The notes under the pieces are model-generated. The model saw only the letters and a list, made by a program, of their open reading frames with translations, searched no databases and was not told where the DNA came from. Of a stretch of 64,000 bases of DNA, positions 1 to 64,000 are shown piece by piece (position 1 is the stretch's first letter; every line of letters begins with the position of its first letter). Origin of the DNA: Ferribacterium limneticum (GTDB lineage: Bacteria > Pseudomonadota > Gammaproteobacteria > Burkholderiales > Rhodocyclaceae); assembly GCF_020510585.1 (NCBI RefSeq), contig NZ_CP075190.1, forward strand, positions 4,152,001 through 4,216,000. The letters run 5' to 3'. Made by a program: the position numbers and the translations under genes.

Positions 1-1158
1 GAGGCTGCGCTGTGTCACCTTGTCTTCGCGCACCGTGCCCAGCGTTTGGCGGGCGCTGGTCGTATACAGACCAACCGGGTTGAGGTCATCGATCCGCCCC
101 TGCAGACCGATACTGTTCTCGACTTCAAAGCCGCCCCAGCGATCAAACATTGCATGCGAAACAGCGAAACCGCCGGCCTGCCGGCGCTCGGCCTGCTTGA
201 ACTGGTCACCCGGCGGACAACCGGCATTCAGGCAATACTGGAAGTTGGACCACAAATCGAGGTCGGACTTCAACCACCAGACATTGACCTTGCTCTGCGC
301 CTTTTCCCGGCGCTTGGCCCACTCGCCGGACAGGCTGTAGCGATACGTCTCGCCGCCAGTCGTCGGATCGAGCGAGCCGAAGCGGTCGACGGCACCGCTG
401 GAAATGGCGCGCTGGGCAATCTGGTCGGTCGATGTCCACCGGCCACGGTACGCCATGCCGGTAAGCGAAAAACCATCGTTGGGCGTGCCCTGGCTGTAAC
501 GCAGCACGCCATTGATCTTGCGGTAATGCTCCTCGATCTGCCACGGCCCGTCGTTGTGGAATAGCTCAAGGCCGTAGAGCAGATGGCCACCTGCAACCTC
601 CGGCGAACCGGCAAGCAGGCTGCGCGCGTAGCCATTCTGGCCGAGCGTGACCTGTCCCAGCGTGCTGTCAATCTTGCGAACATAGTCGATGTGCGCCGCG
701 CCGGCCGACGAAAAATCGCCTTCCTCGGCGAAATACGGGCCTTTCCGGAAGCTGATGCGCTCGACCAGTTCGGGAATCAGGAAATTGAGATCGGTGTAGC
801 CCTGGCCGTGGGCGTGCGTCGGCATATTGACCGGCACGCCGCCAACATAGGTGGCGAAATCGGTACCGTGGTCGAGATTGAAGCCGCGCAGAAAATACTG
901 GTTGGCCTTGCCGTCGCCGGCATGCTGGGTGACGATCAGGCCCGGCACCATTTCCAGCGCCTCGCCGGGCCGCAGAATGGGCACTGCCGCCAGACGCTGG
1001 CTGGAAACCACGCCTTCGCTGCCTGAGGCCGCGATGCCTTCGAGGTTTTCCGCCCTGGCCCGGACTTCAACCGCCGATAGTTCGACCGACTCATGAGCAA
1101 ACGCCGGGCTCATCGCCATCATGAAATATGAACCAATTATTTTTCGTCTTAATTTCAT
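1..1158 (-). CDS. TonB-dependent outer-membrane receptor (3' end cut by window edge)
   Basis: The reading frame is open from an ATG at 1158 to the window edge and gives about 386 residues, so this is the N-terminal part only. It starts with a short basic, hydrophobic leader ending in SPAFA, a likely signal peptidase site. A plug domain follows with the typical stretches ILRPGEALEMVPGLIV, QYFLRGFNLDHGTDF, GGVPVNMPTHAHGQGY and LVERISFRKGPYFAEEGDFS; beta-barrel sequence follows. It lies 44 bp downstream of the nickel permease on the same strand, so it is probably in the same transcript behind the NikR-type operator. I therefore infer nickel (or nickel-chelate) as substrate; the sequence alone shows only the receptor family. 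Confidence 0.9.
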   Translation of the reverse strand, partial: MKLRRKIIGSYFMMAMSPAFAHESVELSAVEVRARAENLEGIAASGSEGVVSSQRLAAVPILRPGEALEMVPGLIVTQHAGDGKANQYFLRGFNLDHGTDFATYVGGVPVNMPTHAHGQGYTDLNFLIPELVERISFRKGPYFAEEGDFSSAGAAHIDYVRKIDSTLGQVTLGQNGYARSLLAGSPEVAGGHLLYGLELFHNDGPWQIEEHYRKINGVLRYSQGTPNDGFSLTGMAYRGRWTSTDQIAQRAISSGAVDRFGSLDPTTGGETYRYSLSGEWAKRREKAQSKVNVWWLKSDLDLWSNFQYCLNAGCPPGDQFKQAERRQAGGFAVSHAMFDRWGGFEVENSIGLQGRIDDLNPVGLYTTSARQTLGTVREDKVTQRSL

Positions 1159-1202
1159 CGCGCAAAAAAGCCGGTCGCCCGGCCATCCCCATCGCTATGT
1201 CG

Positions 1203-2012
1203 TCAAGCCGCCACCGGCCGGCGCGTCAGGCGCACCGCTGCAACAAAGCTGAGGGCAATGATCACCACTAGCGAAAAACCGAATATCAGTTCCTTGCCTT
1301 CGCTCCACATATCGACCGCTGGCGACAACATCCTGGCGGCGCCGAAGGCAGCGACCAGCAGGCTGACGCCGGAAACGACTAGCCCCATGACGCGCGAAGC
1401 AATGAGCGCCACCTGATCGGCGCGGGCGATGAGGCGGGCGATCCACAGGCCGTTGATGCCATCGGTAAGCAACATGCCGAGCATGAAGAGCAGGGCGAGC
1501 ACGAGGGCATGCTCCCAGCCGCCGAACTGGGTGGCGGTCAGGGCAAAGAAGGCGGCTTGCGACAGGGTGTCGAAGGAGAGGGCGAACAGGGCGCCGACCA
1601 AGGCAATCAGCGCCGGGTGCGAAACATGGCGCAGGTTGCCGAGCAGACGGCCCTTGAGGCCGACCGGTTGGACCATTTCATGGGGTTCGGCGGCGAGTAC
1701 GGCGGCCAGATTGAGGCTGCCCAGCGCGACGAGAAAGCCGATGGAAATCACCGCACCGAGCGTGCCGAACCATTCCGGCACCGCCCACTGCCCGGCCAGC
1801 GCCGAGACGCCGAGGGCGATGGCCATGACCACGGCACCGTGGCCGAGCGAGAACAGGGTGCCGCAATAGCGCGCCAGATCGGGCCGGGTACGGGCGTTGT
1901 AGCGGGTCAGGCCATCGATGGTGGCCAGATGGTCGGCGTCGAAACCGTGCTTCATACCCAGGACGAAGGTCAGTATCAGCAGTGACAACCAGTCGTTGGG
2001 CAGGGTTTCCAT
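1203..2012 (-). CDS. hoxN: NiCoT-family nickel/cobalt permease
   Basis: A 269-residue polytopic membrane protein. The NiCoT signature HGFDADH (residues 23-29) is present near the N-terminus and provides the metal-selectivity histidine and aspartates. LGHGAVV and a series of hydrophobic helices follow. It imports Ni2+ (possibly Co2+) across the inner membrane for [NiFe]-hydrogenase assembly. It is somewhat shorter than classical HoxN (about 350 residues) but keeps the signature helix. The start lies 10 bp from a GTATGA/TCATAC inverted repeat, and nikR is 1.4 kb away, so nickel-dependent repression is likely. The downstream gene on the same strand is a TonB-dependent receptor. Confidence 0.9.
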   Translation of the reverse strand: METLPNDWLSLLILTFVLGMKHGFDADHLATIDGLTRYNARTRPDLARYCGTLFSLGHGAVVMAIALGVSALAGQWAVPEWFGTLGAVISIGFLVALGSLNLAAVLAAEPHEMVQPVGLKGRLLGNLRHVSHPALIALVGALFALSFDTLSQAAFFALTATQFGGWEHALVLALLFMLGMLLTDGINGLWIARLIARADQVALIASRVMGLVVSGVSLLVAAFGAARMLSPAVDMWSEGKELIFGFSLVVIIALSFVAAVRLTRRPVAA

Positions 2013-2021
2013 GATCGTCCC

Positions 2022-2048
2022 GTATGAAAGTTATACCAATCTTCATAC
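2022..2048 (-). promoter_or_regulatory. Probable NikR operator upstream of hoxN
   Basis: The perfect inverted repeat GTATGAA...TTCATAC is seen directly. The hexamers GTATGA (2022-2027) and TCATAC (2043-2048) are separated by 15 bp. The E. coli NikR operator is GTATGA-N16-TCATAC, so both half sites match exactly but the spacing is one base shorter. The site lies just upstream of hoxN and close to a nikR gene. Confidence 0.75.
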
Positions 2049-2127
2049 AAAGACCGTGCCAGATCAATAAGTCATTGTTCGTATTGAGTTCAAGACAAAA
2101 TAGCTTTTGGCAAACCCGAGCAAATGG

Positions 2128-3474
2128 TTAGCAACTTTCCACAGGCAGTGCAAGGATAAATTCCGCCCCGCCCCCCGGGAGGTTGTGGGCGCTGAGTTTG
2201 CCGCCATGCCGTTCGACGATGCTGTAGCTGATCGACAGGCCAAGACCGGTGCCCTGACCGACCGGCTTGGTGGTGAAAAAAGGCTCGAACAGGCGGCCCA
2301 GATGTTTCTCGGAAATCCCCGGTCCGTTGTCGGCAAAGCGCAGGATCACCATGCCATCTTCGATGTTGCCGCTGACGGTCAAGGCGGGTTCCCGCTGGCT
2401 GGCCGTGGCGTCGCAGGCGTTCTGGACGAGATTCATGATGACCTGCTGGAGTTGCCCCGACGAACCGGAACATTTCAAATTTGGCGATATTTTCGTGTTG
2501 ACCGTGAAATTGGCCGCCGCGCTCTGCACGACCCAGCGCACCGAGCGCTCGACGACTTCGTTCAGGCTGACCTGCTCGGGCGTCATCTTGTCGACGGCCG
2601 AAAAGCGCTTGAGCGCATCGACGATGTCACGCGTGCGCTCGGCCCCTTCGATCATGCCGTCGATGAGGTGCGGCATGTCGGCCAGGATGCGGTCGATGCG
2701 CAGCTCCTGACGCATGGCCTGCAAGGCGCCGTCTTCGGCCGCATCGCTGGCATGCACCGCGCCGAGGTAGCTTTCGAGCCGGCTGGCGTAGCGCTTGAGC
2801 GACAGCACGTTGCCAAGCACGAAACTGATCGGGTTGTTGAGCTCATGCGCGACGCCGGCCACCAGACGGCCGAGCGACACCATCTTTTCAGCGTGCAGCA
2901 ACTGGCCTTGCGTCCGCTTGAGATCATCGTGCGCCTGGCGCAAAGCCGAATAGGCACGGCGCAATTCGCCGACCGGGCGGCCGGTGACGACCATGCCCAT
3001 GAGCTTGCCGGTCTGCGACAGGCGCGGCGTGCAGTTCATCGATACCGGCACGGTCGAGCCGTCGCCGGCGCGCAGGAAGAACTCGCAGTCATGGACACCT
3101 TCGCGACCGTAGCGGGCGAAGATGTCGCGTGCCTTGGCCCGTTCGACATCGTCGGCGAAGAGGTCGAAGACTGGCGTATGTTCGAGTTCGCCGGCCGTCT
3201 TGCCGGAGAAATGCTGCAGCGATGAATTGACCTCCTCGATGCCGCCGTTGCGGTCGCAGACGATCAGGATGTCCGACATCGAGGCGAGGACGCTCTCGAT
3301 GAACTGGTGCGACTCTTCGAGCGCGGCATTCTTTTCTTCGAGGGCGACTTCGTATTGCAGGAGGTCGTTGTAGACCTCGTCCATTTTCTGGATGACCTCG
3401 ATCCAGGCCTGCTCGCCACCCGGCGGCAGGGGCGACTCGCCGGACAGGTCAGCGGGCGGGGCGATAGTGGACAT
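2128..3474 (-). CDS. hoxJ: Hydrogenase-regulating sensor histidine kinase HoxJ/HupT
   Basis: A 448-residue soluble kinase with a coiled-coil lead-in, a PAS domain (about 60-170), an H-box AGVAHELNNPISFVLGN with His210, an N-box around Asn352, and DNGPG and GTGLGL ATP-lid motifs. The H-box context (LNNPISFVLGN...LKRY) is characteristic of the HupT/HoxJ family. These kinases receive the H2 signal from the sensor hydrogenase HoxBC and act on HoxA. I chose the ATG at 3474, which overlaps the end of nikR by 26 bp; an upstream ATG at 3591 would lie deep inside nikR and adds low-complexity sequence. Residues about 323-335 are encoded by a copy of the dispersed repeat. There are no membrane segments, fitting a cytoplasmic H2-signalling complex. 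Confidence 0.88.
   Translation of the reverse strand: MSTIAPPADLSGESPLPPGGEQAWIEVIQKMDEVYNDLLQYEVALEEKNAALEESHQFIESVLASMSDILIVCDRNGGIEEVNSSLQHFSGKTAGELEHTPVFDLFADDVERAKARDIFARYGREGVHDCEFFLRAGDGSTVPVSMNCTPRLSQTGKLMGMVVTGRPVGELRRAYSALRQAHDDLKRTQGQLLHAEKMVSLGRLVAGVAHELNNPISFVLGNVLSLKRYASRLESYLGAVHASDAAEDGALQAMRQELRIDRILADMPHLIDGMIEGAERTRDIVDALKRFSAVDKMTPEQVSLNEVVERSVRWVVQSAAANFTVNTKISPNLKCSGSSGQLQQVIMNLVQNACDATASQREPALTVSGNIEDGMVILRFADNGPGISEKHLGRLFEPFFTTKPVGQGTGLGLSISYSIVERHGGKLSAHNLPGGGAEFILALPVESC
2472..2505 (-). repeat. Dispersed 34-bp repeat, copy 1 (inside hoxJ)
   Basis: Read on the minus strand: ACGGTCAAC, then ACGAAAATA, TCGCC and AAATTTGAAA. It is in frame inside hoxJ and encodes TVNTKISPNLK between the H-box and N-box. 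The first AT tract is degenerate (AAAATA instead of A6). Confidence 0.75.
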
Positions 3475-3913
3475 GGGCTGCGCCGTGTTCGTCGTGGGCG
3501 TGGTGATGTTCCGCTTCGAGCGCGATGACGTTGAGCTTGCCGTGGCGGACGCCGCGTTCGGCCATGAGCGCATCGGCAAATTGCCGGACATCGGCGGTGG
3601 CGCCTTTGAGGATGACCGATTCGAGGCAATTGTTGTGATCGAGGTGGCTGTGCATGGCCGCCACCGTCAGGTCGTGGTGATCGTGCTGCAGGCCGGTCAG
3701 GCGCTCGGCCAGTTCGCGTTCGTGGTGGTTGTAGACGTAGGACAGGTTGGCGACGCAGTGGCCGGACGGCGTTTCGCGCAAGCGGTCGCTCTCGATGGCG
3801 CCGCGGATCAGGTCGCGCACGGCTTCCGAGCGGTTGCTGTAGCCGCGGGCCGCGATGAGTTGGTCGAATTCTTTGGCCAAAGCCTCATCCAAAGAAATTG
3901 TGAAGCGTTCCAT
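3449..3913 (-). CDS. nikR: Nickel-responsive transcriptional regulator NikR
   Basis: A 154-residue protein with an N-terminal ribbon-helix-helix domain (MERFTISLDEALAKEFDQLI...GYSNRSEAVRDLIR) and a C-terminal ACT-like nickel-binding domain. The nickel site is recognisable: QHDHHD, MHSHLDHNNCLE and GVRHG match the E. coli NikR His/His/His/Cys ligand region. The C-terminal tail is longer than usual and His-rich (EAEHHHAHDEHGAAHVHY), which may bind extra nickel. It represses nickel-uptake genes when nickel is plentiful. It is followed by hoxJ with a 26-bp overlap, so nickel and H2 regulators share a transcript. Confidence 0.95.
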   Translation of the reverse strand: MERFTISLDEALAKEFDQLIAARGYSNRSEAVRDLIRGAIESDRLRETPSGHCVANLSYVYNHHERELAERLTGLQHDHHDLTVAAMHSHLDHNNCLESVILKGATADVRQFADALMAERGVRHGKLNVIALEAEHHHAHDEHGAAHVHYRPAR

Positions 3914-3991
3914 GTTCTTTGCTCCGTGCTAAATACGGCCTTAAAACGCGATGCTAGGATGGCCCTCACCACATTCTAACGTCTCGCTCAA

Positions 3992-4318
3992 ATGACCGCT
4001 GCCCTCGATACCGAACAGATCCGCGCCGCCCTGCGCAAGGTGGTCGACCCCGAGGTCGGCGCCAATATTGTCGATCTCGGGCTGATCTACCGCATCGAAC
4101 TCGACGGCAGCCAGCTGCTCATCGAAATGACCATGACTTCGCCGGCCTGCCCGATGGGTGAAATGATCGTCGACGACGCCTACGCCGAACTCGACCGCAT
4201 CCTGCCAGCCGACTGCCAGCCGGAAATCCGCCTCGTCTGGGAGCCGCCCTGGGCGCCATCGATGATGAGCGAAAAGTGCCGCCTGAGTCTGGGCTGGGAC
4301 GAGGCAGACAACGCGTAA
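3992..4318 (+). CDS. DUF59 / MIP18-family Fe-S cluster assembly factor
   Basis: 108 residues. The family pattern is clear: IRAALRKVVDPEVGANIVDLGLIYRIEL, then TMTSPACPMGEMI with the reactive Cys in the SPACP motif. Proteins of this family (PaaD, SufT and MIP18 type) help mature Fe-S proteins. Its stop codon directly abuts the start of the membrane protein downstream, so the two are translationally linked, and a hemerythrin follows. The three together suggest a small redox or NO-stress operon; that role is inferred. Confidence 0.85.
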   Translation: MTAALDTEQIRAALRKVVDPEVGANIVDLGLIYRIELDGSQLLIEMTMTSPACPMGEMIVDDAYAELDRILPADCQPEIRLVWEPPWAPSMMSEKCRLSLGWDEADNA

Positions 4319-5386
4319 ATGGCTGATCTCAAACTCGGCGGCCGCTTGCCGCTGCTCTTTTTTGGCATGCTCTCGCTGCTCGGCGGCGTCATGGCCGGCC
4401 TCGGCCGCCTTGGCTGGGATGTTCCCGGCCCGGCCATGCAGGCCGCCGGTGTGCACGGGCCACTGATGATCGCCGCCTTTTTCGGCACGGTGATCAGCCT
4501 TGAACGCGCTGTCGCAGCGGGCCGGAGCTGGGCCTACCTCGCCCCCTTGGCGGCCGGGGCCAGCGGCATTGCTCTGCTCGCCGGCGCACCGTTGCTGCTT
4601 GGGCAGATGCTCGGCAGCCTTGGCGCAATCGGCCTGATCGCCGCCAGCGCCGTTGCCCTGCGCCGCCAGGTCGCCGTCTTCACCATCATCCTGACCCTGG
4701 CCGCCGGCTGCTGGCTGGTCGGCAACCTGCTCTGGCTGGCCACCGGCAACGTCAGCGCTGCCGTCGCCTGGTGGCTGCTATTTCTCGTTTTGACCATCGC
4801 CGGCGAACGGCTCGAACTGACCCGTTTTCTCCCCACGCCGCCGCTCGCCCAAAAGCTGTTCATCGCCATCGTCGGTGTTCTGCTGCTCGGCGCAGTGGCC
4901 GGGCTCGACCGGCTTTTTGCCGGCGGATTGATCGCCCTCGCCATCTGGCTGCTGCGTTACGACATCGCCCGCCGCAACATCGCCACCGAAGGGCTGACCC
5001 GCTTCATCGCTGCCTGCCTGCTTTCCGGCTACGCCTGGCTCTTTGCAGCCGGCCTGCTCGGGCTGGCTGGCGCCTTTGCTCCCGGTCATGAATGGCGCGA
5101 TGCAGCCTTGCACGCCATCGGCCTCGGCTTTGTGTTTTCGATGGTCTTCGGCCACGCGCCGATCATTTTCCCGGCCGTCACCCGCATCAGGATCCCCTAC
5201 CACCCGGCGCTTTACCTGCCGCTCGCGCTGCTCCACCTGACGCTGGCGCTGCGGGTGTTCGGCGGCCTGAACGACAACTTTGACCTGCGCCACACCGCCG
5301 CCCTGCTCAACGGGCTGGTCCTGCTCATATTTATTGCAACGCTGGTGACACTAGTCCGGCGTAACGCCAAACGAGGTGCCCGATGA
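4319..5386 (+). CDS. Polytopic membrane protein, NnrS-like
   Basis: 355 residues with about ten hydrophobic helices. HGPLMIAAFFGTVISLERAVA near the N-terminus and FGHAPIIFPAVTRI in the C-terminal third, each with a conserved His, resemble haem/copper membrane proteins of the NnrS type, but the match is weak and from memory. It begins immediately after the DUF59 stop codon and overlaps the hemerythrin gene by 4 bp (ATGA), so it belongs to a tight three-gene operon. Function is unproven; a role in nitrogen-oxide or metal stress is an inference. Confidence 0.7.
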   Translation: MADLKLGGRLPLLFFGMLSLLGGVMAGLGRLGWDVPGPAMQAAGVHGPLMIAAFFGTVISLERAVAAGRSWAYLAPLAAGASGIALLAGAPLLLGQMLGSLGAIGLIAASAVALRRQVAVFTIILTLAAGCWLVGNLLWLATGNVSAAVAWWLLFLVLTIAGERLELTRFLPTPPLAQKLFIAIVGVLLLGAVAGLDRLFAGGLIALAIWLLRYDIARRNIATEGLTRFIAACLLSGYAWLFAAGLLGLAGAFAPGHEWRDAALHAIGLGFVFSMVFGHAPIIFPAVTRIRIPYHPALYLPLALLHLTLALRVFGGLNDNFDLRHTAALLNGLVLLIFIATLVTLVRRNAKRGAR

Positions 5387-5775
5387 AACGCCATGCCGCC
5401 CTGCTGCAACTCTCGCGCGAACACCACCACGCCCTCAAGCTGTCCCGACTGGCCCGCTTTGCCAGCGACTCCGGCCACGCACTGGCCATCGCCGAGGCGG
5501 CCGAGAAGATCATCGAGTCTTTTCCCGAAGTGCTCGAACACCATTTCGAGACAGAAGAAAAAGACCTGCTGCCGGCGCTGGCTGCCGCTGGCGCCAGCGT
5601 CCTGGTCGAGCGCACGCTCGCCGAACATGCCGAACTGCGCGACCTCTGCCGCTGCATGCCGGAAGCGGACAGCGAAATCCTCGCCCGCTTCGCCACCCTG
5701 CTCCACGACCATGTCCGTTTCGAGGAACGTGAGGTGTTCGAAACGGCGCAGCGACTCCTCTACCCGGAGCACTGA
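5383..5775 (+). CDS. Hemerythrin HHE-domain protein
   Basis: 130 residues with the cation-binding hemerythrin pattern: SREHHHALKLS (His ligands), EHHFETEEKDLLPAL (HxxxE), AEHAELR and LLHDHVRFEEREVFE. This forms the four-helix bundle that binds a di-iron centre for O2 or NO sensing, storage or repair. It overlaps the preceding membrane gene by 4 bp (ATGA). A copy of the dispersed repeat starts 36 bp after its stop codon. Confidence 0.9.
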   Translation: MKRHAALLQLSREHHHALKLSRLARFASDSGHALAIAEAAEKIIESFPEVLEHHFETEEKDLLPALAAAGASVLVERTLAEHAELRDLCRCMPEADSEILARFATLLHDHVRFEEREVFETAQRLLYPEH

Positions 5776-5810
5776 ACGCTCCAAAGAGGGGCACAAATTG
5801 TCGGATTTCT

Positions 5811-5845
5811 ACGGTCAACTGGAAAAAACCGCCAAATTTCAAATC
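5811..5845 (+). repeat. Dispersed repeat, copy 2 (intergenic)
   Basis: ACGGTCAACTGG, AAAAAA, CCGCC and AAATTTCAAAT in plus orientation, in the 229-bp gap (5776-6004) between the hemerythrin gene and the AAA ATPase. Nothing else was recognised in that gap apart from the ATPase ribosome-binding site. Confidence 0.85.
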
Positions 5846-6004
5846 GCCATTTCGCCTTGTTCAAAGGCCGTAAAGCCACACCCACCAAGGGTTAGCGCTC
5901 CTTCTCGAGGCCCGTTGCTCGAAACCGGGAACGGGATATGCTTGATTGAAACCGTAGCACGCTGGATCCGTTAACCGGTCTAAGAGCGCATGGAGGAAGT
6001 CATC

Positions 6005-6970
6005 ATGGCACACAGTGAAATCCGACTCTCGGTCGCTGAAGAGCGCACCATCTACGACGTGGCGGCCATCGATCGCGCCATGGAAGAGGCAGCCGGCAAT
6101 CGCAACGAAGCGCTGGCCAGCCTCTACGACAAGATGAAGCAGCGCGGCGGCGGCCGTTTCCTGATCCGCCCGACCGGCGCCGACATGATCGACGAACTCT
6201 ACGACACTTGCCCCAATTTCAGCGACGTGATCGACGACCTCAAGAAGTACGTCGCCCTCTCCGTCGCCGGCAACGAGCCGATGAGCTTCACGCCCATCCT
6301 GCTGCTCGGCGAGCCGGGCATCGGCAAGACCCATTTCGCCCGCGAACTGGCCAACCGTCTGGGTACCGGCCACGAGTTCATCTCGATGAGCTCGCTGACT
6401 GCCGGCTGGGTGCTGTCCGGTGCCTCGTCGCAGTGGAACAACGCCAAGCCGGGCAAGGTGGCGCACACGCTGGTGCATGGCGACTACGCCAACCCCATCG
6501 TCGTGCTCGACGAAATCGACAAGGCTGGCGGCGACTCGCGCTACGACCCGATGGGTTCGCTCTACGGCTTGCTCGAGCACGATACGGCGCGCGCCTTCAA
6601 GGACGAGTTCATCGATATCGACATCGATGCCTCGCACATCCTGTGGGTGACGACGGCCAACGACGAACGCTCGATTCCCGAGCCGATTCTCAACCGCATG
6701 AACGTCTACGAGGTGCCGCGCCCGGACCACGATGCGGCGATCAGCATCGCCGGCGCGCTGTACCGCGAGATCGTCGGCCAGCACGACTGGGGTTTCCCGC
6801 CGGAAGCCGACGAGGCGGTGCTCGAACGGCTCGGCTCGCTGCCGCCGCGCGACATGCGCAAACGTCTGCTCGCCGCCTTCGGCACGGCCAAGCTGGAAGG
6901 CCGCAACTGGCTGGAAGGGCGGGATTTCGAGCAGGCCAGAATGGGGCGGAGCCGGAAGATCGGTTTCTAG
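6005..6970 (+). CDS. AAA+ ATPase, Lon-related, without protease domain
   Basis: 321 residues from the ATG at 6005, which has GGAGG at 5992-5996, 8 bp upstream; an ATG at 5990 overlaps that Shine-Dalgarno and is rejected. Walker A GEPGIGKT (about residues 102-109), Walker B IVVLDEIDK, sensor-1 WVTTANDE and an arginine-finger region ILNRMNVYEVP are present. The C-terminal part (LPPRDMRKRLLAAFGTA) looks like a Lon-type lid domain, but no Ser-Lys protease domain follows. It is therefore probably a remodelling ATPase; its substrate is unknown. It seems to be a single-gene unit, convergent with the next gene. Confidence 0.85.
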   Translation: MAHSEIRLSVAEERTIYDVAAIDRAMEEAAGNRNEALASLYDKMKQRGGGRFLIRPTGADMIDELYDTCPNFSDVIDDLKKYVALSVAGNEPMSFTPILLLGEPGIGKTHFARELANRLGTGHEFISMSSLTAGWVLSGASSQWNNAKPGKVAHTLVHGDYANPIVVLDEIDKAGGDSRYDPMGSLYGLLEHDTARAFKDEFIDIDIDASHILWVTTANDERSIPEPILNRMNVYEVPRPDHDAAISIAGALYREIVGQHDWGFPPEADEAVLERLGSLPPRDMRKRLLAAFGTAKLEGRNWLEGRDFEQARMGRSRKIGF

Positions 6971-6978
6971 GCAGAAGG

Positions 6979-6998
6979 TCGGGCGCTGCGGCGCCCGA
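6979..6998. terminator. Hairpin between convergent genes
   Basis: TCGGGCGC, loop TGCG, GCGCCCGA: a perfect 8-bp GC-rich stem between the ATPase stop (6970) and the stop of the minus-strand gene (6999). There is no strong T-run, so a bidirectional terminator is likely but not certain. Confidence 0.5.
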
Positions 6999-8030
6999 TC
7001 AAACCTCTTCGATGCGGACCGACACCGGAAAATGGTCGCTGTAGCCGTCCAGATTGACGTTTTCAGCCACGTCGCCACTTGGCAGCCCAAAGCGTATCGG
7101 CCCCTCGCCGACGCGATGGCTGACCATGGGCGGATAGGCCTCGATGCGCGCACTGCCGTCGACCGTGCGCCAGCCGCTCTTCCCGGTCAGCAAGCCGCTT
7201 GAAATCAGGATCTGGTCGAACAGGCTGGCATCGCTGCCGAAATACAGCGTGCCGTTGAGCAGGCGCTGGTTGCCCTTGCGGTCCTGCGTCATCGCCGTCA
7301 GGTATTCCCAGCTCAGGTTGTAGAACCTGGCGCTCTTCGTCCGCGTTATATCGCCCCTGTCGCGCAGGCCCTGGGCGTGGATGGTGATCGACGGGTCGAA
7401 GGGTTCGTCGTTGAAGTCGCCGAGCGCGATGACTGCGACGCTATCGCCCTTCATTTCCCGTATCCTTCCATGCCAGTAGGCTAGCGTCTCGCCAGCCGTG
7501 GCGCGGAAACCTGACGAATATTCCGCCCCGTCGCCGGTCGACGAAGATCTTGAAGGCCAGTGGTTGGCCAGCATCACGAGTTGCTTGCCGGACGGTGCGA
7601 CGAAGGTGATCTGCGTGATGTCGCGCGTGCCGGTCTGGCGCATGACCCAGTGCGAAAACAGCTCATCCATCTTGGCGGTGAACTGGTTGGCATCGAACAG
7701 GAAAGCGGTATCGATGCCGCGCTGATCGCGCGCCGAATCGACATGAACGAGCTGGTAGTTGCGCGCCGGCAAGCCCTGATTGAGCTGATCGGCCAGCGCC
7801 TGCAGGGCAAAACGGTTTTCGACCTCGCACACCCCCAGAATATCGGGGCCGGCACCGTCCTTCATGCGGACGATAATCGAGCCGAGCTGGGCGATCTTGC
7901 GCTTGAACAGCGTCTCCGACCAGCCCTTGAGATCCTTCTGCATGGCCTTGGCGATCCACGGCTCGCGTGCTGGAAAGCCTTCGGGCGCAAAGAGGTTTTC
8001 GAGATTCCAGAAGGCAATGAGCGCGGACAT
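6999..8030 (-). CDS. Endonuclease/exonuclease/phosphatase (EEP) family protein
   Basis: 343 residues. The EEP fold motifs appear in order: FWNLENLF (metal Asn), [10 protein letters not shown] (catalytic Glu), [17 protein letters not shown] (Asp/Asn pair) and the C-terminal SDHFPV (Asp-His). No signal peptide is seen. The family includes DNases, phosphodiesterases and lipid phosphatases, and the substrate here cannot be assigned. The 192-bp gap upstream of it (8031-8222) holds no gene that I can see. Confidence 0.85.
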
Positions 8031-8222
8031 TTTGGACTCCTTCGCTAGCGGATCGGGCGGATCAAGCCCCGTGCGGCAACAGTTCCAGTCTAATAAGCAA
8101 GCAGCGGAATTACCAAGGCATTTTCAGCCGGAACTCGGCGGGATCGACTGCAAGCACCGGCATCGGATCGTCGATCCCCGACCGCCCTCTTTGCTGCTCC
8201 GGATGATTTTCTGGATGGGAAA

Positions 8223-9011
8223 TCATTCGCCGGACGAGAAACTGCGCCCACGGAAACGCTCGATTTCGCGCTGCCGGCGGGCCAGATCCTCTTCTTTCGC
8301 CCGCCGTTCGGCCTCTTCCTTGCGGCGGATTTCTTCCGCCCGGGCCCGCTCGGCCTCCTGCTCGGCCTGCCGCAGATTGGCCGAGACTTCGGCACCGAGG
8401 CGTCGGGAGTCCTCTTCGAAACGCCGTTGTTCGCGTTCCTGCTGCTCGACGAGGCGCTGACTCTGGCTTGCCTCGCGCTCGGCCTGCTCCTTGCGCTTCA
8501 TGTCGGCCAGCAGCAAGTCCGCCTCAGCCCGGCTCGCGGCGCGAATGCCGTAGGTCTGGTAAAAATCCTGGAGATAAACCTTTTCGGCCGCCGGCGATGC
8601 CGGATCACTGCCACTCAGCGCCGAGGCCCGCTGGTAGGCCATGTAGGTCGCGCCGATCTGCATGACCATGCCGAAAATCATGAGCCCGGCGATGATCGTC
8701 AGCAAGCGCCGGATCGGGCTCCATTTCGTCGCCTCCAGCGCCACTTCGATATGCATGGTCTGGTCGGCCAGCGCCGGCGCGACACCGCGCGTGGTCAGGC
8801 CGGCATCGTAATCCGAGCGGCGCGACGGACTGGAAAGCACTTCGTAGGCGTGCTTGACCAGCTTCAGGCGAAACTCTGCCTCGGTCGCCCCGAGCGGACT
8901 GTTTCCCGAAGCCAGCTCGCGCGAAATTCTCAGGTAGGCGGAGGTAATCTCGGCCAGATCGGCATGCGAGCTCACTTCCAGCAAGTCGTAATAGGTTGTT
9001 GTCTGCTTCAT
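8223..9011 (-). CDS. J-domain-like membrane protein with long coiled coil, lacking HPD
   Basis: 262 residues. The N-terminus (TTYYDLLEVSSHADLAEITSAYLR...AYEVLSSPSRRSDYDAGL, residues 5-75) has the helices of a J-domain, but the HPD tripeptide needed to stimulate Hsp70 is replaced by the loop ELASGNSPLG. One transmembrane helix follows (about 103-125: LLTIIAGLMIFGMVMQIGATY). The C-terminal third is a highly charged, Glu/Arg-rich coiled coil ending FRGRSFSSGE. The HPD loss suggests a degenerate J protein serving as a membrane scaffold rather than a canonical co-chaperone. Confidence 0.75.
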   Translation of the reverse strand: MKQTTTYYDLLEVSSHADLAEITSAYLRISRELASGNSPLGATEAEFRLKLVKHAYEVLSSPSRRSDYDAGLTTRGVAPALADQTMHIEVALEATKWSPIRRLLTIIAGLMIFGMVMQIGATYMAYQRASALSGSDPASPAAEKVYLQDFYQTYGIRAASRAEADLLLADMKRKEQAEREASQSQRLVEQQEREQRRFEEDSRRLGAEVSANLRQAEQEAERARAEEIRRKEEAERRAKEEDLARRQREIERFRGRSFSSGE

Positions 9012-9080
9012 GCGTTGCGCTTTTCAGGCCGGACTAGCGGCCAAGCATACCAAAGGCATGCGCCGGATAGCACCCTGCGA

Positions 9081-9114
9081 ATTTCAATTTTCGCTGTTTT
9101 TTCCGGTTGACCGT
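9081..9114 (-). repeat. Dispersed repeat, copy 3 (left arm of inverted pair)
   Basis: Minus-strand reading: ACGGTCAACCGG, AAAAAA, CAGCG, AAAATTGAAAT. It pairs with copy 4 only 8 bp away. Confidence 0.9.
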
Positions 9115-9142
9115 GAAATGTCACGGTCAACCGGAAAAAACA
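9095..9142 (-). terminator. Hairpin made from two inverted repeat copies, downstream of nhaA
   Basis: The arms at 9095-9116 and 9121-9142 are complementary without mismatch: about 22 bp, with loop AATG. The hairpin begins 8 bp after the nhaA stop and ends with a T-run in the minus-strand transcript. It also lies between nhaA and the J-like gene (same strand). It should act as an intrinsic terminator built from two repeat copies. Confidence 0.8.
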
Positions 9143-9153
9143 CTGAATTTTTA
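9123..9153 (+). repeat. Dispersed repeat, copy 4 (right arm, touching the nhaA stop)
   Basis: ACGGTCAACCGG, AAAAAA, CACTG and AATTTTTAA. The second AT tract supplies the nhaA stop codon (TAA on the minus strand, 9151-9153). Confidence 0.85.
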
Positions 9154-10317
9154 AGTGTTACCGGGCGAACTGGAAAATCTCAGCCAGACAAAACCGAGCG
9201 CCCCGGCTACCAGCGATGCCATCAGGATGGCCATCTTTGAGGCGTTGACGAGCTCCACGCTGCCGGCGAAAGCCAGGTTGGTGATGAAGATGGACATCGT
9301 GAAACCGATGCCGCCGAGCAGTCCGGCACCCAGGATGTGACGTCGCTTGAGATCGCCCGGCAGGGCACAGACACCGACCGCCACGGCGAGCAGGCTGGCC
9401 AGCAAAATACCCAGCGGCTTGCCAAGAACGAGACCGCCGAGAATGCCCAGGCTGTTGCTCGACAACAGTTCCTGCTGCCAACCCGCCGAGATGACGATCC
9501 CGGTATTGGCCAGGGCGAAAATGGGCAGAACGACAAAGGCGACGGGCTTGGACAGCAGGTGTTCCAGGTGATGCGATGGCGACGATTCATCATCGCCATT
9601 GCCCGAGAAAGGAACGGCGAAAGCCAGCAGAACGCCGGCTATGGTCGCGTGCACCCCGGATTTGAGCATCAGGAACCACATCAATGCGCCGCCCAGCAAG
9701 TAGGGCAGCAGCGCCATGACGCGCAGGCGATTGAGTATGAGCAGCAGGCCAAAAACGGCGAACGCCGCCAGCAGGTAAGCTGGCGAAAACTGCGTCGTAT
9801 AAAAAATGGCGATGACGACAATGGCGCCCAGATCGTCCATGACCGCCAGCGCCGTCAGGAAAACCTTGAGCGAAGCCGGCACCCGGCTGCCCAGCAAGGC
9901 CAGCACGCCGAGCGCGAAAGCGATGTCAGTCGCCATCGGAATGCCCGCCCCGGCCTGCGTTGGCGTATCGGCATTCAGCGCAAAGTGAATCCCCGCCGGA
10001 ACGACAATGCCGCCGACCGCAGCGATGATCGGCAACAAGGCCTTGCGAAAATTCGACAACTCGCCGACATAAAACTCACGCTCCAGCTCCAGCCCGACAA
10101 ACAGGAAAAATACCGCCATCAGCGCATCGTTGGCCCAGTGCTCAAGACTCAGCCCGGCCACCTTGATGTGCCAGAAATCCAGATAGGCCGAACCGAAAGA
10201 CGAATTGGCGACGAGCAGCGACAGGATCGTGCACAAGATCAGCACGATGCCACTCGATTTTTCCGACTCGAAAAAGCGGTTGAAGCTGATGGAGAGTGTG
10301 GTCTGAAGATCGGTCAT
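9151..10317 (-). CDS. nhaA: Na+/H+ antiporter NhaA
   Basis: 388 residues with about 12 transmembrane helices. Hallmarks of NhaA: FFLFVGLELEREF (helix II), GIPMATDIAFALGVLALLG (helix IV), LTALAVMDDLGAIVVIAIFYT with the essential Asp pair MDD (helix V), and GIGFTMSIFITNLAF (helix XI). It exchanges Na+ for H+ for pH and salt homeostasis at the inner membrane. I chose the ATG at 10317, which overlaps the stop of the upstream diguanylate cyclase (ATGA); the frame continues upstream but only into sequence antisense to that gene's context. It is terminated by the repeat hairpin. Confidence 0.95.
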   Translation of the reverse strand: MTDLQTTLSISFNRFFESEKSSGIVLILCTILSLLVANSSFGSAYLDFWHIKVAGLSLEHWANDALMAVFFLFVGLELEREFYVGELSNFRKALLPIIAAVGGIVVPAGIHFALNADTPTQAGAGIPMATDIAFALGVLALLGSRVPASLKVFLTALAVMDDLGAIVVIAIFYTTQFSPAYLLAAFAVFGLLLILNRLRVMALLPYLLGGALMWFLMLKSGVHATIAGVLLAFAVPFSGNGDDESSPSHHLEHLLSKPVAFVVLPIFALANTGIVISAGWQQELLSSNSLGILGGLVLGKPLGILLASLLAVAVGVCALPGDLKRRHILGAGLLGGIGFTMSIFITNLAFAGSVELVNASKMAILMASLVAGALGFVWLRFSSSPGNT

Positions 10318-11942
10318 ATTTTTCCTTCGGCGGGGAGCGACTCGGGCGCCATGGCGTAGCAACTGCGTCCATTCTTTTTGGCGACATACATGGCCAGATC
10401 GGCCGCCTTGAGGAGTTCCCCCGGCTCGCTCAAGCCATCGCTCATGGCGATTCCGATCGAAACCCCGAGTGAATGCGCGACATTTTGCAGTTCGATCGGT
10501 GTGGAAACCACATCGATGCACTTGGTGGCGATTTTTCTCGCTATCTCACCGCTATTGTCCCCCAGATCGGCAATGACAAAAACGAACTCGTCGCCCCCGA
10601 CCCGGGCCAGGGTATCGCTTTGGCGAACCAGCCCGGACAGGCGTCGCGCCACCTCGACCAGCGCGGCATCGCCGTATTCGTGTCCCAGTGCGTCATTGAT
10701 CGGCTTGAACCCATCCAGATCGAGAAACAGGACAGCGACTTTCGACCCATTGCGCTTGGCGCGGGCGAAGGCCTGCAGCATCCGGTCAGCCAGCAGGTTG
10801 CGATTGAGCAGGCCGGTCAGCGGGTCATGATGCGCCATGCGCTCAAGCGCCGTCTGGGTTAGCGAAAGTTTTTCCAGCAAGCGATTGAAGGCGGCCGTGA
10901 GATGGCCGACCTCGTCATCCCGGACCACCGGCAACGGCTTCAACGGAAGCTCCCCCTGAGTCATGCGTTCAGCTAGATCGGCGGCGGAAAATAGCGGGCG
11001 CAGCAGAAACCTGAAGACCAGACCGATGACGACGCAGACAAAAATGACGGCGAGAATCCCGTATTTGACAATTCTCTCCTGCACTCGCGTCACCGCCTCG
11101 AATGCTTCGGCGGTCGGCATTCTGGCCACGACAAACCAGCCGGTGCTTGGCACGTCAGCTACAGCCGCCAGTTCCTCGGTGCCTTTCGCATTGACTGTCA
11201 CCCCGGCCCCGCGAAAGCCCTGCATGGCGCGATCATGCAAAAGATTAACGCCGACCGGCGGCGTGGGTTTCAAAATAAGATCGGGATCGCCAGCCGCAAC
11301 GAAAAGACCATCCTGCGGCGATATCAGCAAATACCCGCCGGAATTTCCTATTTTCCCGTTAAAGACCGGCCCGAGAAAACCGGGAGAATCCAGCGCGCTA
11401 ATGCCTATAAGGACAGCCTGAACGACGCCCTGGTTATCCTTCAACGGAGTGCCCATGGGCAGAACCGGCTTTTTGGTAAAAACGCCGAATTGCGGTTTCC
11501 CTATGCCGGCATTCCCGGCCAGGGCTCTGACAAAATCGGGATAGTGGGCAATAGACGCCCCTCTTCGCCCGGGAACCGCAGGAAAGTCGGCAACGATGGT
11601 CCCTTGTTTGTCGGCCACTACCAATCCGAGCAAAAACACCGGATTGAGCTGGTGACGCTCGGCCAGCCAGGCGGTCAACTGCTCAGGCTGCTTGACTATC
11701 TCAAGCGGAAAGCTTGCTCCGAGACGACTCAGCATGGTCCAGCGCGTCGTCAACTGATGATCGACATCGCCAGCGACGGCCTTGGCCAAAGCGATTTGCT
11801 GAGCAGAAACAACCTCAATCAAATCTTCGCGCAAAAACTTGCTGAGAAAAAAGTAGCGCGCCAAAGCGCCGGAAACGACAAGCAACACCCCAAACAGAAT
11901 CATTCGGGTAACAAGGCTTTTGGAAATTCTGCTGAGGTTCAT
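10314..11942 (-). CDS. Diguanylate cyclase with Cache sensor and HAMP
   Basis: 542 residues: transmembrane helix (about 14-33), a periplasmic dCache-type sensor (about 45-280), a second transmembrane helix (about 293-312: YGILAVIFVCVVIGLVF), a HAMP linker (FRFLLRPLFSAADLAERMTQ), then GGDEF (about 370-530). The active-site motif is intact (RVGGDEFVFV), so it should make c-di-GMP from GTP. The upstream RxxD inhibitory site is not obvious in a quick reading. Its stop overlaps the nhaA start by 4 bp, so the two are translationally coupled. The 140-bp gap upstream (11943-12082) contains nothing I recognise. Confidence 0.92.
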   Translation of the reverse strand: MNLSRISKSLVTRMILFGVLLVVSGALARYFFLSKFLREDLIEVVSAQQIALAKAVAGDVDHQLTTRWTMLSRLGASFPLEIVKQPEQLTAWLAERHQLNPVFLLGLVVADKQGTIVADFPAVPGRRGASIAHYPDFVRALAGNAGIGKPQFGVFTKKPVLPMGTPLKDNQGVVQAVLIGISALDSPGFLGPVFNGKIGNSGGYLLISPQDGLFVAAGDPDLILKPTPPVGVNLLHDRAMQGFRGAGVTVNAKGTEELAAVADVPSTGWFVVARMPTAEAFEAVTRVQERIVKYGILAVIFVCVVIGLVFRFLLRPLFSAADLAERMTQGELPLKPLPVVRDDEVGHLTAAFNRLLEKLSLTQTALERMAHHDPLTGLLNRNLLADRMLQAFARAKRNGSKVAVLFLDLDGFKPINDALGHEYGDAALVEVARRLSGLVRQSDTLARVGGDEFVFVIADLGDNSGEIARKIATKCIDVVSTPIELQNVAHSLGVSIGIAMSDGLSEPGELLKAADLAMYVAKKNGRSCYAMAPESLPAEGKI

Positions 11943-12082
11943 TCGGGGGATTGGGGCTTACCGGCTCTAGGTCTGATTTATGGCCGCATTGTCGCTCTTA
12001 AAATTGGCCAGCGGCAGAGTTGATTTCAGCCCAAAACCGCCAAAACCCTTTCCCGCGCACGACAATCCAAAAACGCTCAAGG

Positions 12083-13501
12083 CTAATGCACGGTACACAC
12101 CATGCACGGATCAAACGAGCGCACCACATGCTGCACGGTCGGCGGTGCGCCCTCGCCAGCCGGCAGGCCAACGAGGGCCTGTTCGAGCGGGCCGGGCTGA
12201 TTGGAAGCATCGCGCGGCGAGAAGTTCCAGGTGGTCGGGGCGATGATCTGGTAGCGCTCGATGTGGCCGCGCTTGATGCTCAACCAGTGGCCGAGGCTGC
12301 CGCGGGCTGCTTCGACGAGGCCGGTACCGGTGGCGTCGTCGGGCATCTCGCCGTGGGCGCAGAACGGTTCGCCGGGCTGCAGGGCATTCACCCAGCCTTC
12401 CATGGCGGGCAGGACGAGGGCGAGTTCGAGCAGGCGGGCGACGACGCGGGCCATGACGCTGGCGCCTTCGCGCTGCACCAGGTCGCGGGCCAGTGGGTGG
12501 CCGGCGACGACCTGGCGGGCCAGCGCACCGACTTCGTAGGGCTGGCCGGCATAGCGCGGCGCCTTGCACCAGGTGTAGGCGTCGGGCTTGTTGGCGTCGA
12601 CGATGGTTTCGCCCTGCGCCGGGTGGCGCGGTTGGCCGGCCGCCAGCCAGGCACTGGTCGTGTCTTCATCAATGGCGACCGGGTCGAAGGTCGCTGCCTG
12701 CCCGGCTTGCCAGGTGCCGGCCGGAAACAGATCGTAGGCGCCGTACGACAGGAAGGCGTCGTAGGCGCAGCCGAGCTTGTCGAGACCGAGGTCACTGGCG
12801 GCGTGCAGGAAAGCGGAAAAGTCGCCGGGCCGGCCATCGGCCCACGCCAATAGCTGATCCTTGCTGGCCAGTTGGGCGACGGCGGCCAACGAGTCGCCGA
12901 ACAGGCGTTTTTCGAGAAAGCCGCGGAACTCACGGAGCAATGCCAGCAGGCGGATACGCTCGCCAACCGTGATCGCCCGCGTGCTGCCGCCGGGCTGGAT
13001 GGCCAGCGTGTGCGGCCAGCGGCCGGCGAGAAAGCCCATCAGTCGGAGAAAACCGGCGCGGGCCGGCAGCACTTCGGCGGCTGCGTCACCCCTGACCGCC
13101 GTGAAACGCTTTGACACGGCGCCATGCCAGCTTCGGTCGGCATAGGCCGGGCGAGCAAAATCGGGCATGAAAAAGAGGTAGAAATGCGTCAGGTGATCGG
13201 CCAGGTTCTCGGTGGCACATATCAAATTTCGCGATATTTTCCCGTTGACCGTGGGAACGACCCCCATCGCCTCGGCCAGCGCAGAAGCGGCTGCCGCCGA
13301 CTGAGCCACCGAGCAGATGCCACAGATGCGCGGCACGATGGCCAGCGCATCGAGCGGGGCGCGGCCAACCATGATTTGTTCGAAACCGCGGAAGAGCGGT
13401 GAATTGACCTGCGCCGACTGGATGCGGCCGGCCTCGACGTCGAGGCTGACTTCGAGATCGCCTTCGACGCGGTTGAATGGCCCGACGACGATGCGCGTCA
13501 C
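12083..13501 (-). CDS. hoxC: Regulatory (H2-sensing) [NiFe]-hydrogenase large subunit
   Basis: 472 residues. The L1 motif RICGICSVAQS (Cys60, Cys63) and L2 motif DPCMVCTVH provide the four cysteines that bind NiFe. The protein ends exactly at the L2 His, with no C-terminal extension: this is the hallmark of sensor hydrogenases (HoxC/HupV), which need no endopeptidase. It starts at a GTG (13501) overlapping the hoxB stop (GTGA). Residues about 84-94 (PTVNGKISRNL) are encoded by a repeat copy, yet N-G and R-N in it match family positions. With HoxB it detects H2 and signals through HoxJ. Confidence 0.93.
   Translation of the reverse strand: MTRIVVGPFNRVEGDLEVSLDVEAGRIQSAQVNSPLFRGFEQIMVGRAPLDALAIVPRICGICSVAQSAAAASALAEAMGVVPTVNGKISRNLICATENLADHLTHFYLFFMPDFARPAYADRSWHGAVSKRFTAVRGDAAAEVLPARAGFLRLMGFLAGRWPHTLAIQPGGSTRAITVGERIRLLALLREFRGFLEKRLFGDSLAAVAQLASKDQLLAWADGRPGDFSAFLHAASDLGLDKLGCAYDAFLSYGAYDLFPAGTWQAGQAATFDPVAIDEDTTSAWLAAGQPRHPAQGETIVDANKPDAYTWCKAPRYAGQPYEVGALARQVVAGHPLARDLVQREGASVMARVVARLLELALVLPAMEGWVNALQPGEPFCAHGEMPDDATGTGLVEAARGSLGHWLSIKRGHIERYQIIAPTTWNFSPRDASNQPGPLEQALVGLPAGEGAPPTVQHVVRSFDPCMVCTVH
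13220..13252 (-). repeat. Dispersed repeat, copy 5 (inside hoxC)
   Basis: Minus strand: ACGGTCAACGGG, AAAATA, TCGCG, AAATTTGATA. In frame as TVNGKISRNLI. It shares the AAAATATCGC variant with the hoxJ copy. Confidence 0.75.
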
Positions 13502-14499
13502 TTGCTGCCGCCCTTTTTGCGAACGGCCGGCATGACCACCGGGTGATCCTCGACGGCGTTGTTGCGCACGCGCTTCGGCGTCGCCGACTTGGACAGCGCG
13601 GCAAGCGCGACGAACCAGGCTTTCGGCATGTCGGTCGGCAAGCCGATCGGGATGCCGGCCAGCTTGGGCGTTTCCTGAAAGGCGTGGCCGGGCGACTCGA
13701 AACCGGGTTCGGTGCAGGCGATGCAGGCAAAGCCGCCGCGCAGGCAGGAGCCGCTGCCGTTCCACGGCCGCAGGTTGCAATCGGCGTGCGCCTGGGTGCC
13801 CTTGCAGCCGAGGTTTTCCATCAAACAGCCGAGGTCGGACTGCTTCATGGCACTGGCCTTGAATTCGTAAAACTCGTTGCGGGCGCAGCCGTGATGGACC
13901 AGTTCGCCGGCGTAAAGCAGCGGACGGCCGTATTCGTCGAGGTCTTCCGGCCTCAGCCCCTCCAGCGCGGCTTTTTCCAGCGTGTCGACTACCCAGCCGG
14001 GATGCGTCGGGCAGCCGGCGATGTTGATCACCGGCAAGGCGGCCGCCGACTGGAAACCGGCGCCGAGCAGGCCGCCCGGCGTCTGTTCGTCGAACTGCAG
14101 ACCGCAGGCTTCAAGCGGATTACCCGGCGTGTTGGCCGAAAAACCGCCGTAGGCCGTGCACGAGCCGATGGCGAAAACCCATTTGGCGTGGCGGGCCAGA
14201 CGGGCTACCCATTCGGTCAGCGGCCGGCCGCTGCCGGCCATCAGGTGGAATTTGCCGGTGCCGTTCGGGCCGCGCAGCATGGCCCCTTCGATGCACAGGG
14301 CGTCGAAGGCGAGTCGGCCTTCGGCACAGTCTTCGAGGATAGCGAGCGCTTCCTCACCGCTTTCGACCGAGAGCGCCGGATGCCAGAGAAATTCGATGCC
14401 GGCATCGCGCAATTCGTCGAACAGCGAGCGCGGCTCGGAACAGAGCATCGACTGCGTGCAGCCGCCGCAACCGCCACTCTGCAGCCAGAGCACTTTCAT
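13498..14499 (-). CDS. hoxB: Regulatory hydrogenase small subunit
   Basis: 333 residues. The N-terminus begins directly with [19 protein letters not shown], the proximal-cluster cysteines, without a twin-arginine signal, so the protein stays in the cytoplasm as HoxB/HupU does. Further cluster ligands follow: AIGSCTAYGG, NIAGCPTHPG, HHGCARN, LGCKGTQAHADC and ACIACTEPGF. It carries the Fe-S relay from HoxC towards the signalling partner. It overlaps hoxA (ATGA at 14496-14499) and hoxC (GTGA at 13498-13501). Confidence 0.93.
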   Translation of the reverse strand: MKVLWLQSGGCGGCTQSMLCSEPRSLFDELRDAGIEFLWHPALSVESGEEALAILEDCAEGRLAFDALCIEGAMLRGPNGTGKFHLMAGSGRPLTEWVARLARHAKWVFAIGSCTAYGGFSANTPGNPLEACGLQFDEQTPGGLLGAGFQSAAALPVINIAGCPTHPGWVVDTLEKAALEGLRPEDLDEYGRPLLYAGELVHHGCARNEFYEFKASAMKQSDLGCLMENLGCKGTQAHADCNLRPWNGSGSCLRGGFACIACTEPGFESPGHAFQETPKLAGIPIGLPTDMPKAWFVALAALSKSATPKRVRNNAVEDHPVVMPAVRKKGGSK

Positions 14500-15986
14500 T
14501 CGGCCTGCTCCAGCCCGTGGCGAACCAGCTTGGCGCGCAGGCCGACGCGCGACAGGCCGAGTTCGCGGGCAGCCCGCGACTTGTTCCAGCGATGGCGGTT
14601 CATCGCTTCCTTGAGAACGTGCATTTCGAGTTGGTCCATGCGCTCCTTGAGGCCGCCGCTCAAGCCGGCAGCCCAGGCCAGCTCGTCGGATGGCTTGTTT
14701 TCATCAAACTCGCCAACCGGCGTGCGCAACACGCGTGGCGACAGAAGGTCGGCGCCAAGCAGCGGTGTCGTAGACAGCGCAACCATGCGCAGGATTTCGT
14801 TCTGCAGCTCGCGCACATTGCCCGGCCAGCGGTAGGCAGCGATGCTGGCGAGTGCCTCGTTGGTGAAACCTTCGACCGGCTTGCCTAGGGCATTGCAACT
14901 GCTATCGAGCAGGCGGCGGGCGAGCAGCGGCAGGTCCATCGGCCGGTCGCGCAGTGGCGGCACGTGCAGGGCAATGGTAGCCAGACGATAGTAGAGATCT
15001 TCGCGGAAGCGACCGGTACGGACATCGTCTTCAAGATCGCGGTTGGTCGCGGCGATGACCCGAACGTCGACATGGACCGGACGATTGCTGCCGAGCGGGC
15101 GGAACTCGCCCTCCTGCAGTACGCGCAGCAGCTTGACCTGGAAGGCCGGGCTGGTTTCGCCGATTTCGTCGAGGAACAGCGTGCCGCCATCGGCCTGCTG
15201 GAAAAGGCCGACCCTATCCTCGCCGGCCCCCGTGAAGGCACCGCGCTTGTAGCCGAAAAGTTCGGATTCGAGCAGGGTATCGGGCAGGGCGCCGCAGTTT
15301 TCGGTGATGAAAGCCTTGCTCGCCCGGCGGCTTTCGTAGTGGATGGCGCGGGCGATCATTTCCTTGCCGGTGCCCGATTCGCCAGTGACCATGACCGACA
15401 GGTCGAAGGGCGCAACACGCCCGACCATGTCGCAGACGGCGTTGATCGGGCTGCCCGGGGCGCGGATCAGACCGGCCAGGCCGAAGCTGCTTTTGACCTT
15501 TTCCTGCTTGCTGTCGACTTGTCTTTTCAAGACTGGTTCGGCGGTGCGCAGGTCGAGCGACAGACGCTGGTTTTCCTGCTGCAGGCGCCAGACTTCGGCG
15601 GCGCGCTGCAGAGTCAGCAGCAACTGCTCGGGCTGCCAGGGCTTGAGCAGGTATTGCCAGATGCCGGCTTCGTTGACGCCGGTGATGATGTCCTCGGCGT
15701 CGGTGTAGCCGGAAAGGATGATGCGCACGATGTCCGGCCAGCGGCTACGCACTTCCTTGAGAAACTGGACGCCGGTCGTCCCCGGCATGCGCTGGTCGCA
15801 GAGCACGATGCGGACGGCTTGCTCGCGCAGGAGGATTTCCATGCCCTCATCGGCGCTCGACGCGCAGAGCACCTCGAAATCTTCTTCCAGCGTCCGCCGC
15901 AAGGCTTCCTGCGAGCGCACCTCGTCGTCGATGACGAGGATGGCCGGCAAGCGGCGCAGGCTGCTGTGGGAAGACGGAAGGGTCAT
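14496..15986 (-). CDS. hoxA: Sigma54-dependent response regulator HoxA
   Basis: 496 residues. Receiver domain (about 13-130) with ILVIDDE and phospho-acceptor in [12 protein letters not shown]+ domain with Walker A GESGTGKE, the sigma54-contact motif GAFTGA, Walker [10 protein letters not shown]-terminal Fis-type helix-turn-helix ([20 protein letters not shown]). This is the NtrC-type activator of hydrogenase genes. The start at 15986 overlaps the hoxX stop (ATGA); a longer ATG at 16040 lies inside hoxX. GG-N10-GC promoters precede hybO and hupS, consistent with HoxA targets. Confidence 0.93.
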
Positions 15987-17662
15987 GCCGGAACTTTCCA
16001 GTCGAGATCGCGGTGGCGGGCAAGGTGGCGCGGCGTCCACGAATGCGCCGAGCGGGAGACGAAATGATAGCGCGCGACATGGTACGAGGGATCGAAGCCA
16101 TAGAAATTGCGGCGCATTTCGGTCATTTCCTCGGCGCGGTAGGCGGCCAGCGGTTTGGCGGCTTCGTCGGCGTGGCGTTTGGCCTGCTTGGCGGCGAGTT
16201 TTTCGGGGAAATCCGGGGCAGCGGCCAGTTCGGCGGCGCGCCGGGCGACATCGACGGCGAAGCCGGGACCGGGCAGGCAGGCGTCGTAGAAGCCGAGCTT
16301 GACGGCTTCCGGCGCCGTCATCGGCAGGCGGTGGCGCATGATGGCCTTGGCCCCGTCATCACCAACGCGTGGCGGCAACAGGTAAGTCCAGAACTCCGAG
16401 CCGTAGAGGTTGCCCATATTCTTGTAATGCGGGTTGAGCATGACCCCATCGCGCGCCCAGACGAAATCGGCGGCCCGCGCCAGGAAGCAGCCGCCGGCCC
16501 CGGCATTGCCGCCGACCGCGGCCACGGTGAGTTGCCTTTCGCAGCGCAAAATGGCCTCGGCCAGATCGTCGATGGCGTTGATGTTGGCCCACGACTCGTC
16601 GGCCGGGCTTTCGGCGGCTTCGATGGTGTTGAGGTGGATGCCGTTCGACCAGAAATCGCTGCCGCCGCGCAGCACGATGACTCTGGTTGGCCGCGTCGTT
16701 GCCCACTGGAAGGCTTCGGTCAGCCGTCGGCATTGGCCGGTGCTCATCGCGCCGTTGTAGAACTCGAAGCTCAGGAAACCTACGCCGCCGGCCTCCTCGT
16801 AGGCGATGTCCTGCCAGGTCGGGGTCAAAGATTGCCAATAGCCGCCGTCTAGCGGCAACTCGGGCAACTTGGCAGCTTCCGTGAAAGCCAGCGCTGTCGG
16901 CAATTTGATGCCGCCAGCTGGCTTGACGTGGCCTATCCACACCGCGCCATCAACCGTCGCCCGACAGATAGCCGTTTCACGACGGCCGAGCAGGCTGCCC
17001 GGCTCGCCTTGCAGGCTGGCCTCCGGCCAGGCATCGAAAAGATGGCAGGGCTGGCCGAACAACTCGTCGGCGACACCGGGAAAGCCGTCGGCGGCATTGA
17101 GTTTGGCCAGGATGGCGGCGCTGGTTTCGGTTTGCCAGTCAATCGCGCGGTCAGCCTGTTTCATCAACGCGTGAGCCTGCCCCGGTACGCGCTCAGGTTT
17201 GAAATTTGGCTCTTTTTTCCGGTTGACCGCAGCAATTACCGCCTGCACGGCGGCCTCGGTGACTTCGTTGCGGTAAATCGACGCTTTTTTGGCCGGGCGC
17301 ATCGGAAAGCTCGCCGATGCCCAGACCGGACCGGCATCCATCTCGGCTTCGGCCTGTAACACTGTGACGCCCCACTCCCTGGCACCACCTTGAATCGCCC
17401 AGTCAAGCGCCGACGGACCACGATCGCCGACCGGACCCGGATGAACGATCAGGCAGCAATACCGCGACCAGATTGATTCGGGAATCGCCCGTTTCAAAAA
17501 AGGCGCAATGATCAGATCAGGCTGAAACAAAGCCACAGCCTCCTCGGAGACCGCATCGGCAATGTCAAATTCGATACTGATTTCGTGACCGTGTGTCATC
17601 AGCTCGCAATAAAGGCGCTGGGTCAGACCGTTGAAACTGTGGGTAATGAAGAGAATTCGCAC
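15983..17662 (-). CDS. hoxX: HoxX, CO-ligand synthesis protein for hydrogenase
   Basis: 559 residues in two fused modules. The N-terminal half resembles formyl-tetrahydrofolate transferases (MRILFITHSFNGLTQRL; LIVHPGPVGDRGPSALDWAI; MKQADRAIDW) and the C-terminal half resembles enoyl-CoA hydratase/isomerase (FLSFEFYNGAMST; VIVLRGGSDFWSNGIHLN; AVGGNAGAGGCFLARAAD). HoxX releases CO from formyl units for the Fe(CO)(CN)2 centre, notably under air. The repeat-derived peptide AVNRKKEPNFK (about 144-154) sits in the loop before the RAIDW motif. It heads the hoxX-A-B-C run, which is linked by 4-bp overlaps. Confidence 0.93.
   Translation of the reverse strand: MRILFITHSFNGLTQRLYCELMTHGHEISIEFDIADAVSEEAVALFQPDLIIAPFLKRAIPESIWSRYCCLIVHPGPVGDRGPSALDWAIQGGAREWGVTVLQAEAEMDAGPVWASASFPMRPAKKASIYRNEVTEAAVQAVIAAVNRKKEPNFKPERVPGQAHALMKQADRAIDWQTETSAAILAKLNAADGFPGVADELFGQPCHLFDAWPEASLQGEPGSLLGRRETAICRATVDGAVWIGHVKPAGGIKLPTALAFTEAAKLPELPLDGGYWQSLTPTWQDIAYEEAGGVGFLSFEFYNGAMSTGQCRRLTEAFQWATTRPTRVIVLRGGSDFWSNGIHLNTIEAAESPADESWANINAIDDLAEAILRCERQLTVAAVGGNAGAGGCFLARAADFVWARDGVMLNPHYKNMGNLYGSEFWTYLLPPRVGDDGAKAIMRHRLPMTAPEAVKLGFYDACLPGPGFAVDVARRAAELAAAPDFPEKLAAKQAKRHADEAAKPLAAYRAEEMTEMRRNFYGFDPSYHVARYHFVSRSAHSWTPRHLARHRDLDWKVPA
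17198..17230 (-). repeat. Dispersed repeat, copy 6 (inside hoxX)
   Basis: Minus strand: GCGGTCAACCGG, AAAAAA, GAGCC, AAATTTCAAAC. In frame as AVNRKKEPNFK. Confidence 0.9.
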
Positions 17663-17829
17663 GATTTACAGTTCTTTACAATTCATGTCAGGAACCTGAA
17701 GCTAGGCAGGGCGGGGCTTTGCGGGGAGCGGTGTCCCATGCCGCATATCTCTATAACTTTCGCGATATATTTCAGACACTTGGCTTTGTCTACGATGCAC
17801 ATCAATAAAAACGGGATCAGGGAACAACA

Positions 17830-18036
17830 ATGCAAACACAGCAAAAGCGAGTCAAACCGCAGGATCTTCCCGTCAGCCGGGCGCCGCGTCCGGAATACGT
17901 TGCCGCCATCCGCTATCCGGACGGTCGTCGTGACCTGTTCCACATCCGCAATGCCGACAATTACGCCGACGCCCGCGAACTCGTCATTTCCGAAGTCGGC
18001 GACGTGCTGTCGGTAATGATCGCGCTGCGCCACTAA
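17830..18036 (+). CDS. Small conserved-looking protein on the opposite strand of the hydrogenase island
   Basis: 68 residues: a basic N-terminus followed by EYVAAIRYPDGRRDLFHIRNADNYADARELVISEVGDVLSVMIALRH, written here in part. AGGGA lies 7 bp before the ATG, and codon use is like that of its neighbours. It is divergent from hoxX and ends 7 bp from the hypE stop (convergent), so it interrupts the minus-strand run between hypE and hoxX. I do not recognise the family; no membrane segment or cysteines are present. Confidence 0.6.
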   Translation: MQTQQKRVKPQDLPVSRAPRPEYVAAIRYPDGRRDLFHIRNADNYADARELVISEVGDVLSVMIALRH

Positions 18037-18043
18037 GCCGGTC

Positions 18044-19096
18044 TCAGCAAATCCGCGGCAACTGCTCGCCGCTCAGCCAGTCCACGATACGACGACCGCC
18101 AAAACCGGTCGTCATCTGGACGAAATGGTGTTCATCGGCATGCACGGTGCCGACGATGGCCGCCGCCGCTCCGAGCGGGTGGGCGTGCATCGCGGCCAAT
18201 AACTTGTCCGCATCCGCCTCGGCGCAGATCGCCACCAGTTTTCCCTCGTTGGCGACATAAAGCGGGTCCAATCCCAGAAATTCGCAAGCCGCATTGACCG
18301 CCGGGGTTACCGGTATAGCCTTTTCCTGCAGCATCATGCCGACACCCGATTGCTTGGCGATTTCGTTGAGTGTCGTGGCCAGTCCGCCCCGCGTCGGGTC
18401 GCGCAGGACGTGGATATCGGCGCCGCTGGCCCGCATCGCCTCAATCAGGCCATGCAGGGCAGCCGTGTCGGAAATGATCGGTGATTCGAAACCGAGGCTT
18501 TCGCGCTCGGCCATGATCGCCATGCCGTGATCGCCCAATGTGCCGGAAACCAGAATGACATCTCCCGGTTTTGCATAACGGCCGGACAGTTCGCGACCCG
18601 GCGCGACGACGCCGACGCCGGTCGTCGTGATGAACACGCCATCGCCCTTGCCGCGCTCGACAACCTTGGTGTCGCCCGTCACCACTGGCACCCCGGCCTC
18701 CTTCGCGGCGGCGGCCATGCTTTGCACGATGCGCGCCAAATCGGCGAGTTTGAAACCTTCTTCGAGGATGAAGCCAGCAGAAAGGTAGAGTGGCTTGGCC
18801 CCCATCATGGCCACGTCGTTGATCGTGCCATGCACTGACAGGCAGCCGATATCACCGCCCGGGAAGAACAGCGGCGAAACGACGTGCGAGTCGGTGGCCA
18901 TGACCAGTTTTCCCTCGCCCGGGTTCGGCAGCAGCGCACCGTCGTCACCCTGAGCCAGGTATTCGTTACCGAGGTATTTGGCGAACAGCTCCTCGATCAG
19001 TTGCGCCATGGCCCGGCCGCCGGAGCCGTGGGCCATGTCGACATGGCCGTGCTTGATGTCAAGGGGACGGACGTAGTTTTTGCGGGTTTCGGTCAT
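18044..19096 (-). CDS. hypE: Hydrogenase maturation protein HypE
   Basis: 350 residues of the AIR-synthase/ThiL fold: MAHGSGGRAMAQLIEELF, GDDGALLP, TDSHVVSPLFFPGGDIG, VVTGDTKVVERG, LRDPTRGGLATTLNEIA. The C-terminus ends PRIC, the conserved cysteine that receives the carbamoyl group from HypF and is dehydrated to thiocyanate for the Fe cyanide ligands. Start ATG at 19096. It is the last gene of the hyb-hypCD run but is separated from hypD by a 663-bp gap that contains a large inverted-repeat element. Confidence 0.95.
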   Translation of the reverse strand: MTETRKNYVRPLDIKHGHVDMAHGSGGRAMAQLIEELFAKYLGNEYLAQGDDGALLPNPGEGKLVMATDSHVVSPLFFPGGDIGCLSVHGTINDVAMMGAKPLYLSAGFILEEGFKLADLARIVQSMAAAAKEAGVPVVTGDTKVVERGKGDGVFITTTGVGVVAPGRELSGRYAKPGDVILVSGTLGDHGMAIMAERESLGFESPIISDTAALHGLIEAMRASGADIHVLRDPTRGGLATTLNEIAKQSGVGMMLQEKAIPVTPAVNAACEFLGLDPLYVANEGKLVAICAEADADKLLAAMHAHPLGAAAAIVGTVHADEHHFVQMTTGFGGRRIVDWLSGEQLPRIC

Positions 19097-19188
19097 AGGG
19101 TTGGGTCAATGAGTCTTTTTGGGTTGGCTGCTTCTATCTCAAACACAGCTTTCTTCGCTAGCGCTGGGGTTCCGCCCTTGCGGGGCGT

Positions 19189-19222
19189 CTTACTTTTTCT
19201 TGCTTCGCCAAGAAAAAGTAAG
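19189..19222. repeat. Perfect 14-bp-stem hairpin in the left arm of the element
   Basis: CTTACTTTTTCTTG, loop CTTCGC, CAAGAAAAAGTAAG. The counterpart in the right arm (19657-19686) is TACTTTCTTTTG, loop GCGAAG, CAAAAGAAAGTA; the loops are also complementary to each other. Confidence 0.85.
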
Positions 19223-19417
19223 CAAAAAGAAGGCGACCCTGGGTCGGTGCCGGCTACGCCGGTTCCCTGCGCTACTCGGTGCTGTCGGGGGCTGCGGAAC
19301 TCGGGCTTCGCCCTCAGACAGTCCTCGCCCTTTTTCCGCCAGCCCCTGCGTTGCTCGGCACCTCTCAAGGGGCCCGGTGAAACGATCCGCGCTAGGGCTT
19401 GGGTGCCAAGATGGCAG

Positions 19418-19451
19418 ATTTCAATTTTGGCCGTTTTTTCCAGTTGACCGT
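19418..19451 (-). repeat. Dispersed repeat, copy 7 (centre of the inverted-repeat element)
   Basis: Minus strand: ACGGTCAACTGG, AAAAAA, CGGCC, AAAATTGAAAT; one of the copies closest to consensus. It sits in the loop between the element's two arms. Confidence 0.9.
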
Positions 19452-19759
19452 GGGAGCCTGCTCTTTTGGCAAAACGGTCGAACCCGGACGCCTTTGGGGC
19501 CCCCGTGGAAGGCGCTGAGCAACGCAGGAAGGCAGGGGGTAGTCGGCGAGGACTGTTTGAGGGGCGCAGCCCCGAGTTCCGCAGCCGCCCGGCGTTCCGA
19601 GTAGCGCAAGGAACCGGCGTAGCCGGCGCCGCCCCCGGGGTCGCCTTTTCTTTGGCTACTTTCTTTTGGCGAAGCAAAAGAAAGTACGCCCGCCAACAAG
19701 GCGGAACCCCAAGCTCATTCAAAGGAACCCCAAGCCAATTAAAACGAAGAACTCCCACC

Positions 19760-20887
19760 TCAGGCCACATCCTTATAGCGCCCGTACGTATAGTGCGCCG
19801 CACAAGCCCCCTCCGACGACACCATGCACGACCCCACCGGATTCTCCGGCGTACAAACCGTCCCGAAAATCTTGCAGTCCTGCGGCCGCTTGACCCCACG
19901 CAGGATCGCCCCGCACTCGCAGGCCTTGTGGTCAGCCACCGATTGATAACCAAGCGGAAAGCGCTTTTCAGCATCAAATTCGGCGAACTGGCTGCGAATG
20001 CGCAGCGCCGAGTAAGGCAGGATGTTCAAACCGCGCCATTCAAAGTTCTTGCGCATCTCGAACACTTCGGCCACCAGTTGCTGCGCCTTCTTGTTGCCGT
20101 CACGGTCGACGGCCCGCGAAAACTCGTTTTCGACTTCAGCCCGGCCTTCATTGACCTGACGGATCAACATCTTGATCGCCTGCATAACGTCGAGCGGCTC
20201 GAAGCCGGCGATGACCACCGGCTTGCGGTATTCCTCAGCGAAAAATTCGTAGGGCCGACTGCCGATAATCGTCGAAACGTGGGCCGGGCCGATGAAGCCG
20301 TCGAGCGGCACGGTGCCCCACTGGCGCACTTCCGGCGATTCGAGAATGCTCGAGATGGCCGACGGGGTCAGTACGTGGCAGCAGAGTACCGAGAAATTCT
20401 TGAGGCCGAGGGCAGCAGCCTGCTTGATCGCCACCGCCGTCGGCGGCGTCGTCGTCTCGAAGCCGATGGCGAAGAAGACGACCTGCTTTTCCGGATTTTT
20501 TTGCGCCAATGTCACGGCATCGGCGCTTGAATAGACCATGCGGATGTCGCCGCCGCGGGCCTTGGCCTTGAGCAGCGACAGGCTGTCGGAGGCTGGCACG
20601 CGCAGGCAATCGCCGTAGGTGCACAGCGTGACGCCCTGTTCGAGTGCCAAACGGATCGCCTGATCGACGCGGCCGATGGGCAGCACGCAGACCGGGCAAC
20701 CCGGGCCGTGGATCATCTTGACGTTGGCCGGCAGCAGGTCGGAAACACCGTAGCGCGAAATGGCGTGGGTATGGCCGCCGCAAAATTCCATGAAATGGTA
20801 GCTGCGTGCCGGATTCGCCTCGCGGCGGATGGCTTCGGCCAGGCCCTTGGCGACCTCGCCGTCGCGGAATTCGTCGATGTATTTCAT
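19760..20887 (-). CDS. hypD: Hydrogenase maturation protein HypD
   Basis: 375 residues. Conserved HypD blocks: FCGGHTHAISRYG, IHGPGCPVCVLP, FFAIGFETTTPPTA, FIGPAHVSTIIG, and the [4Fe-4S]-binding C-terminal cysteines (CECGAILRG, DCKIFG, VCTPENPVGSCMVSSEGAC). With HypC it is the scaffold on which Fe(CN)2CO is assembled. It begins 3 bp downstream of the hypC stop region on the same strand. The large inverted-repeat element follows it, so hypE transcription may be reduced or may rely on its own promoter. Confidence 0.95.
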   Translation of the reverse strand: MKYIDEFRDGEVAKGLAEAIRREANPARSYHFMEFCGGHTHAISRYGVSDLLPANVKMIHGPGCPVCVLPIGRVDQAIRLALEQGVTLCTYGDCLRVPASDSLSLLKAKARGGDIRMVYSSADAVTLAQKNPEKQVVFFAIGFETTTPPTAVAIKQAAALGLKNFSVLCCHVLTPSAISSILESPEVRQWGTVPLDGFIGPAHVSTIIGSRPYEFFAEEYRKPVVIAGFEPLDVMQAIKMLIRQVNEGRAEVENEFSRAVDRDGNKKAQQLVAEVFEMRKNFEWRGLNILPYSALRIRSQFAEFDAEKRFPLGYQSVADHKACECGAILRGVKRPQDCKIFGTVCTPENPVGSCMVSSEGACAAHYTYGRYKDVA

Positions 20888-20890
20888 CGG

Positions 20891-21136
20891 TTAATGAAGC
20901 GTGACGTCGCCATCGACCGGCAACTGGCCCATCTCGGCAAAAAGCTTCAGGGTTTTCTCGGCCTCTTCGGGGTCGAGTTTGTTGAGCGCGTAGCCGACAT
21001 GGACGATCACGTAGTCGCCCACCACCACGCCTTCGACCAGCGCCAGCGAGATTTCCTTCTTGACCCCGGCCAAATCGACCAGGGCGTTGTCGTCGGGGCG
21101 CAGTTCAACGACCTGCGCGGGGATCGCGAGACACAT
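20891..21136 (-). CDS. hypC: Hydrogenase assembly chaperone HypC
   Basis: 81 residues starting MCLAIPAQVVEL; Cys2, which binds HypD and the iron centre, is present once Met is removed. The OB-fold region VDLAGVKKEISLALVEGVVVGDYVIVHVGYAL is typical. Full length for the family. It lies between the hybE-type chaperone and hypD. Two HupF-type relatives occur elsewhere in the window (21734-22024 and 34692-34994). Confidence 0.95.
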   Translation of the reverse strand: MCLAIPAQVVELRPDDNALVDLAGVKKEISLALVEGVVVGDYVIVHVGYALNKLDPEEAEKTLKLFAEMGQLPVDGDVTLH

Positions 21137-21189
21137 TCGCGTTGCTCCTCAATATCGTTTTTCTTGAGGCAGAGTCTACCTGCCTTGGT

Positions 21190-21741
21190 TCAATTTCGCT
21201 TGCCGGCCAGACGACGAAAAAATCCGCGCCGGGAAACCGGGTTTTTTTCCGCCGCGACGGGCTGAGCGACTGCTTCCTGAGCGGGCGGCGGTGAGGCGAA
21301 GACGGTCCTGATCGCATCCGCCGCGACCACACGCGCTGCCGCCATGTCCGGCAACTGATCGACCGGCGCGATCAACGGGCAGTACTGGTACGGGCCAATA
21401 TCAGGGTCGTCGTCGGCAATGAACTGCATGGTGCCGCAAGGCAGGCTCAGGTAGCGCCGCTCTCCGGCCGGGATATCGCCCCACAACTGGCCGCCACCGT
21501 AGACCAGCAGCAAATTGAGAAACCACGGCGTGATGACGACGCCCAGCCAGTCGCCATCCAGCCGCTGAAAGCCGATCGCCTCGACGCCCAAAGCGCCATT
21601 GACGAAGGGCAGGTCATGCATGCGCGTCTGCCAGACATGCCGGTAATGCGCTTCGAGAAAGGTGGACGGATTGTCCTCGCGCGGCACGGCCGGACGAATG
21701 GGCGGTGGGGCAAGGGCAGGCTGGCGGATGCGTTCAGTCAT
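21190..21741 (-). CDS. hybE: HybE/HupJ-type hydrogenase assembly chaperone (hyb set)
   Basis: 183 residues from the ATG at 21741, which overlaps the end of the upstream chaperone gene by 8 bp. The family core is visible: MHDLPFVNGALGVEAIGFQRLDGDWLGVVITPWFLNLLL, written in part, and LPCGTMQFIADDDPDIGPYQYCPLIAPV. HybE-type proteins escort small and large subunits before Tat export. The C-terminus carries SRRGFFRRLAG, resembling a twin-arginine motif. A second copy belongs to the hup set (32553-33020). Confidence 0.85.
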   Translation of the reverse strand: MTERIRQPALAPPPIRPAVPREDNPSTFLEAHYRHVWQTRMHDLPFVNGALGVEAIGFQRLDGDWLGVVITPWFLNLLLVYGGGQLWGDIPAGERRYLSLPCGTMQFIADDDPDIGPYQYCPLIAPVDQLPDMAAARVVAADAIRTVFASPPPAQEAVAQPVAAEKNPVSRRGFFRRLAGKRN

Positions 21742-22024
21742 GCGGGCGATTGAGGTCCATGAAATGCAGCGAAGGGTCGAATTCGCCTTCGAGCGAAGCC
21801 GCGAGCGCCGACAGCGCATCCTCGATCAACGAACGCTGCTCGTCCTCAACCACTTCACGCGCCAAACCGAGCGAGGTCAACACCCAGGTGCCGACCGGCT
21901 GCGGGCCGATCAGCATCATGTTGATGCGCTCGCGCTCGCCGTCGCGTTCAACCCAGGCGAAATCGCCTGCATTGTCGCCGCTGCCTTCCCATTCGACAAC
22001 GCACTTCGGTATCGACAGGCACAT
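21734..22024 (-). CDS. hupF: HypC/HupF-family chaperone (hyb set)
   Basis: 96 residues starting MCLSIPKCVVEWEG; the invariant Cys2 is present and a C-terminal helical extension (EDEQRSLIEDALSALAASLEG) distinguishes it from HypC, as in HupF/HoxL. Such proteins hold the large-subunit precursor of a particular hydrogenase. Its ATG shares one base with the endopeptidase stop (TGATG). It is probably the partner of HybC. Confidence 0.88.
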   Translation of the reverse strand: MCLSIPKCVVEWEGSGDNAGDFAWVERDGERERINMMLIGPQPVGTWVLTSLGLAREVVEDEQRSLIEDALSALAASLEGEFDPSLHFMDLNRPHD

Positions 22025-22503
22025 CAGGCCCGCCTCTTTGCGTCGACGCCCAGCAATTGCAACTCGGCCAGGGTCATGGCCAGCAGATCCGGGACTTTAA
22101 CCGCCACCTCGGGCGACAGTTCCAGCCCGAGCGCCATCGATACCGGCTGCATTCCGACAATGGCAATCGACTTCGGCGCCCGGTCGGTAAATTCCAGACT
22201 GGCCAGAACGTCGGACAGGCTGACCTGATGCGGCGACAACTTGGTCCGGAAAAAGACCGGCACATCGTCACCCTTGAGCAGCACCGGCGTGGCCGGTGGC
22301 TGGTTGCAACGCACGCAGTCGACGACGATCAGCCCGTCAAGGTTTTCGAGTTGCTCCAGCATCTCCATGCCGCAGGTACCACCATCGATGACTTCGACGT
22401 CTGCTGGCAAGACGTAGTCCCGCTCCAGCGCTTCGATGGTGCGCACACCGACACCCTCGTCGGTCAGAAGAATGTTGCCTATACCCAGTACGACAATGCG
22501 CAT
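22024..22503 (-). CDS. hybD: Hydrogenase maturation endopeptidase for the hyb large subunit
   Basis: 159 residues. VVLGIGNILLTDEGVGVRTIEAL contains the metal-binding Glu in the DEGVG motif, and VIDGGTCGMEML and LSPHQVSLSDVLA (His ligand) complete the M52 peptidase family signature. It removes the 15-residue C-terminal extension of HybC after nickel insertion. A terminator-like hairpin (22521-22546) lies between hybC and this gene. Confidence 0.92.
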   Translation of the reverse strand: MRIVVLGIGNILLTDEGVGVRTIEALERDYVLPADVEVIDGGTCGMEMLEQLENLDGLIVVDCVRCNQPPATPVLLKGDDVPVFFRTKLSPHQVSLSDVLASLEFTDRAPKSIAIVGMQPVSMALGLELSPEVAVKVPDLLAMTLAELQLLGVDAKRRA

Positions 22504-22520
22504 GCTGTGTTCCGATAAAA

Positions 22521-22546
22521 AGGGGCGCGAATATAGTCGCGCCCCT
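22521..22546 (-). terminator. Intrinsic terminator/attenuator between hybC and hybD
   Basis: AGGGGCGCGA, loop ATATAG, TCGCGCCCCT: a perfect 10-bp stem; in the minus-strand transcript it is followed by TTTTATC. It would reduce transcription of maturation genes relative to the structural genes. Confidence 0.8.
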
Positions 22547-22570
22547 GATCCAAAAACGCCTTGTGACGAA

Positions 22571-24283
22571 TCAAACGGCCTTCACCGTCACCACCGGGTT
22601 GTTCTCCTGATCGACCACATGCACGGCGCAAGCCAGGCAGGGATCGAAGGAATGTACGGTGCGCAGGACTTCCAGCGGCTTTTCCGGATCGGCCACCGGG
22701 TTGTCGATCAGACAGGCCTCGTAGGCACCCGGCTGGTCTTTCTCGTTGCGCGGCGCGGCATTCCAGGTCGTCGGCACGACGCACTGGTAGTTCTTGATCT
22801 TGCCGGAATCGATGACCACCCAGTGCGACAGCACGCCACGCGGTGCTTCGTGGAAACCGACGCCCATCTGCTCGCCCTTCGGGAAGACCGGCTTGTTGAA
22901 GGTCTTGAGGTCGCCCTTGGCCATGTTGGCGAGCAGAAGATCCCACTGGTTGATCAGTTCGTCGACCTGCACGGCGCAGCCGACGGCGCGCGCGGCATGG
23001 CGACCGATGGTCGAATGCAGGGCCTCGACGCCGACCTTGGTGCCGGCCACCGTCGATACCAGATCGAGCGCCGCCGTCGCGTACTTCTTGGTCGGCTCAT
23101 GGCCGGCGGCCAGCATGTTCATGACGCGCGGCAAGGGGCCGACCTGCATCGGCTTGCCGTAGAAGGTCGGCGACTTGAGCCAGCTGTATTTGCCGTCGTC
23201 CTGGAAGTCGGTGTAATTCGGCGTCGTTTCACCCTTGTACGGGTGCAGCGACTTATCGTTACCGTCGCTGTAGTTGTACCAGGAATGCTTGATCGCCTCG
23301 GAAACACCATCGGTGAAGAACTTGTCGTTGAAACTCGTGATCGGCTTGTAGCTTTCCAGCTTGCCGCCCTCGATGTAGCCGCCGGGCAAGGCGAATGTCG
23401 TTCCCTTGCCGTCGAGCGGCACATCCGGCACGCACAGGTAATCGGTGATGCCCTTGCCGTATTTGGTCCAGTCGGCGTAGAAGCCGCCGATGGCGCCGAC
23501 GTCGACGAGATAGACATTCTTGACGAAGTCTTCGAGCTTGAGCATCCATTCCTTGACCGCCAGCAGACGCTCGATGGTCAGCACCGACTGCGAATCAACC
23601 GACAGCGGATTGGCCACGCCGCCGACCGCGACGTTCTGGATGTGCGGCGACTTGGAACCGAGGACAGCGACGATCTTGCTGGCGTAGCGCTGGACCTCCA
23701 GCGCCTGCAGGTAGTGCGAAACGGCCAGAAGATTCACTTCCGGCGTCAGCTTCATGGCCGGATGGCCCCAGTAGCCATTAGTGAAGATGCCTAGCTGACC
23801 GGTGCCAACGAAGCCCTTCAGGCGTTCCTGCACCTTGACGAACTCGGCCTTGCTGTTGCCATTCCAGTTGGATAGGCCCTGCGCCAGGCTGGCCGTCTTC
23901 TCGGGATCGGCCTTCATGGCCGAGACGACATCGACCCAGTCGAGCGCCGACAAGTGGTAGAAATGCACGATATGGTCATGCACGGCGTGGGCCAGCATGA
24001 TCATGTTGCGGATGTACTGGGCATTGACCGGGATTTCCAGTTGCAACGCATTCTCGACGGCGCGCACCGAGGCGATGGCATGCACCGTCGTGCACACGCC
24101 ACAGATACGCTGGGTGATGGCCCAGGCGTCGCGCGGATCGCGGCCGATCAGGATGTTCTCGACACCGCGCCACATCTGGCCGGAGGCCCACGCCTTCTTG
24201 ACGCGACCGCCATCCACCTCGACGTCGACACGCAGGTGCCCTTCGATGCGGGTAACCGGGTCGATGGTGACTCTTTTGGACAT
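22571..24283 (-). CDS. hybC: [NiFe]-hydrogenase large subunit, Hyd-2 (group 1c) type
   Basis: 570 residues. L1: QRICGVCTTVHA; L2: [12 protein letters not shown] 15-residue extension (VVDQENNPVVTVKAV) follows the L2 His and is removed by the endopeptidase. The N-terminus [22 protein letters not shown] is typical. It forms the catalytic subunit with HybO on the periplasmic face after Tat export. It sits at the end of hybO-A-B-C, the Hyd-2 arrangement with a ferredoxin-like subunit and an NrfD-like membrane subunit. Confidence 0.95.
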   Translation of the reverse strand: MSKRVTIDPVTRIEGHLRVDVEVDGGRVKKAWASGQMWRGVENILIGRDPRDAWAITQRICGVCTTVHAIASVRAVENALQLEIPVNAQYIRNMIMLAHAVHDHIVHFYHLSALDWVDVVSAMKADPEKTASLAQGLSNWNGNSKAEFVKVQERLKGFVGTGQLGIFTNGYWGHPAMKLTPEVNLLAVSHYLQALEVQRYASKIVAVLGSKSPHIQNVAVGGVANPLSVDSQSVLTIERLLAVKEWMLKLEDFVKNVYLVDVGAIGGFYADWTKYGKGITDYLCVPDVPLDGKGTTFALPGGYIEGGKLESYKPITSFNDKFFTDGVSEAIKHSWYNYSDGNDKSLHPYKGETTPNYTDFQDDGKYSWLKSPTFYGKPMQVGPLPRVMNMLAAGHEPTKKYATAALDLVSTVAGTKVGVEALHSTIGRHAARAVGCAVQVDELINQWDLLLANMAKGDLKTFNKPVFPKGEQMGVGFHEAPRGVLSHWVVIDSGKIKNYQCVVPTTWNAAPRNEKDQPGAYEACLIDNPVADPEKPLEVLRTVHSFDPCLACAVHVVDQENNPVVTVKAV

Positions 24284-24304
24284 TTTGTTCTCCTATCCCT
24301 GAAT

Positions 24305-25465
24305 TCAGTGTGCGGCCCCTTCCCGTGCCAGGACGGGAAAGCGGCGGGTAATGACGATGTAAGCGAGCACCTCGATGGCAAACATGCCGAGGGTAACGAT
24401 CATTTCGGCGATGCTCGGGAAGTAGTTCCAGCCATGATCGACGCCGAGACCAGTGTCGTAGCCGATGAGGAAGCCGTTGATGCGGAGCAGGATGCCGCCC
24501 ATCATGATCGCGCAGCCGGCGAGGAAAAGCCGGGCCGGATTGCGCCGCGCCCCCGGTGTGCCGACGATCAGGAAGGGTGCTGCGAAGCAGGCCGTTTCCA
24601 GCCAGAAGAAGAAGGCCTCGAGACTCGGCGACAGGGCATGGCCGAGCGCACCGCGCACCACCAGATCGCCGAAACGAATCAGCATGAAAACCGCCAGTAC
24701 GCCGAGCATGATCTTGGCCATCGGTTGCAGCAGATGCATTTCGATCTGCCGACGGTAGGCCGAGGCGGCGACGCAGGATTCGAATAGCACAACACCGTAG
24801 CCAATCACGATGGCCGACAACAGGTAGAGCAGCGGCACGATGGGTGTCTGCCACAGCGGATTGACCTGCGGCCCCATCACCACCAGCATGGTCCCGAGCG
24901 ACGACTGGTGCATCATTGGCAGCAGCGTGCCGAGCGCGATGAAGAAGAACAGCACCTTTTCGAGCTTCTGCTTTTGAACCTTGAGCCCCCACTGCTCCAT
25001 GAACACCGGCGAAAACTCGATCCACATCACCATGACGTAAGCCGAGATACAGACGGCCACCTCGAACATCACCGAATTGGGATTGGCGTAGGTCGGCCAC
25101 AGGATGTGCCAGAAATTCCACCAGCGGCCGAGGTCGAAGAGCACCCCGACGCCGGCCAGCGTATAGCCGAACAGGCTGGCCAGCAGGGCGGGCCGGACCA
25201 GCGGGTGATAGTGGCCGCGGTTGAAGATGTAGACCAGCATGGCCACGGAGAAGCCGCCGCAGGCGAAGGCCGAGCCGATCACCACATCAAAGACAACCCA
25301 GATGCCCCACGGGTAGCCGTCGTTGAGATTGGTCACTGCCCCCAGCCCGAAGATGAAGCGAACGAACAGGATGGCGAGCATGGCCGCGATGAGCACGCTG
25401 CAGATCATCACCGGCAGGTTGAACAGCTTGCCGCCGACCGGTGCGGCGGGATGATGGGCGCTCAT
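24305..25465 (-). CDS. hybB: Hyd-2 type membrane subunit HybB (NrfD family)
   Basis: 386 residues with about ten transmembrane helices and no haem-ligand pattern, as in NrfD/HybB quinone-reactive subunits. Recognisable parts: NDGYPWGIWVVFDVVIGSAFACGGF and HQSSLGTMLVVMGPQVNPLW, written in part. It links the HybA Fe-S chain to the quinone pool and anchors the enzyme. Its start overlaps the hybA stop by 4 bp (25462-25465). Confidence 0.93.
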   Translation of the reverse strand: MSAHHPAAPVGGKLFNLPVMICSVLIAAMLAILFVRFIFGLGAVTNLNDGYPWGIWVVFDVVIGSAFACGGFSVAMLVYIFNRGHYHPLVRPALLASLFGYTLAGVGVLFDLGRWWNFWHILWPTYANPNSVMFEVAVCISAYVMVMWIEFSPVFMEQWGLKVQKQKLEKVLFFFIALGTLLPMMHQSSLGTMLVVMGPQVNPLWQTPIVPLLYLLSAIVIGYGVVLFESCVAASAYRRQIEMHLLQPMAKIMLGVLAVFMLIRFGDLVVRGALGHALSPSLEAFFFWLETACFAAPFLIVGTPGARRNPARLFLAGCAIMMGGILLRINGFLIGYDTGLGVDHGWNYFPSIAEMIVTLGMFAIEVLAYIVITRRFPVLAREGAAH

Positions 25466-26484
25466 GATTGCCCTCCTTTATCATCGTCGTCCGGCACCAC
25501 GTTGCGCTTGGCGACCCAGGTCAGGCCGGCGAGCACGGCAATGGGCATGATCATGCCGCCGTACAACGTGTGCTGGATGGTTTCCGAACTGGCGGCCGAC
25601 GACTTTGGCGGCAAATCAGGCAGGCCGACCTTCTGGAAGTTGACCGCCGAGAGCTTGAGCACCTGCGTGCCGCCGTATTCCGTTTCGCCGTAGACGTGCT
25701 GGAGATAATTGCCGACCTGGGCCTGATAGCCCTGATCGACCGGCCCTTTCCACTTTGCCGCGGCCTCAGGAGTTTCACCCGTGGCCGGCAGCCGACCACG
25801 CGGGACAGTGGTCCATTCGCCGGGTTTGAGGGCCAGGCGGCGCTTTGCCTCAGCCAGCAGATCCTCGGTACGGCCGAACAGCGTGGCGCCGGTCGGACAG
25901 ACCTCGGCACAGGCCGAATAGTGGCCGTCTTCATGGCGATGCCGGCACAGCTCGCACTTGCCGATCTTGCCGGTTGGCGAATCGTACTGGTACTTGGGAA
26001 TGCCGAACGGACAGGCGGCGACGCAGTAGCGGCAGCCGATGCAGGCATCCGGGTCATAGCTGACGACGCCGGTCACCGGGTCCTTCTGCATCGACGACAC
26101 CGGGCAGGCCGAAACGCAGGACGGATCGGCGCAGTGCATGCACGAGGTCTTCATGAAGGAGAAGCCGTTCAGCTCGCTGTCCTTCGTCTCCATCGTGCCG
26201 TTGCGGTACATCTTGATCAGGTTGAAGGTATGGCCGCTGGTATCGAGCGGCGTATCCCACAAATTGTCCATGGCCGTGAATTCGGCCGGGTTGTCGTTGG
26301 CCCGCTTGCAGGCGGCCACGCAGGCCTGACAACCGACGCAGAGGGTTGCGTCGTAAAGCAGGCCGAGGCCTTCCGGCGGACGGACCAGGGTGTCGCGGGC
26401 ACAAGCCGTTTCGGGCAACACGGCAGTCGCCGCTGCGGCGCCGCCGGCCAGGCAGCCTTTCAGGAAATCACGTCGTGTGGCCAT
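25462..26484 (-). CDS. hybA: Hyd-2 type ferredoxin subunit HybA
   Basis: 340 residues from the ATG at 26484, 1 bp after the hybO stop. A Tat signal (ATRRDFLKGCLAGGAAAATA) precedes four Fe-S binding stretches: CVGCQACVAAC, CMHCADPSCVSAC, CIGCRYCVAAC and CELCRHRHEDGHYSACAEVC. A C-terminal transmembrane helix (about 305-325, GGMIMPIAVLAGLTWVAK) is present. It passes electrons between HybO and HybB in the periplasm. A longer upstream start would overlap hybO and lacks the correct signal. Confidence 0.95.
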   Translation of the reverse strand: MATRRDFLKGCLAGGAAAATAVLPETACARDTLVRPPEGLGLLYDATLCVGCQACVAACKRANDNPAEFTAMDNLWDTPLDTSGHTFNLIKMYRNGTMETKDSELNGFSFMKTSCMHCADPSCVSACPVSSMQKDPVTGVVSYDPDACIGCRYCVAACPFGIPKYQYDSPTGKIGKCELCRHRHEDGHYSACAEVCPTGATLFGRTEDLLAEAKRRLALKPGEWTTVPRGRLPATGETPEAAAKWKGPVDQGYQAQVGNYLQHVYGETEYGGTQVLKLSAVNFQKVGLPDLPPKSSAASSETIQHTLYGGMIMPIAVLAGLTWVAKRNVVPDDDDKGGQS

Positions 26485-26485
26485 C

Positions 26486-27691
26486 TCAGACCTCCGTCGA
26501 TTCGGTGGCTTTGCTGCCGTCCTTCTTGGCCTTTTCCATTTCCTCGGCCTGGTGCGACAGACCAAGATTCTTCGCCATCATTGCCCCGGCCCCGGCGGCG
26601 GCCCCCGCCACGGCAGCCAGCACGGCGGCCGAACCAAGCGTCGCGCCGACGCCCTTTTCCTCGACGATGCGCGGCAGGAAGGAGGAAGGTTCGATGTTCT
26701 TCAACTTGGCGACGGTATGGATCGGCTTGGTGAAGCCGACGCCCTGCTCGGTACAGCCGATGCACGGGTGACCGCAGGCCACCGGCCAGGTGCCAGCACC
26801 GGCGTCGCCGAACATGATGACCGAGCAGTTGGCGTAGGTTTCCGGCCCCTTGCAGCCGAGCTTGTACAGGCAGTGGCCCTTGCGATGACCCTCGTCACCG
26901 AATTCCATGGCGAAACGGCCGGCGTCGAAGTGGGCACGACGCTCGCAGTTTTCGTGGATCAGGCGGGAATAGGCGAACTTGGGCCGGCCCTTGTCATCGA
27001 CTTCCGGCAGCTTGCCGAAGGTCAGGAAATGCACGACCGTGGACAGGAAGTTGTACGGATTGGGCGGACAGCCGGGGATGGTCACCACCGGCTTGCCGAG
27101 GACTTGGGATACACCGCTCGACCCGGTGGGGCTGGAGGTCGCCCCGGGAATCGACGGAATCGTCGAGGGCATCCCTCCCCACGAGGCGCAGGAGCCGATG
27201 GCGATGACGGCAGCCGCGTCGGCGGCACATTCCTTGACGAGTTCGATGGCCGTCTTGCCACCGATCTTGCAGTAGACGCCGCCATCCTTGGTCGGAATCG
27301 CGCCTTCGACGACCAGGATGTATTTGCCCTTGTTTTCGGCCATCGCCGTCTTGCGGGCTGCTTCAACCTGGTGCCCGGCGGCGGCGAACAGGGTTTCGTG
27401 ATAGTCGAGCGAGATGATGTCGAGGATCAGCTTTTCCAGCGTCGGATGCTCGGCACGCAGGATGGATTCAGTGCACCCGGTGCACTCCTGGAAGTGCAGC
27501 CAGATGACGCTCGGCCGCCTTTTGACGGCGACCGCTTCGGCAACTGCGGCATCCGCCCCTTGCGGCAGCCCCAGTGTCGTCGCCAGCGCGGCGCAGAATT
27601 GCAGAAACTCGCGCCGATCCATCGACAAACGCCTGGCCGCAGCCTCGATACGTTCATCCAGTTCCAGCGAAATCAGATTTTGATTGGCCAT
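26486..27691 (-). CDS. hybO: [NiFe]-hydrogenase small subunit, Hyd-2 (group 1c) type
   Basis: 401 residues. The Tat motif DRREFLQFC (25-33) lies in an extended N-terminus. The proximal cluster region reads ECTGCTES (Cys70, Cys73) and CASWGG, so the two extra cysteines of O2-tolerant enzymes are absent. Downstream ligands GCKGPETYANC and HPCIGCTEQG are present. A C-terminal hydrophobic helix (about 350-375, rich in Ala/Gly) anchors it. It starts the hyb operon, about 90 bp downstream of a sigma54-type promoter. Confidence 0.95.
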   Translation of the reverse strand: MANQNLISLELDERIEAAARRLSMDRREFLQFCAALATTLGLPQGADAAVAEAVAVKRRPSVIWLHFQECTGCTESILRAEHPTLEKLILDIISLDYHETLFAAAGHQVEAARKTAMAENKGKYILVVEGAIPTKDGGVYCKIGGKTAIELVKECAADAAAVIAIGSCASWGGMPSTIPSIPGATSSPTGSSGVSQVLGKPVVTIPGCPPNPYNFLSTVVHFLTFGKLPEVDDKGRPKFAYSRLIHENCERRAHFDAGRFAMEFGDEGHRKGHCLYKLGCKGPETYANCSVIMFGDAGAGTWPVACGHPCIGCTEQGVGFTKPIHTVAKLKNIEPSSFLPRIVEEKGVGATLGSAAVLAAVAGAAAGAGAMMAKNLGLSHQAEEMEKAKKDGSKATESTEV

Positions 27692-27788
27692 TTATCTCCC
27701 CTTTTTTGACGTCGGCCGGTGATGGCTGACCCCTGTTCTCTGTCGGGAAGTGGCGTGTATTAGAAATACTAATTATTCGGGAAAAGGG

Positions 27789-27805
27789 AGCAACAAGCGG
27801 ACCAG
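27789..27805 (-). promoter_or_regulatory. Sigma54 -24/-12 promoter of the hyb operon
   Basis: Minus strand: CTGGTCCGCTTGTTGCT. GG (27802-27803) and GC (27790-27791) are separated by exactly 10 bp. Compare the consensus TGGCACG-N4-TTGCW. Transcription should start near 27779, about 88 bp before the hybO ATG. HoxA (14496-15986) is the obvious activator. Confidence 0.8.
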
Positions 27806-27872
27806 ATCAAATGGCCACCATAAAAACTTTTGAATCCATGTACTTATCGAAAACAACCGGCGGCAGGCGAGG

Positions 27873-27903
27873 GCAAAACTGGAAAAACTCTTTCCATTTT
27901 TGC
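27873..27903 (-). terminator. Hairpin just after hypF
   Basis: GCAAAA/TTTTGC outer and TGGAAA/TTTCCA inner stems with a 1x1 mismatch and a 5-nt loop, 3 bp beyond the hypF stop. It is likely to end the hup-hyp transcript before the hyb promoter. Confidence 0.5.
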
Positions 27904-27905
27904 GC

Positions 27906-30209
27906 TCAAAGTGATTGGCGACTTTCCATGCGCCGAATCACCCAGGCCTGACCCAGGGCCAGTCCGCCATCATTGGGCGGCGCCTGACGGGCTTCGAGTA
28001 GCTCGATATCGGCGGCGTCGAAATGGCTGCGTAACGCGGTCATGAGCACAGCGTTCATCGCGCAGCCGCCGCCAATGACGATTTTAGTGCCTTTCAATTT
28101 TGGGCTTTTTTTCCGGTTGACCGTAGCAATCGCCCAGTCAGCCAGACCGGCCGCCACGGTGGCGTGAAACAGTGCCGCGCCGTGGGCGGCATCGTCCTTG
28201 CAGCCCATCAGGGCCGACAACATCGGCGAAAAGTCGAGAATCGCGCCATCATCAAGCAAGGCATAACCGTCGGGCAAAGGAGAAACCGGGCCGTATTGGG
28301 CGGCCAGACCTTCGAGTTCCATCGCCGCCTGCCCTTCAAAATGCATGAGGTCGCGTACGCCGAGCAGGCCGGCGGCGGCGTCGAACCAGCGGCCGAGGCT
28401 GGTCGTCGGCGGGCAGCGCAGATTGCGGGCGAGCATGGTGAGCAGCGGACCGGGATCGCGCGTCGGGTAATACTGCTTGATCCAGCCGCCGACGCGGTAG
28501 CCGAAGCCGGCGCCGTGCAGCGCGGAGACGGCCATGCGCCACGGCTCTTTGGCGGCGCGGTCGCCGCCCGGCATGGCCAGCGAGCTGAGGTGGCCGAGGC
28601 GTTCGCAGTTTGCGCCATCAAGATGCAGCAACTCACCGCCCCAGGCGCCACCGTCCGGGCCGAGGCCGACGCCATCGAGCGCCAGGCCGATTATCGGTTC
28701 GTTGATGCCATGTTCGGCGCAGATAGCGGCGATATGGGCGTGATGATGGCCAACGGCAATGGCCGGAATACCGAGTTTTTCTGCCAGGCGCACGGCCAGA
28801 TGCGTCGACGGGAAATCGGGATGCAGGTCGTGGGCGATCAGTTCGGGCCGGACGTCGAGGATGGCCAGCAAGTGCTCGACTGTTTCTTCAAGGAAACCGA
28901 TGGCCGCCGCGTTGTCGAGACCGCCGATGTGTTGCGAGAGAAAGGCTTCGTGGCCTTTCATGACGCAGATCGTGTTCTTCAGGTAGCCGCCCAGTGCCAA
29001 CACGGTTGGGCAGTCGTCGGCCAGTTGAATGGGCACCGGCACGTAACCGCGGGCCCGGCGGATGAAGGCCGGGCCGGCACGGACGACCGAATCGTCGCAG
29101 CGGATGACGATCTCGCGGTCGTGCAGCAGGTAGGCGTCGGCAATGCCGGACAGGCGTTCAAGCGCTTCATCGTTGCCGATGACCAGCGGTTCGCCCTGCG
29201 GGTTGGCGCTGGTCATGACCAGCAGCAAGTCGCTGGTGTGTGTCAGCCAGTCGGTACCACTCGGCCGGCCAGCCGCTTCGTGCCAGAGCAGCAAGTGGAG
29301 CGGCGTCGCCGGCAGCATGACACCAAGCCAGGCGAGGCCGGGGGCTATGCCTTTCAGTTCTGCGTCGCCCTTGGGACAGAGGACGATAGGTGCGGCGACG
29401 CTGTGCAGCATCGTCAGTTCGTCATTTCCAATCCGCGCAAATTCGGCCAGCGAGGCGGCGTTGAGTCCCATCACGGCGAAGGGCTTTTCCTCGCGCTGCT
29501 TGCGTTCGCGCAGTTCGGCGACAGCGGTTGTGTTGCGCGCCTCGCAGGCGAGGTGGAAGCCGCCGAGACCCTTGATGGCGACGATTTTTCCATCGCGCAG
29601 CAGGCGCAGGGTTTCGCTGATGGGATCACCGGCCAGCGGCTTACCGTCGTCGGAAAGTAAATTCAGATGAGGGCCGCAATCCGGGCAGCAGGTGGTTTCG
29701 GCGTGGAAACGACGGTCGCTCGGGGCGAAGTATTCGTCGCTGCACGGCGTGCACAGCGGAAAGGCGGCGAGGCTGGTTTGCGCGCGGTCGTAGGGAATGC
29801 TCCGGCTGACCGTATAGCGTGGACCGCAATGCGTGCAGGTGGTGAAGGCGTAGCGCCAGCGGCGGTTGGTCGGGTCGGAGATGTCAGCGATGCACTCGGG
29901 ACAGATGGCGGCATCGGGGCCGATGGCGGTTTTGACTTCGCCCGACTCGCTGTCGAGGATGACGAAGCCTTCGCAACTCACTTCGGTTTCTTCGTCCTCG
30001 ATGCCGTCGATGCGGGCCAGACGCGGTGCTTCGAGCGGCAAACGGGATTTCAATTTTGGCCAATTTTTCCCGTTGACCGCAACAATCACCCCGGCCCCGT
30101 CGTTGCGCACCCAGCCGGTCAGCCCGAGCTCACTGGCCAGCCGCCAGACGTAGGGCCGAAAGCCGACGCCCTGGACGAGACCGCGAATGCGGAACAGGCG
30201 GCCGGTCAC
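27906..30209 (-). CDS. hypF: Carbamoyltransferase HypF
   Basis: 767 residues: acylphosphatase domain (1-85; [17 protein letters not shown]), two zinc fingers (CPEC, CTHC, CTPC, CCPDC between about 103 and 178), a YrdC-like domain (about 190-370; [18 protein letters not shown]), then the Kae1-like carbamoyltransferase domain with [16 protein letters not shown] and [13 protein letters not shown]. It makes the carbamoyl group transferred to HypE Cys. Two repeat copies lie in frame: [13 protein letters not shown] in the acylphosphatase domain (about 44-56) and [11 protein letters not shown] before the IVIGGG motif. The start overlaps the hypB stop (ATGA). Confidence 0.95.
28092..28124 (-). repeat. 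Dispersed repeat, copy 8 (3' part of hypF)
   Basis: Minus strand: ACGGTCAACCGG, AAAAAA, AGCCC, AAAATTGAAAG. In frame as [11 protein letters not shown]. Confidence 0.9.
30047..30080 (-). repeat. Dispersed repeat, copy 9 (5' part of hypF)
   Basis: Minus strand: GCGGTCAACGGG, AAAAAT, TGGCC, AAAATTGAAAT. In frame as [11 protein letters not shown] within the acylphosphatase domain. Confidence 0.88.
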
Positions 30210-31279
30210 TTTCCGGCCTGCATCTGCTCCATCTGACGCTCCAGTTCAGCGACGCGCTGCTTCAGGGCATCGACCGTTTCGGTACAGTGGCCGCGCTGCG
30301 TTTCGAGGCCGGATTGAATCCAGTCCAGCCAGGCGCTCAGGCCATCGCCGCTGGTCGCCGAGACGCGGAAAATGGTCAGGTGCGGATTGACCCGACGGGC
30401 ATTGGCTTCGGCCAGGTCGGCATCGAATTCAAGGTAGGGCAGCAGGTCGCACTTGTTGAGCAGCATGACGTCGGCCGCGCGGAACATGTCCGGATATTTG
30501 AGCGGCTTGTCCTCGCCTTCGGTGACCGACAGGATGGCGACCTTGTGGTGTTCGCCGAGATCGAAGGCGGCCGGGCAAACGAGGTTGCCGACATTCTCGA
30601 TGAGGAACAGCGATTCATCGGCCGGCTTCAGGCGTTCCAGCGCGTGGCCGACCATATGGCCGTCGAGATGGCAGCCCTTGCCAGTGTTGATCTGCAGGGC
30701 CTGAACGCCGGTGGCGCGGATGCGCTCGGCGTCGTTGGAGGTCTGCTGGTCGCCTTCGACGACGCTGATAGTGACCTTGTCCTTGAGCAGTTCGATGGTT
30801 TTGACGAGCAGCGTCGTCTTGCCGGAACCCGGGCTGGAGACGAGGTTGAGCGCGAAGATGCCGCGCTCGTCGAACCAGCGACGGTTGGCCACAGCGTAGG
30901 TGTTGTTCTTGGCCAGGATGTCCTGCTCGATCTGCACCATGCGCGCCTGCGACATGCCGGGAACATGGGCGCGGGCCGGGCCGGTGCCATAGTCGAGATC
31001 GCCGGCGATGCCGTGTTCGTGGTGATGATGCTCGTCGCCATGGGTGTGGGCGTGTTCACCGGAATGGACGTGATCGTGGCTGTGTTCGCTGCCGTCACCG
31101 TGGTGATGGCTGTGGGAATGGGCGCCGAGCGGCGCAGCGACGGTGCTGTGGGCGTGATCGTGGTCATGCCCGTGGTCGTGCGTGTGGGTATGCACCGTGC
31201 CGTCCTCGTGGACGTGCGTATGTTCGTGCTCACCTTCGATCTTCGTTTCCCCTGCGCCGCAGCCGCAAACTGTACACAT
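30206..31279 (-). CDS. hypB: Nickel-delivery GTPase HypB with long His-rich domain
   Basis: 357 residues. The N-terminal CTVCGCG motif binds Ni with high affinity, followed by a nickel-storage stretch of about 29 histidines (residues ~18-92). The G domain has [11 protein letters not shown] (P-loop), [13 protein letters not shown], the Zn/Ni site [11 protein letters not shown] and NKCDLLP. The C-terminal ~25 residues ([20 protein letters not shown]) form an extra coiled coil not usual in HypB. It overlaps hypF by 4 bp and follows hypA after a 13-bp gap. Confidence 0.95.
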
Positions 31280-31292
31280 ATCCGTCTCCTGA

Positions 31293-31634
31293 TTACTCGA
31301 TCTCTATTTCCTTGACCCGCATTTCCGTGCCGCCGGTGGCCTGGACCTGATGGCTGCCGCATTTCGGGCAGGCACCGTAGAGTTCCTGCATCGGCACTGT
31401 TTCGGCACATAGCATGCACCAGCCGGCGCCCGGCACGTTAATAATTTCCAGCGCAGCGCCCTGGGCGATGCTGCCGTTGGTTACCGCCTCGAAACAAAAT
31501 TTCAGCGCCTCCGGCTCGACCGACGACATCCGGCCGATTTCCAGTACGACCAGCTTGACCCGGCTGGCGTTCTCGCGTTTTGCGGTTTCTTCGACCAGTT
31601 GCAGCACGCCTTCGGCCAGCGACATTTCATGCAT
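31293..31634 (-). CDS. hypA: Nickel-binding hydrogenase maturation protein HypA
   Basis: 113 residues starting [16 protein letters not shown]; His2 and Glu3 form the nickel site. Zinc-binding CMLC and CPKC pairs are in the C-terminal half. It delivers nickel with HypB to the large-subunit precursor. I chose the ATG at 31634, which overlaps the hupK stop by 8 bp, because it restores the invariant MHE start; a longer frame from 31670 does not. Confidence 0.95.
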
Positions 31635-32556
31635 CAAGCACCTCCGCGACATAGGGCAGACAGGGATCAAGCGCCAGTATGGCCCGGTTCAAGCCCCGTC
31701 TGGCCTGATCGAGAGAAGCAAACTGGAGATTATCGAGCAAGGATGACAGGGCGGTGGCATCGGCAAAAAAACTGTCGGTCGGCGCCTGAACACGGTAGTT
31801 GGCCACCGCGCCCTCAACCACATGCACCGCATGGGTCAGCACGCCGCGCGCCGTCATGGTTTGCCCGACGCCCCAGCCGCCCTCGCCGGCACTGGCCACC
31901 GGAAAAGGGGTGCCGCTGGCCAGGGCATCGACGGCAGCCAGGGTTTCGGCCAATCGGGCCAGAAAAACCGAGCGAATCGAGGTCGGCACGGGCAGCGCCG
32001 GCATTTGTGCCGCAGTGCCCTGCCAGTAGTCCAGCCAGGCCTGTGGGGCGAGCGGCGCGGCGGCCGGAATCTCCAGTTCGCCATCGTCCGGCGCTACTTC
32101 ATCGGTGCTGCGGTCAACCAGCATTTCGAGGCATTTTTCAGCAATGGGGCGCAGGCTTTGGTGCAACAAGTTTTGCGTTACCGCCAGACAATCGCCACCC
32201 TGCCGCGCGTTGCGCCAGGCGATGAAGGCTTCCTTTTCCGGGCGCAGACCGAGCGCCGGCGGCCAGTCGAGTAGCAGGCGCCAGAAGTTTTCATGCAGTA
32301 CTTCCAGCCACAGTTCGGCGCTGTCGAAAGCCCGCGGCGCCTCGCCCTGGGCCGCTGTCACAGCCGCCTCGGCCGCCGCCCGCTGGGCATGGGAGCACAG
32401 GGTGAATAAATAAGGCACGGTCTTGGTCACCACATCGGGCAACTGGCCTATGAACAGGCGGGTGACCGAAGGGCGCGTCAGGTCGACGCGAATATCGTGC
32501 AGACCGCGCTCCTTGAAACGCGCCTTGACGGTGAGCAGGCCGGCGCTGGAGGTCAT
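31627..32556 (-). CDS. hupK: Large-subunit-like assembly protein HupK/HoxV
   Basis: 309 residues. The protein mimics a hydrogenase large subunit without the metal-binding set: LFTLCSHAQ stands where RICGVC would be and the C-terminus reads [17 protein letters not shown], keeping only DPC of the L2 motif. HoxV/HupK is thought to be a scaffold for Fe(CN)2CO transfer to the large subunit. The start overlaps hupJ (ATGA, 32553-32556). Confidence 0.85.
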   Translation of the reverse strand: MTSSAGLLTVKARFKERGLHDIRVDLTRPSVTRLFIGQLPDVVTKTVPYLFTLCSHAQRAAAEAAVTAAQGEAPRAFDSAELWLEVLHENFWRLLLDWPPALGLRPEKEAFIAWRNARQGGDCLAVTQNLLHQSLRPIAEKCLEMLVDRSTDEVAPDDGELEIPAAAPLAPQAWLDYWQGTAAQMPALPVPTSIRSVFLARLAETLAAVDALASGTPFPVASAGEGGWGVGQTMTARGVLTHAVHVVEGAVANYRVQAPTDSFFADATALSSLLDNLQFASLDQARRGLNRAILALDPCLPYVAEVLDA

Positions 32557-33020
32557 CGCCCCAACCCAAGAAAGGCGCGACGGCTGGTCGCCTTGGCTGG
32601 CGGCGGCTCGGCCAGCGGGTCGGCAAACAGCGCATGGGCTGCGGCCAGAGCGGTCAGGCGTGCTGCTTCATGGCTCTCGAACTCCAGCGCTGGCGAGAAC
32701 AGCGAACAGAGGTGGTAGACGCCGATGCTGTCTTCCTCGGCCACGGTGAATTCGTAATCGCCGGACGGAAAACGCCAGTCGTGCTTGCTGCAGGCGGCCA
32801 ACGCCGGCCAGCCCTCAAGCTGACCGGGCAGGCAGAGCAGGTTGATCGCCCACGGCGTGATCATCGCCCCGACCCAATGGCCATCGGGCGTTCGCTGGAA
32901 ACCGACTGCCTCGACCTGCAGTTTGCGGTTGCAGATCGGCACATCGTGCATCCGGGTCCGGGCGATGGTGGCGAAGGCGGCGACCAGTTCGGGCGACGGG
33001 TCGGTCGTCCAGAACCTCAT
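32553..33020 (-). CDS. hupJ: HybE/HupJ-type chaperone (hup set)
   Basis: 155 residues from the ATG at 33020. ARTRMHDVPICNRKLQVEAV and VGAMITPWAINLLCLPG correspond to the same blocks as in the hyb-set paralogue at 21190-21741. The C-terminus ends ATSRRAFLGLGR, a twin-arginine-like motif. A start at 33071 adds a poorly fitting N-terminus. The 147-bp gap to the rubredoxin gene (33021-33167) holds a small palindrome around CCATGGCAAGCCATGG but no gene. Confidence 0.85.
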   Translation of the reverse strand: MRFWTTDPSPELVAAFATIARTRMHDVPICNRKLQVEAVGFQRTPDGHWVGAMITPWAINLLCLPGQLEGWPALAACSKHDWRFPSGDYEFTVAEEDSIGVYHLCSLFSPALEFESHEAARLTALAAAHALFADPLAEPPPAKATSRRAFLGLGR

Positions 33021-33167
33021 TTGGCAGCCCTCATTCCGCCCTCCACGTACCCGGAATAGACAATACCCCAAGCCAGCGGGTTACCGGCAAAAGAAGTCCA
33101 GGGAGGGCTTGGACCTCATTCGCGGCCGGTCGCATTCCATGGCAAGCCATGGAGCCTTGCTCCCTGC

Positions 33168-33365
33168 TCATTCGGTCACCATGAATTTATGCTTGGGCGC
33201 ATCACAACCCGGACAACACCAGTCGTCGGGCAAATCAGCGAACGGCGTGCCGGGCGGAATGCCGCGCACGTCGTCGCCCTGCTCCGGGTCATAGACCCAC
33301 CAGCAGATGCCACATTCCAGCCGGTCGCCCGGCTGGACATTGAGAAACGAACCTTCGAAGCGCAT
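33168..33365 (-). CDS. hupI: Hydrogenase-cluster rubredoxin HupI/HoxR
   Basis: 65 residues with [16 protein letters not shown] and [13 protein letters not shown], giving the CxxC pairs that bind one iron. HoxR-type rubredoxins protect or assist small-subunit Fe-S assembly in aerobic conditions. It lies 11 bp after hupH in a single run of genes. Confidence 0.93.
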
Positions 33366-33376
33366 GAAGAAGGAGA

Positions 33377-34240
33377 CTAAACGGGCTCCACCATCATGTC
33401 GAGATATTCGCGCAGGCGCTCGACGGAATCGGTGAAATCCTCGTCAGCCGCCAGCGCCACTTCGGGCATGCCGATGACTTCGATGGAGTTGAGGATCAGC
33501 GCATCCATGCTGTTGAAGTACTGCACCCACCAGACGTTCTGCAGCCGCGTGCTGGTAATCCGGCAGTTGCCATAGCCGCGCGACAGGATCGACACTTCGC
33601 GATGGCCGAGCCAGCCGTAGAGCGTGTCGAGGTCGGCATCACTGACCGGTAACAGCGTCAGGTTGATGACGTGGGCGGCGTCGCCGGGTTTCCACGTCGC
33701 GGCCTGCATGCGGATTTCTTCGACCAGGGCCTGGGCGTTCATGCAGCCGACCGGGTAGTCGGGCGGCGGCAGATCGGCGGTCGCCGTGGCCAGCATGGTT
33801 TCAGTCAGCGCTGCCGGGATGTCGCCGGTTTCGAGGCGGTCGACGACCATCGCGCCATCGTCGGCCACCTGCAGAACGCGCCAGATGCCGGAGAACGCCG
33901 TTTCCTGCACCCGCCAGTGTTGCGGCGCCGTGGTGAAGGCGCTGACTTCGCCGAAGCCCATCGATTGATTGATCACATCGCGCATCGTCGCGTCGAGGTC
34001 GCGCAGATTGAGCGTGGCGCCACCGGCAAAGCCGACTTTCTCGGCTTCATCAACATAGGCGCCAACCAGGCTGGCCGCCCGATTGACCACCTCGGGCGCC
34101 ACGTTATCCGGCAGGCGCGGTTGCGAAAAGGTTTCCATGCCTTTCGGCATCGGCAGGTAATCGGGCGCTTCCTCGCCTTGCGAGCCGGGGCCCATGGCGA
34201 CGACGGAAATCGGGAAGGGACGCATCGTGGACGGGTTCAT
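33377..34240 (-). CDS. hupH: Hydrogenase expression/maturation protein HupH/HoxQ
   Basis: 287 residues. Family-typical blocks: [48 protein letters not shown] and [21 protein letters not shown], written in part. HupH proteins are needed for small-subunit maturation in uptake hydrogenases, particularly under oxygen. Overlaps hupG by 4 bp (34237-34240). Confidence 0.92.
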
Positions 34241-34695
34241 GCGCAGGCTCCTTGCGTGCTGGCGGCGCGGACGGGAATGCCGATCGGCTTGGGTTGTGCC
34301 GGCCCGGTGAGCAGGCGGGCGATTTCGTTCTGGTATTCGTTCCAGTCGCGGATACCGTTAAGGACGCCGACAAACTGGCCGTCACGCAGGAAGACGACAG
34401 CCGGGGCGCGCGGCACACCATATTGCTGCATCAGCGGCGCGGAAAAATCGGGGCCGGCAACCCAGCGGGCGATCTGCCCGCCAACCGGTTTGAGCGCTTC
34501 GGGCAGGATGACGCAGGCGTCGAGCACTTCGAGATTGCGCTGCGGGTCCTCGGTGAGGAGCAGGGCGGTCAAACCGGCTGGAAATTCGGGATTGTTACGG
34601 TCAACCCGAAAAAAGCCGTGTTTTTGAAGTAATCGGCCGATGGCTGTTTCGAGTCTTTCGAGCGAGGTCGGGCCGGCTTTGAGTTCGAGGCTCAT
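34237..34695 (-). CDS. hupG: Thioredoxin-fold small-subunit chaperone HupG/HyaE
   Basis: 152 residues. YGVPRAPAVVFLRDGQFVGVLNGIRDW is the HyaE-type thioredoxin fold without the CxxC active site. HyaE/HoxO binds the Tat signal of the small subunit. Residues about 22-33 (LQKHGFFRVDRN) are encoded by a repeat copy in the opposite orientation to those in the other hydrogenase genes. It overlaps hupF and hupH by 4 bp each. Confidence 0.9.
   Translation of the reverse strand: MSLELKAGPTSLERLETAIGRLLQKHGFFRVDRNNPEFPAGLTALLLTEDPQRNLEVLDACVILPEALKPVGGQIARWVAGPDFSAPLMQQYGVPRAPAVVFLRDGQFVGVLNGIRDWNEYQNEIARLLTGPAQPKPIGIPVRAASTQGACA
34597..34629 (+). repeat. Dispersed repeat, copy 10 (inside hupG)
   Basis: ACGGTCAACCCG, AAAAAA, GCCGT, GTTTTTGAAG on the plus strand, antisense to hupG. 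The gene strand reads it as HGFFRVDR. Confidence 0.8.
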
Positions 34696-34994
34696 GATTG
34701 TTGTGTCCTCAGGAAATCGGGGAGTTGGGGTTCGCGATCGAGATCGGCGAAGAAGGCAGAAAAATCAGTGACACCGGACTGCGCGGCATCGAGCGCATCG
34801 AGTGCCGCGTCGATGGCGGCAGCGCGCTGGGCGTCGATCACTTCGCGCGCCGCATCAAGAAAAGTCATGAGCCAGGTGCCCGGCAGTTGCTGGCCGACCA
34901 GACTGAGGTCGACGCGCACTTCGCCGTTACGGCCGGCGCAGCGGGCGAAGTGTTCGCCGCATTCGAGCACCTGGACGGGGATGCCGAGGCACAT
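34692..34994 (-). CDS. hupF: HupF/HoxL-type chaperone (hup set)
   Basis: 100 residues starting MCLGIPVQVLECGE with invariant Cys2. VRVDLSLVGQQLPGTWLMTFLDAAREVID and a helical C-terminal extension distinguish it from HypC. It should hold the HupL precursor. It follows hupD after 1 bp and overlaps hupG by 4 bp. Confidence 0.9.
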   Translation of the reverse strand: MCLGIPVQVLECGEHFARCAGRNGEVRVDLSLVGQQLPGTWLMTFLDAAREVIDAQRAAAIDAALDALDAAQSGVTDFSAFFADLDREPQLPDFLRTQQS

Positions 34995-34995
34995 A

Positions 34996-35610
34996 TCAAA
35001 CGCTTTCCATATTCAGGAAACGCGCATCGCCGAGGCGATAAGCGACTTCCGCCGGCGGCCGTTCGGATTCATATACATCCATGGCCAGCGCGTTGTCAGT
35101 GATGCTTTCGCTCAGCCCGTCGCGCACCCGACCCGCCGCGCCCCATTTTTCCAGCCAGTCGAGCGCGATGTTGAGAGCCGGCACCATCTGCGCCTTGACG
35201 ATATCGCGCAGACTGCCGCCGAAATCTTCGAGTTGCTCTGCCTGAACGCCAACAAGGACGAGTTCAGCCGGCAATTTTTGCGTCAGTTCGGCCGCCATGA
35301 GCACTTCCTGAAAACCGGTCTGATGCAGACTCATTTTCTTGACGCCCATGAAGCGCGGCACCTGATCGCCGACCACGACGCGCAACCGGCCCGGCTCGTC
35401 GCCGTAATCGACGGCATCGAAAACCAGCAGGCAATCGGCCTCCTGGACGTAGGGCAGCAGGTAAAGACCTTGCGTGCCGCCATCCATCACCGTCACCTGC
35501 GGCGGAAATTCCCAACCGGCATTGAGGGCTTCGACACAGCGCACGCCGAAACCTTCGTCGGCCCACAGGATATTGCCGATACCAAGGACGAGAATGCGTT
35601 TGCTATTCAT
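34996..35610 (-). CDS. hupD: Hydrogenase maturation endopeptidase for the hup large subunit
   Basis: 204 residues. VLGIGNILWADEGFGVRCVEAL (Glu ligand in DEGFG), DGGTQGLYLLP, FDAVDYG and KMSLHQTGFQEVLMAAEL (His ligand) match HupD/HoxM. It cleaves the C-terminal extension of HupL. A terminator-like hairpin (35630-35660) lies between hupC and this gene, mirroring the hyb operon. Confidence 0.93.
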   Translation of the reverse strand: MNSKRILVLGIGNILWADEGFGVRCVEALNAGWEFPPQVTVMDGGTQGLYLLPYVQEADCLLVFDAVDYGDEPGRLRVVVGDQVPRFMGVKKMSLHQTGFQEVLMAAELTQKLPAELVLVGVQAEQLEDFGGSLRDIVKAQMVPALNIALDWLEKWGAAGRVRDGLSESITDNALAMDVYESERPPAEVAYRLGDARFLNMESV

Positions 35611-35629
35611 TGAAAGCCTCTGAGAAAAC

Positions 35630-35660
35630 GCCCCGTGCTACGTCGACCGCAGCACGGGGC
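35630..35660 (-). terminator. Intrinsic terminator/attenuator between hupC and hupD
   Basis: GCCCCGTGCT, 11-nt loop, AGCACGGGGC: a perfect 10-bp stem; the minus-strand transcript continues with TTTTCTCAG. Same position in gene order as the hybC-hybD hairpin. Confidence 0.78.
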
Positions 35661-35676
35661 TAATGCATTTAAAGCT

Positions 35677-36381
35677 TCAGTCCTTGAACATCCGCCAGCC
35701 GCTGATCATCGTCGAGATCAGGCTCTGCCGGCTCATGATGTCTTCGCGGATCGCCGCATAGACATGCACCAGCACGAAAGTCATCATGATCCACATGCCC
35801 AGCCGGTGCAGGTTATGCACCTGCATCGAGCCGCCGAGGGTCGGGATGACCCAACCGAACAGGCTGTCCTGCCAGCTGCCCAGCCCGGCGCCTTCGCTGT
35901 ACAGGGCGAAGCCGGTGAACAGCATGCCGACGGCCAGGATCGTGAAGAAGAAGAACATCATGAGCTGCGCCATCGGGTTGTGGCCGACGTATTTCTTTGG
36001 CGTCTTTTCGAGGAACAGATACCAGCGCAATTCGAAGAAGACTTCGCTCCACCACTGCGGATTGGTGATCGGCAGCCGGAAAATCTGCTTGGCGTGATGA
36101 TTGCCGACGAAAGCCCAGTACACCCGGCCGAGCAGCCCGACAGCAAAAATGTAGGCCGCCGAGAAATGAGCAAAGCGGATGTAGCCCATCAGGAAGTTGT
36201 CCGACGCTTCGCCGGGCATCGTCGGCAAGGGCTTGCCGATGAAATACCCGGTTACCGCCAACACCACCATGGCCAGCGCATTGATCCAGTGCCACAGACG
36301 GACTGGCGCTTCGTAGACATAGATCGAACGGACCTGTTTACCGTGCCTTTCGGCTTCCAGCATGTCCTGTTGAGAGAGCAT
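35677..36381 (-). CDS. hupC: Hydrogenase cytochrome b subunit
   Basis: 234 residues with four main transmembrane helices of the Ni/Fe-hydrogenase b-type family. His residues likely to bind the two b haems lie in RLWHWINAL, RFAHFSAAY, and VHNLHRLGMWIMM...LVHVYAAI. It anchors HupSL at the periplasmic face and feeds electrons to ubiquinone. It follows hupL after 22 bp. Confidence 0.95.
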   Translation of the reverse strand: MLSQQDMLEAERHGKQVRSIYVYEAPVRLWHWINALAMVVLAVTGYFIGKPLPTMPGEASDNFLMGYIRFAHFSAAYIFAVGLLGRVYWAFVGNHHAKQIFRLPITNPQWWSEVFFELRWYLFLEKTPKKYVGHNPMAQLMMFFFFTILAVGMLFTGFALYSEGAGLGSWQDSLFGWVIPTLGGSMQVHNLHRLGMWIMMTFVLVHVYAAIREDIMSRQSLISTMISGWRMFKD

Positions 36382-36403
36382 GATTGCCTCCTTTCCGGAC
36401 CGC

Positions 36404-38191
<1,788 letters not shown>

Positions 38192-38194
<3 letters not shown>

Positions 38195-38227
38195 TTCAGT
38201 TTTCCTCTTGTTTTTCCGGTTGACCGT
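38192..38227 (-). repeat. Dispersed repeat, copy 11 (hupS end / hupL start)
   Basis: Minus strand: ACGGTCAACCGG, AAAAAC, AAGAG, GAAAACTGAAATGG. It encodes the last HupS residues and contains the hupS stop, the hupL Shine-Dalgarno and the hupL ATG. Confidence 0.78.
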
Positions 38228-39290
38228 GGGATTGGGGATTGCGCGCCCTGGCTAGTGCCGAGACGGCGGCATGGGCGGCAATCGCAGCGCCAACGGTACC
38301 GGCGGCAGCCTTGCCAATAGTGTCGGCATTCGCTTCGACGCCGAAAGCCTTGATGTCGGTTACGCGGTCATAGAAGCTGCCCTTGTCCCAGAAGCCCTCC
38401 TCGGAACAGCCGATACAGCCGTGGCCCGATTGCACCGGCCAGCTGACGCCGCCATTCCAGCGCATCGACGAACAGGCGTTGTAGGTCGTCGGGCCCTTGC
38501 AGCCCATCTTGTACAGACAATGACCCTTGCGCGAACCTTCGTCGTCCCAGGCTTCGGCGAACTGGCCGGCATCGAAATGGCCGCGGCGATAGCACTTGTC
38601 GTGAATACGCTGGCCGTAGAACATCTTCGGACGGCCCTGGCGGTCGAGCTCGGGAATGCGGTCGAAGGTCAGCATGTAGGTGACGACGCCGGTCATCACC
38701 TCGGCAATCGGCGGGCAGCCCGGAACATTGATGATCGGCTTGCCGGAAATGACTTTATGCACCGGCGTCGCCCGCGTCGGGTTCGGCTTGGCGGCCTGGA
38801 CGCAGCCGTAGGAAGCACAGGCGCCCCAGCTGATGATCGCCTTGGCGTCAGCGCAGGTTTCCTTGAGCACTTCGACGAAAGGCCGGCCGCCGTGGATGCA
38901 GAACATGCCGTCCTCGTTGAGCGGCGGATTGCCTTCGACGGCAACGATGTAGTTGCCCTTGTATTTCTTCTTGACCTCTTCAATGATCGCCTCGGCCTGG
39001 TGGCCGGCCGCCGCCATCAGCGTGTCGTCGTAATCGAGGGAGAGCATCGAGAGCACGACGTCCTTGGTCAGCGGGTGCGCCGAACGGATGAAGGACTCCG
39101 AGCAGCAGGTGCATTCCAGACCGTGCAGCCAGATCACCGGCGTGCGGGCCTTGGTTTCCAGCGCATGGGCGATACGCGGCGCAGCGGCGCTGCCCAGCCC
39201 GAGCGACGTCGCGGTCAGGCTGCAAAATTTGAGAAAGCTGCGCCGGGTGATGCCCTGGCGGCGAAGCACTTCATAAAAGGTTTCGGTCAC
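38196..39290 (-). CDS. hupS: [NiFe]-hydrogenase small subunit with O2-tolerant cysteine set (group 1d)
   Basis: 364 residues from a GTG at 39290 with GGGGGA 7 bp upstream; ATG alternatives further upstream lie across the sigma54 promoter. Tat motif TRRSFLKFC (residues 15-23). The proximal cluster has all six cysteines of the O2-tolerant [4Fe-3S] enzymes: ECTCCSES (60, 62, 63), CASYGC (158, 163) and GCPP (192), with the same spacing as Ralstonia HoxK. Medial/distal ligands follow ([21 protein letters not shown]). A C-terminal Ala-rich anchor helix is followed by a short tail encoded by a repeat copy. Confidence 0.95.
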
Positions 39291-39334
39291 TGGTAAGTCC
39301 CCCGTTGGTTTTGTTGCCGAGCGGGGAACTACTA

Positions 39335-39351
39335 CGCAAAGCGTATGCCAC
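39335..39351 (-). promoter_or_regulatory. Sigma54 -24/-12 promoter of the hup operon
   Basis: Minus strand: GTGGCATACGCTTTGCG. GG (39348-39349) and GC (39336-39337) are 10 bp apart; near-consensus TGGCA and TTTGC. The start would be near 39324, about 34 bp before the hupS GTG. Confidence 0.85.
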
Positions 39352-39380
39352 ACACCGACATTCATTGATTTATCGATTGG

Positions 39381-39393
39381 AATCAAGGCATTT
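39381..39393 (+). promoter_or_regulatory. IHF-like site upstream of the hup promoter
   Basis: AATCAAGGCATTT matches WATCAANNNNTTR except for the last base. It lies about 30 bp upstream of the -24 element, where IHF usually bends DNA for NtrC-type activators. Weak consensus, so only a suggestion. Confidence 0.35.
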
Positions 39394-39545
39394 ACAAGAT
39401 CAACCCGACCATGGGGGCAAGCCCCGGCCAGGCGCCAGATGGTCATGATCAATCCACGATGGAAACAAGGCTTCCACACGCGGATCGCCCGGTCGATTGA
39501 CTCCCATCAAGCAGCAAACAACAGGAATCGTTCTAGAATCCACAG

Positions 39546-42500
39546 ATGAAAAGAAAACGCGCGACCAAAATCGTCGAGCTCATCACCACCCAAAGCGATC
39601 GTGTCGAGCCCGGCCTCAGCCTGCGCGAGGTGGCGGCGCGCATGCTGACCGCGAAAATTTCGTCGGTCATCGTCGTCGACCAGGGAAAGACGCTCGGCAT
39701 CATTACCGAGCGCGACATCGTGCGCGTCATGCGCCAGCATCACTCGCCGGATCAAACGGCCGGCGAGACCATGACCAGCCCGGTCCATAGCGTGCCGGCC
39801 GACATGCTGTTCCAGCAGGCCTATCGCGAAGCTGCCAGTCTTGGCATCCGCCACGTCATCGTCACCGACGAAGCCGGTTTGCCACTCGGCGTCGTCAGCG
39901 AATCGGATTTCCGCAAGCATCTCGGTCCCGACTTCTTCCTCCAGCTCAACAGTGCCGACACGCTGATGGAACGCACTTTCCCCCGACTGCCGGCCGACGC
40001 CCATCTCGAAGATGCGCTGACCGCCATGGCGGCAGTCAGTGTCAGCTGCATCTTCGTCGTCGATGGCCGGCGGCCGCTGGGCATCGTCACCGAACACGAC
40101 ATTGTTCGCTTCTTTCTCGACGACCAGCCCAATCCGACTCTGGGCGCCATCATGACCCAGCCCGCCATCTGCATCCGGGCCGACCGCCCCCTGGCCGATG
40201 CTGCCCAGCAGATGCTCGATCGCGACATTCGCCACCTCGCCGTCGTCGACGACAAAGGCCTGCTCGTCGGCCTGCTCTCCGAACATACGCTGATGAGCCC
40301 GCTCAGCCTCGGCCAGGTGGACTGCGCACTGGGCGAGCAACAATCGATACTGCGTTGCCGCGAGCAGATTCTTGAAGAAACCGCCCGCAACGAACGCTAC
40401 CAGCGCGCCCTGCTCGACAACTTTCCCTACCTCGTCTGGCTCAAGGACACGGAATCACGCTTCCTGACCACCAACCGTACATTTGCCGATGCGGTCTGCC
40501 TGCCGAACACCGGGGCCATCGTCGGCAAGAGTGATCTGGATTTCTGGCCGCCCGCGATGGCGGAGCATTTCCGGGCCGATGACGCCGAAGTCATGGCCAC
40601 CCGGAAGAACAAGGTCGTCGTCGAACAGATCGTTATCGGCCACCAGAGCATCTGGCACGAAACCTACAAGGCACCGGTCATCGGCGACGACGGCAGCCTG
40701 CTCGGCACGGTCGGCTTTGCCCGCGACATTTCCGAGCGGCGGCGCGCCGAAGAGGCAATGCGCCTGCGCAACGCCGCGCTGGCGGGGATAATCGGCGGCG
40801 AAACGTTGCCCGGCGCCCTCGAATTGCTCGTCATGTCGGTCGAAGCCGAGATGCCGGAGTGGCGATGCTCGATCATGCTCAGCGACGACTCCGGACAGCA
40901 CCTTCGCGTCGGCGCCGCCCCCAGCCTGCCGGCAGCCTTTTACGCCGCGATCGACGGCACGCCCATCGCGGCAGGCGGCAGCGCCTGCGGCACGGCAGCG
41001 GCGCTCAGACAACGCGTCATTGTCGAAAACGTGTTCACTGATCCGCAGTGTGCCGCCTACCGTGAGATTGCCCGGGAAAGCGAAATCGCCGCCTGCTGGT
41101 CAGATCCGATCATCGGTCCGGACGGCCTGTTGCTCGGCACCTTCGCCGCCTATCACCGCTTGCCCAGCCAGCCGCGCGAAGAAGACCTGGGCTGCCTGAT
41201 GCAGGCCTGCCAACTGGCCGCCCTGCTCATTGCCCACCAGCACCGCTCACATGACCTGGACAAAAGCCTGGAAACCTTCCGCGGCATTTTCAACAGTGTC
41301 AGCGAAGCTCTGTTCATCCAGTCCGCCGATGGCACCTTCCTAGACGTGAACGCTGGCGCCGAGCAGATATCCGGAGTGCCGCGCGAACAGTTGATCGGCC
41401 TGAACCACGCGACGTTCGCCCAGCCGGGGCTGACCGATGTACCAACCGTGAATCTGCACATCGCTGCGGCGCTGGCTGGCACACCGCAAACCTTCGAAAT
41501 TCTCGCCCGCAACAGCGAAGGCCGTATCTTCCCGGTCGAAATCCGGCTTCACCGTTCAAGATACTTCGGCCGTCCGGCAGTCATCGCCTCAGCCATCGAT
41601 ATTTCCGAGCGCAAGAACACCGAGTTGCGCCTTGAAATCGAGCACGACATTGCCCAGGCGCTGGCCGCCGGCCTGCAGCGCGATGCGGTGCTGCAAGCGC
41701 TGCTCAAGGCCGCCCTGCGCTTTCCGGATATCGATGCCGGCTGCCTGCACTGGCGACAGGCCGATGGCAGTTACCTGCTCCTGACCCACGTCGGGGTTTC
41801 CACCGATTTCGCCGAAAACATCGCCCGCCTCGATGCCGATAGCCCGTTCGCCCGCTTCGCACTGAACGGCGGAACAATTTGCAACTGCCAGGAACCCAGT
41901 GAGCACTGTGCCGACACCAGCGTCCTGGACAATGAAGCGGTCCGGAGAGAAGGCCTGGGCTGCCTGACCACTTTGCCGATCATGCTGGCCGGCCAGCCAG
42001 CAGCCTGTATCACACTGGGCAGTCACCAGGCCACCGGCATCCTGGCGTCGACGCTGCGTTCGCTCGACATGCTGGGCAGTCACTTCAGCCAGACCCTGCT
42101 CCAACTCGATGCCCAGGAACAAGCCCGGAGCCTGCAACAGAACCTGAGCGGCCTGTTCGACTCGCTCAAGGATTTCATTTTCATCCTCGACGAGGATGGG
42201 TGCATCCTGCATTACAACCGGGCTGTTGCCGACGACCTCGGCTATGGACCCGACGCCCTTATCGGCCGGCCGATTGCTACGGTACACCCGGAAAACCTGC
42301 AAAAAATGGCCAACGAGCTGATGATCGATGTCGTTGCCGGTCGCCGTTTCAGTTGCCCGCTGCCCATCCTGCACGCCAATGGCGAACAGAGCATGATCGA
42401 GACGCGGATCACTCATGGTTACTGGAATGGTCGCCCCGCCCTGATCAGCACATCGCAGGACATCACCGAGCGCCTGATCGCCGAGGAGCGTCAGCAACTT

Positions 42501-44567
42501 GCTGCCAGCGTTTTCGATAATGCGCACGAAGGCATCATGATCACCGACCCCAAAGGGCGCATCGTCGAAGTCAATTCAACCTTCAGCGAACTGACCGGTT
42601 ATCCCCGCGACGAAGCCATCGGCAAGACCGCCGACCTGCTTAAGTCAGGCCACCACGACCCGGCGTTCTATCATGAAATGTGGCAAAAAATCGGCGAGGA
42701 AGGCTATTGGCGCGGTGAGATATGGAACCGCAAGAAGTCCGGTGAAATATTCGTCGAGTTGCTCACCATCTCGACCGTCCGCAACCGGAATGGCGAAATA
42801 GCCAACTTTGTCGCCATTTTCTCGGACATAACGGTCATCAAGCAGCACCAGCAGCGCCTCGAGCATCTCGCCCATTACGATGCCCTGACCCAGCTCCCCA
42901 ACCGCATGCTGCTCAGCGACCGCCTCCAACTGGCCATGGCGCAAACCGAACGTAGCGGGAAGATGCTGGCCATCTGCTATCTCGATCTCGACAATTTCAA
43001 ACCGATCAACGACCGCTTCGGCCACTCGGCCGGCGATTTCCTGCTCATCGAAGTCGCCCAGCGCCTGAAGACCTGCGTGCGCGCCGGCGACACGGTGTCA
43101 CGACTGGGTGGCGATGAGTTCGTCCTGCTTGTTTCCAATCTTGACGACCTGCACGAGTGCGATCACGCCGTTGGCCGCATCATTGGCGCGCTGACCCAGC
43201 CCTTCCGCGTCTCCGAACACAGCATCACGATTTCGGCGAGCATCGGCGTCACCCTCTACCCGCACGACGGCTCCGACGCCGACACGCTGCTCCGCCATGC
43301 CGACCAGGCGATGTATGCGGCCAAGCAGGGCGGCCGCAATCGCCATCACCTGTTCGACCCGGAAAACGACCGCCGCACGCGCATTCGCCGCGAGGAAATC
43401 GTGCGTATTCGAGAAGGCCTGGCCAAGGGTGAATTCCAGCTGTACTTCCAGCCCAAGGTCAATATGCGCAAAGGCAGCGTAACCGGGGCGGAAGCACTGA
43501 TCCGCTGGCAGCACCCGGAGGACGGCCTGCTGCTGCCCGGGCGTTTCCTGCCCATCATCGAAGACAGCGAACTGGATATCGAAGTCGGCGACTGGGTAAT
43601 CCAGGAAGCCCTCAGGCAGATGGACGCGTGGCATGAACAGGGCCTCGACCTGCCGGTCAGCATCAACATTTCCGGCAAGCACCTGCAGCACGAAGGCTTT
43701 TCCCGACGCCTGGCCGAACTGCTCGCCGCCCACCCGAATCTTGCCCCCGGCCAGATCGAACTGGAAGTCCTCGAAACCGCCGCCCTTGAGGACATGGCCA
43801 ACGTCGCCGAACTGTTCGGCGAATGCCGGCGCCTGGGCGTCACCTTCGCCCTCGACGATTTTGGCACCGGCTATTCGTCGCTGACCTACTTCCGCCAGCT
43901 GCCGGCCGATGTACTCAAGATCGACCAGTCATTCATCCGCAACATGCTCGACGATGCCGACGACCTGGCTATCGTCGAAGGCGTCATCGGACTGACCCAG
44001 GCCTTCCGCCGTCAGGTCATTGCCGAAGGCGTCGAAACGGTCGAGCATGGCCTGGTCCTGCTCCTCCTTGGCTGCGACATGGCGCAGGGTTTCGGCATCG
44101 CCCATCCAATGCCGGCAGCGCTGGTGCCCGACTGGATTCGACAATTCAAGCCGGATGAACTGTGGGGGCTGGCCACTGCCTTCAAGTGGTCGCGCGAGGA
44201 TTTGCCCATGCTCATCGCCGACGTCGACCACAACCGCTGGAAAAAATCCCTGTATAGCTACCTTGATGACACTACCGGCGCCCTGCATCCCCCGGAACTC
44301 GGCCATCATCAGTGCCGATTCGGTCGCTGGTACGACAGCCAGGAAGGGCGGCGCTATGCCAGCGTCGAAGCGTTCCAGGCGCTCGAAGGCCTGCACCGGC
44401 ATCTGCATGATCTCGGCAGCCAACTGCTGCGCTGCCACGCTGCCGGGGAAATCAGCGCCATTGAGGCGCTGAAACGGGAATTCGAGGAGCAGGGCATCAG
44501 GCTGACTGATTGCATCCAACACATTCAGGCCGAAGTGCTCATGAACACTCAGACCAGCAAGCGATAA
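39546..44567 (+). CDS. Giant CBS-PAS-GAF-GGDEF-EAL-CZB c-di-GMP signalling protein
   Basis: 1673 residues, no signal peptide or membrane helices. Domains in order (approximate): four CBS motifs (10-255), PAS (285-395), GAF (405-570), PAS (575-690), GAF (698-855), PAS (862-985), PAS (985-1105), GGDEF with intact RLGGDEFVLL (1105-1275), EAL with AEALIRW (1282-1538), and a C-terminal CZB-type zinc domain with HHQCRFGRWYDS (1562-1665). It may make and break c-di-GMP in response to nucleotides (CBS), redox/ligands (PAS/GAF) and zinc or hypochlorite-like oxidants (CZB). It is divergent from hupS; its end overlaps oxyR by 19 bp (convergent). Confidence 0.9.
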   Translation: MKRKRATKIVELITTQSDRVEPGLSLREVAARMLTAKISSVIVVDQGKTLGIITERDIVRVMRQHHSPDQTAGETMTSPVHSVPADMLFQQAYREAASLGIRHVIVTDEAGLPLGVVSESDFRKHLGPDFFLQLNSADTLMERTFPRLPADAHLEDALTAMAAVSVSCIFVVDGRRPLGIVTEHDIVRFFLDDQPNPTLGAIMTQPAICIRADRPLADAAQQMLDRDIRHLAVVDDKGLLVGLLSEHTLMSPLSLGQVDCALGEQQSILRCREQILEETARNERYQRALLDNFPYLVWLKDTESRFLTTNRTFADAVCLPNTGAIVGKSDLDFWPPAMAEHFRADDAEVMATRKNKVVVEQIVIGHQSIWHETYKAPVIGDDGSLLGTVGFARDISERRRAEEAMRLRNAALAGIIGGETLPGALELLVMSVEAEMPEWRCSIMLSDDSGQHLRVGAAPSLPAAFYAAIDGTPIAAGGSACGTAAALRQRVIVENVFTDPQCAAYREIARESEIAACWSDPIIGPDGLLLGTFAAYHRLPSQPREEDLGCLMQACQLAALLIAHQHRSHDLDKSLETFRGIFNSVSEALFIQSADGTFLDVNAGAEQISGVPREQLIGLNHATFAQPGLTDVPTVNLHIAAALAGTPQTFEILARNSEGRIFPVEIRLHRSRYFGRPAVIASAIDISERKNTELRLEIEHDIAQALAAGLQRDAVLQALLKAALRFPDIDAGCLHWRQADGSYLLLTHVGVSTDFAENIARLDADSPFARFALNGGTICNCQEPSEHCADTSVLDNEAVRREGLGCLTTLPIMLAGQPAACITLGSHQATGILASTLRSLDMLGSHFSQTLLQLDAQEQARSLQQNLSGLFDSLKDFIFILDEDGCILHYNRAVADDLGYGPDALIGRPIATVHPENLQKMANELMIDVVAGRRFSCPLPILHANGEQSMIETRITHGYWNGRPALISTSQDITERLIAEERQQLAASVFDNAHEGIMITDPKGRIVEVNSTFSELTGYPRDEAIGKTADLLKSGHHDPAFYHEMWQKIGEEGYWRGEIWNRKKSGEIFVELLTISTVRNRNGEIANFVAIFSDITVIKQHQQRLEHLAHYDALTQLPNRMLLSDRLQLAMAQTERSGKMLAICYLDLDNFKPINDRFGHSAGDFLLIEVAQRLKTCVRAGDTVSRLGGDEFVLLVSNLDDLHECDHAVGRIIGALTQPFRVSEHSITISASIGVTLYPHDGSDADTLLRHADQAMYAAKQGGRNRHHLFDPENDRRTRIRREEIVRIREGLAKGEFQLYFQPKVNMRKGSVTGAEALIRWQHPEDGLLLPGRFLPIIEDSELDIEVGDWVIQEALRQMDAWHEQGLDLPVSINISGKHLQHEGFSRRLAELLAAHPNLAPGQIELEVLETAALEDMANVAELFGECRRLGVTFALDDFGTGYSSLTYFRQLPADVLKIDQSFIRNMLDDADDLAIVEGVIGLTQAFRRQVIAEGVETVEHGLVLLLLGCDMAQGFGIAHPMPAALVPDWIRQFKPDELWGLATAFKWSREDLPMLIADVDHNRWKKSLYSYLDDTTGALHPPELGHHQCRFGRWYDSQEGRRYASVEAFQALEGLHRHLHDLGSQLLRCHAAGEISAIEALKREFEEQGIRLTDCIQHIQAEVLMNTQTSKR

Positions 44568-45454
44568 GCCGGCGAGCGCAGCCCGCGTACCGCATCGAGC
44601 AGCGCCTCAATGGCCTTCGGCCGCACGAAACCCGGCCGCCAAGCCAGCGCCACCCGACGGGCCGGGGCGGGCTCCTTGAAGGGAATGACGCTGATCATGT
44701 CGTTGCTGTAAGGATGACCCAGCGCGCTGTCCGGCAACACGGAAACCCCCAGGCCGGAGGCCACCATGCAGCGGATGGTGCCGATCGAATGGCCGAGCCG
44801 GACGTCGGTTTCCGGACTGCTGACCTGCGGACAGGCACCCAGCACCTGATCCCGGAAACAGTTGCCGGCTTTCAGCAAGAGCACTTCGTCACCGGCCACA
44901 TCCTCCGGCGCAATCCATTCCCGGCTTTCCCACGAATGACCGCGTGGCACTACCACCTTGAAGGATTCGTCGTAGATCGCCCGGGTCAGTACGCCCGGCA
45001 CATCGAAGGGCAGCGCGATGATGACGACGTCGACCTCGTTGTCGTGCAGCATGTCGGCCAGGGTAGCCGTCATGTTTTCCTCGATGGCGAGCGGCATGGC
45101 CGGCGCGACCACCTTCAGGGAATGAATGAGTTGTGGCAGCAAATAGGGGCCGATGGTGTGAATGACGCCAAGCCGCAATGGCCCCTCCAGCTGGTCTCGG
45201 CCAAGCATGGCCACCTGCCGGACTTTTTCAGCCTCGCCAAGCGCCAGCTTCGCCTGCTCGACCACTTTTGTGCCTACAGCACTCGGACTAACAAAACCCT
45301 TGCCGCGCTCAAACAACTGCACGCCAAACTCGTCCTCCAGGCGGGCGATCGCCACACTCAGTGTTGGCTGACTGACCGAACAGTGCTCGGCCGCCCGACT
45401 GAAATTACCTTCTTGAGCCAACGCGACGATATAGCGCAACTCGGTTAAGGTCAT
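44549..45454 (-). CDS. oxyR: OxyR-type LysR-family peroxide sensor
   Basis: 301 residues. N-terminal winged helix-turn-helix (LTELRYIVALAQEGNFSRAAEHCSVSQPTLS), then a LysR sensor domain. The redox pair is present: GNCFRDQVLGAC, with two cysteines 9 positions apart as in E. coli OxyR Cys199/Cys208. H2O2 forms a disulfide that activates the protein. It is divergent from the cytochrome c peroxidase gene, and an OxyR-type box lies between them. Confidence 0.93.
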   Translation of the reverse strand: MTLTELRYIVALAQEGNFSRAAEHCSVSQPTLSVAIARLEDEFGVQLFERGKGFVSPSAVGTKVVEQAKLALGEAEKVRQVAMLGRDQLEGPLRLGVIHTIGPYLLPQLIHSLKVVAPAMPLAIEENMTATLADMLHDNEVDVVIIALPFDVPGVLTRAIYDESFKVVVPRGHSWESREWIAPEDVAGDEVLLLKAGNCFRDQVLGACPQVSSPETDVRLGHSIGTIRCMVASGLGVSVLPDSALGHPYSNDMISVIPFKEPAPARRVALAWRPGFVRPKAIEALLDAVRGLRSPAYRLLV

Positions 45455-45499
45455 TGCTGCTCTCCATTTTTTATACGGGGGTTCATACCCACTCTACCT

Positions 45500-45536
45500 A
45501 TAGGGACTAACTATAGCCACTATAATCAAAACCCAT
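45500..45536 (+). promoter_or_regulatory. OxyR box in the oxyR-ccpA intergenic region
   Basis: ATAG-N7-CTAT-N7-ATAA-N7-CCAT. The OxyR consensus is four tetrads ATAG-N7-CTAT-N7-ATAG-N7-CTAT; two tetrads are perfect and two have one mismatch, with all spacings exact. Confidence 0.8.
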
Positions 45537-45544
45537 AAAAATCA

Positions 45545-45558
45545 TTGACTTGGATCAA
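45545..45558 (+). promoter_or_regulatory. FNR/Anr box upstream of ccpA
   Basis: TTGACTTGGATCAA, compared with TTGAT-N4-ATCAA: one mismatch. It is 63 bp upstream of the ccpA ATG and next to the OxyR box, pointing to combined control by low oxygen and peroxide. Confidence 0.75.
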
Positions 45559-45620
45559 TACTAGCACAAGCCTCAAGGGGAGAATTCGTCATCGATATTT
45601 TTCACCGAGGGAGATAAACG

Positions 45621-46628
45621 ATGAAATGCACTACGTTGTCATTTGCCGTTGCACTACTTTCCGGATCCATGATCAGCCAGTCTGTCATTGCTGCCAGCAA
45701 TGAACCGATCCAGCCGATCGCGCCGGCCAAGGTCACCAACCCCGCCCTCGTCGAACTGGGCAAAAAACTCTATTTCGATCCACGCCTCTCCAAATCCGGC
45801 TTCATCTCCTGCAATTCCTGCCACAACCTGTCGATGGGCGGCACCGACAACATCAAAACCTCGATTGGCCACAACTGGCAGGAAGGCCCGATCAATGCGC
45901 CGACCGTACTGAATTCCAGCCTCAACGTCGCCCAGTTCTGGGATGGCCGCGCCGCCGACCTCAAGGCCCAGGCCGGTGGCCCGATCGCCAATCCGGGTGA
46001 AATGGGCTTCAGCCACACGCTGGCCGTCAGCATGCTGCAAACCATCCCCGGCTACGTGGCCGAATTCAAGAAAGCCTTCGGTTCCGAGCAGGTCGACATC
46101 GAAAAGGTCACCAAGGCCATCGCCGCCTTTGAGGAAACCCTGGTCACCCCGAATTCACGCTTCGACAAATATCTGAAGGGCAACAAGAAAGCCATCACCA
46201 AGGACGAGTTGGCTGGCTACCAGCTATTCAAGGACACCGGCTGCGTCGCCTGCCACAATGGCCCGGCGGTCGGTGGCAACTCATTCCAGAAGATGGGTCA
46301 GGTCGAGGCCTACAAGGCTTCCAGCCCGGCCGAAGGCCGTTCTGCCGTGACCGGCAAGGATGCCGACCGCTTCAGCTTCAAGGTGCCGACCCTGCGCAAC
46401 GTCGAAATGACCTATCCGTACTTCCACGATGGCGCTGCCAACACCTTGCCGGAAGCGGTCGACACCATGGCCCGCATCCAGCTCGGCAAGAAGTTTACGG
46501 CCGACGAAAACGCCAAGGTCGTCGCCTTCCTGAAGACCCTAACCGGTGACCAGCCGACCTTCAAGATGCCTATCCTGCCGCCGTCATCCGACGCGACGCC
46601 GCGTCCGATGCCGTTCGAAAAGAAATAA
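45621..46628 (+). CDS. ccpA: Dihaem cytochrome c peroxidase
   Basis: 335 residues with a signal peptide (about 1-24, cleaved after VIAA). Two haem-binding motifs: CNSCH and CVACH. Calcium/haem environment motifs FWDGRAADLKAQA and NPGEMGF are typical of the MauG/CcpA family. It reduces H2O2 to water in the periplasm with electrons from c-type cytochromes. Ribosome-binding GGGAG lies 7 bp upstream. Regulation by OxyR and FNR is suggested by the upstream boxes. Confidence 0.95.
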   Translation: MKCTTLSFAVALLSGSMISQSVIAASNEPIQPIAPAKVTNPALVELGKKLYFDPRLSKSGFISCNSCHNLSMGGTDNIKTSIGHNWQEGPINAPTVLNSSLNVAQFWDGRAADLKAQAGGPIANPGEMGFSHTLAVSMLQTIPGYVAEFKKAFGSEQVDIEKVTKAIAAFEETLVTPNSRFDKYLKGNKKAITKDELAGYQLFKDTGCVACHNGPAVGGNSFQKMGQVEAYKASSPAEGRSAVTGKDADRFSFKVPTLRNVEMTYPYFHDGAANTLPEAVDTMARIQLGKKFTADENAKVVAFLKTLTGDQPTFKMPILPPSSDATPRPMPFEKK

Positions 46629-46648
46629 GCACCTCAGCAGAGAACGAT

Positions 46649-46666
46649 CGGGGACTATCGTCCCCG
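46649..46666. terminator. Hairpin between ccpA and the sensor kinase gene
   Basis: CGGGGAC, loop TATC, GTCCCCG in the 81-bp gap between convergent genes (46628 and 46710). T-run is weak. Confidence 0.45.
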
Positions 46667-46709
46667 GTCGGTACTTTCATAGCAACCCCGCCAGAACCTG
46701 CTTTTAACG

Positions 46710-48104
46710 CTATTCATCAAGCGTCGTTACCGGCAACGTCAAGCTCACGCACAGGCCGCCACCCACAGCATTGCTTGCACTGACCTGCCCCCCATGCGCC
46801 TCCACGGCATGACGAGCGATCGACAAACCAAGGCCGTAACCCAGTGCTTTTTCCCCGCCACGCCCCCTGAAGAAAGGCTCGAACAGGGCATCAAGCTCAT
46901 CAGACGGCACCCCGGCCCCGCCGTCACAGACCATCACGGTGGCAAGACCGGGCGACGAACTGCTGAGTCCGACTCCGACCGCAGCACCTTCCGGTGTATG
47001 AACAATAGCGTTACGGATGACGTTCTCAATGGCACTCCTCACCAATTCGCTGCGGCCAGCAATCAGAATGTCACCATGGGCCTGCAACTCGATCTGGCGG
47101 CCGCTATTGGCGGTTTCGAAACGTGCATCCTCAACGATATCTACTAATAGCTCGACGAGATTGAAGCACTCGTCCCCAGGAAGTTCAGGCGTCGCTCTTA
47201 GCCGCGAAAGCGTCAGCGTTTCACCCAAAACCTTGTCCAGTCGCTCTATTTCGTAGGCAATCCGCTCCAGCATTTCGTTGGTTTTGGTCGGGGTCTGCCG
47301 GGTCAGCTCCAATGCGATCTGCATGCGTGCCAACGGTGAGCGCAATTCGTGCGACACATCATGGAGCAGACGCGATTGCGCCTCGATGGTACTTTGCACT
47401 CGACCCGCCATGTCATCGAAGTCACGCCCCAGATCAGCGATTTCATCACGACGATCACCAATCAACTGGCCGACGCGGGTATCCAGGTCGCCAGCGGCAA
47501 AGCGGCGATTGGCCTCATGCAGATGGCGAATCGGACGGTACAGATACCAAGTCAGCCCGACCGCGAACAGGAGACTGACCAGTAGCATGGCAAACATCTC
47601 TGCACGCGTTGACTCCGCATAACGATAGACGTGCAGGTGGGGAGCCGAGGCCGGCAACATCAGCAATGGCACAAACAGCACATGAGGCTCGCCACTCCGG
47701 GTCACTACCCTCTGTACGTACCGCTCGTCCGTACTCGTCTCAAGCAGCGCCAAAGCTTGGGCTAGCGCCGGAGTAGGTACCGTCCGGGCAAGAATATCTT
47801 CACCCCGGGCGTTTACCACCAGCACGGGCAATTCGCGCTTTCCCGTCCACTCAACCAGTAACTGCCTGGCGCCTTCAATATCGGCATGACGCAGGGTTGT
47901 CGCCACCAGAGTCGTAGCCAGTTCGGCTCGATAGCCTATCGACAGATCAGGTGCGCGTCGGAGCTCGGCTTGAAACATCGCATCGACGACAAAATCGACG
48001 CAAAAAGCAATCGCCCCAATGGCCAGCCACAGCGATCCAAATATCTTCCAGAAAAGCCGACTCGGCACCGGCAGACCCAGCAAGGCCGATAACGATTTCA
48101 CCAC
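46710..48104 (-). CDS. Two-component sensor histidine kinase
   Basis: 464 residues: transmembrane helix (about 20-42), a small periplasmic domain (about 45-165), second helix (about 172-190), HAMP (YRPIRHLHEANRRFAAGD), H-box LLHDVSHELRSPLARMQIAL, N-box NVIRNAIVHTPEGAAV, and GYGLGLSIARH. It resembles CpxA/QseC-type kinases. The coupled response regulator stops exactly one base before its start. The stimulus is unknown. Confidence 0.92.
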   Translation of the reverse strand: MVKSLSALLGLPVPSRLFWKIFGSLWLAIGAIAFCVDFVVDAMFQAELRRAPDLSIGYRAELATTLVATTLRHADIEGARQLLVEWTGKRELPVLVVNARGEDILARTVPTPALAQALALLETSTDERYVQRVVTRSGEPHVLFVPLLMLPASAPHLHVYRYAESTRAEMFAMLLVSLLFAVGLTWYLYRPIRHLHEANRRFAAGDLDTRVGQLIGDRRDEIADLGRDFDDMAGRVQSTIEAQSRLLHDVSHELRSPLARMQIALELTRQTPTKTNEMLERIAYEIERLDKVLGETLTLSRLRATPELPGDECFNLVELLVDIVEDARFETANSGRQIELQAHGDILIAGRSELVRSAIENVIRNAIVHTPEGAAVGVGLSSSSPGLATVMVCDGGAGVPSDELDALFEPFFRGRGGEKALGYGLGLSIARHAVEAHGGQVSASNAVGGGLCVSLTLPVTTLDE

Positions 48105-48824
48105 TTAGTCCCTGAGCAACTGATAGCCAATCCCATGAATAGTTTGGATAGGCACCCGGCCATCATCGAACTTGCCCAGCTTTCGTCTCAGATTGCTGAC
48201 ATGCATGTCGAGGCTCCGGTCATAGCGGGCGGGAACTCGCCCCAATACGCGACTGGCAAGCTCAGCCTTGGGAACAATCTGCCCCGCGTTCTCGTAGAGA
48301 AACTCAAGTACGTTGAATTCGGTGCTGGTCAGTTGCAACAACTCGCCCCGCCACTTTGCAATGCGTTTTGTCGATGACAGCGAAAGCATTTCATTAGCCG
48401 GCGCCTCGGCCGATCTACCTTGATGTGCGTGACCTGATCGGCGCAGGAGCGCCCGCAGACGCGCCGCCAACTCGCGGGGATTACACGGTTTGGGGAGATA
48501 GTCATCAGCCCCCAATTCAAGGCCGATAATGCGATCCATATCATCGCCTTTCGCCGTCAGCATCAGCACCGGCAAATCACCATGCCGACGAATTTGGCGC
48601 AGCACTTCGATACCGCTCATGCCCGGCATCATGACGTCAAGCAGCACCAGATCAAAACCACCGCTGACCGCTTCACGGCAACCGGTCTCGCCATCGTGCA
48701 CCGCACAGACCGTCATGCCCTCGCCTCCCAGAAACTCGGTCAGCATGACGCAGAAGGCCTGGTCATCATCTACCAGCAGGATTTGCGGCAACCGTGTTTC
48801 CACCACCACTCCTCGAATGCTCAT
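48105..48824 (-). CDS. OmpR-family response regulator
   Basis: 239 residues. Receiver: ILLVDDDQAFCVML, LVLLDVMMPGMSG (phospho-Asp), MLTAKGD, LPKP (conserved Lys). C-terminal winged helix: LTSTEFNVLEFLYENAGQIV and RSLDMHVSNLRRKL. It is paired with the kinase immediately downstream. Divergent from the cytochrome module at 49266, so it may control that module; this is inferred from position only. Confidence 0.93.
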   Translation of the reverse strand: MSIRGVVVETRLPQILLVDDDQAFCVMLTEFLGGEGMTVCAVHDGETGCREAVSGGFDLVLLDVMMPGMSGIEVLRQIRRHGDLPVLMLTAKGDDMDRIIGLELGADDYLPKPCNPRELAARLRALLRRSGHAHQGRSAEAPANEMLSLSSTKRIAKWRGELLQLTSTEFNVLEFLYENAGQIVPKAELASRVLGRVPARYDRSLDMHVSNLRRKLGKFDDGRVPIQTIHGIGYQLLRD

Positions 48825-49265
48825 GGGTGAAGCTTACTTTATACAGCGCCGCACTGACGGGTCATTTGCGGCCACGCCGAAGCAGAATTTTCGATAATTT
48901 ACATTCATTGACATAGGTAAATACCGCAGTTTTTTAGTCGGAATTCATGCGCGGTATTTCACTCTCCCAATGAAGCCCCGAAGCGCTTGCCGTTTTTCAG
49001 CGTTTTTTTCATTCTAAACATACCGTTAGCAAACCGCTTCGGACGTTTACCCGGAACAATCTCTCCGCGGCAGATGACAGGCGAGCACTGGACGCATTTT
49101 GGGCCATTCACATCCTTCTAAGGATTGTGCTTGGGTGAAGTAAAGAATTGTCAGCTTAACGGTACGCGTGCCCGGTGACCACGTTGACCTCGTTGCTAGC
49201 GAAGCAGAACCTTCCTCCCCAAGGCTTGACCTGCGAATTTTCGTCCACGCTTTTGGAGCAAACAC
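48825..49265. other. 441-bp divergent intergenic region before the cytochrome module
   Basis: No gene is seen. Two inverted repeats are visible: ATACCGC (near 48921) with GCGGTAT (near 48951), and CCGAAGCG (near 48976) with CGCTTCGG (near 49036). They could be regulatory sites of the divergent two-component system or cytochrome genes. Confidence 0.5.
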
Positions 49266-49607
49266 ATGAACAAGAAAGCCACACTCCTCCTGACTGCATC
49301 CGTGGCCCTTGCCCTCGCCACCAGCGGCAATCTTTACGCTGCGGTGGACAACGCCGATGCTGAAAAATTGCTCAAGGACAGCAAGTGCCTGAAATGCCAT
49401 GACGTCGAAAAGACCAAGAAGGGCAAGCCGTACAAGAAGATCGCCGCCGAATACAAAGGCAAGGCCAGCGCCAAGGCCGAACTGATCAAGCATGTCACCG
49501 AACCGAATCAGGTCGAGGTCGAAGGGGAAAAAGTCGATCACGGCACCGTCAAGACACGAGACGCCGAACGCATCAACAATCTGATCGACTGGATATTGGC
49601 ACGCTGA
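49266..49607 (+). CDS. Small monohaem c-type cytochrome
   Basis: 113 residues. A signal peptide (about 1-26, ending NLYA-A) precedes one haem motif, CLKCH, in a mature protein of about 87 residues rich in lysine. It is of the class I/c551-c552 scale, although no obvious Met ligand is seen, so the axial ligand is uncertain. It is probably a periplasmic shuttle for the electron-transfer proteins encoded downstream. Confidence 0.85.
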   Translation: MNKKATLLLTASVALALATSGNLYAAVDNADAEKLLKDSKCLKCHDVEKTKKGKPYKKIAAEYKGKASAKAELIKHVTEPNQVEVEGEKVDHGTVKTRDAERINNLIDWILAR

Positions 49608-49662
49608 AGTTTGGCAAGTCCGGGGTTAAAAAACAAGGCAAGAAAGCACGAGGGGTGTGGTC

Positions 49663-50523
49663 ATGAAACGTTTTATTGGAATTGCAGCGGTATTACTGGG
49701 GACATTGCTGTCCGCCCCCTCCATCGCGGCACCTGCCGCAAAATCTGCTCCGGTCGGTGCGGAGTGCATCAGTTGCCACGAAGCTGAAACCAAGGCTCAC
49801 GCCTATCACGGCGACTGCGTCAGCTGCCATACGAGCGCGGTCGATCACGCCAAGGTCGAAGAAACGCGCGAAAACGCAACAGCCAAGACCGCCAAGCCCA
49901 AGAGTGTTTTGGCCGGCCTGCCGGAATCGAAGCAATGTCTGACCTGTCACGAGACCGATAAAAAACGCACTCACTTCGCCTTTGCCGAGCACAACAAGGC
50001 CGGCGTTCAATGTAACGACTGCCACGGCAACCACACCGACAAGGTGAAAAAGCTGAATGCCTCTCAGCTCAAAGGCGGCAAAACTACGGCTCTGTGTGCA
50101 ACATGCCACCAGGACGTACTGGCCAAGTTCAACATGCCTTCGCATCACCCCGCCAATGAAGGCGGCGCCACCTGCACCGGCTGCCATGACCCGCATGCAT
50201 CCAAGCAAGCCACGCTGGGTGCGGTGACCGAGCATTGCACATCCTGCCATCAGGCTGTTCGTGGCCCCCACGTCTTCGAACATGCCCCGGTCGTCGAAGG
50301 TTGCACGACCTGCCACGACCCCCACGGCGCGCCAAATCGCAAGCTGCAAACCATCGCCCAGCCGATGCAGTGCCTGCAATGTCACTCAATTGCCGGCAAC
50401 CGGCATGGCCTGGGCGGCACCTCCAGCAATGTCGCGCCGATCTCCGGTTCAGTACTGCGCGATTGTGTCAGTTGCCACAGTGCCATTCATGGCAGCTCAA
50501 CTGACCAGCATCTGAGATTCTGA
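49663..50523 (+). CDS. mtrA: MtrA/DmsE-type periplasmic decahaem cytochrome
   Basis: 286 residues with a signal peptide (about 1-23). Ten CxxCH motifs can be counted: CISCH, CVSCH, CLTCH, CNDCH, CATCH, CTGCH, CTSCH, CTTCH, CLQCH and CVSCH. That is the haem count and size of MtrA/MtoA/DmsE. I chose the ATG at 49663 with AGGGG 7 bp upstream. An MtrB-type barrel follows 11 bp later, so the pair should form a conduit across the outer membrane. Confidence 0.92.
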   Translation: MKRFIGIAAVLLGTLLSAPSIAAPAAKSAPVGAECISCHEAETKAHAYHGDCVSCHTSAVDHAKVEETRENATAKTAKPKSVLAGLPESKQCLTCHETDKKRTHFAFAEHNKAGVQCNDCHGNHTDKVKKLNASQLKGGKTTALCATCHQDVLAKFNMPSHHPANEGGATCTGCHDPHASKQATLGAVTEHCTSCHQAVRGPHVFEHAPVVEGCTTCHDPHGAPNRKLQTIAQPMQCLQCHSIAGNRHGLGGTSSNVAPISGSVLRDCVSCHSAIHGSSTDQHLRF

Positions 50524-50534
50524 GGGGATACATC

Positions 50535-52706
50535 ATGCATGCGAAAACACAGAAAACAATCCTGGCCCTCGCCATTGCCAGCCTGTTTGCCTCGCCCTTG
50601 TACGCTGCCGAAGCGGTAGCGGAAGGAATAGTCGTCACCGGAGAAGTTACCGCCAAGCTTTTTGCCTTCGATTACTTCAAGGGTGCCGACGCAAGCCGTA
50701 CTCAATTCCTGGAGCGCTATAACTACCAGAAAGGCATCGGCGAGGACAATCGCTCTGGCGCCTATCTCGATCTGGATCTCGATATCGTCGCCAACAATGG
50801 CCAGCGCAATGTCTTCGTTCTTAAGCGCGACAGCTTCGGCGAGTACAACCAGCGCAATATCTTCAAAGCAAACACCGACCTGTTCGGGCTTGCCGGCTAC
50901 TACACCAACTTCCGCTCCTCATCTGCCGGACTGGGTTTTCTTTACAGCCCGGGACAAATTCCGAGCGGTGGTGTGGATACGGCTTATGGAGCAGCATCTC
51001 AGACTGGCTTTGTCAGGCAATTCAACAACGACTCGCCTGGGCAAAGTATTTTCAAGGTTGACCGTCAGACTTACGGTATTGGTGTCGATCTGAAACCTGA
51101 ACTGCTTGGCAACAAGATCAGCGCTTCGCTGGAATACGACGGCTACGCCCGGGACGGCAATCGTTTTGCCACTTACGTGCTGGGTAACGGTGACCTCACA
51201 GGCGGCAACGCCAATAAGCGGCCGCTCCGCTGGCGCGGCTTTGATGCCCCGATCGATGAAAAAATGAACCGCTATACCTTCAGCCTGAATGGCTCGCCGG
51301 GCGGATTCAATCTGGGCTACGAAGGTCGCCTCGAAAAGTTCGAAAGTAGCCGAAACTTCACGATTGGCGATTTCGGTGCTCAGATTACCGCTCAAGATGC
51401 AACTGTCGCGCCAACCAATGCTGCCGTCGCACGCCGTCCTATACAGTACGCTCCGGACAGCACTCTCATTTCGAACAATTTCCGCTTAGCCAAGAACTTC
51501 GGGGCTACATCTGTCGCTGCCGGCTATGGCCTATCTGTACTTGATCAGGATTCCTTCTCGCAACAACAGCAGTTTGTCGGCTATAGCACCGGAAAAATCA
51601 CCACCAACAGTGCCTATGCCAGCGTCAGCAGCAACATCATCAGTGGTGTTGGTCTCGATGGCTTTATCCGCTACAACCATCGCAAAAACAACTCGGATTT
51701 TCCGGTTGCCGCGCTGATCACGCCGACGGCTACTGAAGGCCTTGATGTCCGGATCAACCAGATTGAAGCCTTGAGCTATGGCATCTCTGCCACCATGCGA
51801 CCCGGCTTCCTGAAATCGACAGCAACTCTTGGCTGGAAACATGAAGACAAGGATCGCGACCTGACCTGGAGTCAATGGGGTGGTGGTGTAGTCTCGATCA
51901 ACCAAGCGCAGACCCTCTACCGTAACAATACCCGCGTCGACGAGCTTTTCCTGAAGTGGGTCGCCCGACCGATGCAGGGACTCATCCTGCGCGTCACGCC
52001 TTCCTACGCCCTGGCCAACAGCACCGGTTTGGTAACTGAACCTGAAAGGGCTCTCAATCTGAAAACCCAGCTGAGCTATACGACTACCAAGGGTATTCAG
52101 ACTAGCGGTTACTACAACTACAAGCGCGCAGAAAACGGCAACAACGCATTTACCAGCAGCGCCGCAGGTGGTGCCCTGGGCGCGTCGGTTCAACAGGAAA
52201 CCGAGAAAACCCTCCAATCGGCAGGCGTTTCGGTGAACGTGCCAATCAGCGAATGGATCAATACGTACGCCAGTTTTTCGTGGCTTCAGGATAATTTTTC
52301 CAGCTACCTGATGCGTAATGACGCTCGCCGCTATGACGCGCCAACGGCAGCCATCAATTTCCTGGCAGTCGACCGGCCAAACTACAAGATCGACAGCTAC
52401 GTTGCCTCACTGGGCGGCGACTGGCAGGTCAGCGATCCGCTCCGCTTGAATGCCGGTTATACCTGGACCCAATCGAAGGGCGATACGGCTTCCGGTTATG
52501 TCGGTACGCAATTGGCTGCCGGCAACAGCATTGACGGCGTGATCAACAACAACGTTCATACGCTAACCCTTGGCGTCGACTACGAGTTGAAAAAGCGAAT
52601 GAAGCTACGCGGCACGTATGTCTATGACTACTACACCGACAACGCCTACACAGCCCTGACCGGGGCCTATCAAGGCCTTATGGTCGGAGTTTCGCTGGGC
52701 TTTTGA
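50535..52706 (+). CDS. mtrB: MtrB/PioB-type outer-membrane beta-barrel
   Basis: 723 residues. Signal peptide (about 1-25, SPLYA-A), then many amphipathic strands and a C-terminal aromatic residue (VGVSLGF), as expected for a barrel inserted by BAM. No haem motif is present. MtrB-type barrels sheath the decahaem cytochrome and allow electrons to cross the outer membrane. The CxxC often seen near the N-terminus of Shewanella MtrB is absent, as in MtoB/PioB proteins. No outer-surface decahaem (MtrC-like) gene is in the window. Confidence 0.88.
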   Translation: MHAKTQKTILALAIASLFASPLYAAEAVAEGIVVTGEVTAKLFAFDYFKGADASRTQFLERYNYQKGIGEDNRSGAYLDLDLDIVANNGQRNVFVLKRDSFGEYNQRNIFKANTDLFGLAGYYTNFRSSSAGLGFLYSPGQIPSGGVDTAYGAASQTGFVRQFNNDSPGQSIFKVDRQTYGIGVDLKPELLGNKISASLEYDGYARDGNRFATYVLGNGDLTGGNANKRPLRWRGFDAPIDEKMNRYTFSLNGSPGGFNLGYEGRLEKFESSRNFTIGDFGAQITAQDATVAPTNAAVARRPIQYAPDSTLISNNFRLAKNFGATSVAAGYGLSVLDQDSFSQQQQFVGYSTGKITTNSAYASVSSNIISGVGLDGFIRYNHRKNNSDFPVAALITPTATEGLDVRINQIEALSYGISATMRPGFLKSTATLGWKHEDKDRDLTWSQWGGGVVSINQAQTLYRNNTRVDELFLKWVARPMQGLILRVTPSYALANSTGLVTEPERALNLKTQLSYTTTKGIQTSGYYNYKRAENGNNAFTSSAAGGALGASVQQETEKTLQSAGVSVNVPISEWINTYASFSWLQDNFSSYLMRNDARRYDAPTAAINFLAVDRPNYKIDSYVASLGGDWQVSDPLRLNAGYTWTQSKGDTASGYVGTQLAAGNSIDGVINNNVHTLTLGVDYELKKRMKLRGTYVYDYYTDNAYTALTGAYQGLMVGVSLGF

Positions 52707-52712
52707 TGCGCC

Positions 52713-52736
52713 GACCGCCTCGTTCGCGAGGCGGTC
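52713..52736 (+). terminator. Stable UUCG hairpin after mtrB
   Basis: GACCGCCTCG, loop TTCG, CGAGGCGGTC, directly after the stop codon. Few T residues follow, so it may mainly protect the mRNA end. Confidence 0.6.
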
Positions 52737-52759
52737 TTCGATGACTGACAGTTTCCATC

Positions 52760-52789
52760 AAGGCACGAGCGCATTCCTCGTGCCTTTTT
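52760..52789 (+). terminator. Intrinsic terminator between mtrB and the cbcL-like gene
   Basis: AAGGCACGAG, loop CGCATTC, CTCGTGCCTT followed by TTT. It ends 15 bp before the next start codon, so the downstream gene must rely on read-through or on a promoter I could not identify. Confidence 0.85.
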
Positions 52790-52804
52790 CTTGAGGCGTA
52801 AGCC

Positions 52805-54793
52805 ATGCTTAGTACCAAATCCCTCCGTCCGCTGCTTGGCGGACTTCTCCTCGTGACCGCTGCCCTGTTTTCAGGGGCGGGGGGCGCCACGCCGGCAGCT
52901 GGTGACAAACTTGACAATGCCACTTGTCTTTCCTGCCATGACGGCAAGAAAGGCAAGCTGGAAGTCGATGGCGCAGACGGCGAGAAACGCGCGTTGCTGG
53001 CGGTTCGCCACGATGCTTTCGGCAAGAGCGTGCATGCAAAAATGGAATGTATCGGCTGCCACATCGACATCAAGGACAACAGGGCGCCGCACGGAAAAAG
53101 CGGGGCGGCGGCAAAAGTTGACTGCGTCCAGTGTCACACCGAGCTCTGGGCAAATACCCAGAAAGCTGGCAAGGCTGCCGAAAAGCCGCGCCTGGGTCTG
53201 ATCGTAGAAAATATTGAAGCCCACAAGAAATCCTTTCATGGCCGAGCCAACGAGGATGACCCGTCGCGAATCAACGCTGCCTGCGACCAGTGCCACGATA
53301 CGCATAGCTTCAGTATCCCCGCGAAGGACAGCCCGGACTATGCCGAATGGCGACTGACCACCCCCAAGGTCTGCGGCAATAGCTGCCACGAGGAGCAACT
53401 CGAAGAATATGCAGCCTCGGCACATGGGGCAGCGGTACTGGACAAGGGGGACGCCAAGGCTGCTGTCTGCGTCGATTGCCATACCAGCCACGCCATCGGG
53501 GCCACTGCAGCATCTCCAGTCAGGCTGGCAATTACCGAGCGTTGCGGCACCTGCCACGAAGCAAACCTGAAGAGCTACCGGGCGACCTATCACGGCCAGG
53601 TTGGTGCGCTGGGGCATGCCTACACGGCGAAGTGTTTTGACTGTCATGGCAGCCACGGCATTCTCAAGGCTGACAACGAGGAATCGTCCATTCACCCGAA
53701 CAATCTGCTGGAGACCTGCCAGAAGTGCCATACCGACAAGAAGCCGGGCATGCGCACGGCGACCGCGGGCTTCGTATCATTTGGCCCGCATGCCCACGGC
53801 GGCGATTTCAAGAAGTATCCCGAAATGTGGATCGCCACCAAGTTCATGGTTGGCCTGCTGATTTTCGTCTTTGCCTTCTTCTGGGCGCACTCCGGTCTCT
53901 GGTATTACCGTGAGTGGAAGGATCGCAAGGAAGGTAAACGGGCGGTTCACCTCAAGACGGAAGGTCTGAACCTGGACGAACGAAAGCACTTCCAGCGCTT
54001 CCCGTGGGGATGGCGCATTGCCCACCTGGTCTTTGCGCTGGTCACCATGACGCTGGTGCTCACCGGCACCTCAGCGCTCTTTGCCGAGAGCAGTTGGGCC
54101 CCGGTAGTTTCGAACGCGCTCGGCGGTCCGAAGATGCTCGGTCTTATCCACCGCATCGCGGCGGCTTTGTTCATCGGCATCTTCGTCATCCACTTTATCT
54201 ACGTCATGCAAAAGCTGTTGCGCGACAGGAAATTCCGCTGGTTCGGCCCGGATTCGCTGATTCCGAACTGGAAGGATTTCGCCGATTGCATAGGCATGTT
54301 CAAGTGGTTCTTCGGTAAGGGGCCGCGGCCGCAGTTCGACCGCTGGGCTTATTACGAGAAATTCGATTACTGGGCTGTCTTCTGGGGTGTCAATGTGATT
54401 GGCTGGAGCGGACTGATGCTGGCCTTCCCACATGTGACCGCGACTTACCTGCCGGGCTGGGTGTTCAACGTCGGCACTCTGGTCCATGGTGAAGAAGCCT
54501 TCCTGGCGGCCGTCTTCCTCTTTACGGTCCATTTCTTCAACAATCACTTCCGCCCGGACAAGCTGCCTCCCCCGGACATCGTCATGTTCACCGGCACGCA
54601 GTCGATCGAGGAATTCCGTCATGACCACCCGGCCCAGTATCAGCGCCTGGTCGATGCTGGCGAACTGGAGAAACATCTGGTCAATGCGCCTTCTGCCCCG
54701 ATGGCGAGAAGCTCGAAAATTCTCGGTCTGGTTCTGATTGCTGCAGGCCTGACACTGCTGGCGCTGGTTACGATCGGATTCTTCGGCGGTTAA
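52805..54793 (+). CDS. cbcL: CbcL-like fused multihaem cytochrome c / cytochrome b quinone oxidoreductase
   Basis: 662 residues. Signal peptide, then a periplasmic multihaem domain (about 30-340) with eight CxxCH motifs (CLSCH, CIGCH, CVQCH, CDQCH, CVDCH, CGTCH, CFDCH, CQKCH) and one unusual CX3CH (CGNSCH). A formate-dehydrogenase/HydC-type cytochrome b domain with several transmembrane helices follows (about 348-655; IAHLVFALVTM, GLIHRIAAALFIGIFVIHF, HGEEAFLAAVFLFTVHFFNNHF). The architecture is that of Geobacter CbcL, an inner-membrane menaquinone oxidase used in low-potential metal reduction. It would connect the quinone pool to MtrA. Confidence 0.85.
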   Translation: MLSTKSLRPLLGGLLLVTAALFSGAGGATPAAGDKLDNATCLSCHDGKKGKLEVDGADGEKRALLAVRHDAFGKSVHAKMECIGCHIDIKDNRAPHGKSGAAAKVDCVQCHTELWANTQKAGKAAEKPRLGLIVENIEAHKKSFHGRANEDDPSRINAACDQCHDTHSFSIPAKDSPDYAEWRLTTPKVCGNSCHEEQLEEYAASAHGAAVLDKGDAKAAVCVDCHTSHAIGATAASPVRLAITERCGTCHEANLKSYRATYHGQVGALGHAYTAKCFDCHGSHGILKADNEESSIHPNNLLETCQKCHTDKKPGMRTATAGFVSFGPHAHGGDFKKYPEMWIATKFMVGLLIFVFAFFWAHSGLWYYREWKDRKEGKRAVHLKTEGLNLDERKHFQRFPWGWRIAHLVFALVTMTLVLTGTSALFAESSWAPVVSNALGGPKMLGLIHRIAAALFIGIFVIHFIYVMQKLLRDRKFRWFGPDSLIPNWKDFADCIGMFKWFFGKGPRPQFDRWAYYEKFDYWAVFWGVNVIGWSGLMLAFPHVTATYLPGWVFNVGTLVHGEEAFLAAVFLFTVHFFNNHFRPDKLPPPDIVMFTGTQSIEEFRHDHPAQYQRLVDAGELEKHLVNAPSAPMARSSKILGLVLIAAGLTLLALVTIGFFGG

Positions 54794-54815
54794 CCCAGGA
54801 GGCAATTGTTGTTAT

Positions 54816-54842
54816 TGGGAGGGATTCGTCCCTCCCCTTTTT
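54816..54842 (+). terminator. Intrinsic terminator after the cbcL-like gene
   Basis: GGGAGGGA, loop TTCG, TCCCTCCC, then CTTTTTT: a textbook intrinsic terminator. It separates the electron-transfer genes from the ccm operon. Confidence 0.92.
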
Positions 54843-54930
54843 TCGGATTGTATTTATTTGATTCCCGTTAATCTGCCGTTAAACTTGCGCGTTCATAATT
54901 TGTGCCTGATTTCTTTCGGTTTTCCCCCTG

Positions 54931-55539
54931 ATGCTTGAAGCTGACAATCTGGAATGCGTGCGCGGCGAGCGCCGCCTGTTCGCAGGCCTCGGCTTCAAGC
55001 TGGAGGCCGGGGAATTGCTGTACCTGCAGGGCAAAAACGGCGCCGGAAAAACCAGCCTGCTACGCATGCTGATCGGCCTGTTGCCACCGGAAACCGGTGA
55101 AATACGCTGGAAAGGCCAGTCGATCAAGTCCGACGAATTCCGTGCCGACCTCTGCTATCTCGGCCACCTGAACGCCATCAAGGAAGAACTGACGCCGCTG
55201 GAAAACCTGCTCGCTGCTGCCCGCCTGGCCGACGAAGAACTATCCGAAGACGATGCCATCGATGCGCTGGAACAGGTCGGCCTGGCTGGCCGAGAGGACC
55301 TGGCCTGCAAATATCTTTCGCAAGGACAGAAACGACGCGTCGCGCTGGCCCGGCTGGTCAAGGAAAAACGCCCGCTGTGGATTCTTGACGAACCCTTCGT
55401 CGCCCTCGACGTTGCTGCGGTCGACTGGCTGGCGAGCATCATCTCCGGCCACCTGCAACGCGGTGGCCTGGCCGTGATGACAACGCACCAGTTGGTCAGC
55501 ATTCCTGCCGGCACGGTCCGTGAATTGCGGCTTTCCTGA
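54931..55539 (+). CDS. ccmA: Haem exporter ATP-binding protein CcmA
   Basis: 202 residues. Walker A GKNGAGKTSLL, ABC signature LSQGQKRRVALARL, Walker B LWILDEPFVALD. With CcmB it forms the ABC transporter that frees haem-loaded CcmE. First gene of a compact ccmABCDEFGHI operon; the 88-bp upstream region shows no clear promoter. Confidence 0.95.
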   Translation: MLEADNLECVRGERRLFAGLGFKLEAGELLYLQGKNGAGKTSLLRMLIGLLPPETGEIRWKGQSIKSDEFRADLCYLGHLNAIKEELTPLENLLAAARLADEELSEDDAIDALEQVGLAGREDLACKYLSQGQKRRVALARLVKEKRPLWILDEPFVALDVAAVDWLASIISGHLQRGGLAVMTTHQLVSIPAGTVRELRLS

Positions 55540-56207
55540 TGCTGAAAATCATAACAGCCGTGATCGGCCGCGATCTCAAACTGGCCATGCGCCGCCAAGC
55601 CGATATCGTCTCGGCGCTCTTCTTCTTCGTCATCGTGGTCAGCCTGTTCCCGCTCGGTATCGGGCCGGAACCGGATCTGCTGCGCAAGCTGGCCCCCGGC
55701 GTGCTATGGGTCGCCGCCCTGCTCGCCACCATGCTGTCGCTACCTCGCCTGTTCGCCGATGACCATCGTGACGGCACACTCGAACAACTGGCATTGGCCC
55801 CACATCCCCTTGGGCTGGTCGTTACCGGAAAAGTGATCGCTCACTGGCTGGTCTCCGGACTGCCGCTGGCCCTGATCGCCCCGGTCCTCGGTATCCAGTT
55901 CGACCTGTCCACCGATGCCCTGATCGTACTGACTTTCGCCATCCTGATCGGCACTCCGGCGCTGTCCGGCATTGGTGCCATCGGCGCGGCGCTGACCCTG
56001 GGCCTGCGTGGCGGCGGCGTGCTGCTCTCGCTGCTCGTGCTGCCACTATATATTCCAGTGCTAATATTCGGCGCTGGAGCAGTGGATGCGACGGTGGCCG
56101 GACTCGGGGGAGAAGGTCACCTGTCACTGCTCGCTGCACTTACCTTTGCCTCACTTGGCTTTGCCCCCTGGGCATCGGCCGCTGCCTTGAAGATCGCCCT
56201 CGAATGA
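55539..56207 (+). CDS. ccmB: Haem exporter membrane protein CcmB
   Basis: 222 residues with six transmembrane helices. ADDHRDGTLEQLALAPHPL is the conserved cytoplasmic loop of CcmB. The ATG shares one base with the ccmA stop. Confidence 0.95.
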   Translation: MLKIITAVIGRDLKLAMRRQADIVSALFFFVIVVSLFPLGIGPEPDLLRKLAPGVLWVAALLATMLSLPRLFADDHRDGTLEQLALAPHPLGLVVTGKVIAHWLVSGLPLALIAPVLGIQFDLSTDALIVLTFAILIGTPALSGIGAIGAALTLGLRGGGVLLSLLVLPLYIPVLIFGAGAVDATVAGLGGEGHLSLLAALTFASLGFAPWASAAALKIALE

Positions 56208-56962
56208 AAGATCGTTTCAATCTCTACCGCTTCGCATCACCGGCCACTTTTTATCCGTTCGCCGGCGCGCTGATTCCCTATTTCGTCGCTGTTTCGGTCG
56301 TCTTCGGCCTTGCCGGGCTCTGGCTCGGCATGCTCGTCGCACCGACCGACTTCCAGCAGGGTGAGGGTTACCGGATCATTTTTATCCACGTCCCGGCCTC
56401 CTGGATGTCGATGTTCATCTATCTGGTCATGGCTGGCTGGGCAGCCATCGGGCTGGCTTTCAACACCCGGCTGTCCGGCATGATGGCCCAGGCCCTGGCG
56501 CCGACCGGGGCGCTGATGGCCTTCCTCTCGCTACTCACCGGCGCCCTGTGGGGCAAGCCAATGTGGGGCGCGTGGTGGGTCTGGGATGCGCGCCTGACTT
56601 CGGAACTGATCCTGCTCTTCCTCTACATCGGCTACATGGCCCTGACTGCCGCCATCGACGATGCCCGCCGGGCCGACAAGGCCGGTGGCCTGTTGCTGCT
56701 GGTCGGCGTCGTCAACATCCCGATCATCTATTTCTCGGTCAAATGGTGGAACACCCTGCACCAGGGCTCCAGTGTCAATCTCGCCAAGTCGTCGATGGCC
56801 ACCACCATGCTCTGGGGCATGCTGCTCATGGCCATGTGCTTCTGGATGTATTCGATAGCCATCGCACTGATGCGCGTGCGGACCATCATGCTCGAACGCG
56901 AGCGAAATACCGACTGGGTCAAGGCTGAGTTGCTGGGCAATTCGGCGGGAGGCAAAAAATGA
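56204..56962 (+). CDS. ccmC: Haem lyase-complex membrane protein CcmC
   Basis: 252 residues with six transmembrane helices. The tryptophan-rich WWD-type signature WGAWWVWDARLTSELILLF, plus haem-ligand His residues in IIFIHVPASWMS and WWNTLHQGSS, are present. It loads haem onto CcmE. Overlaps ccmB by 4 bp. Confidence 0.96.
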   Translation: MKDRFNLYRFASPATFYPFAGALIPYFVAVSVVFGLAGLWLGMLVAPTDFQQGEGYRIIFIHVPASWMSMFIYLVMAGWAAIGLAFNTRLSGMMAQALAPTGALMAFLSLLTGALWGKPMWGAWWVWDARLTSELILLFLYIGYMALTAAIDDARRADKAGGLLLLVGVVNIPIIYFSVKWWNTLHQGSSVNLAKSSMATTMLWGMLLMAMCFWMYSIAIALMRVRTIMLERERNTDWVKAELLGNSAGGKK

Positions 56963-57147
56963 TCCACTGGAACAGTTTTTCCGACTTTATCGCCATGGGC
57001 GGATATGGTTTTTACGTCTGGGGCTCGTTCGGTGCCACCGTTCTGATCATGGCGATTGAACCGATCGTCGTCTCCCGCAATCGAAAGACCACCATCGCTC
57101 GCCTCAAGCGCCAGTTGCGCGCCGAAACAAGGAACACCGCAGAATGA
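56959..57147 (+). CDS. ccmD: CcmD, small CcmABC-associated membrane protein
   Basis: 62 residues: [21 protein letters not shown] forms the single transmembrane helix with the conserved Tyr, followed by a basic tail ([15 protein letters not shown]). It releases holo-CcmE from CcmABC. Overlaps ccmC and ccmE by 4 bp each. Confidence 0.93.
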
Positions 57148-57629
57148 AATCCCGTCACAAGAAACTCGCCCTGATCGGCGGCGCGCTGGCCATCATCGGC
57201 ATCATCGCGGCGCTGGTTTTGAATGCCCTGAACAGCAATATCGCGCTCTACATCACGCCGACCGAAGTCGCTGCCGGCAAGGCGCCCAAGGACAAGCTGT
57301 TCCGCATCGGCGGCTTGGTCAAGGAAGGCAGCATCCAGCGTCAGGCTGATGGCGTGACCATCCAGTTCGTCGTCACCGATACCGAAAAAGACATTCCGGT
57401 GCACTACAAGGGCATCCTCCCCGACCTCTTCAAGGAAGGCAAAGGCGCTGTAGCTCAAGGCAAGCTGACTACGGACGGCAACTTCATAGCCACCGAAGTG
57501 CTGGCCAAGCACGATGAAAACTACATGCCGCCGGAAGCCGCCAAGGCCGTCGACGACGCTCAGGCCCGCGCCGCCGGCAAGCATGTTTCCCCGTCTTCCT
57601 CTGGCGACAAGCCGAAAGCGAGCTACTGA
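57144..57629 (+). CDS. ccmE: Periplasmic haem chaperone CcmE
   Basis: 161 residues with an N-terminal anchor helix. [21 protein letters not shown] is the OB-fold signature (written in part), and the haem-binding His is in [11 protein letters not shown]. It carries haem covalently from CcmC to CcmF. Confidence 0.96.
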
Positions 57630-57631
57630 AC

Positions 57632-59626
57632 ATGATTCCCGAACTCGGCCATTTCGCCCTGATCCTTGCCGCGCTGGTCGCCCTGATCCTCGGCACCCTG
57701 CCGCTGATCGGCGCTCACCAGAACCGCATGGCCTGGGTTGCCGTCGCCCGGCCGGCTGCCTCGGCCATGGCGCTGCTCGTCACCTTCTCCTTCGCCTGCC
57801 TGACGCAGGCCTTCGTGACCAATGACTTCTCCGTGGTCTATGTCGCCCAGCATTCCAATTCGCTGCTGCCGCTGCAATATCGCGTCGCCGCCGTCTGGGG
57901 CGGCCATGAGGGTTCGCTGTTGCTGTGGATGCTGATGCTGACCTGGTGGGCCTTTGGCGTCGCCATGCTATCGAAGCAACTGCCGGAAACGATGGTCGCC
58001 CGCGTCCTCGGCACGCTCGGTCTCGTCGCTTTCGGTTTCATGCTGTTCATCCTGATCACTTCCAGTCCGTTCGAGCGCCTGCTGCCGGCAGCGGCCGAAG
58101 GGCGTGACCTCAACCCGCTCCTGCAGGACTTCGGGCTGGTCATTCACCCGCCGCTGCTCTACATGGGCTACGTCGGTTTCTCGGTCGCTTTCGCCTTCGC
58201 CATCGCAGCGCTGCTTTCCGGCCAGTTAGACGCCGCCTGGGCGCGCTGGTCACGGCCGTGGACGATGGCTGCCTGGTGCTTCCTTACACTCGGTATCGCC
58301 ATGGGTTCGTGGTGGGCTTATTACGAATTGGGCTGGGGCGGCTGGTGGTTCTGGGACCCGGTCGAGAACGCCTCGTTCATGCCCTGGCTGGTTGGCACGG
58401 CGCTCATTCATTCGCTGGCCGTCACCGAAAAGCGCGGCAGCTTCAAGAACTGGACGGTGCTACTGGCCATTTCGGCCTTCTCGCTGTCGCTGCTCGGCAC
58501 CTTCCTCGTTCGTTCCGGCGTGCTGACCTCGGTCCATGCCTTCGCCACCGATCCACGGCGCGGCATTTTCATCCTGATCTTCCTCGTCGCCGTCATCGGC
58601 ACCTCGCTCGCCCTGTTCGCCTGGCGCGCCCCGAAGGTCGGGTTGGGCGGCCGTTTTGCCTTGGTTTCGCGCGAATCGCTGCTGCTCACCAACAACGTGC
58701 TGCTTGTCGTTGCCTGCGCCACCGTGCTGCTCGGCACGCTCTACCCGCTGCTTATTGACGCGCTCGGTGTCGGCAAGATTTCGGTCGGGCCACCGTACTT
58801 CAATGCCGTTTTCGTGCCGGTCATGGCGCCGGTGCTGTTCCTCATGGGCGTCGCTCCCTTCGCCCGCTGGAAGGACGCATCGATCCCGGAAATCACCCGG
58901 ACCGTGCGTTTGGCCATGGTCGCCGCTGCCGTTGTCGCCATCGCGCTGCCGCTGATCTATGGCCACTGGACCGCGCTGACCGCACTCGGCATTCTGCTTG
59001 CCGCCTGGGTTGTCTTTACGACGCTGACCGCTTTTGTCCAACGCGTCCAGCACACCCGCGCCGGCCAGTCTTTCCTGAGTACCGCACTCAAGCAGCCACG
59101 CAGCTTTGTCGGCATGTGCGTCGCCCACTTCGGCATTGCCGTTTTTGTCGTCGGGGTGACCATGGTCAACAGCTTCCAGGATGAAAAAGACATCAAGATG
59201 GCGCCCGGCGATACCGTCGATGTCGCCGGCTACAGCTTCAAGTTCAATGGCGTCAAGGAAGTTCAGGGGCCGAACTACGTCGCAGCGCAGGGCGACTTCG
59301 ATCTCACGGTCGACGGGAAATTTCGCCTGAAAATGAAACCCGAAAAACGCAACTACGCGTCGTCCGGCATGCCGATGACCGAAGCCGCCATCGACGCCGG
59401 TTTCCTGCGCGACGTCTATGTCTCGCTCGGCGAACCGATCGAACGCGACAAGCCGGAAGCCGAATGGGCCGTGCGCGTCTATTACAAACCCTTCGTCGAC
59501 TGGATCTGGGGCGGCTGCGTGCTGATGGCGCTGGGCGGTCTGCTCGCCATGCTCGACCGTCGTTACCGCGCCAAGTCCCGCACTTCGGCCACCGTTACCA
59601 CCCCGGCAGGAAGCCAACACGCATGA
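57632..59626 (+). CDS. ccmF: Haem lyase CcmF
   Basis: 664 residues with many transmembrane helices. WWD domain WGGWWFWDPVENASFMPWL and conserved FVVYVAQHSNSLLPLQYR-like and LLIHPPLLYMGYVGF-like blocks (here SVVYVAQHSNS and VIHPPLLYMGYVG) with haem-ligand histidines. It ligates haem to apocytochromes. Positions 59306-59340 weakly resemble the dispersed repeat (TVDGKFRLKMK in frame) but could be chance. Confidence 0.96.
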   Translation: MIPELGHFALILAALVALILGTLPLIGAHQNRMAWVAVARPAASAMALLVTFSFACLTQAFVTNDFSVVYVAQHSNSLLPLQYRVAAVWGGHEGSLLLWMLMLTWWAFGVAMLSKQLPETMVARVLGTLGLVAFGFMLFILITSSPFERLLPAAAEGRDLNPLLQDFGLVIHPPLLYMGYVGFSVAFAFAIAALLSGQLDAAWARWSRPWTMAAWCFLTLGIAMGSWWAYYELGWGGWWFWDPVENASFMPWLVGTALIHSLAVTEKRGSFKNWTVLLAISAFSLSLLGTFLVRSGVLTSVHAFATDPRRGIFILIFLVAVIGTSLALFAWRAPKVGLGGRFALVSRESLLLTNNVLLVVACATVLLGTLYPLLIDALGVGKISVGPPYFNAVFVPVMAPVLFLMGVAPFARWKDASIPEITRTVRLAMVAAAVVAIALPLIYGHWTALTALGILLAAWVVFTTLTAFVQRVQHTRAGQSFLSTALKQPRSFVGMCVAHFGIAVFVVGVTMVNSFQDEKDIKMAPGDTVDVAGYSFKFNGVKEVQGPNYVAAQGDFDLTVDGKFRLKMKPEKRNYASSGMPMTEAAIDAGFLRDVYVSLGEPIERDKPEAEWAVRVYYKPFVDWIWGGCVLMALGGLLAMLDRRYRAKSRTSATVTTPAGSQHA

Positions 59627-60207
59627 ATCGTTATTTCTGGATCCTCGGCGCCTTTGCGGCGCTGGTCGCATTGCTCGCCGTCGGCCTCGGACTGAATCCG
59701 CGCGATGTTCCGTCACCACTGGTCGGCAAGCCGGCCCCGGCCTTCAACCTCAACGTCCTGGCCACGCCGGAAAAAATGCTCGGGCCCAAGGACATGCAGG
59801 GCAAAGCCTGGCTGCTCAACGTCTGGTCCTCGTGGTGTGTCTCCTGCCGCGCTGAGCACCCGGTGCTCGTCGAGTTTTCGAAGAACGCCAACGTGCCACT
59901 GGTCGGGCTAAATTACAAGGAAGTGCGCGGCGACGGCAATTTAGACATCAGCAAGATGCCGGCCGATGAAGAAAAGAAACTGGCCTTCCAGCGCGCCAAC
60001 CAGTGGCTGGCCCAGCACGGCAACCCGTACACACTGACCGTCATGGACATCGACGGCCGCGTCGGTATCGATTACGGCGTCTATGGCGTGCCGGAAACCT
60101 ACGTCATCGACAAGGCCGGGATCATCCGCATGAAGCACACCGGGCCGATCTCGCCGGACGATCTGAGCAAGAAGATCATGCCGTTGCTCGCCGAGTTGAA
60201 CAAATGA
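59623..60207 (+). CDS. ccmG: Periplasmic thioredoxin CcmG/DsbE
   Basis: 194 residues. N-terminal anchor (about 5-22), thioredoxin fold with SSWCVSCRAEHP active site and cis-Pro region YGVYGVPETYVID. It reduces the CxxCH cysteines of apocytochromes. The ATG overlaps the ccmF stop (ATGA). Confidence 0.95.
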   Translation: MNRYFWILGAFAALVALLAVGLGLNPRDVPSPLVGKPAPAFNLNVLATPEKMLGPKDMQGKAWLLNVWSSWCVSCRAEHPVLVEFSKNANVPLVGLNYKEVRGDGNLDISKMPADEEKKLAFQRANQWLAQHGNPYTLTVMDIDGRVGIDYGVYGVPETYVIDKAGIIRMKHTGPISPDDLSKKIMPLLAELNK

Positions 60208-60692
60208 AGCGCCGCCTGCTGATTGCGCTTTTCATTTTTGGCTCTTTTTTCGGGTCGACCGTAGCATTCGCCGATGCGGCGACTGAAGCGGCCACGGCCG
60301 CCGATCCGGTGGCTGAAAAGCGCCTGCAGAAGCTTTCCGAGGAACTGCGCTGCCTGGTTTGCCAGAACCAGACCATCGCCGACTCCAATGCCGAACTGGC
60401 CCAGGATCTGCGCCGCGAAGTCCGGACCATGATCAAGGATGGCAAGACCGACAAGGAAATCGTCGATTTCATGGTCGTCCGCTATGGCGATTTCGTCCTC
60501 TACCGGCCGCCTGTCAAGGGAATCACGCTGCTCCTCTGGGGCGGACCTGTCGCCCTCATGCTGCTCGGTCTGTTCATCCTGCAGCGCTATCTGCGCCGTC
60601 GCGCCACCCGCATCAATGCCGAAGACCAGCCGCTGTCGGCTGACGAAACCAGCCGCGCCGACGCGATGCTCAAGGAAATCGACCAGAAATGA
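60204..60692 (+). CDS. ccmH: Apocytochrome thiol-handling protein CcmH
   Basis: 162 residues. Signal peptide (about 1-23, AFA-DA), LRCLVCQNQTIADSNAELAQDLR with the CxxC active site, and a C-terminal transmembrane helix (about 108-130). The hydrophobic core of the signal peptide (LFIFGSFFGSTVA) is encoded by a dispersed-repeat copy. Overlaps ccmG and ccmI by 4 bp. Confidence 0.95.
   Translation: MKRRLLIALFIFGSFFGSTVAFADAATEAATAADPVAEKRLQKLSEELRCLVCQNQTIADSNAELAQDLRREVRTMIKDGKTDKEIVDFMVVRYGDFVLYRPPVKGITLLLWGGPVALMLLGLFILQRYLRRRATRINAEDQPLSADETSRADAMLKEIDQK
60229..60262 (-). repeat. Dispersed repeat, copy 12 (ccmH signal peptide)
   Basis: Minus strand: ACGGTCGACCCG, AAAAAA, GAGCC, AAAAATGAAAA. 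Two core changes (GTCGAC, CCCG) but both AT tracts and the spacing are kept. Confidence 0.75.
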
Positions 60693-61531
60693 ACCAGTTC
60701 GCCCTATTTGCCGTTCTCTTGATCGTAGTCGTTTCCGCCTTCATCCTGCCGCCGCTGTGGCTCGGCCTGCGCTCGACGAGCAAGGCCGACCGCAAGGAAG
60801 CCAACCTCGCCATCTTCCGTGACCAATTGGCCGAACTGGCTCGCGAAAAAGCTGAAGGATCGCTCGCCGAGGCCGATTTCGACCAGGCCAGACATGAGCT
60901 GCAACGCCGCCTGCTCGAAGAGGTCGAGCCAGCCACCGCCGGTGGCGCCGCCCCGGCGGCCACACATGGCCCGAGCCGCAAGATGGCTATCGTCATCCTG
61001 GTCCTGCTGCCCATCCTCGGCCTGCTCGGCTACGGCATCCTCGGCAACCCGAAGGCGCTCGATCCGGTGCAAACCGCCGCGCCGCAGCAAATGACGCCGG
61101 AAAAGATCAATGAAATGGTCACCAGCCTGGCCGAGAAGCTCAAAGCCAACCCGGACAACATTCAGGGCTGGCTCATGCTCGCCCGCTCGTACAAATCGAT
61201 GGGGCGTTACGACGAAGCCGTCGAGGCCTACGCCAAGGCCGAGAAAGCCATCAACGACGATCCCGACCAGCTCGCCAGCTACGCCGAAACCATCGCCATG
61301 GCCAACGGCAAAGGCATCACCGGCAAGGCCGTCCAGCTCGTCGAACGGGCCCTCAAAATCGACCCGAATCACGGCCACAGCCTCTTCCTGGCCGGTGCTG
61401 CCGCCATGGAGGCGGGCGACAACAAGAAGGGCATTGCCTATTGGGAAGCCCTGCTGCCGCAGGTCGAGCCGGGCTCCGACATTGACCGGATGCTGCGTAG
61501 CGGCCTCGACAAAATGAAGGCCGGCAAGTAG
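60689..61531 (+). CDS. ccmI: Cytochrome c biogenesis TPR protein CcmI
   Basis: 280 residues: an N-terminal helix (about 4-22), a basic cytoplasmic segment, a second helix (about 98-115), then TPR repeats (WLMLARSYKSMGRYDEAVEAYAKAEKA, in part). It recruits apocytochromes to the CcmFH complex. Last ccm gene; napF follows after 9 bp. Confidence 0.93.
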   Translation: MNQFALFAVLLIVVVSAFILPPLWLGLRSTSKADRKEANLAIFRDQLAELAREKAEGSLAEADFDQARHELQRRLLEEVEPATAGGAAPAATHGPSRKMAIVILVLLPILGLLGYGILGNPKALDPVQTAAPQQMTPEKINEMVTSLAEKLKANPDNIQGWLMLARSYKSMGRYDEAVEAYAKAEKAINDDPDQLASYAETIAMANGKGITGKAVQLVERALKIDPNHGHSLFLAGAAAMEAGDNKKGIAYWEALLPQVEPGSDIDRMLRSGLDKMKAGK

Positions 61532-61540
61532 CCGAAAATC

Positions 61541-62020
61541 ATGGTCGACCTGTCCCGGCGCGGCTTCTTCCGCGGTCGACCGCGCCCGAGGGCTGAAATT
61601 CGCCCGCCCTGGGCGCTCCCGGAAGCGGAATTCATCGACCGCTGCACGCGCTGCAATGACTGCCTCAAAGCCTGCCCGACACAGATTCTGGTCGTCGGTG
61701 ACGGCGGTTATCCAACCGTTGATTTCAGCCTTGGCGAATGCACCTTCTGCGGCGACTGCGCGACCCGTTGCCAGCCCAAGGCCTTGTTGCGTCGGAATAC
61801 CGAGCAAGCCGCCTGGCCCTACAAGGCGGCCATCGGCGAAGACTGTTTGCCCCGTCAGGGTGTCGAATGCCGCGTCTGCGGCGACTTCTGCGATGCCCGC
61901 GCCATCCATTTTGCGCCGCGCCTGGGTGGCAGCCCGCTGCCTGAGATCGAACCCGACAAATGCACCGGCTGCGGCGCCTGCGTCGCGCCTTGCCCGGTCA
62001 CTGCAATCAGCGTTCGCTAG
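61541..62020 (+). CDS. napF: NapF-type ferredoxin
   Basis: 159 residues. MVDLSRRGFFRGRP start as in NapF, then cysteine clusters CTRCNDCLKAC, CTFCGDCATRC, CRVCGDFC (atypical) and CTGCGACVAPC. NapF helps assemble periplasmic nitrate reductase NapA in the cytoplasm. No other nap gene lies in the window; here it trails the ccm operon. Confidence 0.92.
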   Translation: MVDLSRRGFFRGRPRPRAEIRPPWALPEAEFIDRCTRCNDCLKACPTQILVVGDGGYPTVDFSLGECTFCGDCATRCQPKALLRRNTEQAAWPYKAAIGEDCLPRQGVECRVCGDFCDARAIHFAPRLGGSPLPEIEPDKCTGCGACVAPCPVTAISVR

Positions 62021-62023
62021 CGG

Positions 62024-62284
62024 TCACTGCGCGGAGGCGGGCGGCACCAGTGGTGGCGGTGAAAAGCCAAGCGCCAACATCTCCGCCTCCAGCTTGATGC
62101 GGAGGATCAGCAAGCCCTGCAAGGACTCACGCGCCTTGTCTTCGGCCCAGGTATCGTGATGATTGCGCAAACAAGCATCAATTTCGTGGCGATTGGCCAG
62201 ATTGACACGACAGACAGCAGCGTACCGGTGAATCTCGCTATCAAGATCCCGCAATTCGCGATCATAATGTTCAAATCCGCTCAT
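62024..62284 (-). CDS. Small hypothetical protein
   Basis: 86 residues, mainly helical: YDRELRDLDSEIHRYAAVC and NHHDTWAEDKARESLQGLLI; a Pro-rich tail. No family recognised. It ends 4 bp from the napF stop (convergent) and is divergent from the gene at 62314, leaving a 29-bp gap. Confidence 0.55.
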   Translation of the reverse strand: MSGFEHYDRELRDLDSEIHRYAAVCRVNLANRHEIDACLRNHHDTWAEDKARESLQGLLILRIKLEAEMLALGFSPPPLVPPASAQ

Positions 62285-62313
62285 CGTTCAAGCATACCCC
62301 GTAAGGAACGACC

Positions 62314-63849
62314 ATGCATTGGTTAACATTGCCCGAACCACGCAAGAACATTGCTCAGGCCTTTCACGACCTGGCATCGGCAAAAACCTGGCTGGCCAGC
62401 CAGCCGCAAGCCCAGCCCATGCACATGCTGGCCGCCATCAGCCTGCAGATCGAGGCCATTGAGGCGTCGACGCTTGCGCCGGCACTGGCCGTCGAACTGC
62501 TCAACCTCTTGCGCACCGCCTCCGTGCCCGGCCAGGAAACCATCGAGCCGCGCTATGTGCGCAAGGCACTGCCCATGCTCGACGACGACCAGCGCGCTTT
62601 CGACGTCGCCCAACGCCTCTGGCTGCGCCTGGGTACATCCTATCTCCGCCTGGCCCCGCATTTCGCCCCGGCCGAAAAAGGCAAACTGCTGCACCGGGCG
62701 GCCTGTGCCATCCGGATGGCTGAATACTGCCATTTCCTGGCCGCCCGGGAATGTCCGGCCCTGCTCGATCAAATACTCTTCGCCATTCTCGATCAGGCCG
62801 AAAGAGATGGCCTGTTGCGCCATTCCCTGCCCGATCCGGACTTCCCCCACCTTGTCGATACCACCATCGCCGGCCATCTGGCCTGGGCTTTCATGCTGCG
62901 CCTGATCGACCCGTATCGACTGTCGGCCGCCCAGCTCGCCGTCGCCAACCGGGCGCTCAGCCGCTGGCGCGAGCTGGCCGGATTCCAGACCATGCCGGAC
63001 GATGACCCGCGAGGCCACTCCGTCGATCTCGGGCCACTGTTTGGCGCCACCTTGCCGGAGGGCATCCCGCGCTGGCTCGAAGTCCCCCGGGTGACCCGCA
63101 AGATCAACCAGCGAATTGCCGCGCTCAAGGAAGGCGAATCACCGGAGGCCCTGAAACTTGGCCGAGAGCTGTCGCCGGCGGCCTGCATCCGCCTGTTGCG
63201 CGACATCGAAGCCAGCCTTGAATCCCACGGCCAGCACCGGAGCACGGAAATTGGCGAAATCGAACTCGCCTTCGGGGCTGAATATGCCTATGCCGCCTTT
63301 ACCGGCGAAATGATCGTGCCGAGCGGATCGCTCGATGCCAGCAGCGCATCGCTGGCCCATCAGCGCACGGCCATGTTCGGTTTCGACCGCGTATCGACGA
63401 TGCCGACCGCCGTCAAGAAACTCAATGTTCCCGGTGAAAACTGGCTGCTGGTGGACGGCAAGGCCATCCGCCCGGCCGACCGCAAGGGCGCCCGCCGCCA
63501 GTCGCCCTGCCTGATCGCCTCGGCCTCGCTTGGCAACCCACGACTTGGGGTCATGGTCGGACTGCAAAGCATTCCCGGCGGCGCGCTGGCTGCCGATCTC
63601 CAGTGGTACGACGAACGCATCGAGGCCGGCCGTCTGGCCCGTCCAGCTGCGCCGGGCCAGACGAACGCCGTGGTGCCCGTATTCCTGCTCCATGACGGGG
63701 ACGACTGTTCGTTGATCGTCCCGAGTATGGCCGGTATCCGGCTCGATACCGGCGTTACGCTGGAGGGAGCCTCGGTCAGCCACCTGATGCCGACCGAAGT
63801 GCTCGAACGCGGCGTCGATTTCGTCCGTTACGCGATCACCAAGCAATGA
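62314..63849 (+). CDS. Uncharacterised 511-residue cytoplasmic protein
   Basis: MHWLTLPEPRKNIAQAFHDL begins a helical N-terminal half (to about 250), and a beta-rich C-terminal half follows (VKKLNVPGENWLLVDGKAI; LIVPSMAGIRLDTGVTLEG). No signal peptide or membrane helix. It resembles large betaproteobacterial proteins of unknown role; a PilZ-like C-terminus is possible but not demonstrable. An SD-like TAAGGAA lies about 8 bp upstream of the ATG. Confidence 0.75.
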   Translation: MHWLTLPEPRKNIAQAFHDLASAKTWLASQPQAQPMHMLAAISLQIEAIEASTLAPALAVELLNLLRTASVPGQETIEPRYVRKALPMLDDDQRAFDVAQRLWLRLGTSYLRLAPHFAPAEKGKLLHRAACAIRMAEYCHFLAARECPALLDQILFAILDQAERDGLLRHSLPDPDFPHLVDTTIAGHLAWAFMLRLIDPYRLSAAQLAVANRALSRWRELAGFQTMPDDDPRGHSVDLGPLFGATLPEGIPRWLEVPRVTRKINQRIAALKEGESPEALKLGRELSPAACIRLLRDIEASLESHGQHRSTEIGEIELAFGAEYAYAAFTGEMIVPSGSLDASSASLAHQRTAMFGFDRVSTMPTAVKKLNVPGENWLLVDGKAIRPADRKGARRQSPCLIASASLGNPRLGVMVGLQSIPGGALAADLQWYDERIEAGRLARPAAPGQTNAVVPVFLLHDGDDCSLIVPSMAGIRLDTGVTLEGASVSHLMPTEVLERGVDFVRYAITKQ

Positions 63850-63851
63850 AA

Positions 63852-63875
63852 AAGGCCCGCCGGTTGGCGGGCCTT
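63852..63875. terminator. Bidirectional hairpin between convergent genes
   Basis: AAGGCCCGCC, loop GGTT, GGCGGGCCTT: perfect 10-bp stem flanked by A-rich sequence on the left (T-run for the minus strand). It terminates the 511-residue gene and/or the minus-strand biotinyl gene. Confidence 0.75.
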
Positions 63876-63882
63876 GAATGCT

Positions 63883-63917
63883 ACAGTCAACCGTAAAAAA
63901 CGGCCAAAAATCAAATC
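63883..63917 (+). repeat. Dispersed repeat, copy 13 (end of biotinyl-protein gene)
   Basis: ACAGTCAACCGT, AAAAAA, CGGCC, AAAAATCAAAT. The distal AT tract touches the stop codon of the minus-strand gene at 63916-63918. Confidence 0.85.
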
Positions 63918-64000
63918 ACTCGAACTCGATGATGACCTGATCGACCGTCAGGCTTTCGCCGGCGGCCGCTGAAATCTTCTTGACCTTGCAGTCCTGGTCA
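63916..64000 (-). CDS. C-terminal end of a biotinyl/lipoyl-domain protein (5' part outside window)
   Basis: 27 residues plus stop: DQDCKVKKISAAAGESLTVD then QVIIEFE. This is the C-terminal half of a biotinyl-type hammerhead, as at the end of acyl-CoA carboxylase alpha subunits. The attachment Lys (MKM) would lie beyond the window edge, so biotin versus lipoyl cannot be proven; the ending favours biotin carboxylase proteins. Confidence 0.7.
   Translation of the reverse strand, partial: DQDCKVKKISAAAGESLTVDQVIIEFE

Follow-up and report, generated by a model that had tools for sequence, protein, structure and literature searches.

In the portions of the published work available to us, uptake sequences are described for two animal-associated families, the Neisseriaceae and the Pasteurellaceae. 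Pasteurellaceae USS are of a Hin type (AAGTGCGGT) and an Apl type (ACAAGCGGT), with an inner core of GCGG or GCGGT; according to the same extracts, their core is followed by two AT tracts about one turn apart, and they evolve by point mutation and have dialects (PMC7811141, PMC12616744). Neisseriaceae DUS number hundreds to thousands of copies, with dialects that follow phylogeny and with repeat-free lineages, type IV pili being present (PMC3630211, in the part available). Each DUS is a continuous word of 10 to 13 bp with an inner CTG. One orientation is favored in the reading frame in both Pasteurellaceae and Neisseriae, and the accessible part of that source reports intragenic copies biased to gene termini for the Pasteurellaceae without claiming the same for Neisseriae (PMC2346458).

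How does the repeat reported here compare? The window, a stretch of 64,000 nucleotides, comes from an Azonexus/Dechloromonas relative, which bears out the first-pass annotation in placing the host among betaproteobacteria outside the Neisseriaceae. The dispersed repeat in this window is real and is larger than first described. Like the USS, it has a core and then two AT tracts about one turn apart, it has dialects, and it may evolve by point mutation; the CGGT of the USS inner core is also part of its invariant CGGTC. Unlike the USS, it is found in another taxon, its core is otherwise different, it extends over ∼40 bp (43 bits) in three dialects, its density is lower, and its intragenic copies lack a gene-end bias. 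With the DUS it shares a copy number in the hundreds, clade-wise dialects, repeat-free lineages, and the presence of pilin-like genes, but it is a long motif with AT tracts rather than a continuous word. In the open-licence literature, we found no mention of the core 12-mer ACGGTCAACCGG, no Rhodocyclaceae uptake sequence among the matches listed, and no report of a Dechloromonas uptake sequence, an absence that is weak evidence.

A 40-bp motif is dispersed throughout the genome

The motif matrix was refined on the window and 20 sampled stretches of 20 kb each (464 kb in all). Scanning these 464 kb returned 100 sites above 12 bits, compared to 1 in the reversed control. The estimated density is 1 site per 4.6 kb, lower than that implied by published DUS/USS counts, and extrapolation from the 464 kb gives ∼950 copies per 4.42-Mb genome. 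The flanks are flat on either side of the motif, and no conserved unit larger than ∼40 bp was found around its copies. Besides the core, an upstream A-T-T-n-C-Y part and a closing GAAAT belong to the motif, which corrects the initial length of ∼34 bp. The two AT tracts do start about one helical turn apart, as first reported, at a distance of 11 bp instead of ∼12 bp. The motif also has an inner inverted repeat, CGGT..ACCG, alongside its phased AT tracts. A longer, double-core form of the motif was seen at a few intergenic places.

All 13 positions originally listed in the window lie within sites of 38 to 61 bits, and two more sites were detected (59300..59340 and 42273..42313). The core said to be shared by the 13 copies is the exact 12-mer in 4 of them; five carry one mismatch and four carry two. 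Allowing up to two mismatches, the core occurs 20 times in the window versus 6.4 expected, and none of 100 shuffles reached that count. The copies in the window are as follows.

2471..2511, minus strand, D1 motif copy (53.8 bits) within the sensor histidine kinase gene 2128-3591
5805..5845, plus strand, D1 motif copy (57.7 bits), intergenic
9080..9120, minus strand, D1 motif copy (56.2 bits), intergenic, forming the left half of an inverted pair whose two arms overlap
9117..9157, plus strand, D1 motif copy (46.1 bits), the right half of that pair, which overlaps gene 9151-10521 at its end
13218..13258, minus strand, D1 motif copy (50.0 bits) in the Ni-dependent hydrogenase large-subunit-like gene 12083-13780
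17196..17236, minus strand, D1 motif copy (53.5 bits) in the formyltransferase/enoyl-CoA hydratase-like gene 15983-17662
19417..19457, minus strand, D1 motif copy (57.9 bits), intergenic
28090..28130, minus strand, D1 motif copy (61.3 bits) near the 3' end of hypF (27906-30209)
30046..30086, minus strand, D1 motif copy (58.3 bits) near the 5' end of hypF
34591..34631, plus strand, D1 motif copy (38.2 bits) in the HyaE-like gene 34237-34695 (minus strand)
38193..38233, minus strand, D1 motif copy (38.4 bits) immediately upstream of the hydrogenase large-subunit gene 36404-38194, whose start it touches
42273..42313, plus strand, weak motif copy (25.2 bits), possibly chance or decayed, in the long GGDEF/EAL gene 39546-44567
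59300..59340, plus strand, D1 motif copy (40.2 bits), absent from the first list, in the nrfE-like gene 57632-59626
60228..60268, minus strand, D1 motif copy (54.9 bits) within the nrfF-like gene 60003-60692, on the opposite strand
63877..63917, plus strand, D1 motif copy (53.9 bits), intergenic, after gene 62314-63849

Copies are not restricted to the window. The whole genome holds 662 matches to GGTCAACCGGAAAAA with up to two mismatches versus 20 for the pattern read backwards, and 443 versus 0 for its reverse complement with up to one mismatch. Both orientations are used, as initially noted: matches to GGTCAACCGGAAAAA split 326/336 between the strands, and the matrix sites in the 464 kb split 50/50. 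Motif sites are present in 18 of the 20 sampled stretches. The remaining two, L039 (polysaccharide genes) and L049, are motif poor, and we attach no meaning to this, since two empty stretches in 20 is about the Poisson expectation.

Three dialects occur within a single genus

Among 60 genomes of the genus, the motif was abundant in 25, weak in 5, and absent from 30. The abundant carriers fall into three dialects: D1 (ACGGTCAACCGG followed by A6; 8 genomes), D2 (TGCTGCGGTCGAC; 16 genomes), and D3 (TGCTACGGTCGGC; 1 genome). CGGTC is common to all three, as is an AT tract that lies downstream of it, ∼24 bp into the site. Genome G063 may carry a fourth variant. All 297 genomes from other genera of the order were at background (13 matches or fewer, with similar controls); the motif is confined to the Azonexus/Dechloromonas genus among the genomes examined. 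It is also scarce in foreign DNA, as judged from one island: a 33.7-kb insertion inside comEC of one D1 species contains no sites (9 expected), compared to 7 sites in its 25.5-kb flanks.

Together, these observations are the genomic signature of uptake sequences, from which we infer an uptake function. The repeats are probably uptake sequences, a tag for recognition of self DNA and a third system of this kind. The resemblance to an uptake signal first suggested for this element holds for its abundance, both orientations, AT tracts, spread over genes and intergenic regions, enrichment after stop codons, dialects that differ by clade, and lack of copies in the island; a link with competence genes was not supported.

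comEC and pilin-like genes are present, but neither candidate receptor follows the dialects

The genome carries an uninterrupted comEC frame (696 amino acids) and 14 pilin-like genes. Does comEC explain which genomes carry the motif? The gene is interrupted in two carriers, G002 and G008, and uninterrupted in most motif-free genomes; it was missing, partial, or broken in 3 of 25 carriers and 7 of 30 non-carriers. With no clear association, decay of comEC was rejected as the cause of motif loss.

Two candidate receptors were considered, and neither was found to track dialect. In the Neisseriaceae, dialects largely match the branching of a ComP tree, whereas here a pilin of the ComP_DUS (Pfam) family is present in 56 of 60 genus genomes, carriers and non-carriers alike, and its scores fail to separate the dialects. 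FimT in Legionella and ComN/PpdA in Pasteurellaceae are DNA-binding minor pilins, and a FimT/GspH-family gene was present in all 22 genomes searched. A role as recognizer is not supported here, because FimT varies independently of dialect. Three of the eight D1 genomes (G000, G002, and G076) are 85 to 87% identical to one another in FimT and the other D1 pairs 20 to 52%, but D1 genome G080 is 65% identical to D2 genome G030, and D2 genome G065 is 61% identical to motif-free G071. This comparison leaves out G082 and G020 (neighboring pilin), and the FimT of G068 is truncated.

Sites are spread evenly over the chromosome

Could the motif instead be the site of an intracellular DNA-organizing or segregation protein, of the nucleoid occlusion, macrodomain, or condensin-loader type, with dialects produced by coevolution of protein and site? 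Sites that number in the hundreds, are evenly spread, and have high specificity would suit such a protein, as would the inner inverted repeat with phased AT tracts, and the number of sites in a 20-kb stretch varies nearly as a Poisson count would (mean, 4.25; variance, 5.25). KOPS, Chi, and SlmA/Noc-type motifs are strongly replichore polar or absent around the terminus. Neither strong replichore polarity nor absence from the terminus was found for this motif. GC skew puts the terminus near 2 Mb, and sampled stretches at 2.2 to 2.88 Mb hold 3, 7, 3, and 5 sites; a gap considered at 1.46/2.05 to 3.0 Mb was rejected on the basis of such stretches. Among the matches listed, forward and reverse copies number 42/38 and 22/41 on the two replichore arms, a weak difference (P = 0.04). 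Moreover, half of the genus is without the motif, which is unexpected for a housekeeping site, and upkeep inside genes to the point of shaping a protein (HypF) demands a strong force. We consider this explanation unlikely.

Most aligned coding copies appear to have arisen by substitution

Like REP/MITE repeats, the motif is short, dispersed, and enriched between genes. Could its copies result from repeated insertion of a MITE or REP-like unit, a small mobile element that is non-autonomous? Five coding sites (30046, 28090, 17196, 13218, and 34591) were compared with genus orthologues. At hypF 30046, 17196, and 13218, absence of the D1 site from an orthologue goes with no change in length, and the D1 form at 34591 is also length neutral, giving four of the five aligned sites. 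The exception is hypF 28090, where orthologues differ in length by an in-frame change. In the HyaE-like gene (34591), an 18-bp in-frame gain accompanies a complete D3 motif in two D3 orthologues. These length differences, the intergenic enrichment, and the few double-core places are what an inserted element could leave. However, there is no conserved unit beyond the motif itself, hundreds of copies lack the flanks of transposed copies, and 47 of the 100 sites lie wholly within genes and show a frame preference.

The dialects differ at a shared position by substitutions within the core, and in hypF one dialect is replaced by another at the codon level; at 30046, a single codon reads AAC, GAC, or GGC in D1-, D2-, and D3-type orthologues, respectively. 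In the HypF tree, a fork of 10 rows (our genome, L071 to L076, L078, L079, and L096; support, 95/95) is the set scoring best with the D1 matrix, apart from D3 rows. Label-change counts on this tree were not used, as single chance D3 9- to 10-mers led to mislabeling of L071, L075, L076, and L085, and L078 and L079 were labeled D2 despite their D1-like scores. These alignments suggest that the coding copies compared arose mostly by fixed-length substitution in sister species. Clean insertions with empty sites were not seen in most aligned genes, and this, with the frame bias and the dialects, sets the motif apart from REP/MITE repeats. A mobile element is a very improbable source.

Copies favor gene ends outside genes and the coding strand inside them

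Intergenic sites make up 41 of the 100 (12.5% expected), and 12 lie at gene edges (4.3% expected). Non-coding sites are more often closer to a stop codon (39/53; baseline, 56.5%; P = 0.012), and site density is 1.19 per kb in convergent gaps versus 0.52 in divergent gaps. Such a preference for gene ends and convergent gaps would fit a spread for a role in transcription or RNA, as a terminator, regulator site, or RNA element, as would the strong hairpin (about −41 kcal/mol) into which the inverted pair 9080..9157 folds. Against this role, nearly half of the sites are within genes, on both strands. The inverted pairs expected by analogy to be frequent were also few: the 100 sites include two overlapping inverted pairs and one looser pair, these three being the only close opposite-strand pairs. 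No T run follows the hairpin of the window pair on either strand, and the pair was therefore rejected as a terminator. We give a transcriptional or RNA role very little credence as the reason for the spread; at gene ends, the motif may have been recruited for a secondary role, of the kind described for known uptake sequences in the available part of PMC13020248.

Within genes, the coding strand carries 33 of 47 sites (P = 0.008), an orientation preference like that of Pasteurellaceae and Neisseriae (PMC2346458, in part), and a single reading frame takes 25 of the 47. Intragenic copies show no gene-end bias, as 19 of 47 fall in the outer 40% of their genes, where 18.8 would be expected, and a bias to gene termini is not a defining trait of the uptake-sequence class.

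Coding copies also exceed the codon-shuffled null proposed as a check. Synonymous shuffling left 18.5 of 47 coding sites above 12 bits, because the encoded peptide itself matches, but 0.2 versus 24 observed above 40 bits. The D1 9-mer occurs 33 times in our genome's genes versus 5.5 after shuffling, and the D2 9-mer exceeds its null in G030 (39 versus 5.2), G032 (26 versus 3.1), and G020 (21 versus 4.2); four motif-free genomes were at or close to the null. An artefact of composition, in which Val-Asn/Asp codons common in GC-rich DNA would yield the motif, could draw on the surviving low-threshold signal and on GCGGTCGAC being a moderately common 9-mer, but its chances are negligible, as it is already contradicted by the counts above 40 bits, the 41 intergenic sites, and sister genomes of similar composition that have none.

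A model for the spread of the motif

On the uptake-sequence reading, we infer the uptake, the receptor, the bending, and the drive as follows. The tag would bias the DNA-uptake machinery toward DNA of the cell's own kind. A surface protein, probably borne by a type IV pilus or pseudopilus, would contact the CGGTC core. The A6 tract, and the AT tract that follows it a helical turn later, would bend or soften the DNA and so allow it to be drawn through the outer membrane. Motif-bearing DNA would be taken up and recombined more often; therefore, point mutations that create or improve a motif would spread by themselves wherever the protein or intergenic region tolerates them. If the preference of the receptor shifted, the copies would change after it, one site at a time, giving rise to a dialect, and lineages losing that preference would lose their copies.

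A further-reaching version, which we put forward tentatively and hold to be somewhat less likely true than false, is that of a third, independently arisen language of self-DNA recognition. It would have at least three dialects in one environmental genus, a receptor that is neither FimT nor a ComP-family minor pilin, a core that converged on the CGGT of Pasteurellaceae, and dialects that altered hundreds of existing sites where they stood, and protein residues along with them.

If the uptake-sequence reading is true, free-living betaproteobacteria would harbor a third system, with species-level presence or absence and three dialects. It would offer an independent replicate for distinguishing a by-product of receptor bias from species recognition and would also bear on the switching of dialects and on the function of the AT tracts. 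Dechloromonas/Azonexus are important in sludge and sediment communities, and dialect would predict the exchange of DNA between species there.

A dispersed motif throughout the genome

To build a scoring matrix, we combined the window with 20 stretches of 20 kb each, sampled at even intervals along its genome (464 kb in total), and refined the matrix on this set. The resulting motif, here termed dialect D1, spans 41 columns with the consensus AtTgCCACGGTCAACCGGAAAAAA.GGCCAAAATTGAAATc and carries 43.4 bits; columns beyond these were close to background. Scanning revealed 100 sites above 12 bits compared to 1 in the reversed sequence, and 85 of the 100 were outside the window. Four of the 100 are second cores within double-core elements, which leaves ∼96 elements in the sample. 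The matrix scan confirmed the 13 positions listed in the first-pass annotation as genuine sites and added 2, for 15 in the window. The genome-wide count proposed there, performed with a 15-mer on the single 4,419,140-base contig, bore out this abundance: 662 matches with at most two mismatches versus 20 for the backward pattern, and 443 versus 0 with at most one.

In the double-core form, CACGGTCAACCGG is followed by the small palindrome GTTTACTACGGTCTACCGT, after which come the A6 and second tract as in other copies; the element thus gains ∼19 bp internally. It was present in stretches L031, L038 (two copies), and L042, and a variant at L050:3032-3090 had both arms of the small palindrome changed (ACGTGAAACGT). 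Double-core copies were outside called genes wherever classified.

Codon usage and location of the copies

Genes were called with a simple codon-based caller made for this analysis (coding fraction, 0.856), and codons were shuffled synonymously within genes. Against this null, also suggested by the first-pass annotation, ACGGTCAAC occurred 33 times in the organism's genes versus a mean of 5.5 (maximum, 10). When sites were scored with the whole matrix, 24 in coding sequence exceeded 40 bits versus 0.2 in the null. Above 12 bits, the 47 coding sites faced a null as high as 18.5, since the encoded peptide has itself been shaped. The abundance of the motif is not a codon effect.

The 100 sites were divided into 47 within genes, 41 intergenic, and 12 on gene edges (expected shares, 83%, 12.5%, and 4.3%). 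Of the 53 noncoding sites, 39 lay closer to a stop codon than to a start (P = 0.012 against a baseline of 56.5%), and the median distance to a stop was 50 bp versus 353 bp for random noncoding positions. Intragenic sites followed the coding strand in 33 of 47 cases (P = 0.008), and 25 of the 47 were in a single frame that encodes approximately (I/V)-x-(A/T)-V-(N/D)-x-K; they were not concentrated near gene termini, with 19 of 47 falling in the outer 40% of the gene. The window also contains a large Ni-Fe hydrogenase and maturation cluster (12083-38194; hydrogenase large subunits, hypE, hypF, and a hyaE-like gene).

The main rival explanation is that a chromosome-organizing protein lies behind the motif, which we consider unlikely. 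Orientation of the 100 sampled sites was 50/50, and the sampled stretches revealed no gap in sites around the terminus. Among the matches listed, exact copies were distributed 42/38 and 22/41 on the two chromosome arms (P = 0.04).

Origin of the copies

The alignment of HypF codons around site 30046 comprised 32 rows. D1 species have GTC AAC GGG AAA AAY TGG CCA, a D3 species (L091) reads GTC GGC GGC AAA AAT TGG CCC, and the D2-type rows L086, L092, L098, and L132 read GTC GAC GGC (D2 and D3 are described below). Genus rows without the site were equal in length, and three outgroup rows were two codons longer. Sites 17196 and 13218 were length neutral among true orthologues, as was the D1 copy at 34591, where two D3 species have the full D3 motif (+18 bp); at 28090, D1 genes were longer than most others. 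These lengths suggest that, in the coding sites aligned, substitution dominates as the origin of copies, with some in-frame length change. Most window sites were retained in six close D1 relatives within the region covered.

Dialects within one genus

We sampled ∼100 kb per genome in 12 relatives, along with further genomes; 9-mer enrichment and logos showed three related motifs. D2 comprises TG(C/T)TGCGGTCGAC, a weak A stretch, and GGC.AAttTC, the last of these placed where D1 has its second tract; D3 is AATGCTACGGTCGGC, followed by A tracts in its best copies. Among 60 Azonexus/Dechloromonas genomes, the exact D1 15-mer reached at least 100 copies in 8 (147 to 362), with no control matches in any of the 60. 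The exact D2 13-mer was dominant in 16 (90 to 350 copies; controls, 0 to 3 in sum per genome), and that of D3 occurred 124 times in G029 and at most once in each of the other 59. One fixed rule graded 25 genomes as carriers, 5 as weak, and 30 as without. In the synonymous null, D2 was equally in excess in G030, G032, and G020; G018, G027, G035, and G071 were at or near null level. In genes of G063 (stretches L190-L194), GCGGTCGAC was in excess (19 versus 6.4); lacking the upstream TGCT of D2, it is possibly a fourth variant.

We also counted the degenerate core TGYTRCGGTCRRC in 300 genomes from the order. The three genus members surveyed had 306, 275, and 25 matches, and none of the remaining 297 had more than 13, with similar controls; six of the 297, from other genera of the family, had 0 to 6. 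In a viral contig collection, an exact D1 18-mer occurred in one stretch only (L295:9696-9713). HypF relatives in named genomes belong to Azonexus, Dechloromonas, and unnamed Azonexaceae/Rhodocyclaceae; the organism is therefore a betaproteobacterium of that group, outside the Neisseriaceae, as first proposed.

Competence genes

The first-pass annotation had proposed a search for com/pil competence genes. The genome does encode comEC (a 696-amino-acid frame with a D1 site inside) and 14 pilin-like genes, among them FimT and a ComP_DUS-family pilin, but comEC, FimT, and ComP_DUS showed no clear link to motif or dialect. comEC was found in 56 of the 60 genus genomes. Counting incomplete genomes, an interrupted or partial comEC, or none at all, was seen in 3 of the 25 carriers, 1 of the 5 weak genomes, and 7 of the 30 without the motif. 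Neither FimT nor the ComP_DUS pilin correlated with dialect in the genus genomes compared. The FimT/PilE minor-pilin cluster was extremely variable among related species (L235-L264 and L296-L318); its exchange seems uncoupled from that of the remaining genome.

In the D1 genome G002, comEC lies in two parts 33.7 kb apart (G002:C33:109608-143311; L319-L321). The intervening island, taken as foreign DNA (GC, 51.5% versus 61.5%), encodes a type ISP restriction enzyme, a D5-type primase, and B-type and Y-family DNA polymerases; CHAT and NADAR genes are also present. It contains no D1 sites (9 expected) versus 7 in 25.5 kb of flanks. In a second species, comEC is likewise split by an insertion of ∼33 kb (G068:C1:2218607-2251879).

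Relation to known uptake sequences

In the Pasteurellaceae, the uptake signal is described as evolving through point mutations and as combining AT tracts with a core whose central GCGG is crucial (PMC7811141). Eight Neisseriaceae dialects and two Pasteurellaceae types are recognized (PMC12616744), uptake-sequence dialects track phylogeny (PMC3630211), and an in-frame orientation preference has been reported (PMC2346458). The passages cited from these four papers concern just two families; those from PMC4212676 report possible uptake selectivity in Verminephrobacter and no comparable motif. The trait set of our motif is that of uptake sequences. From this genomic pattern, we therefore consider it likely that the motif would function as a third uptake-sequence system.
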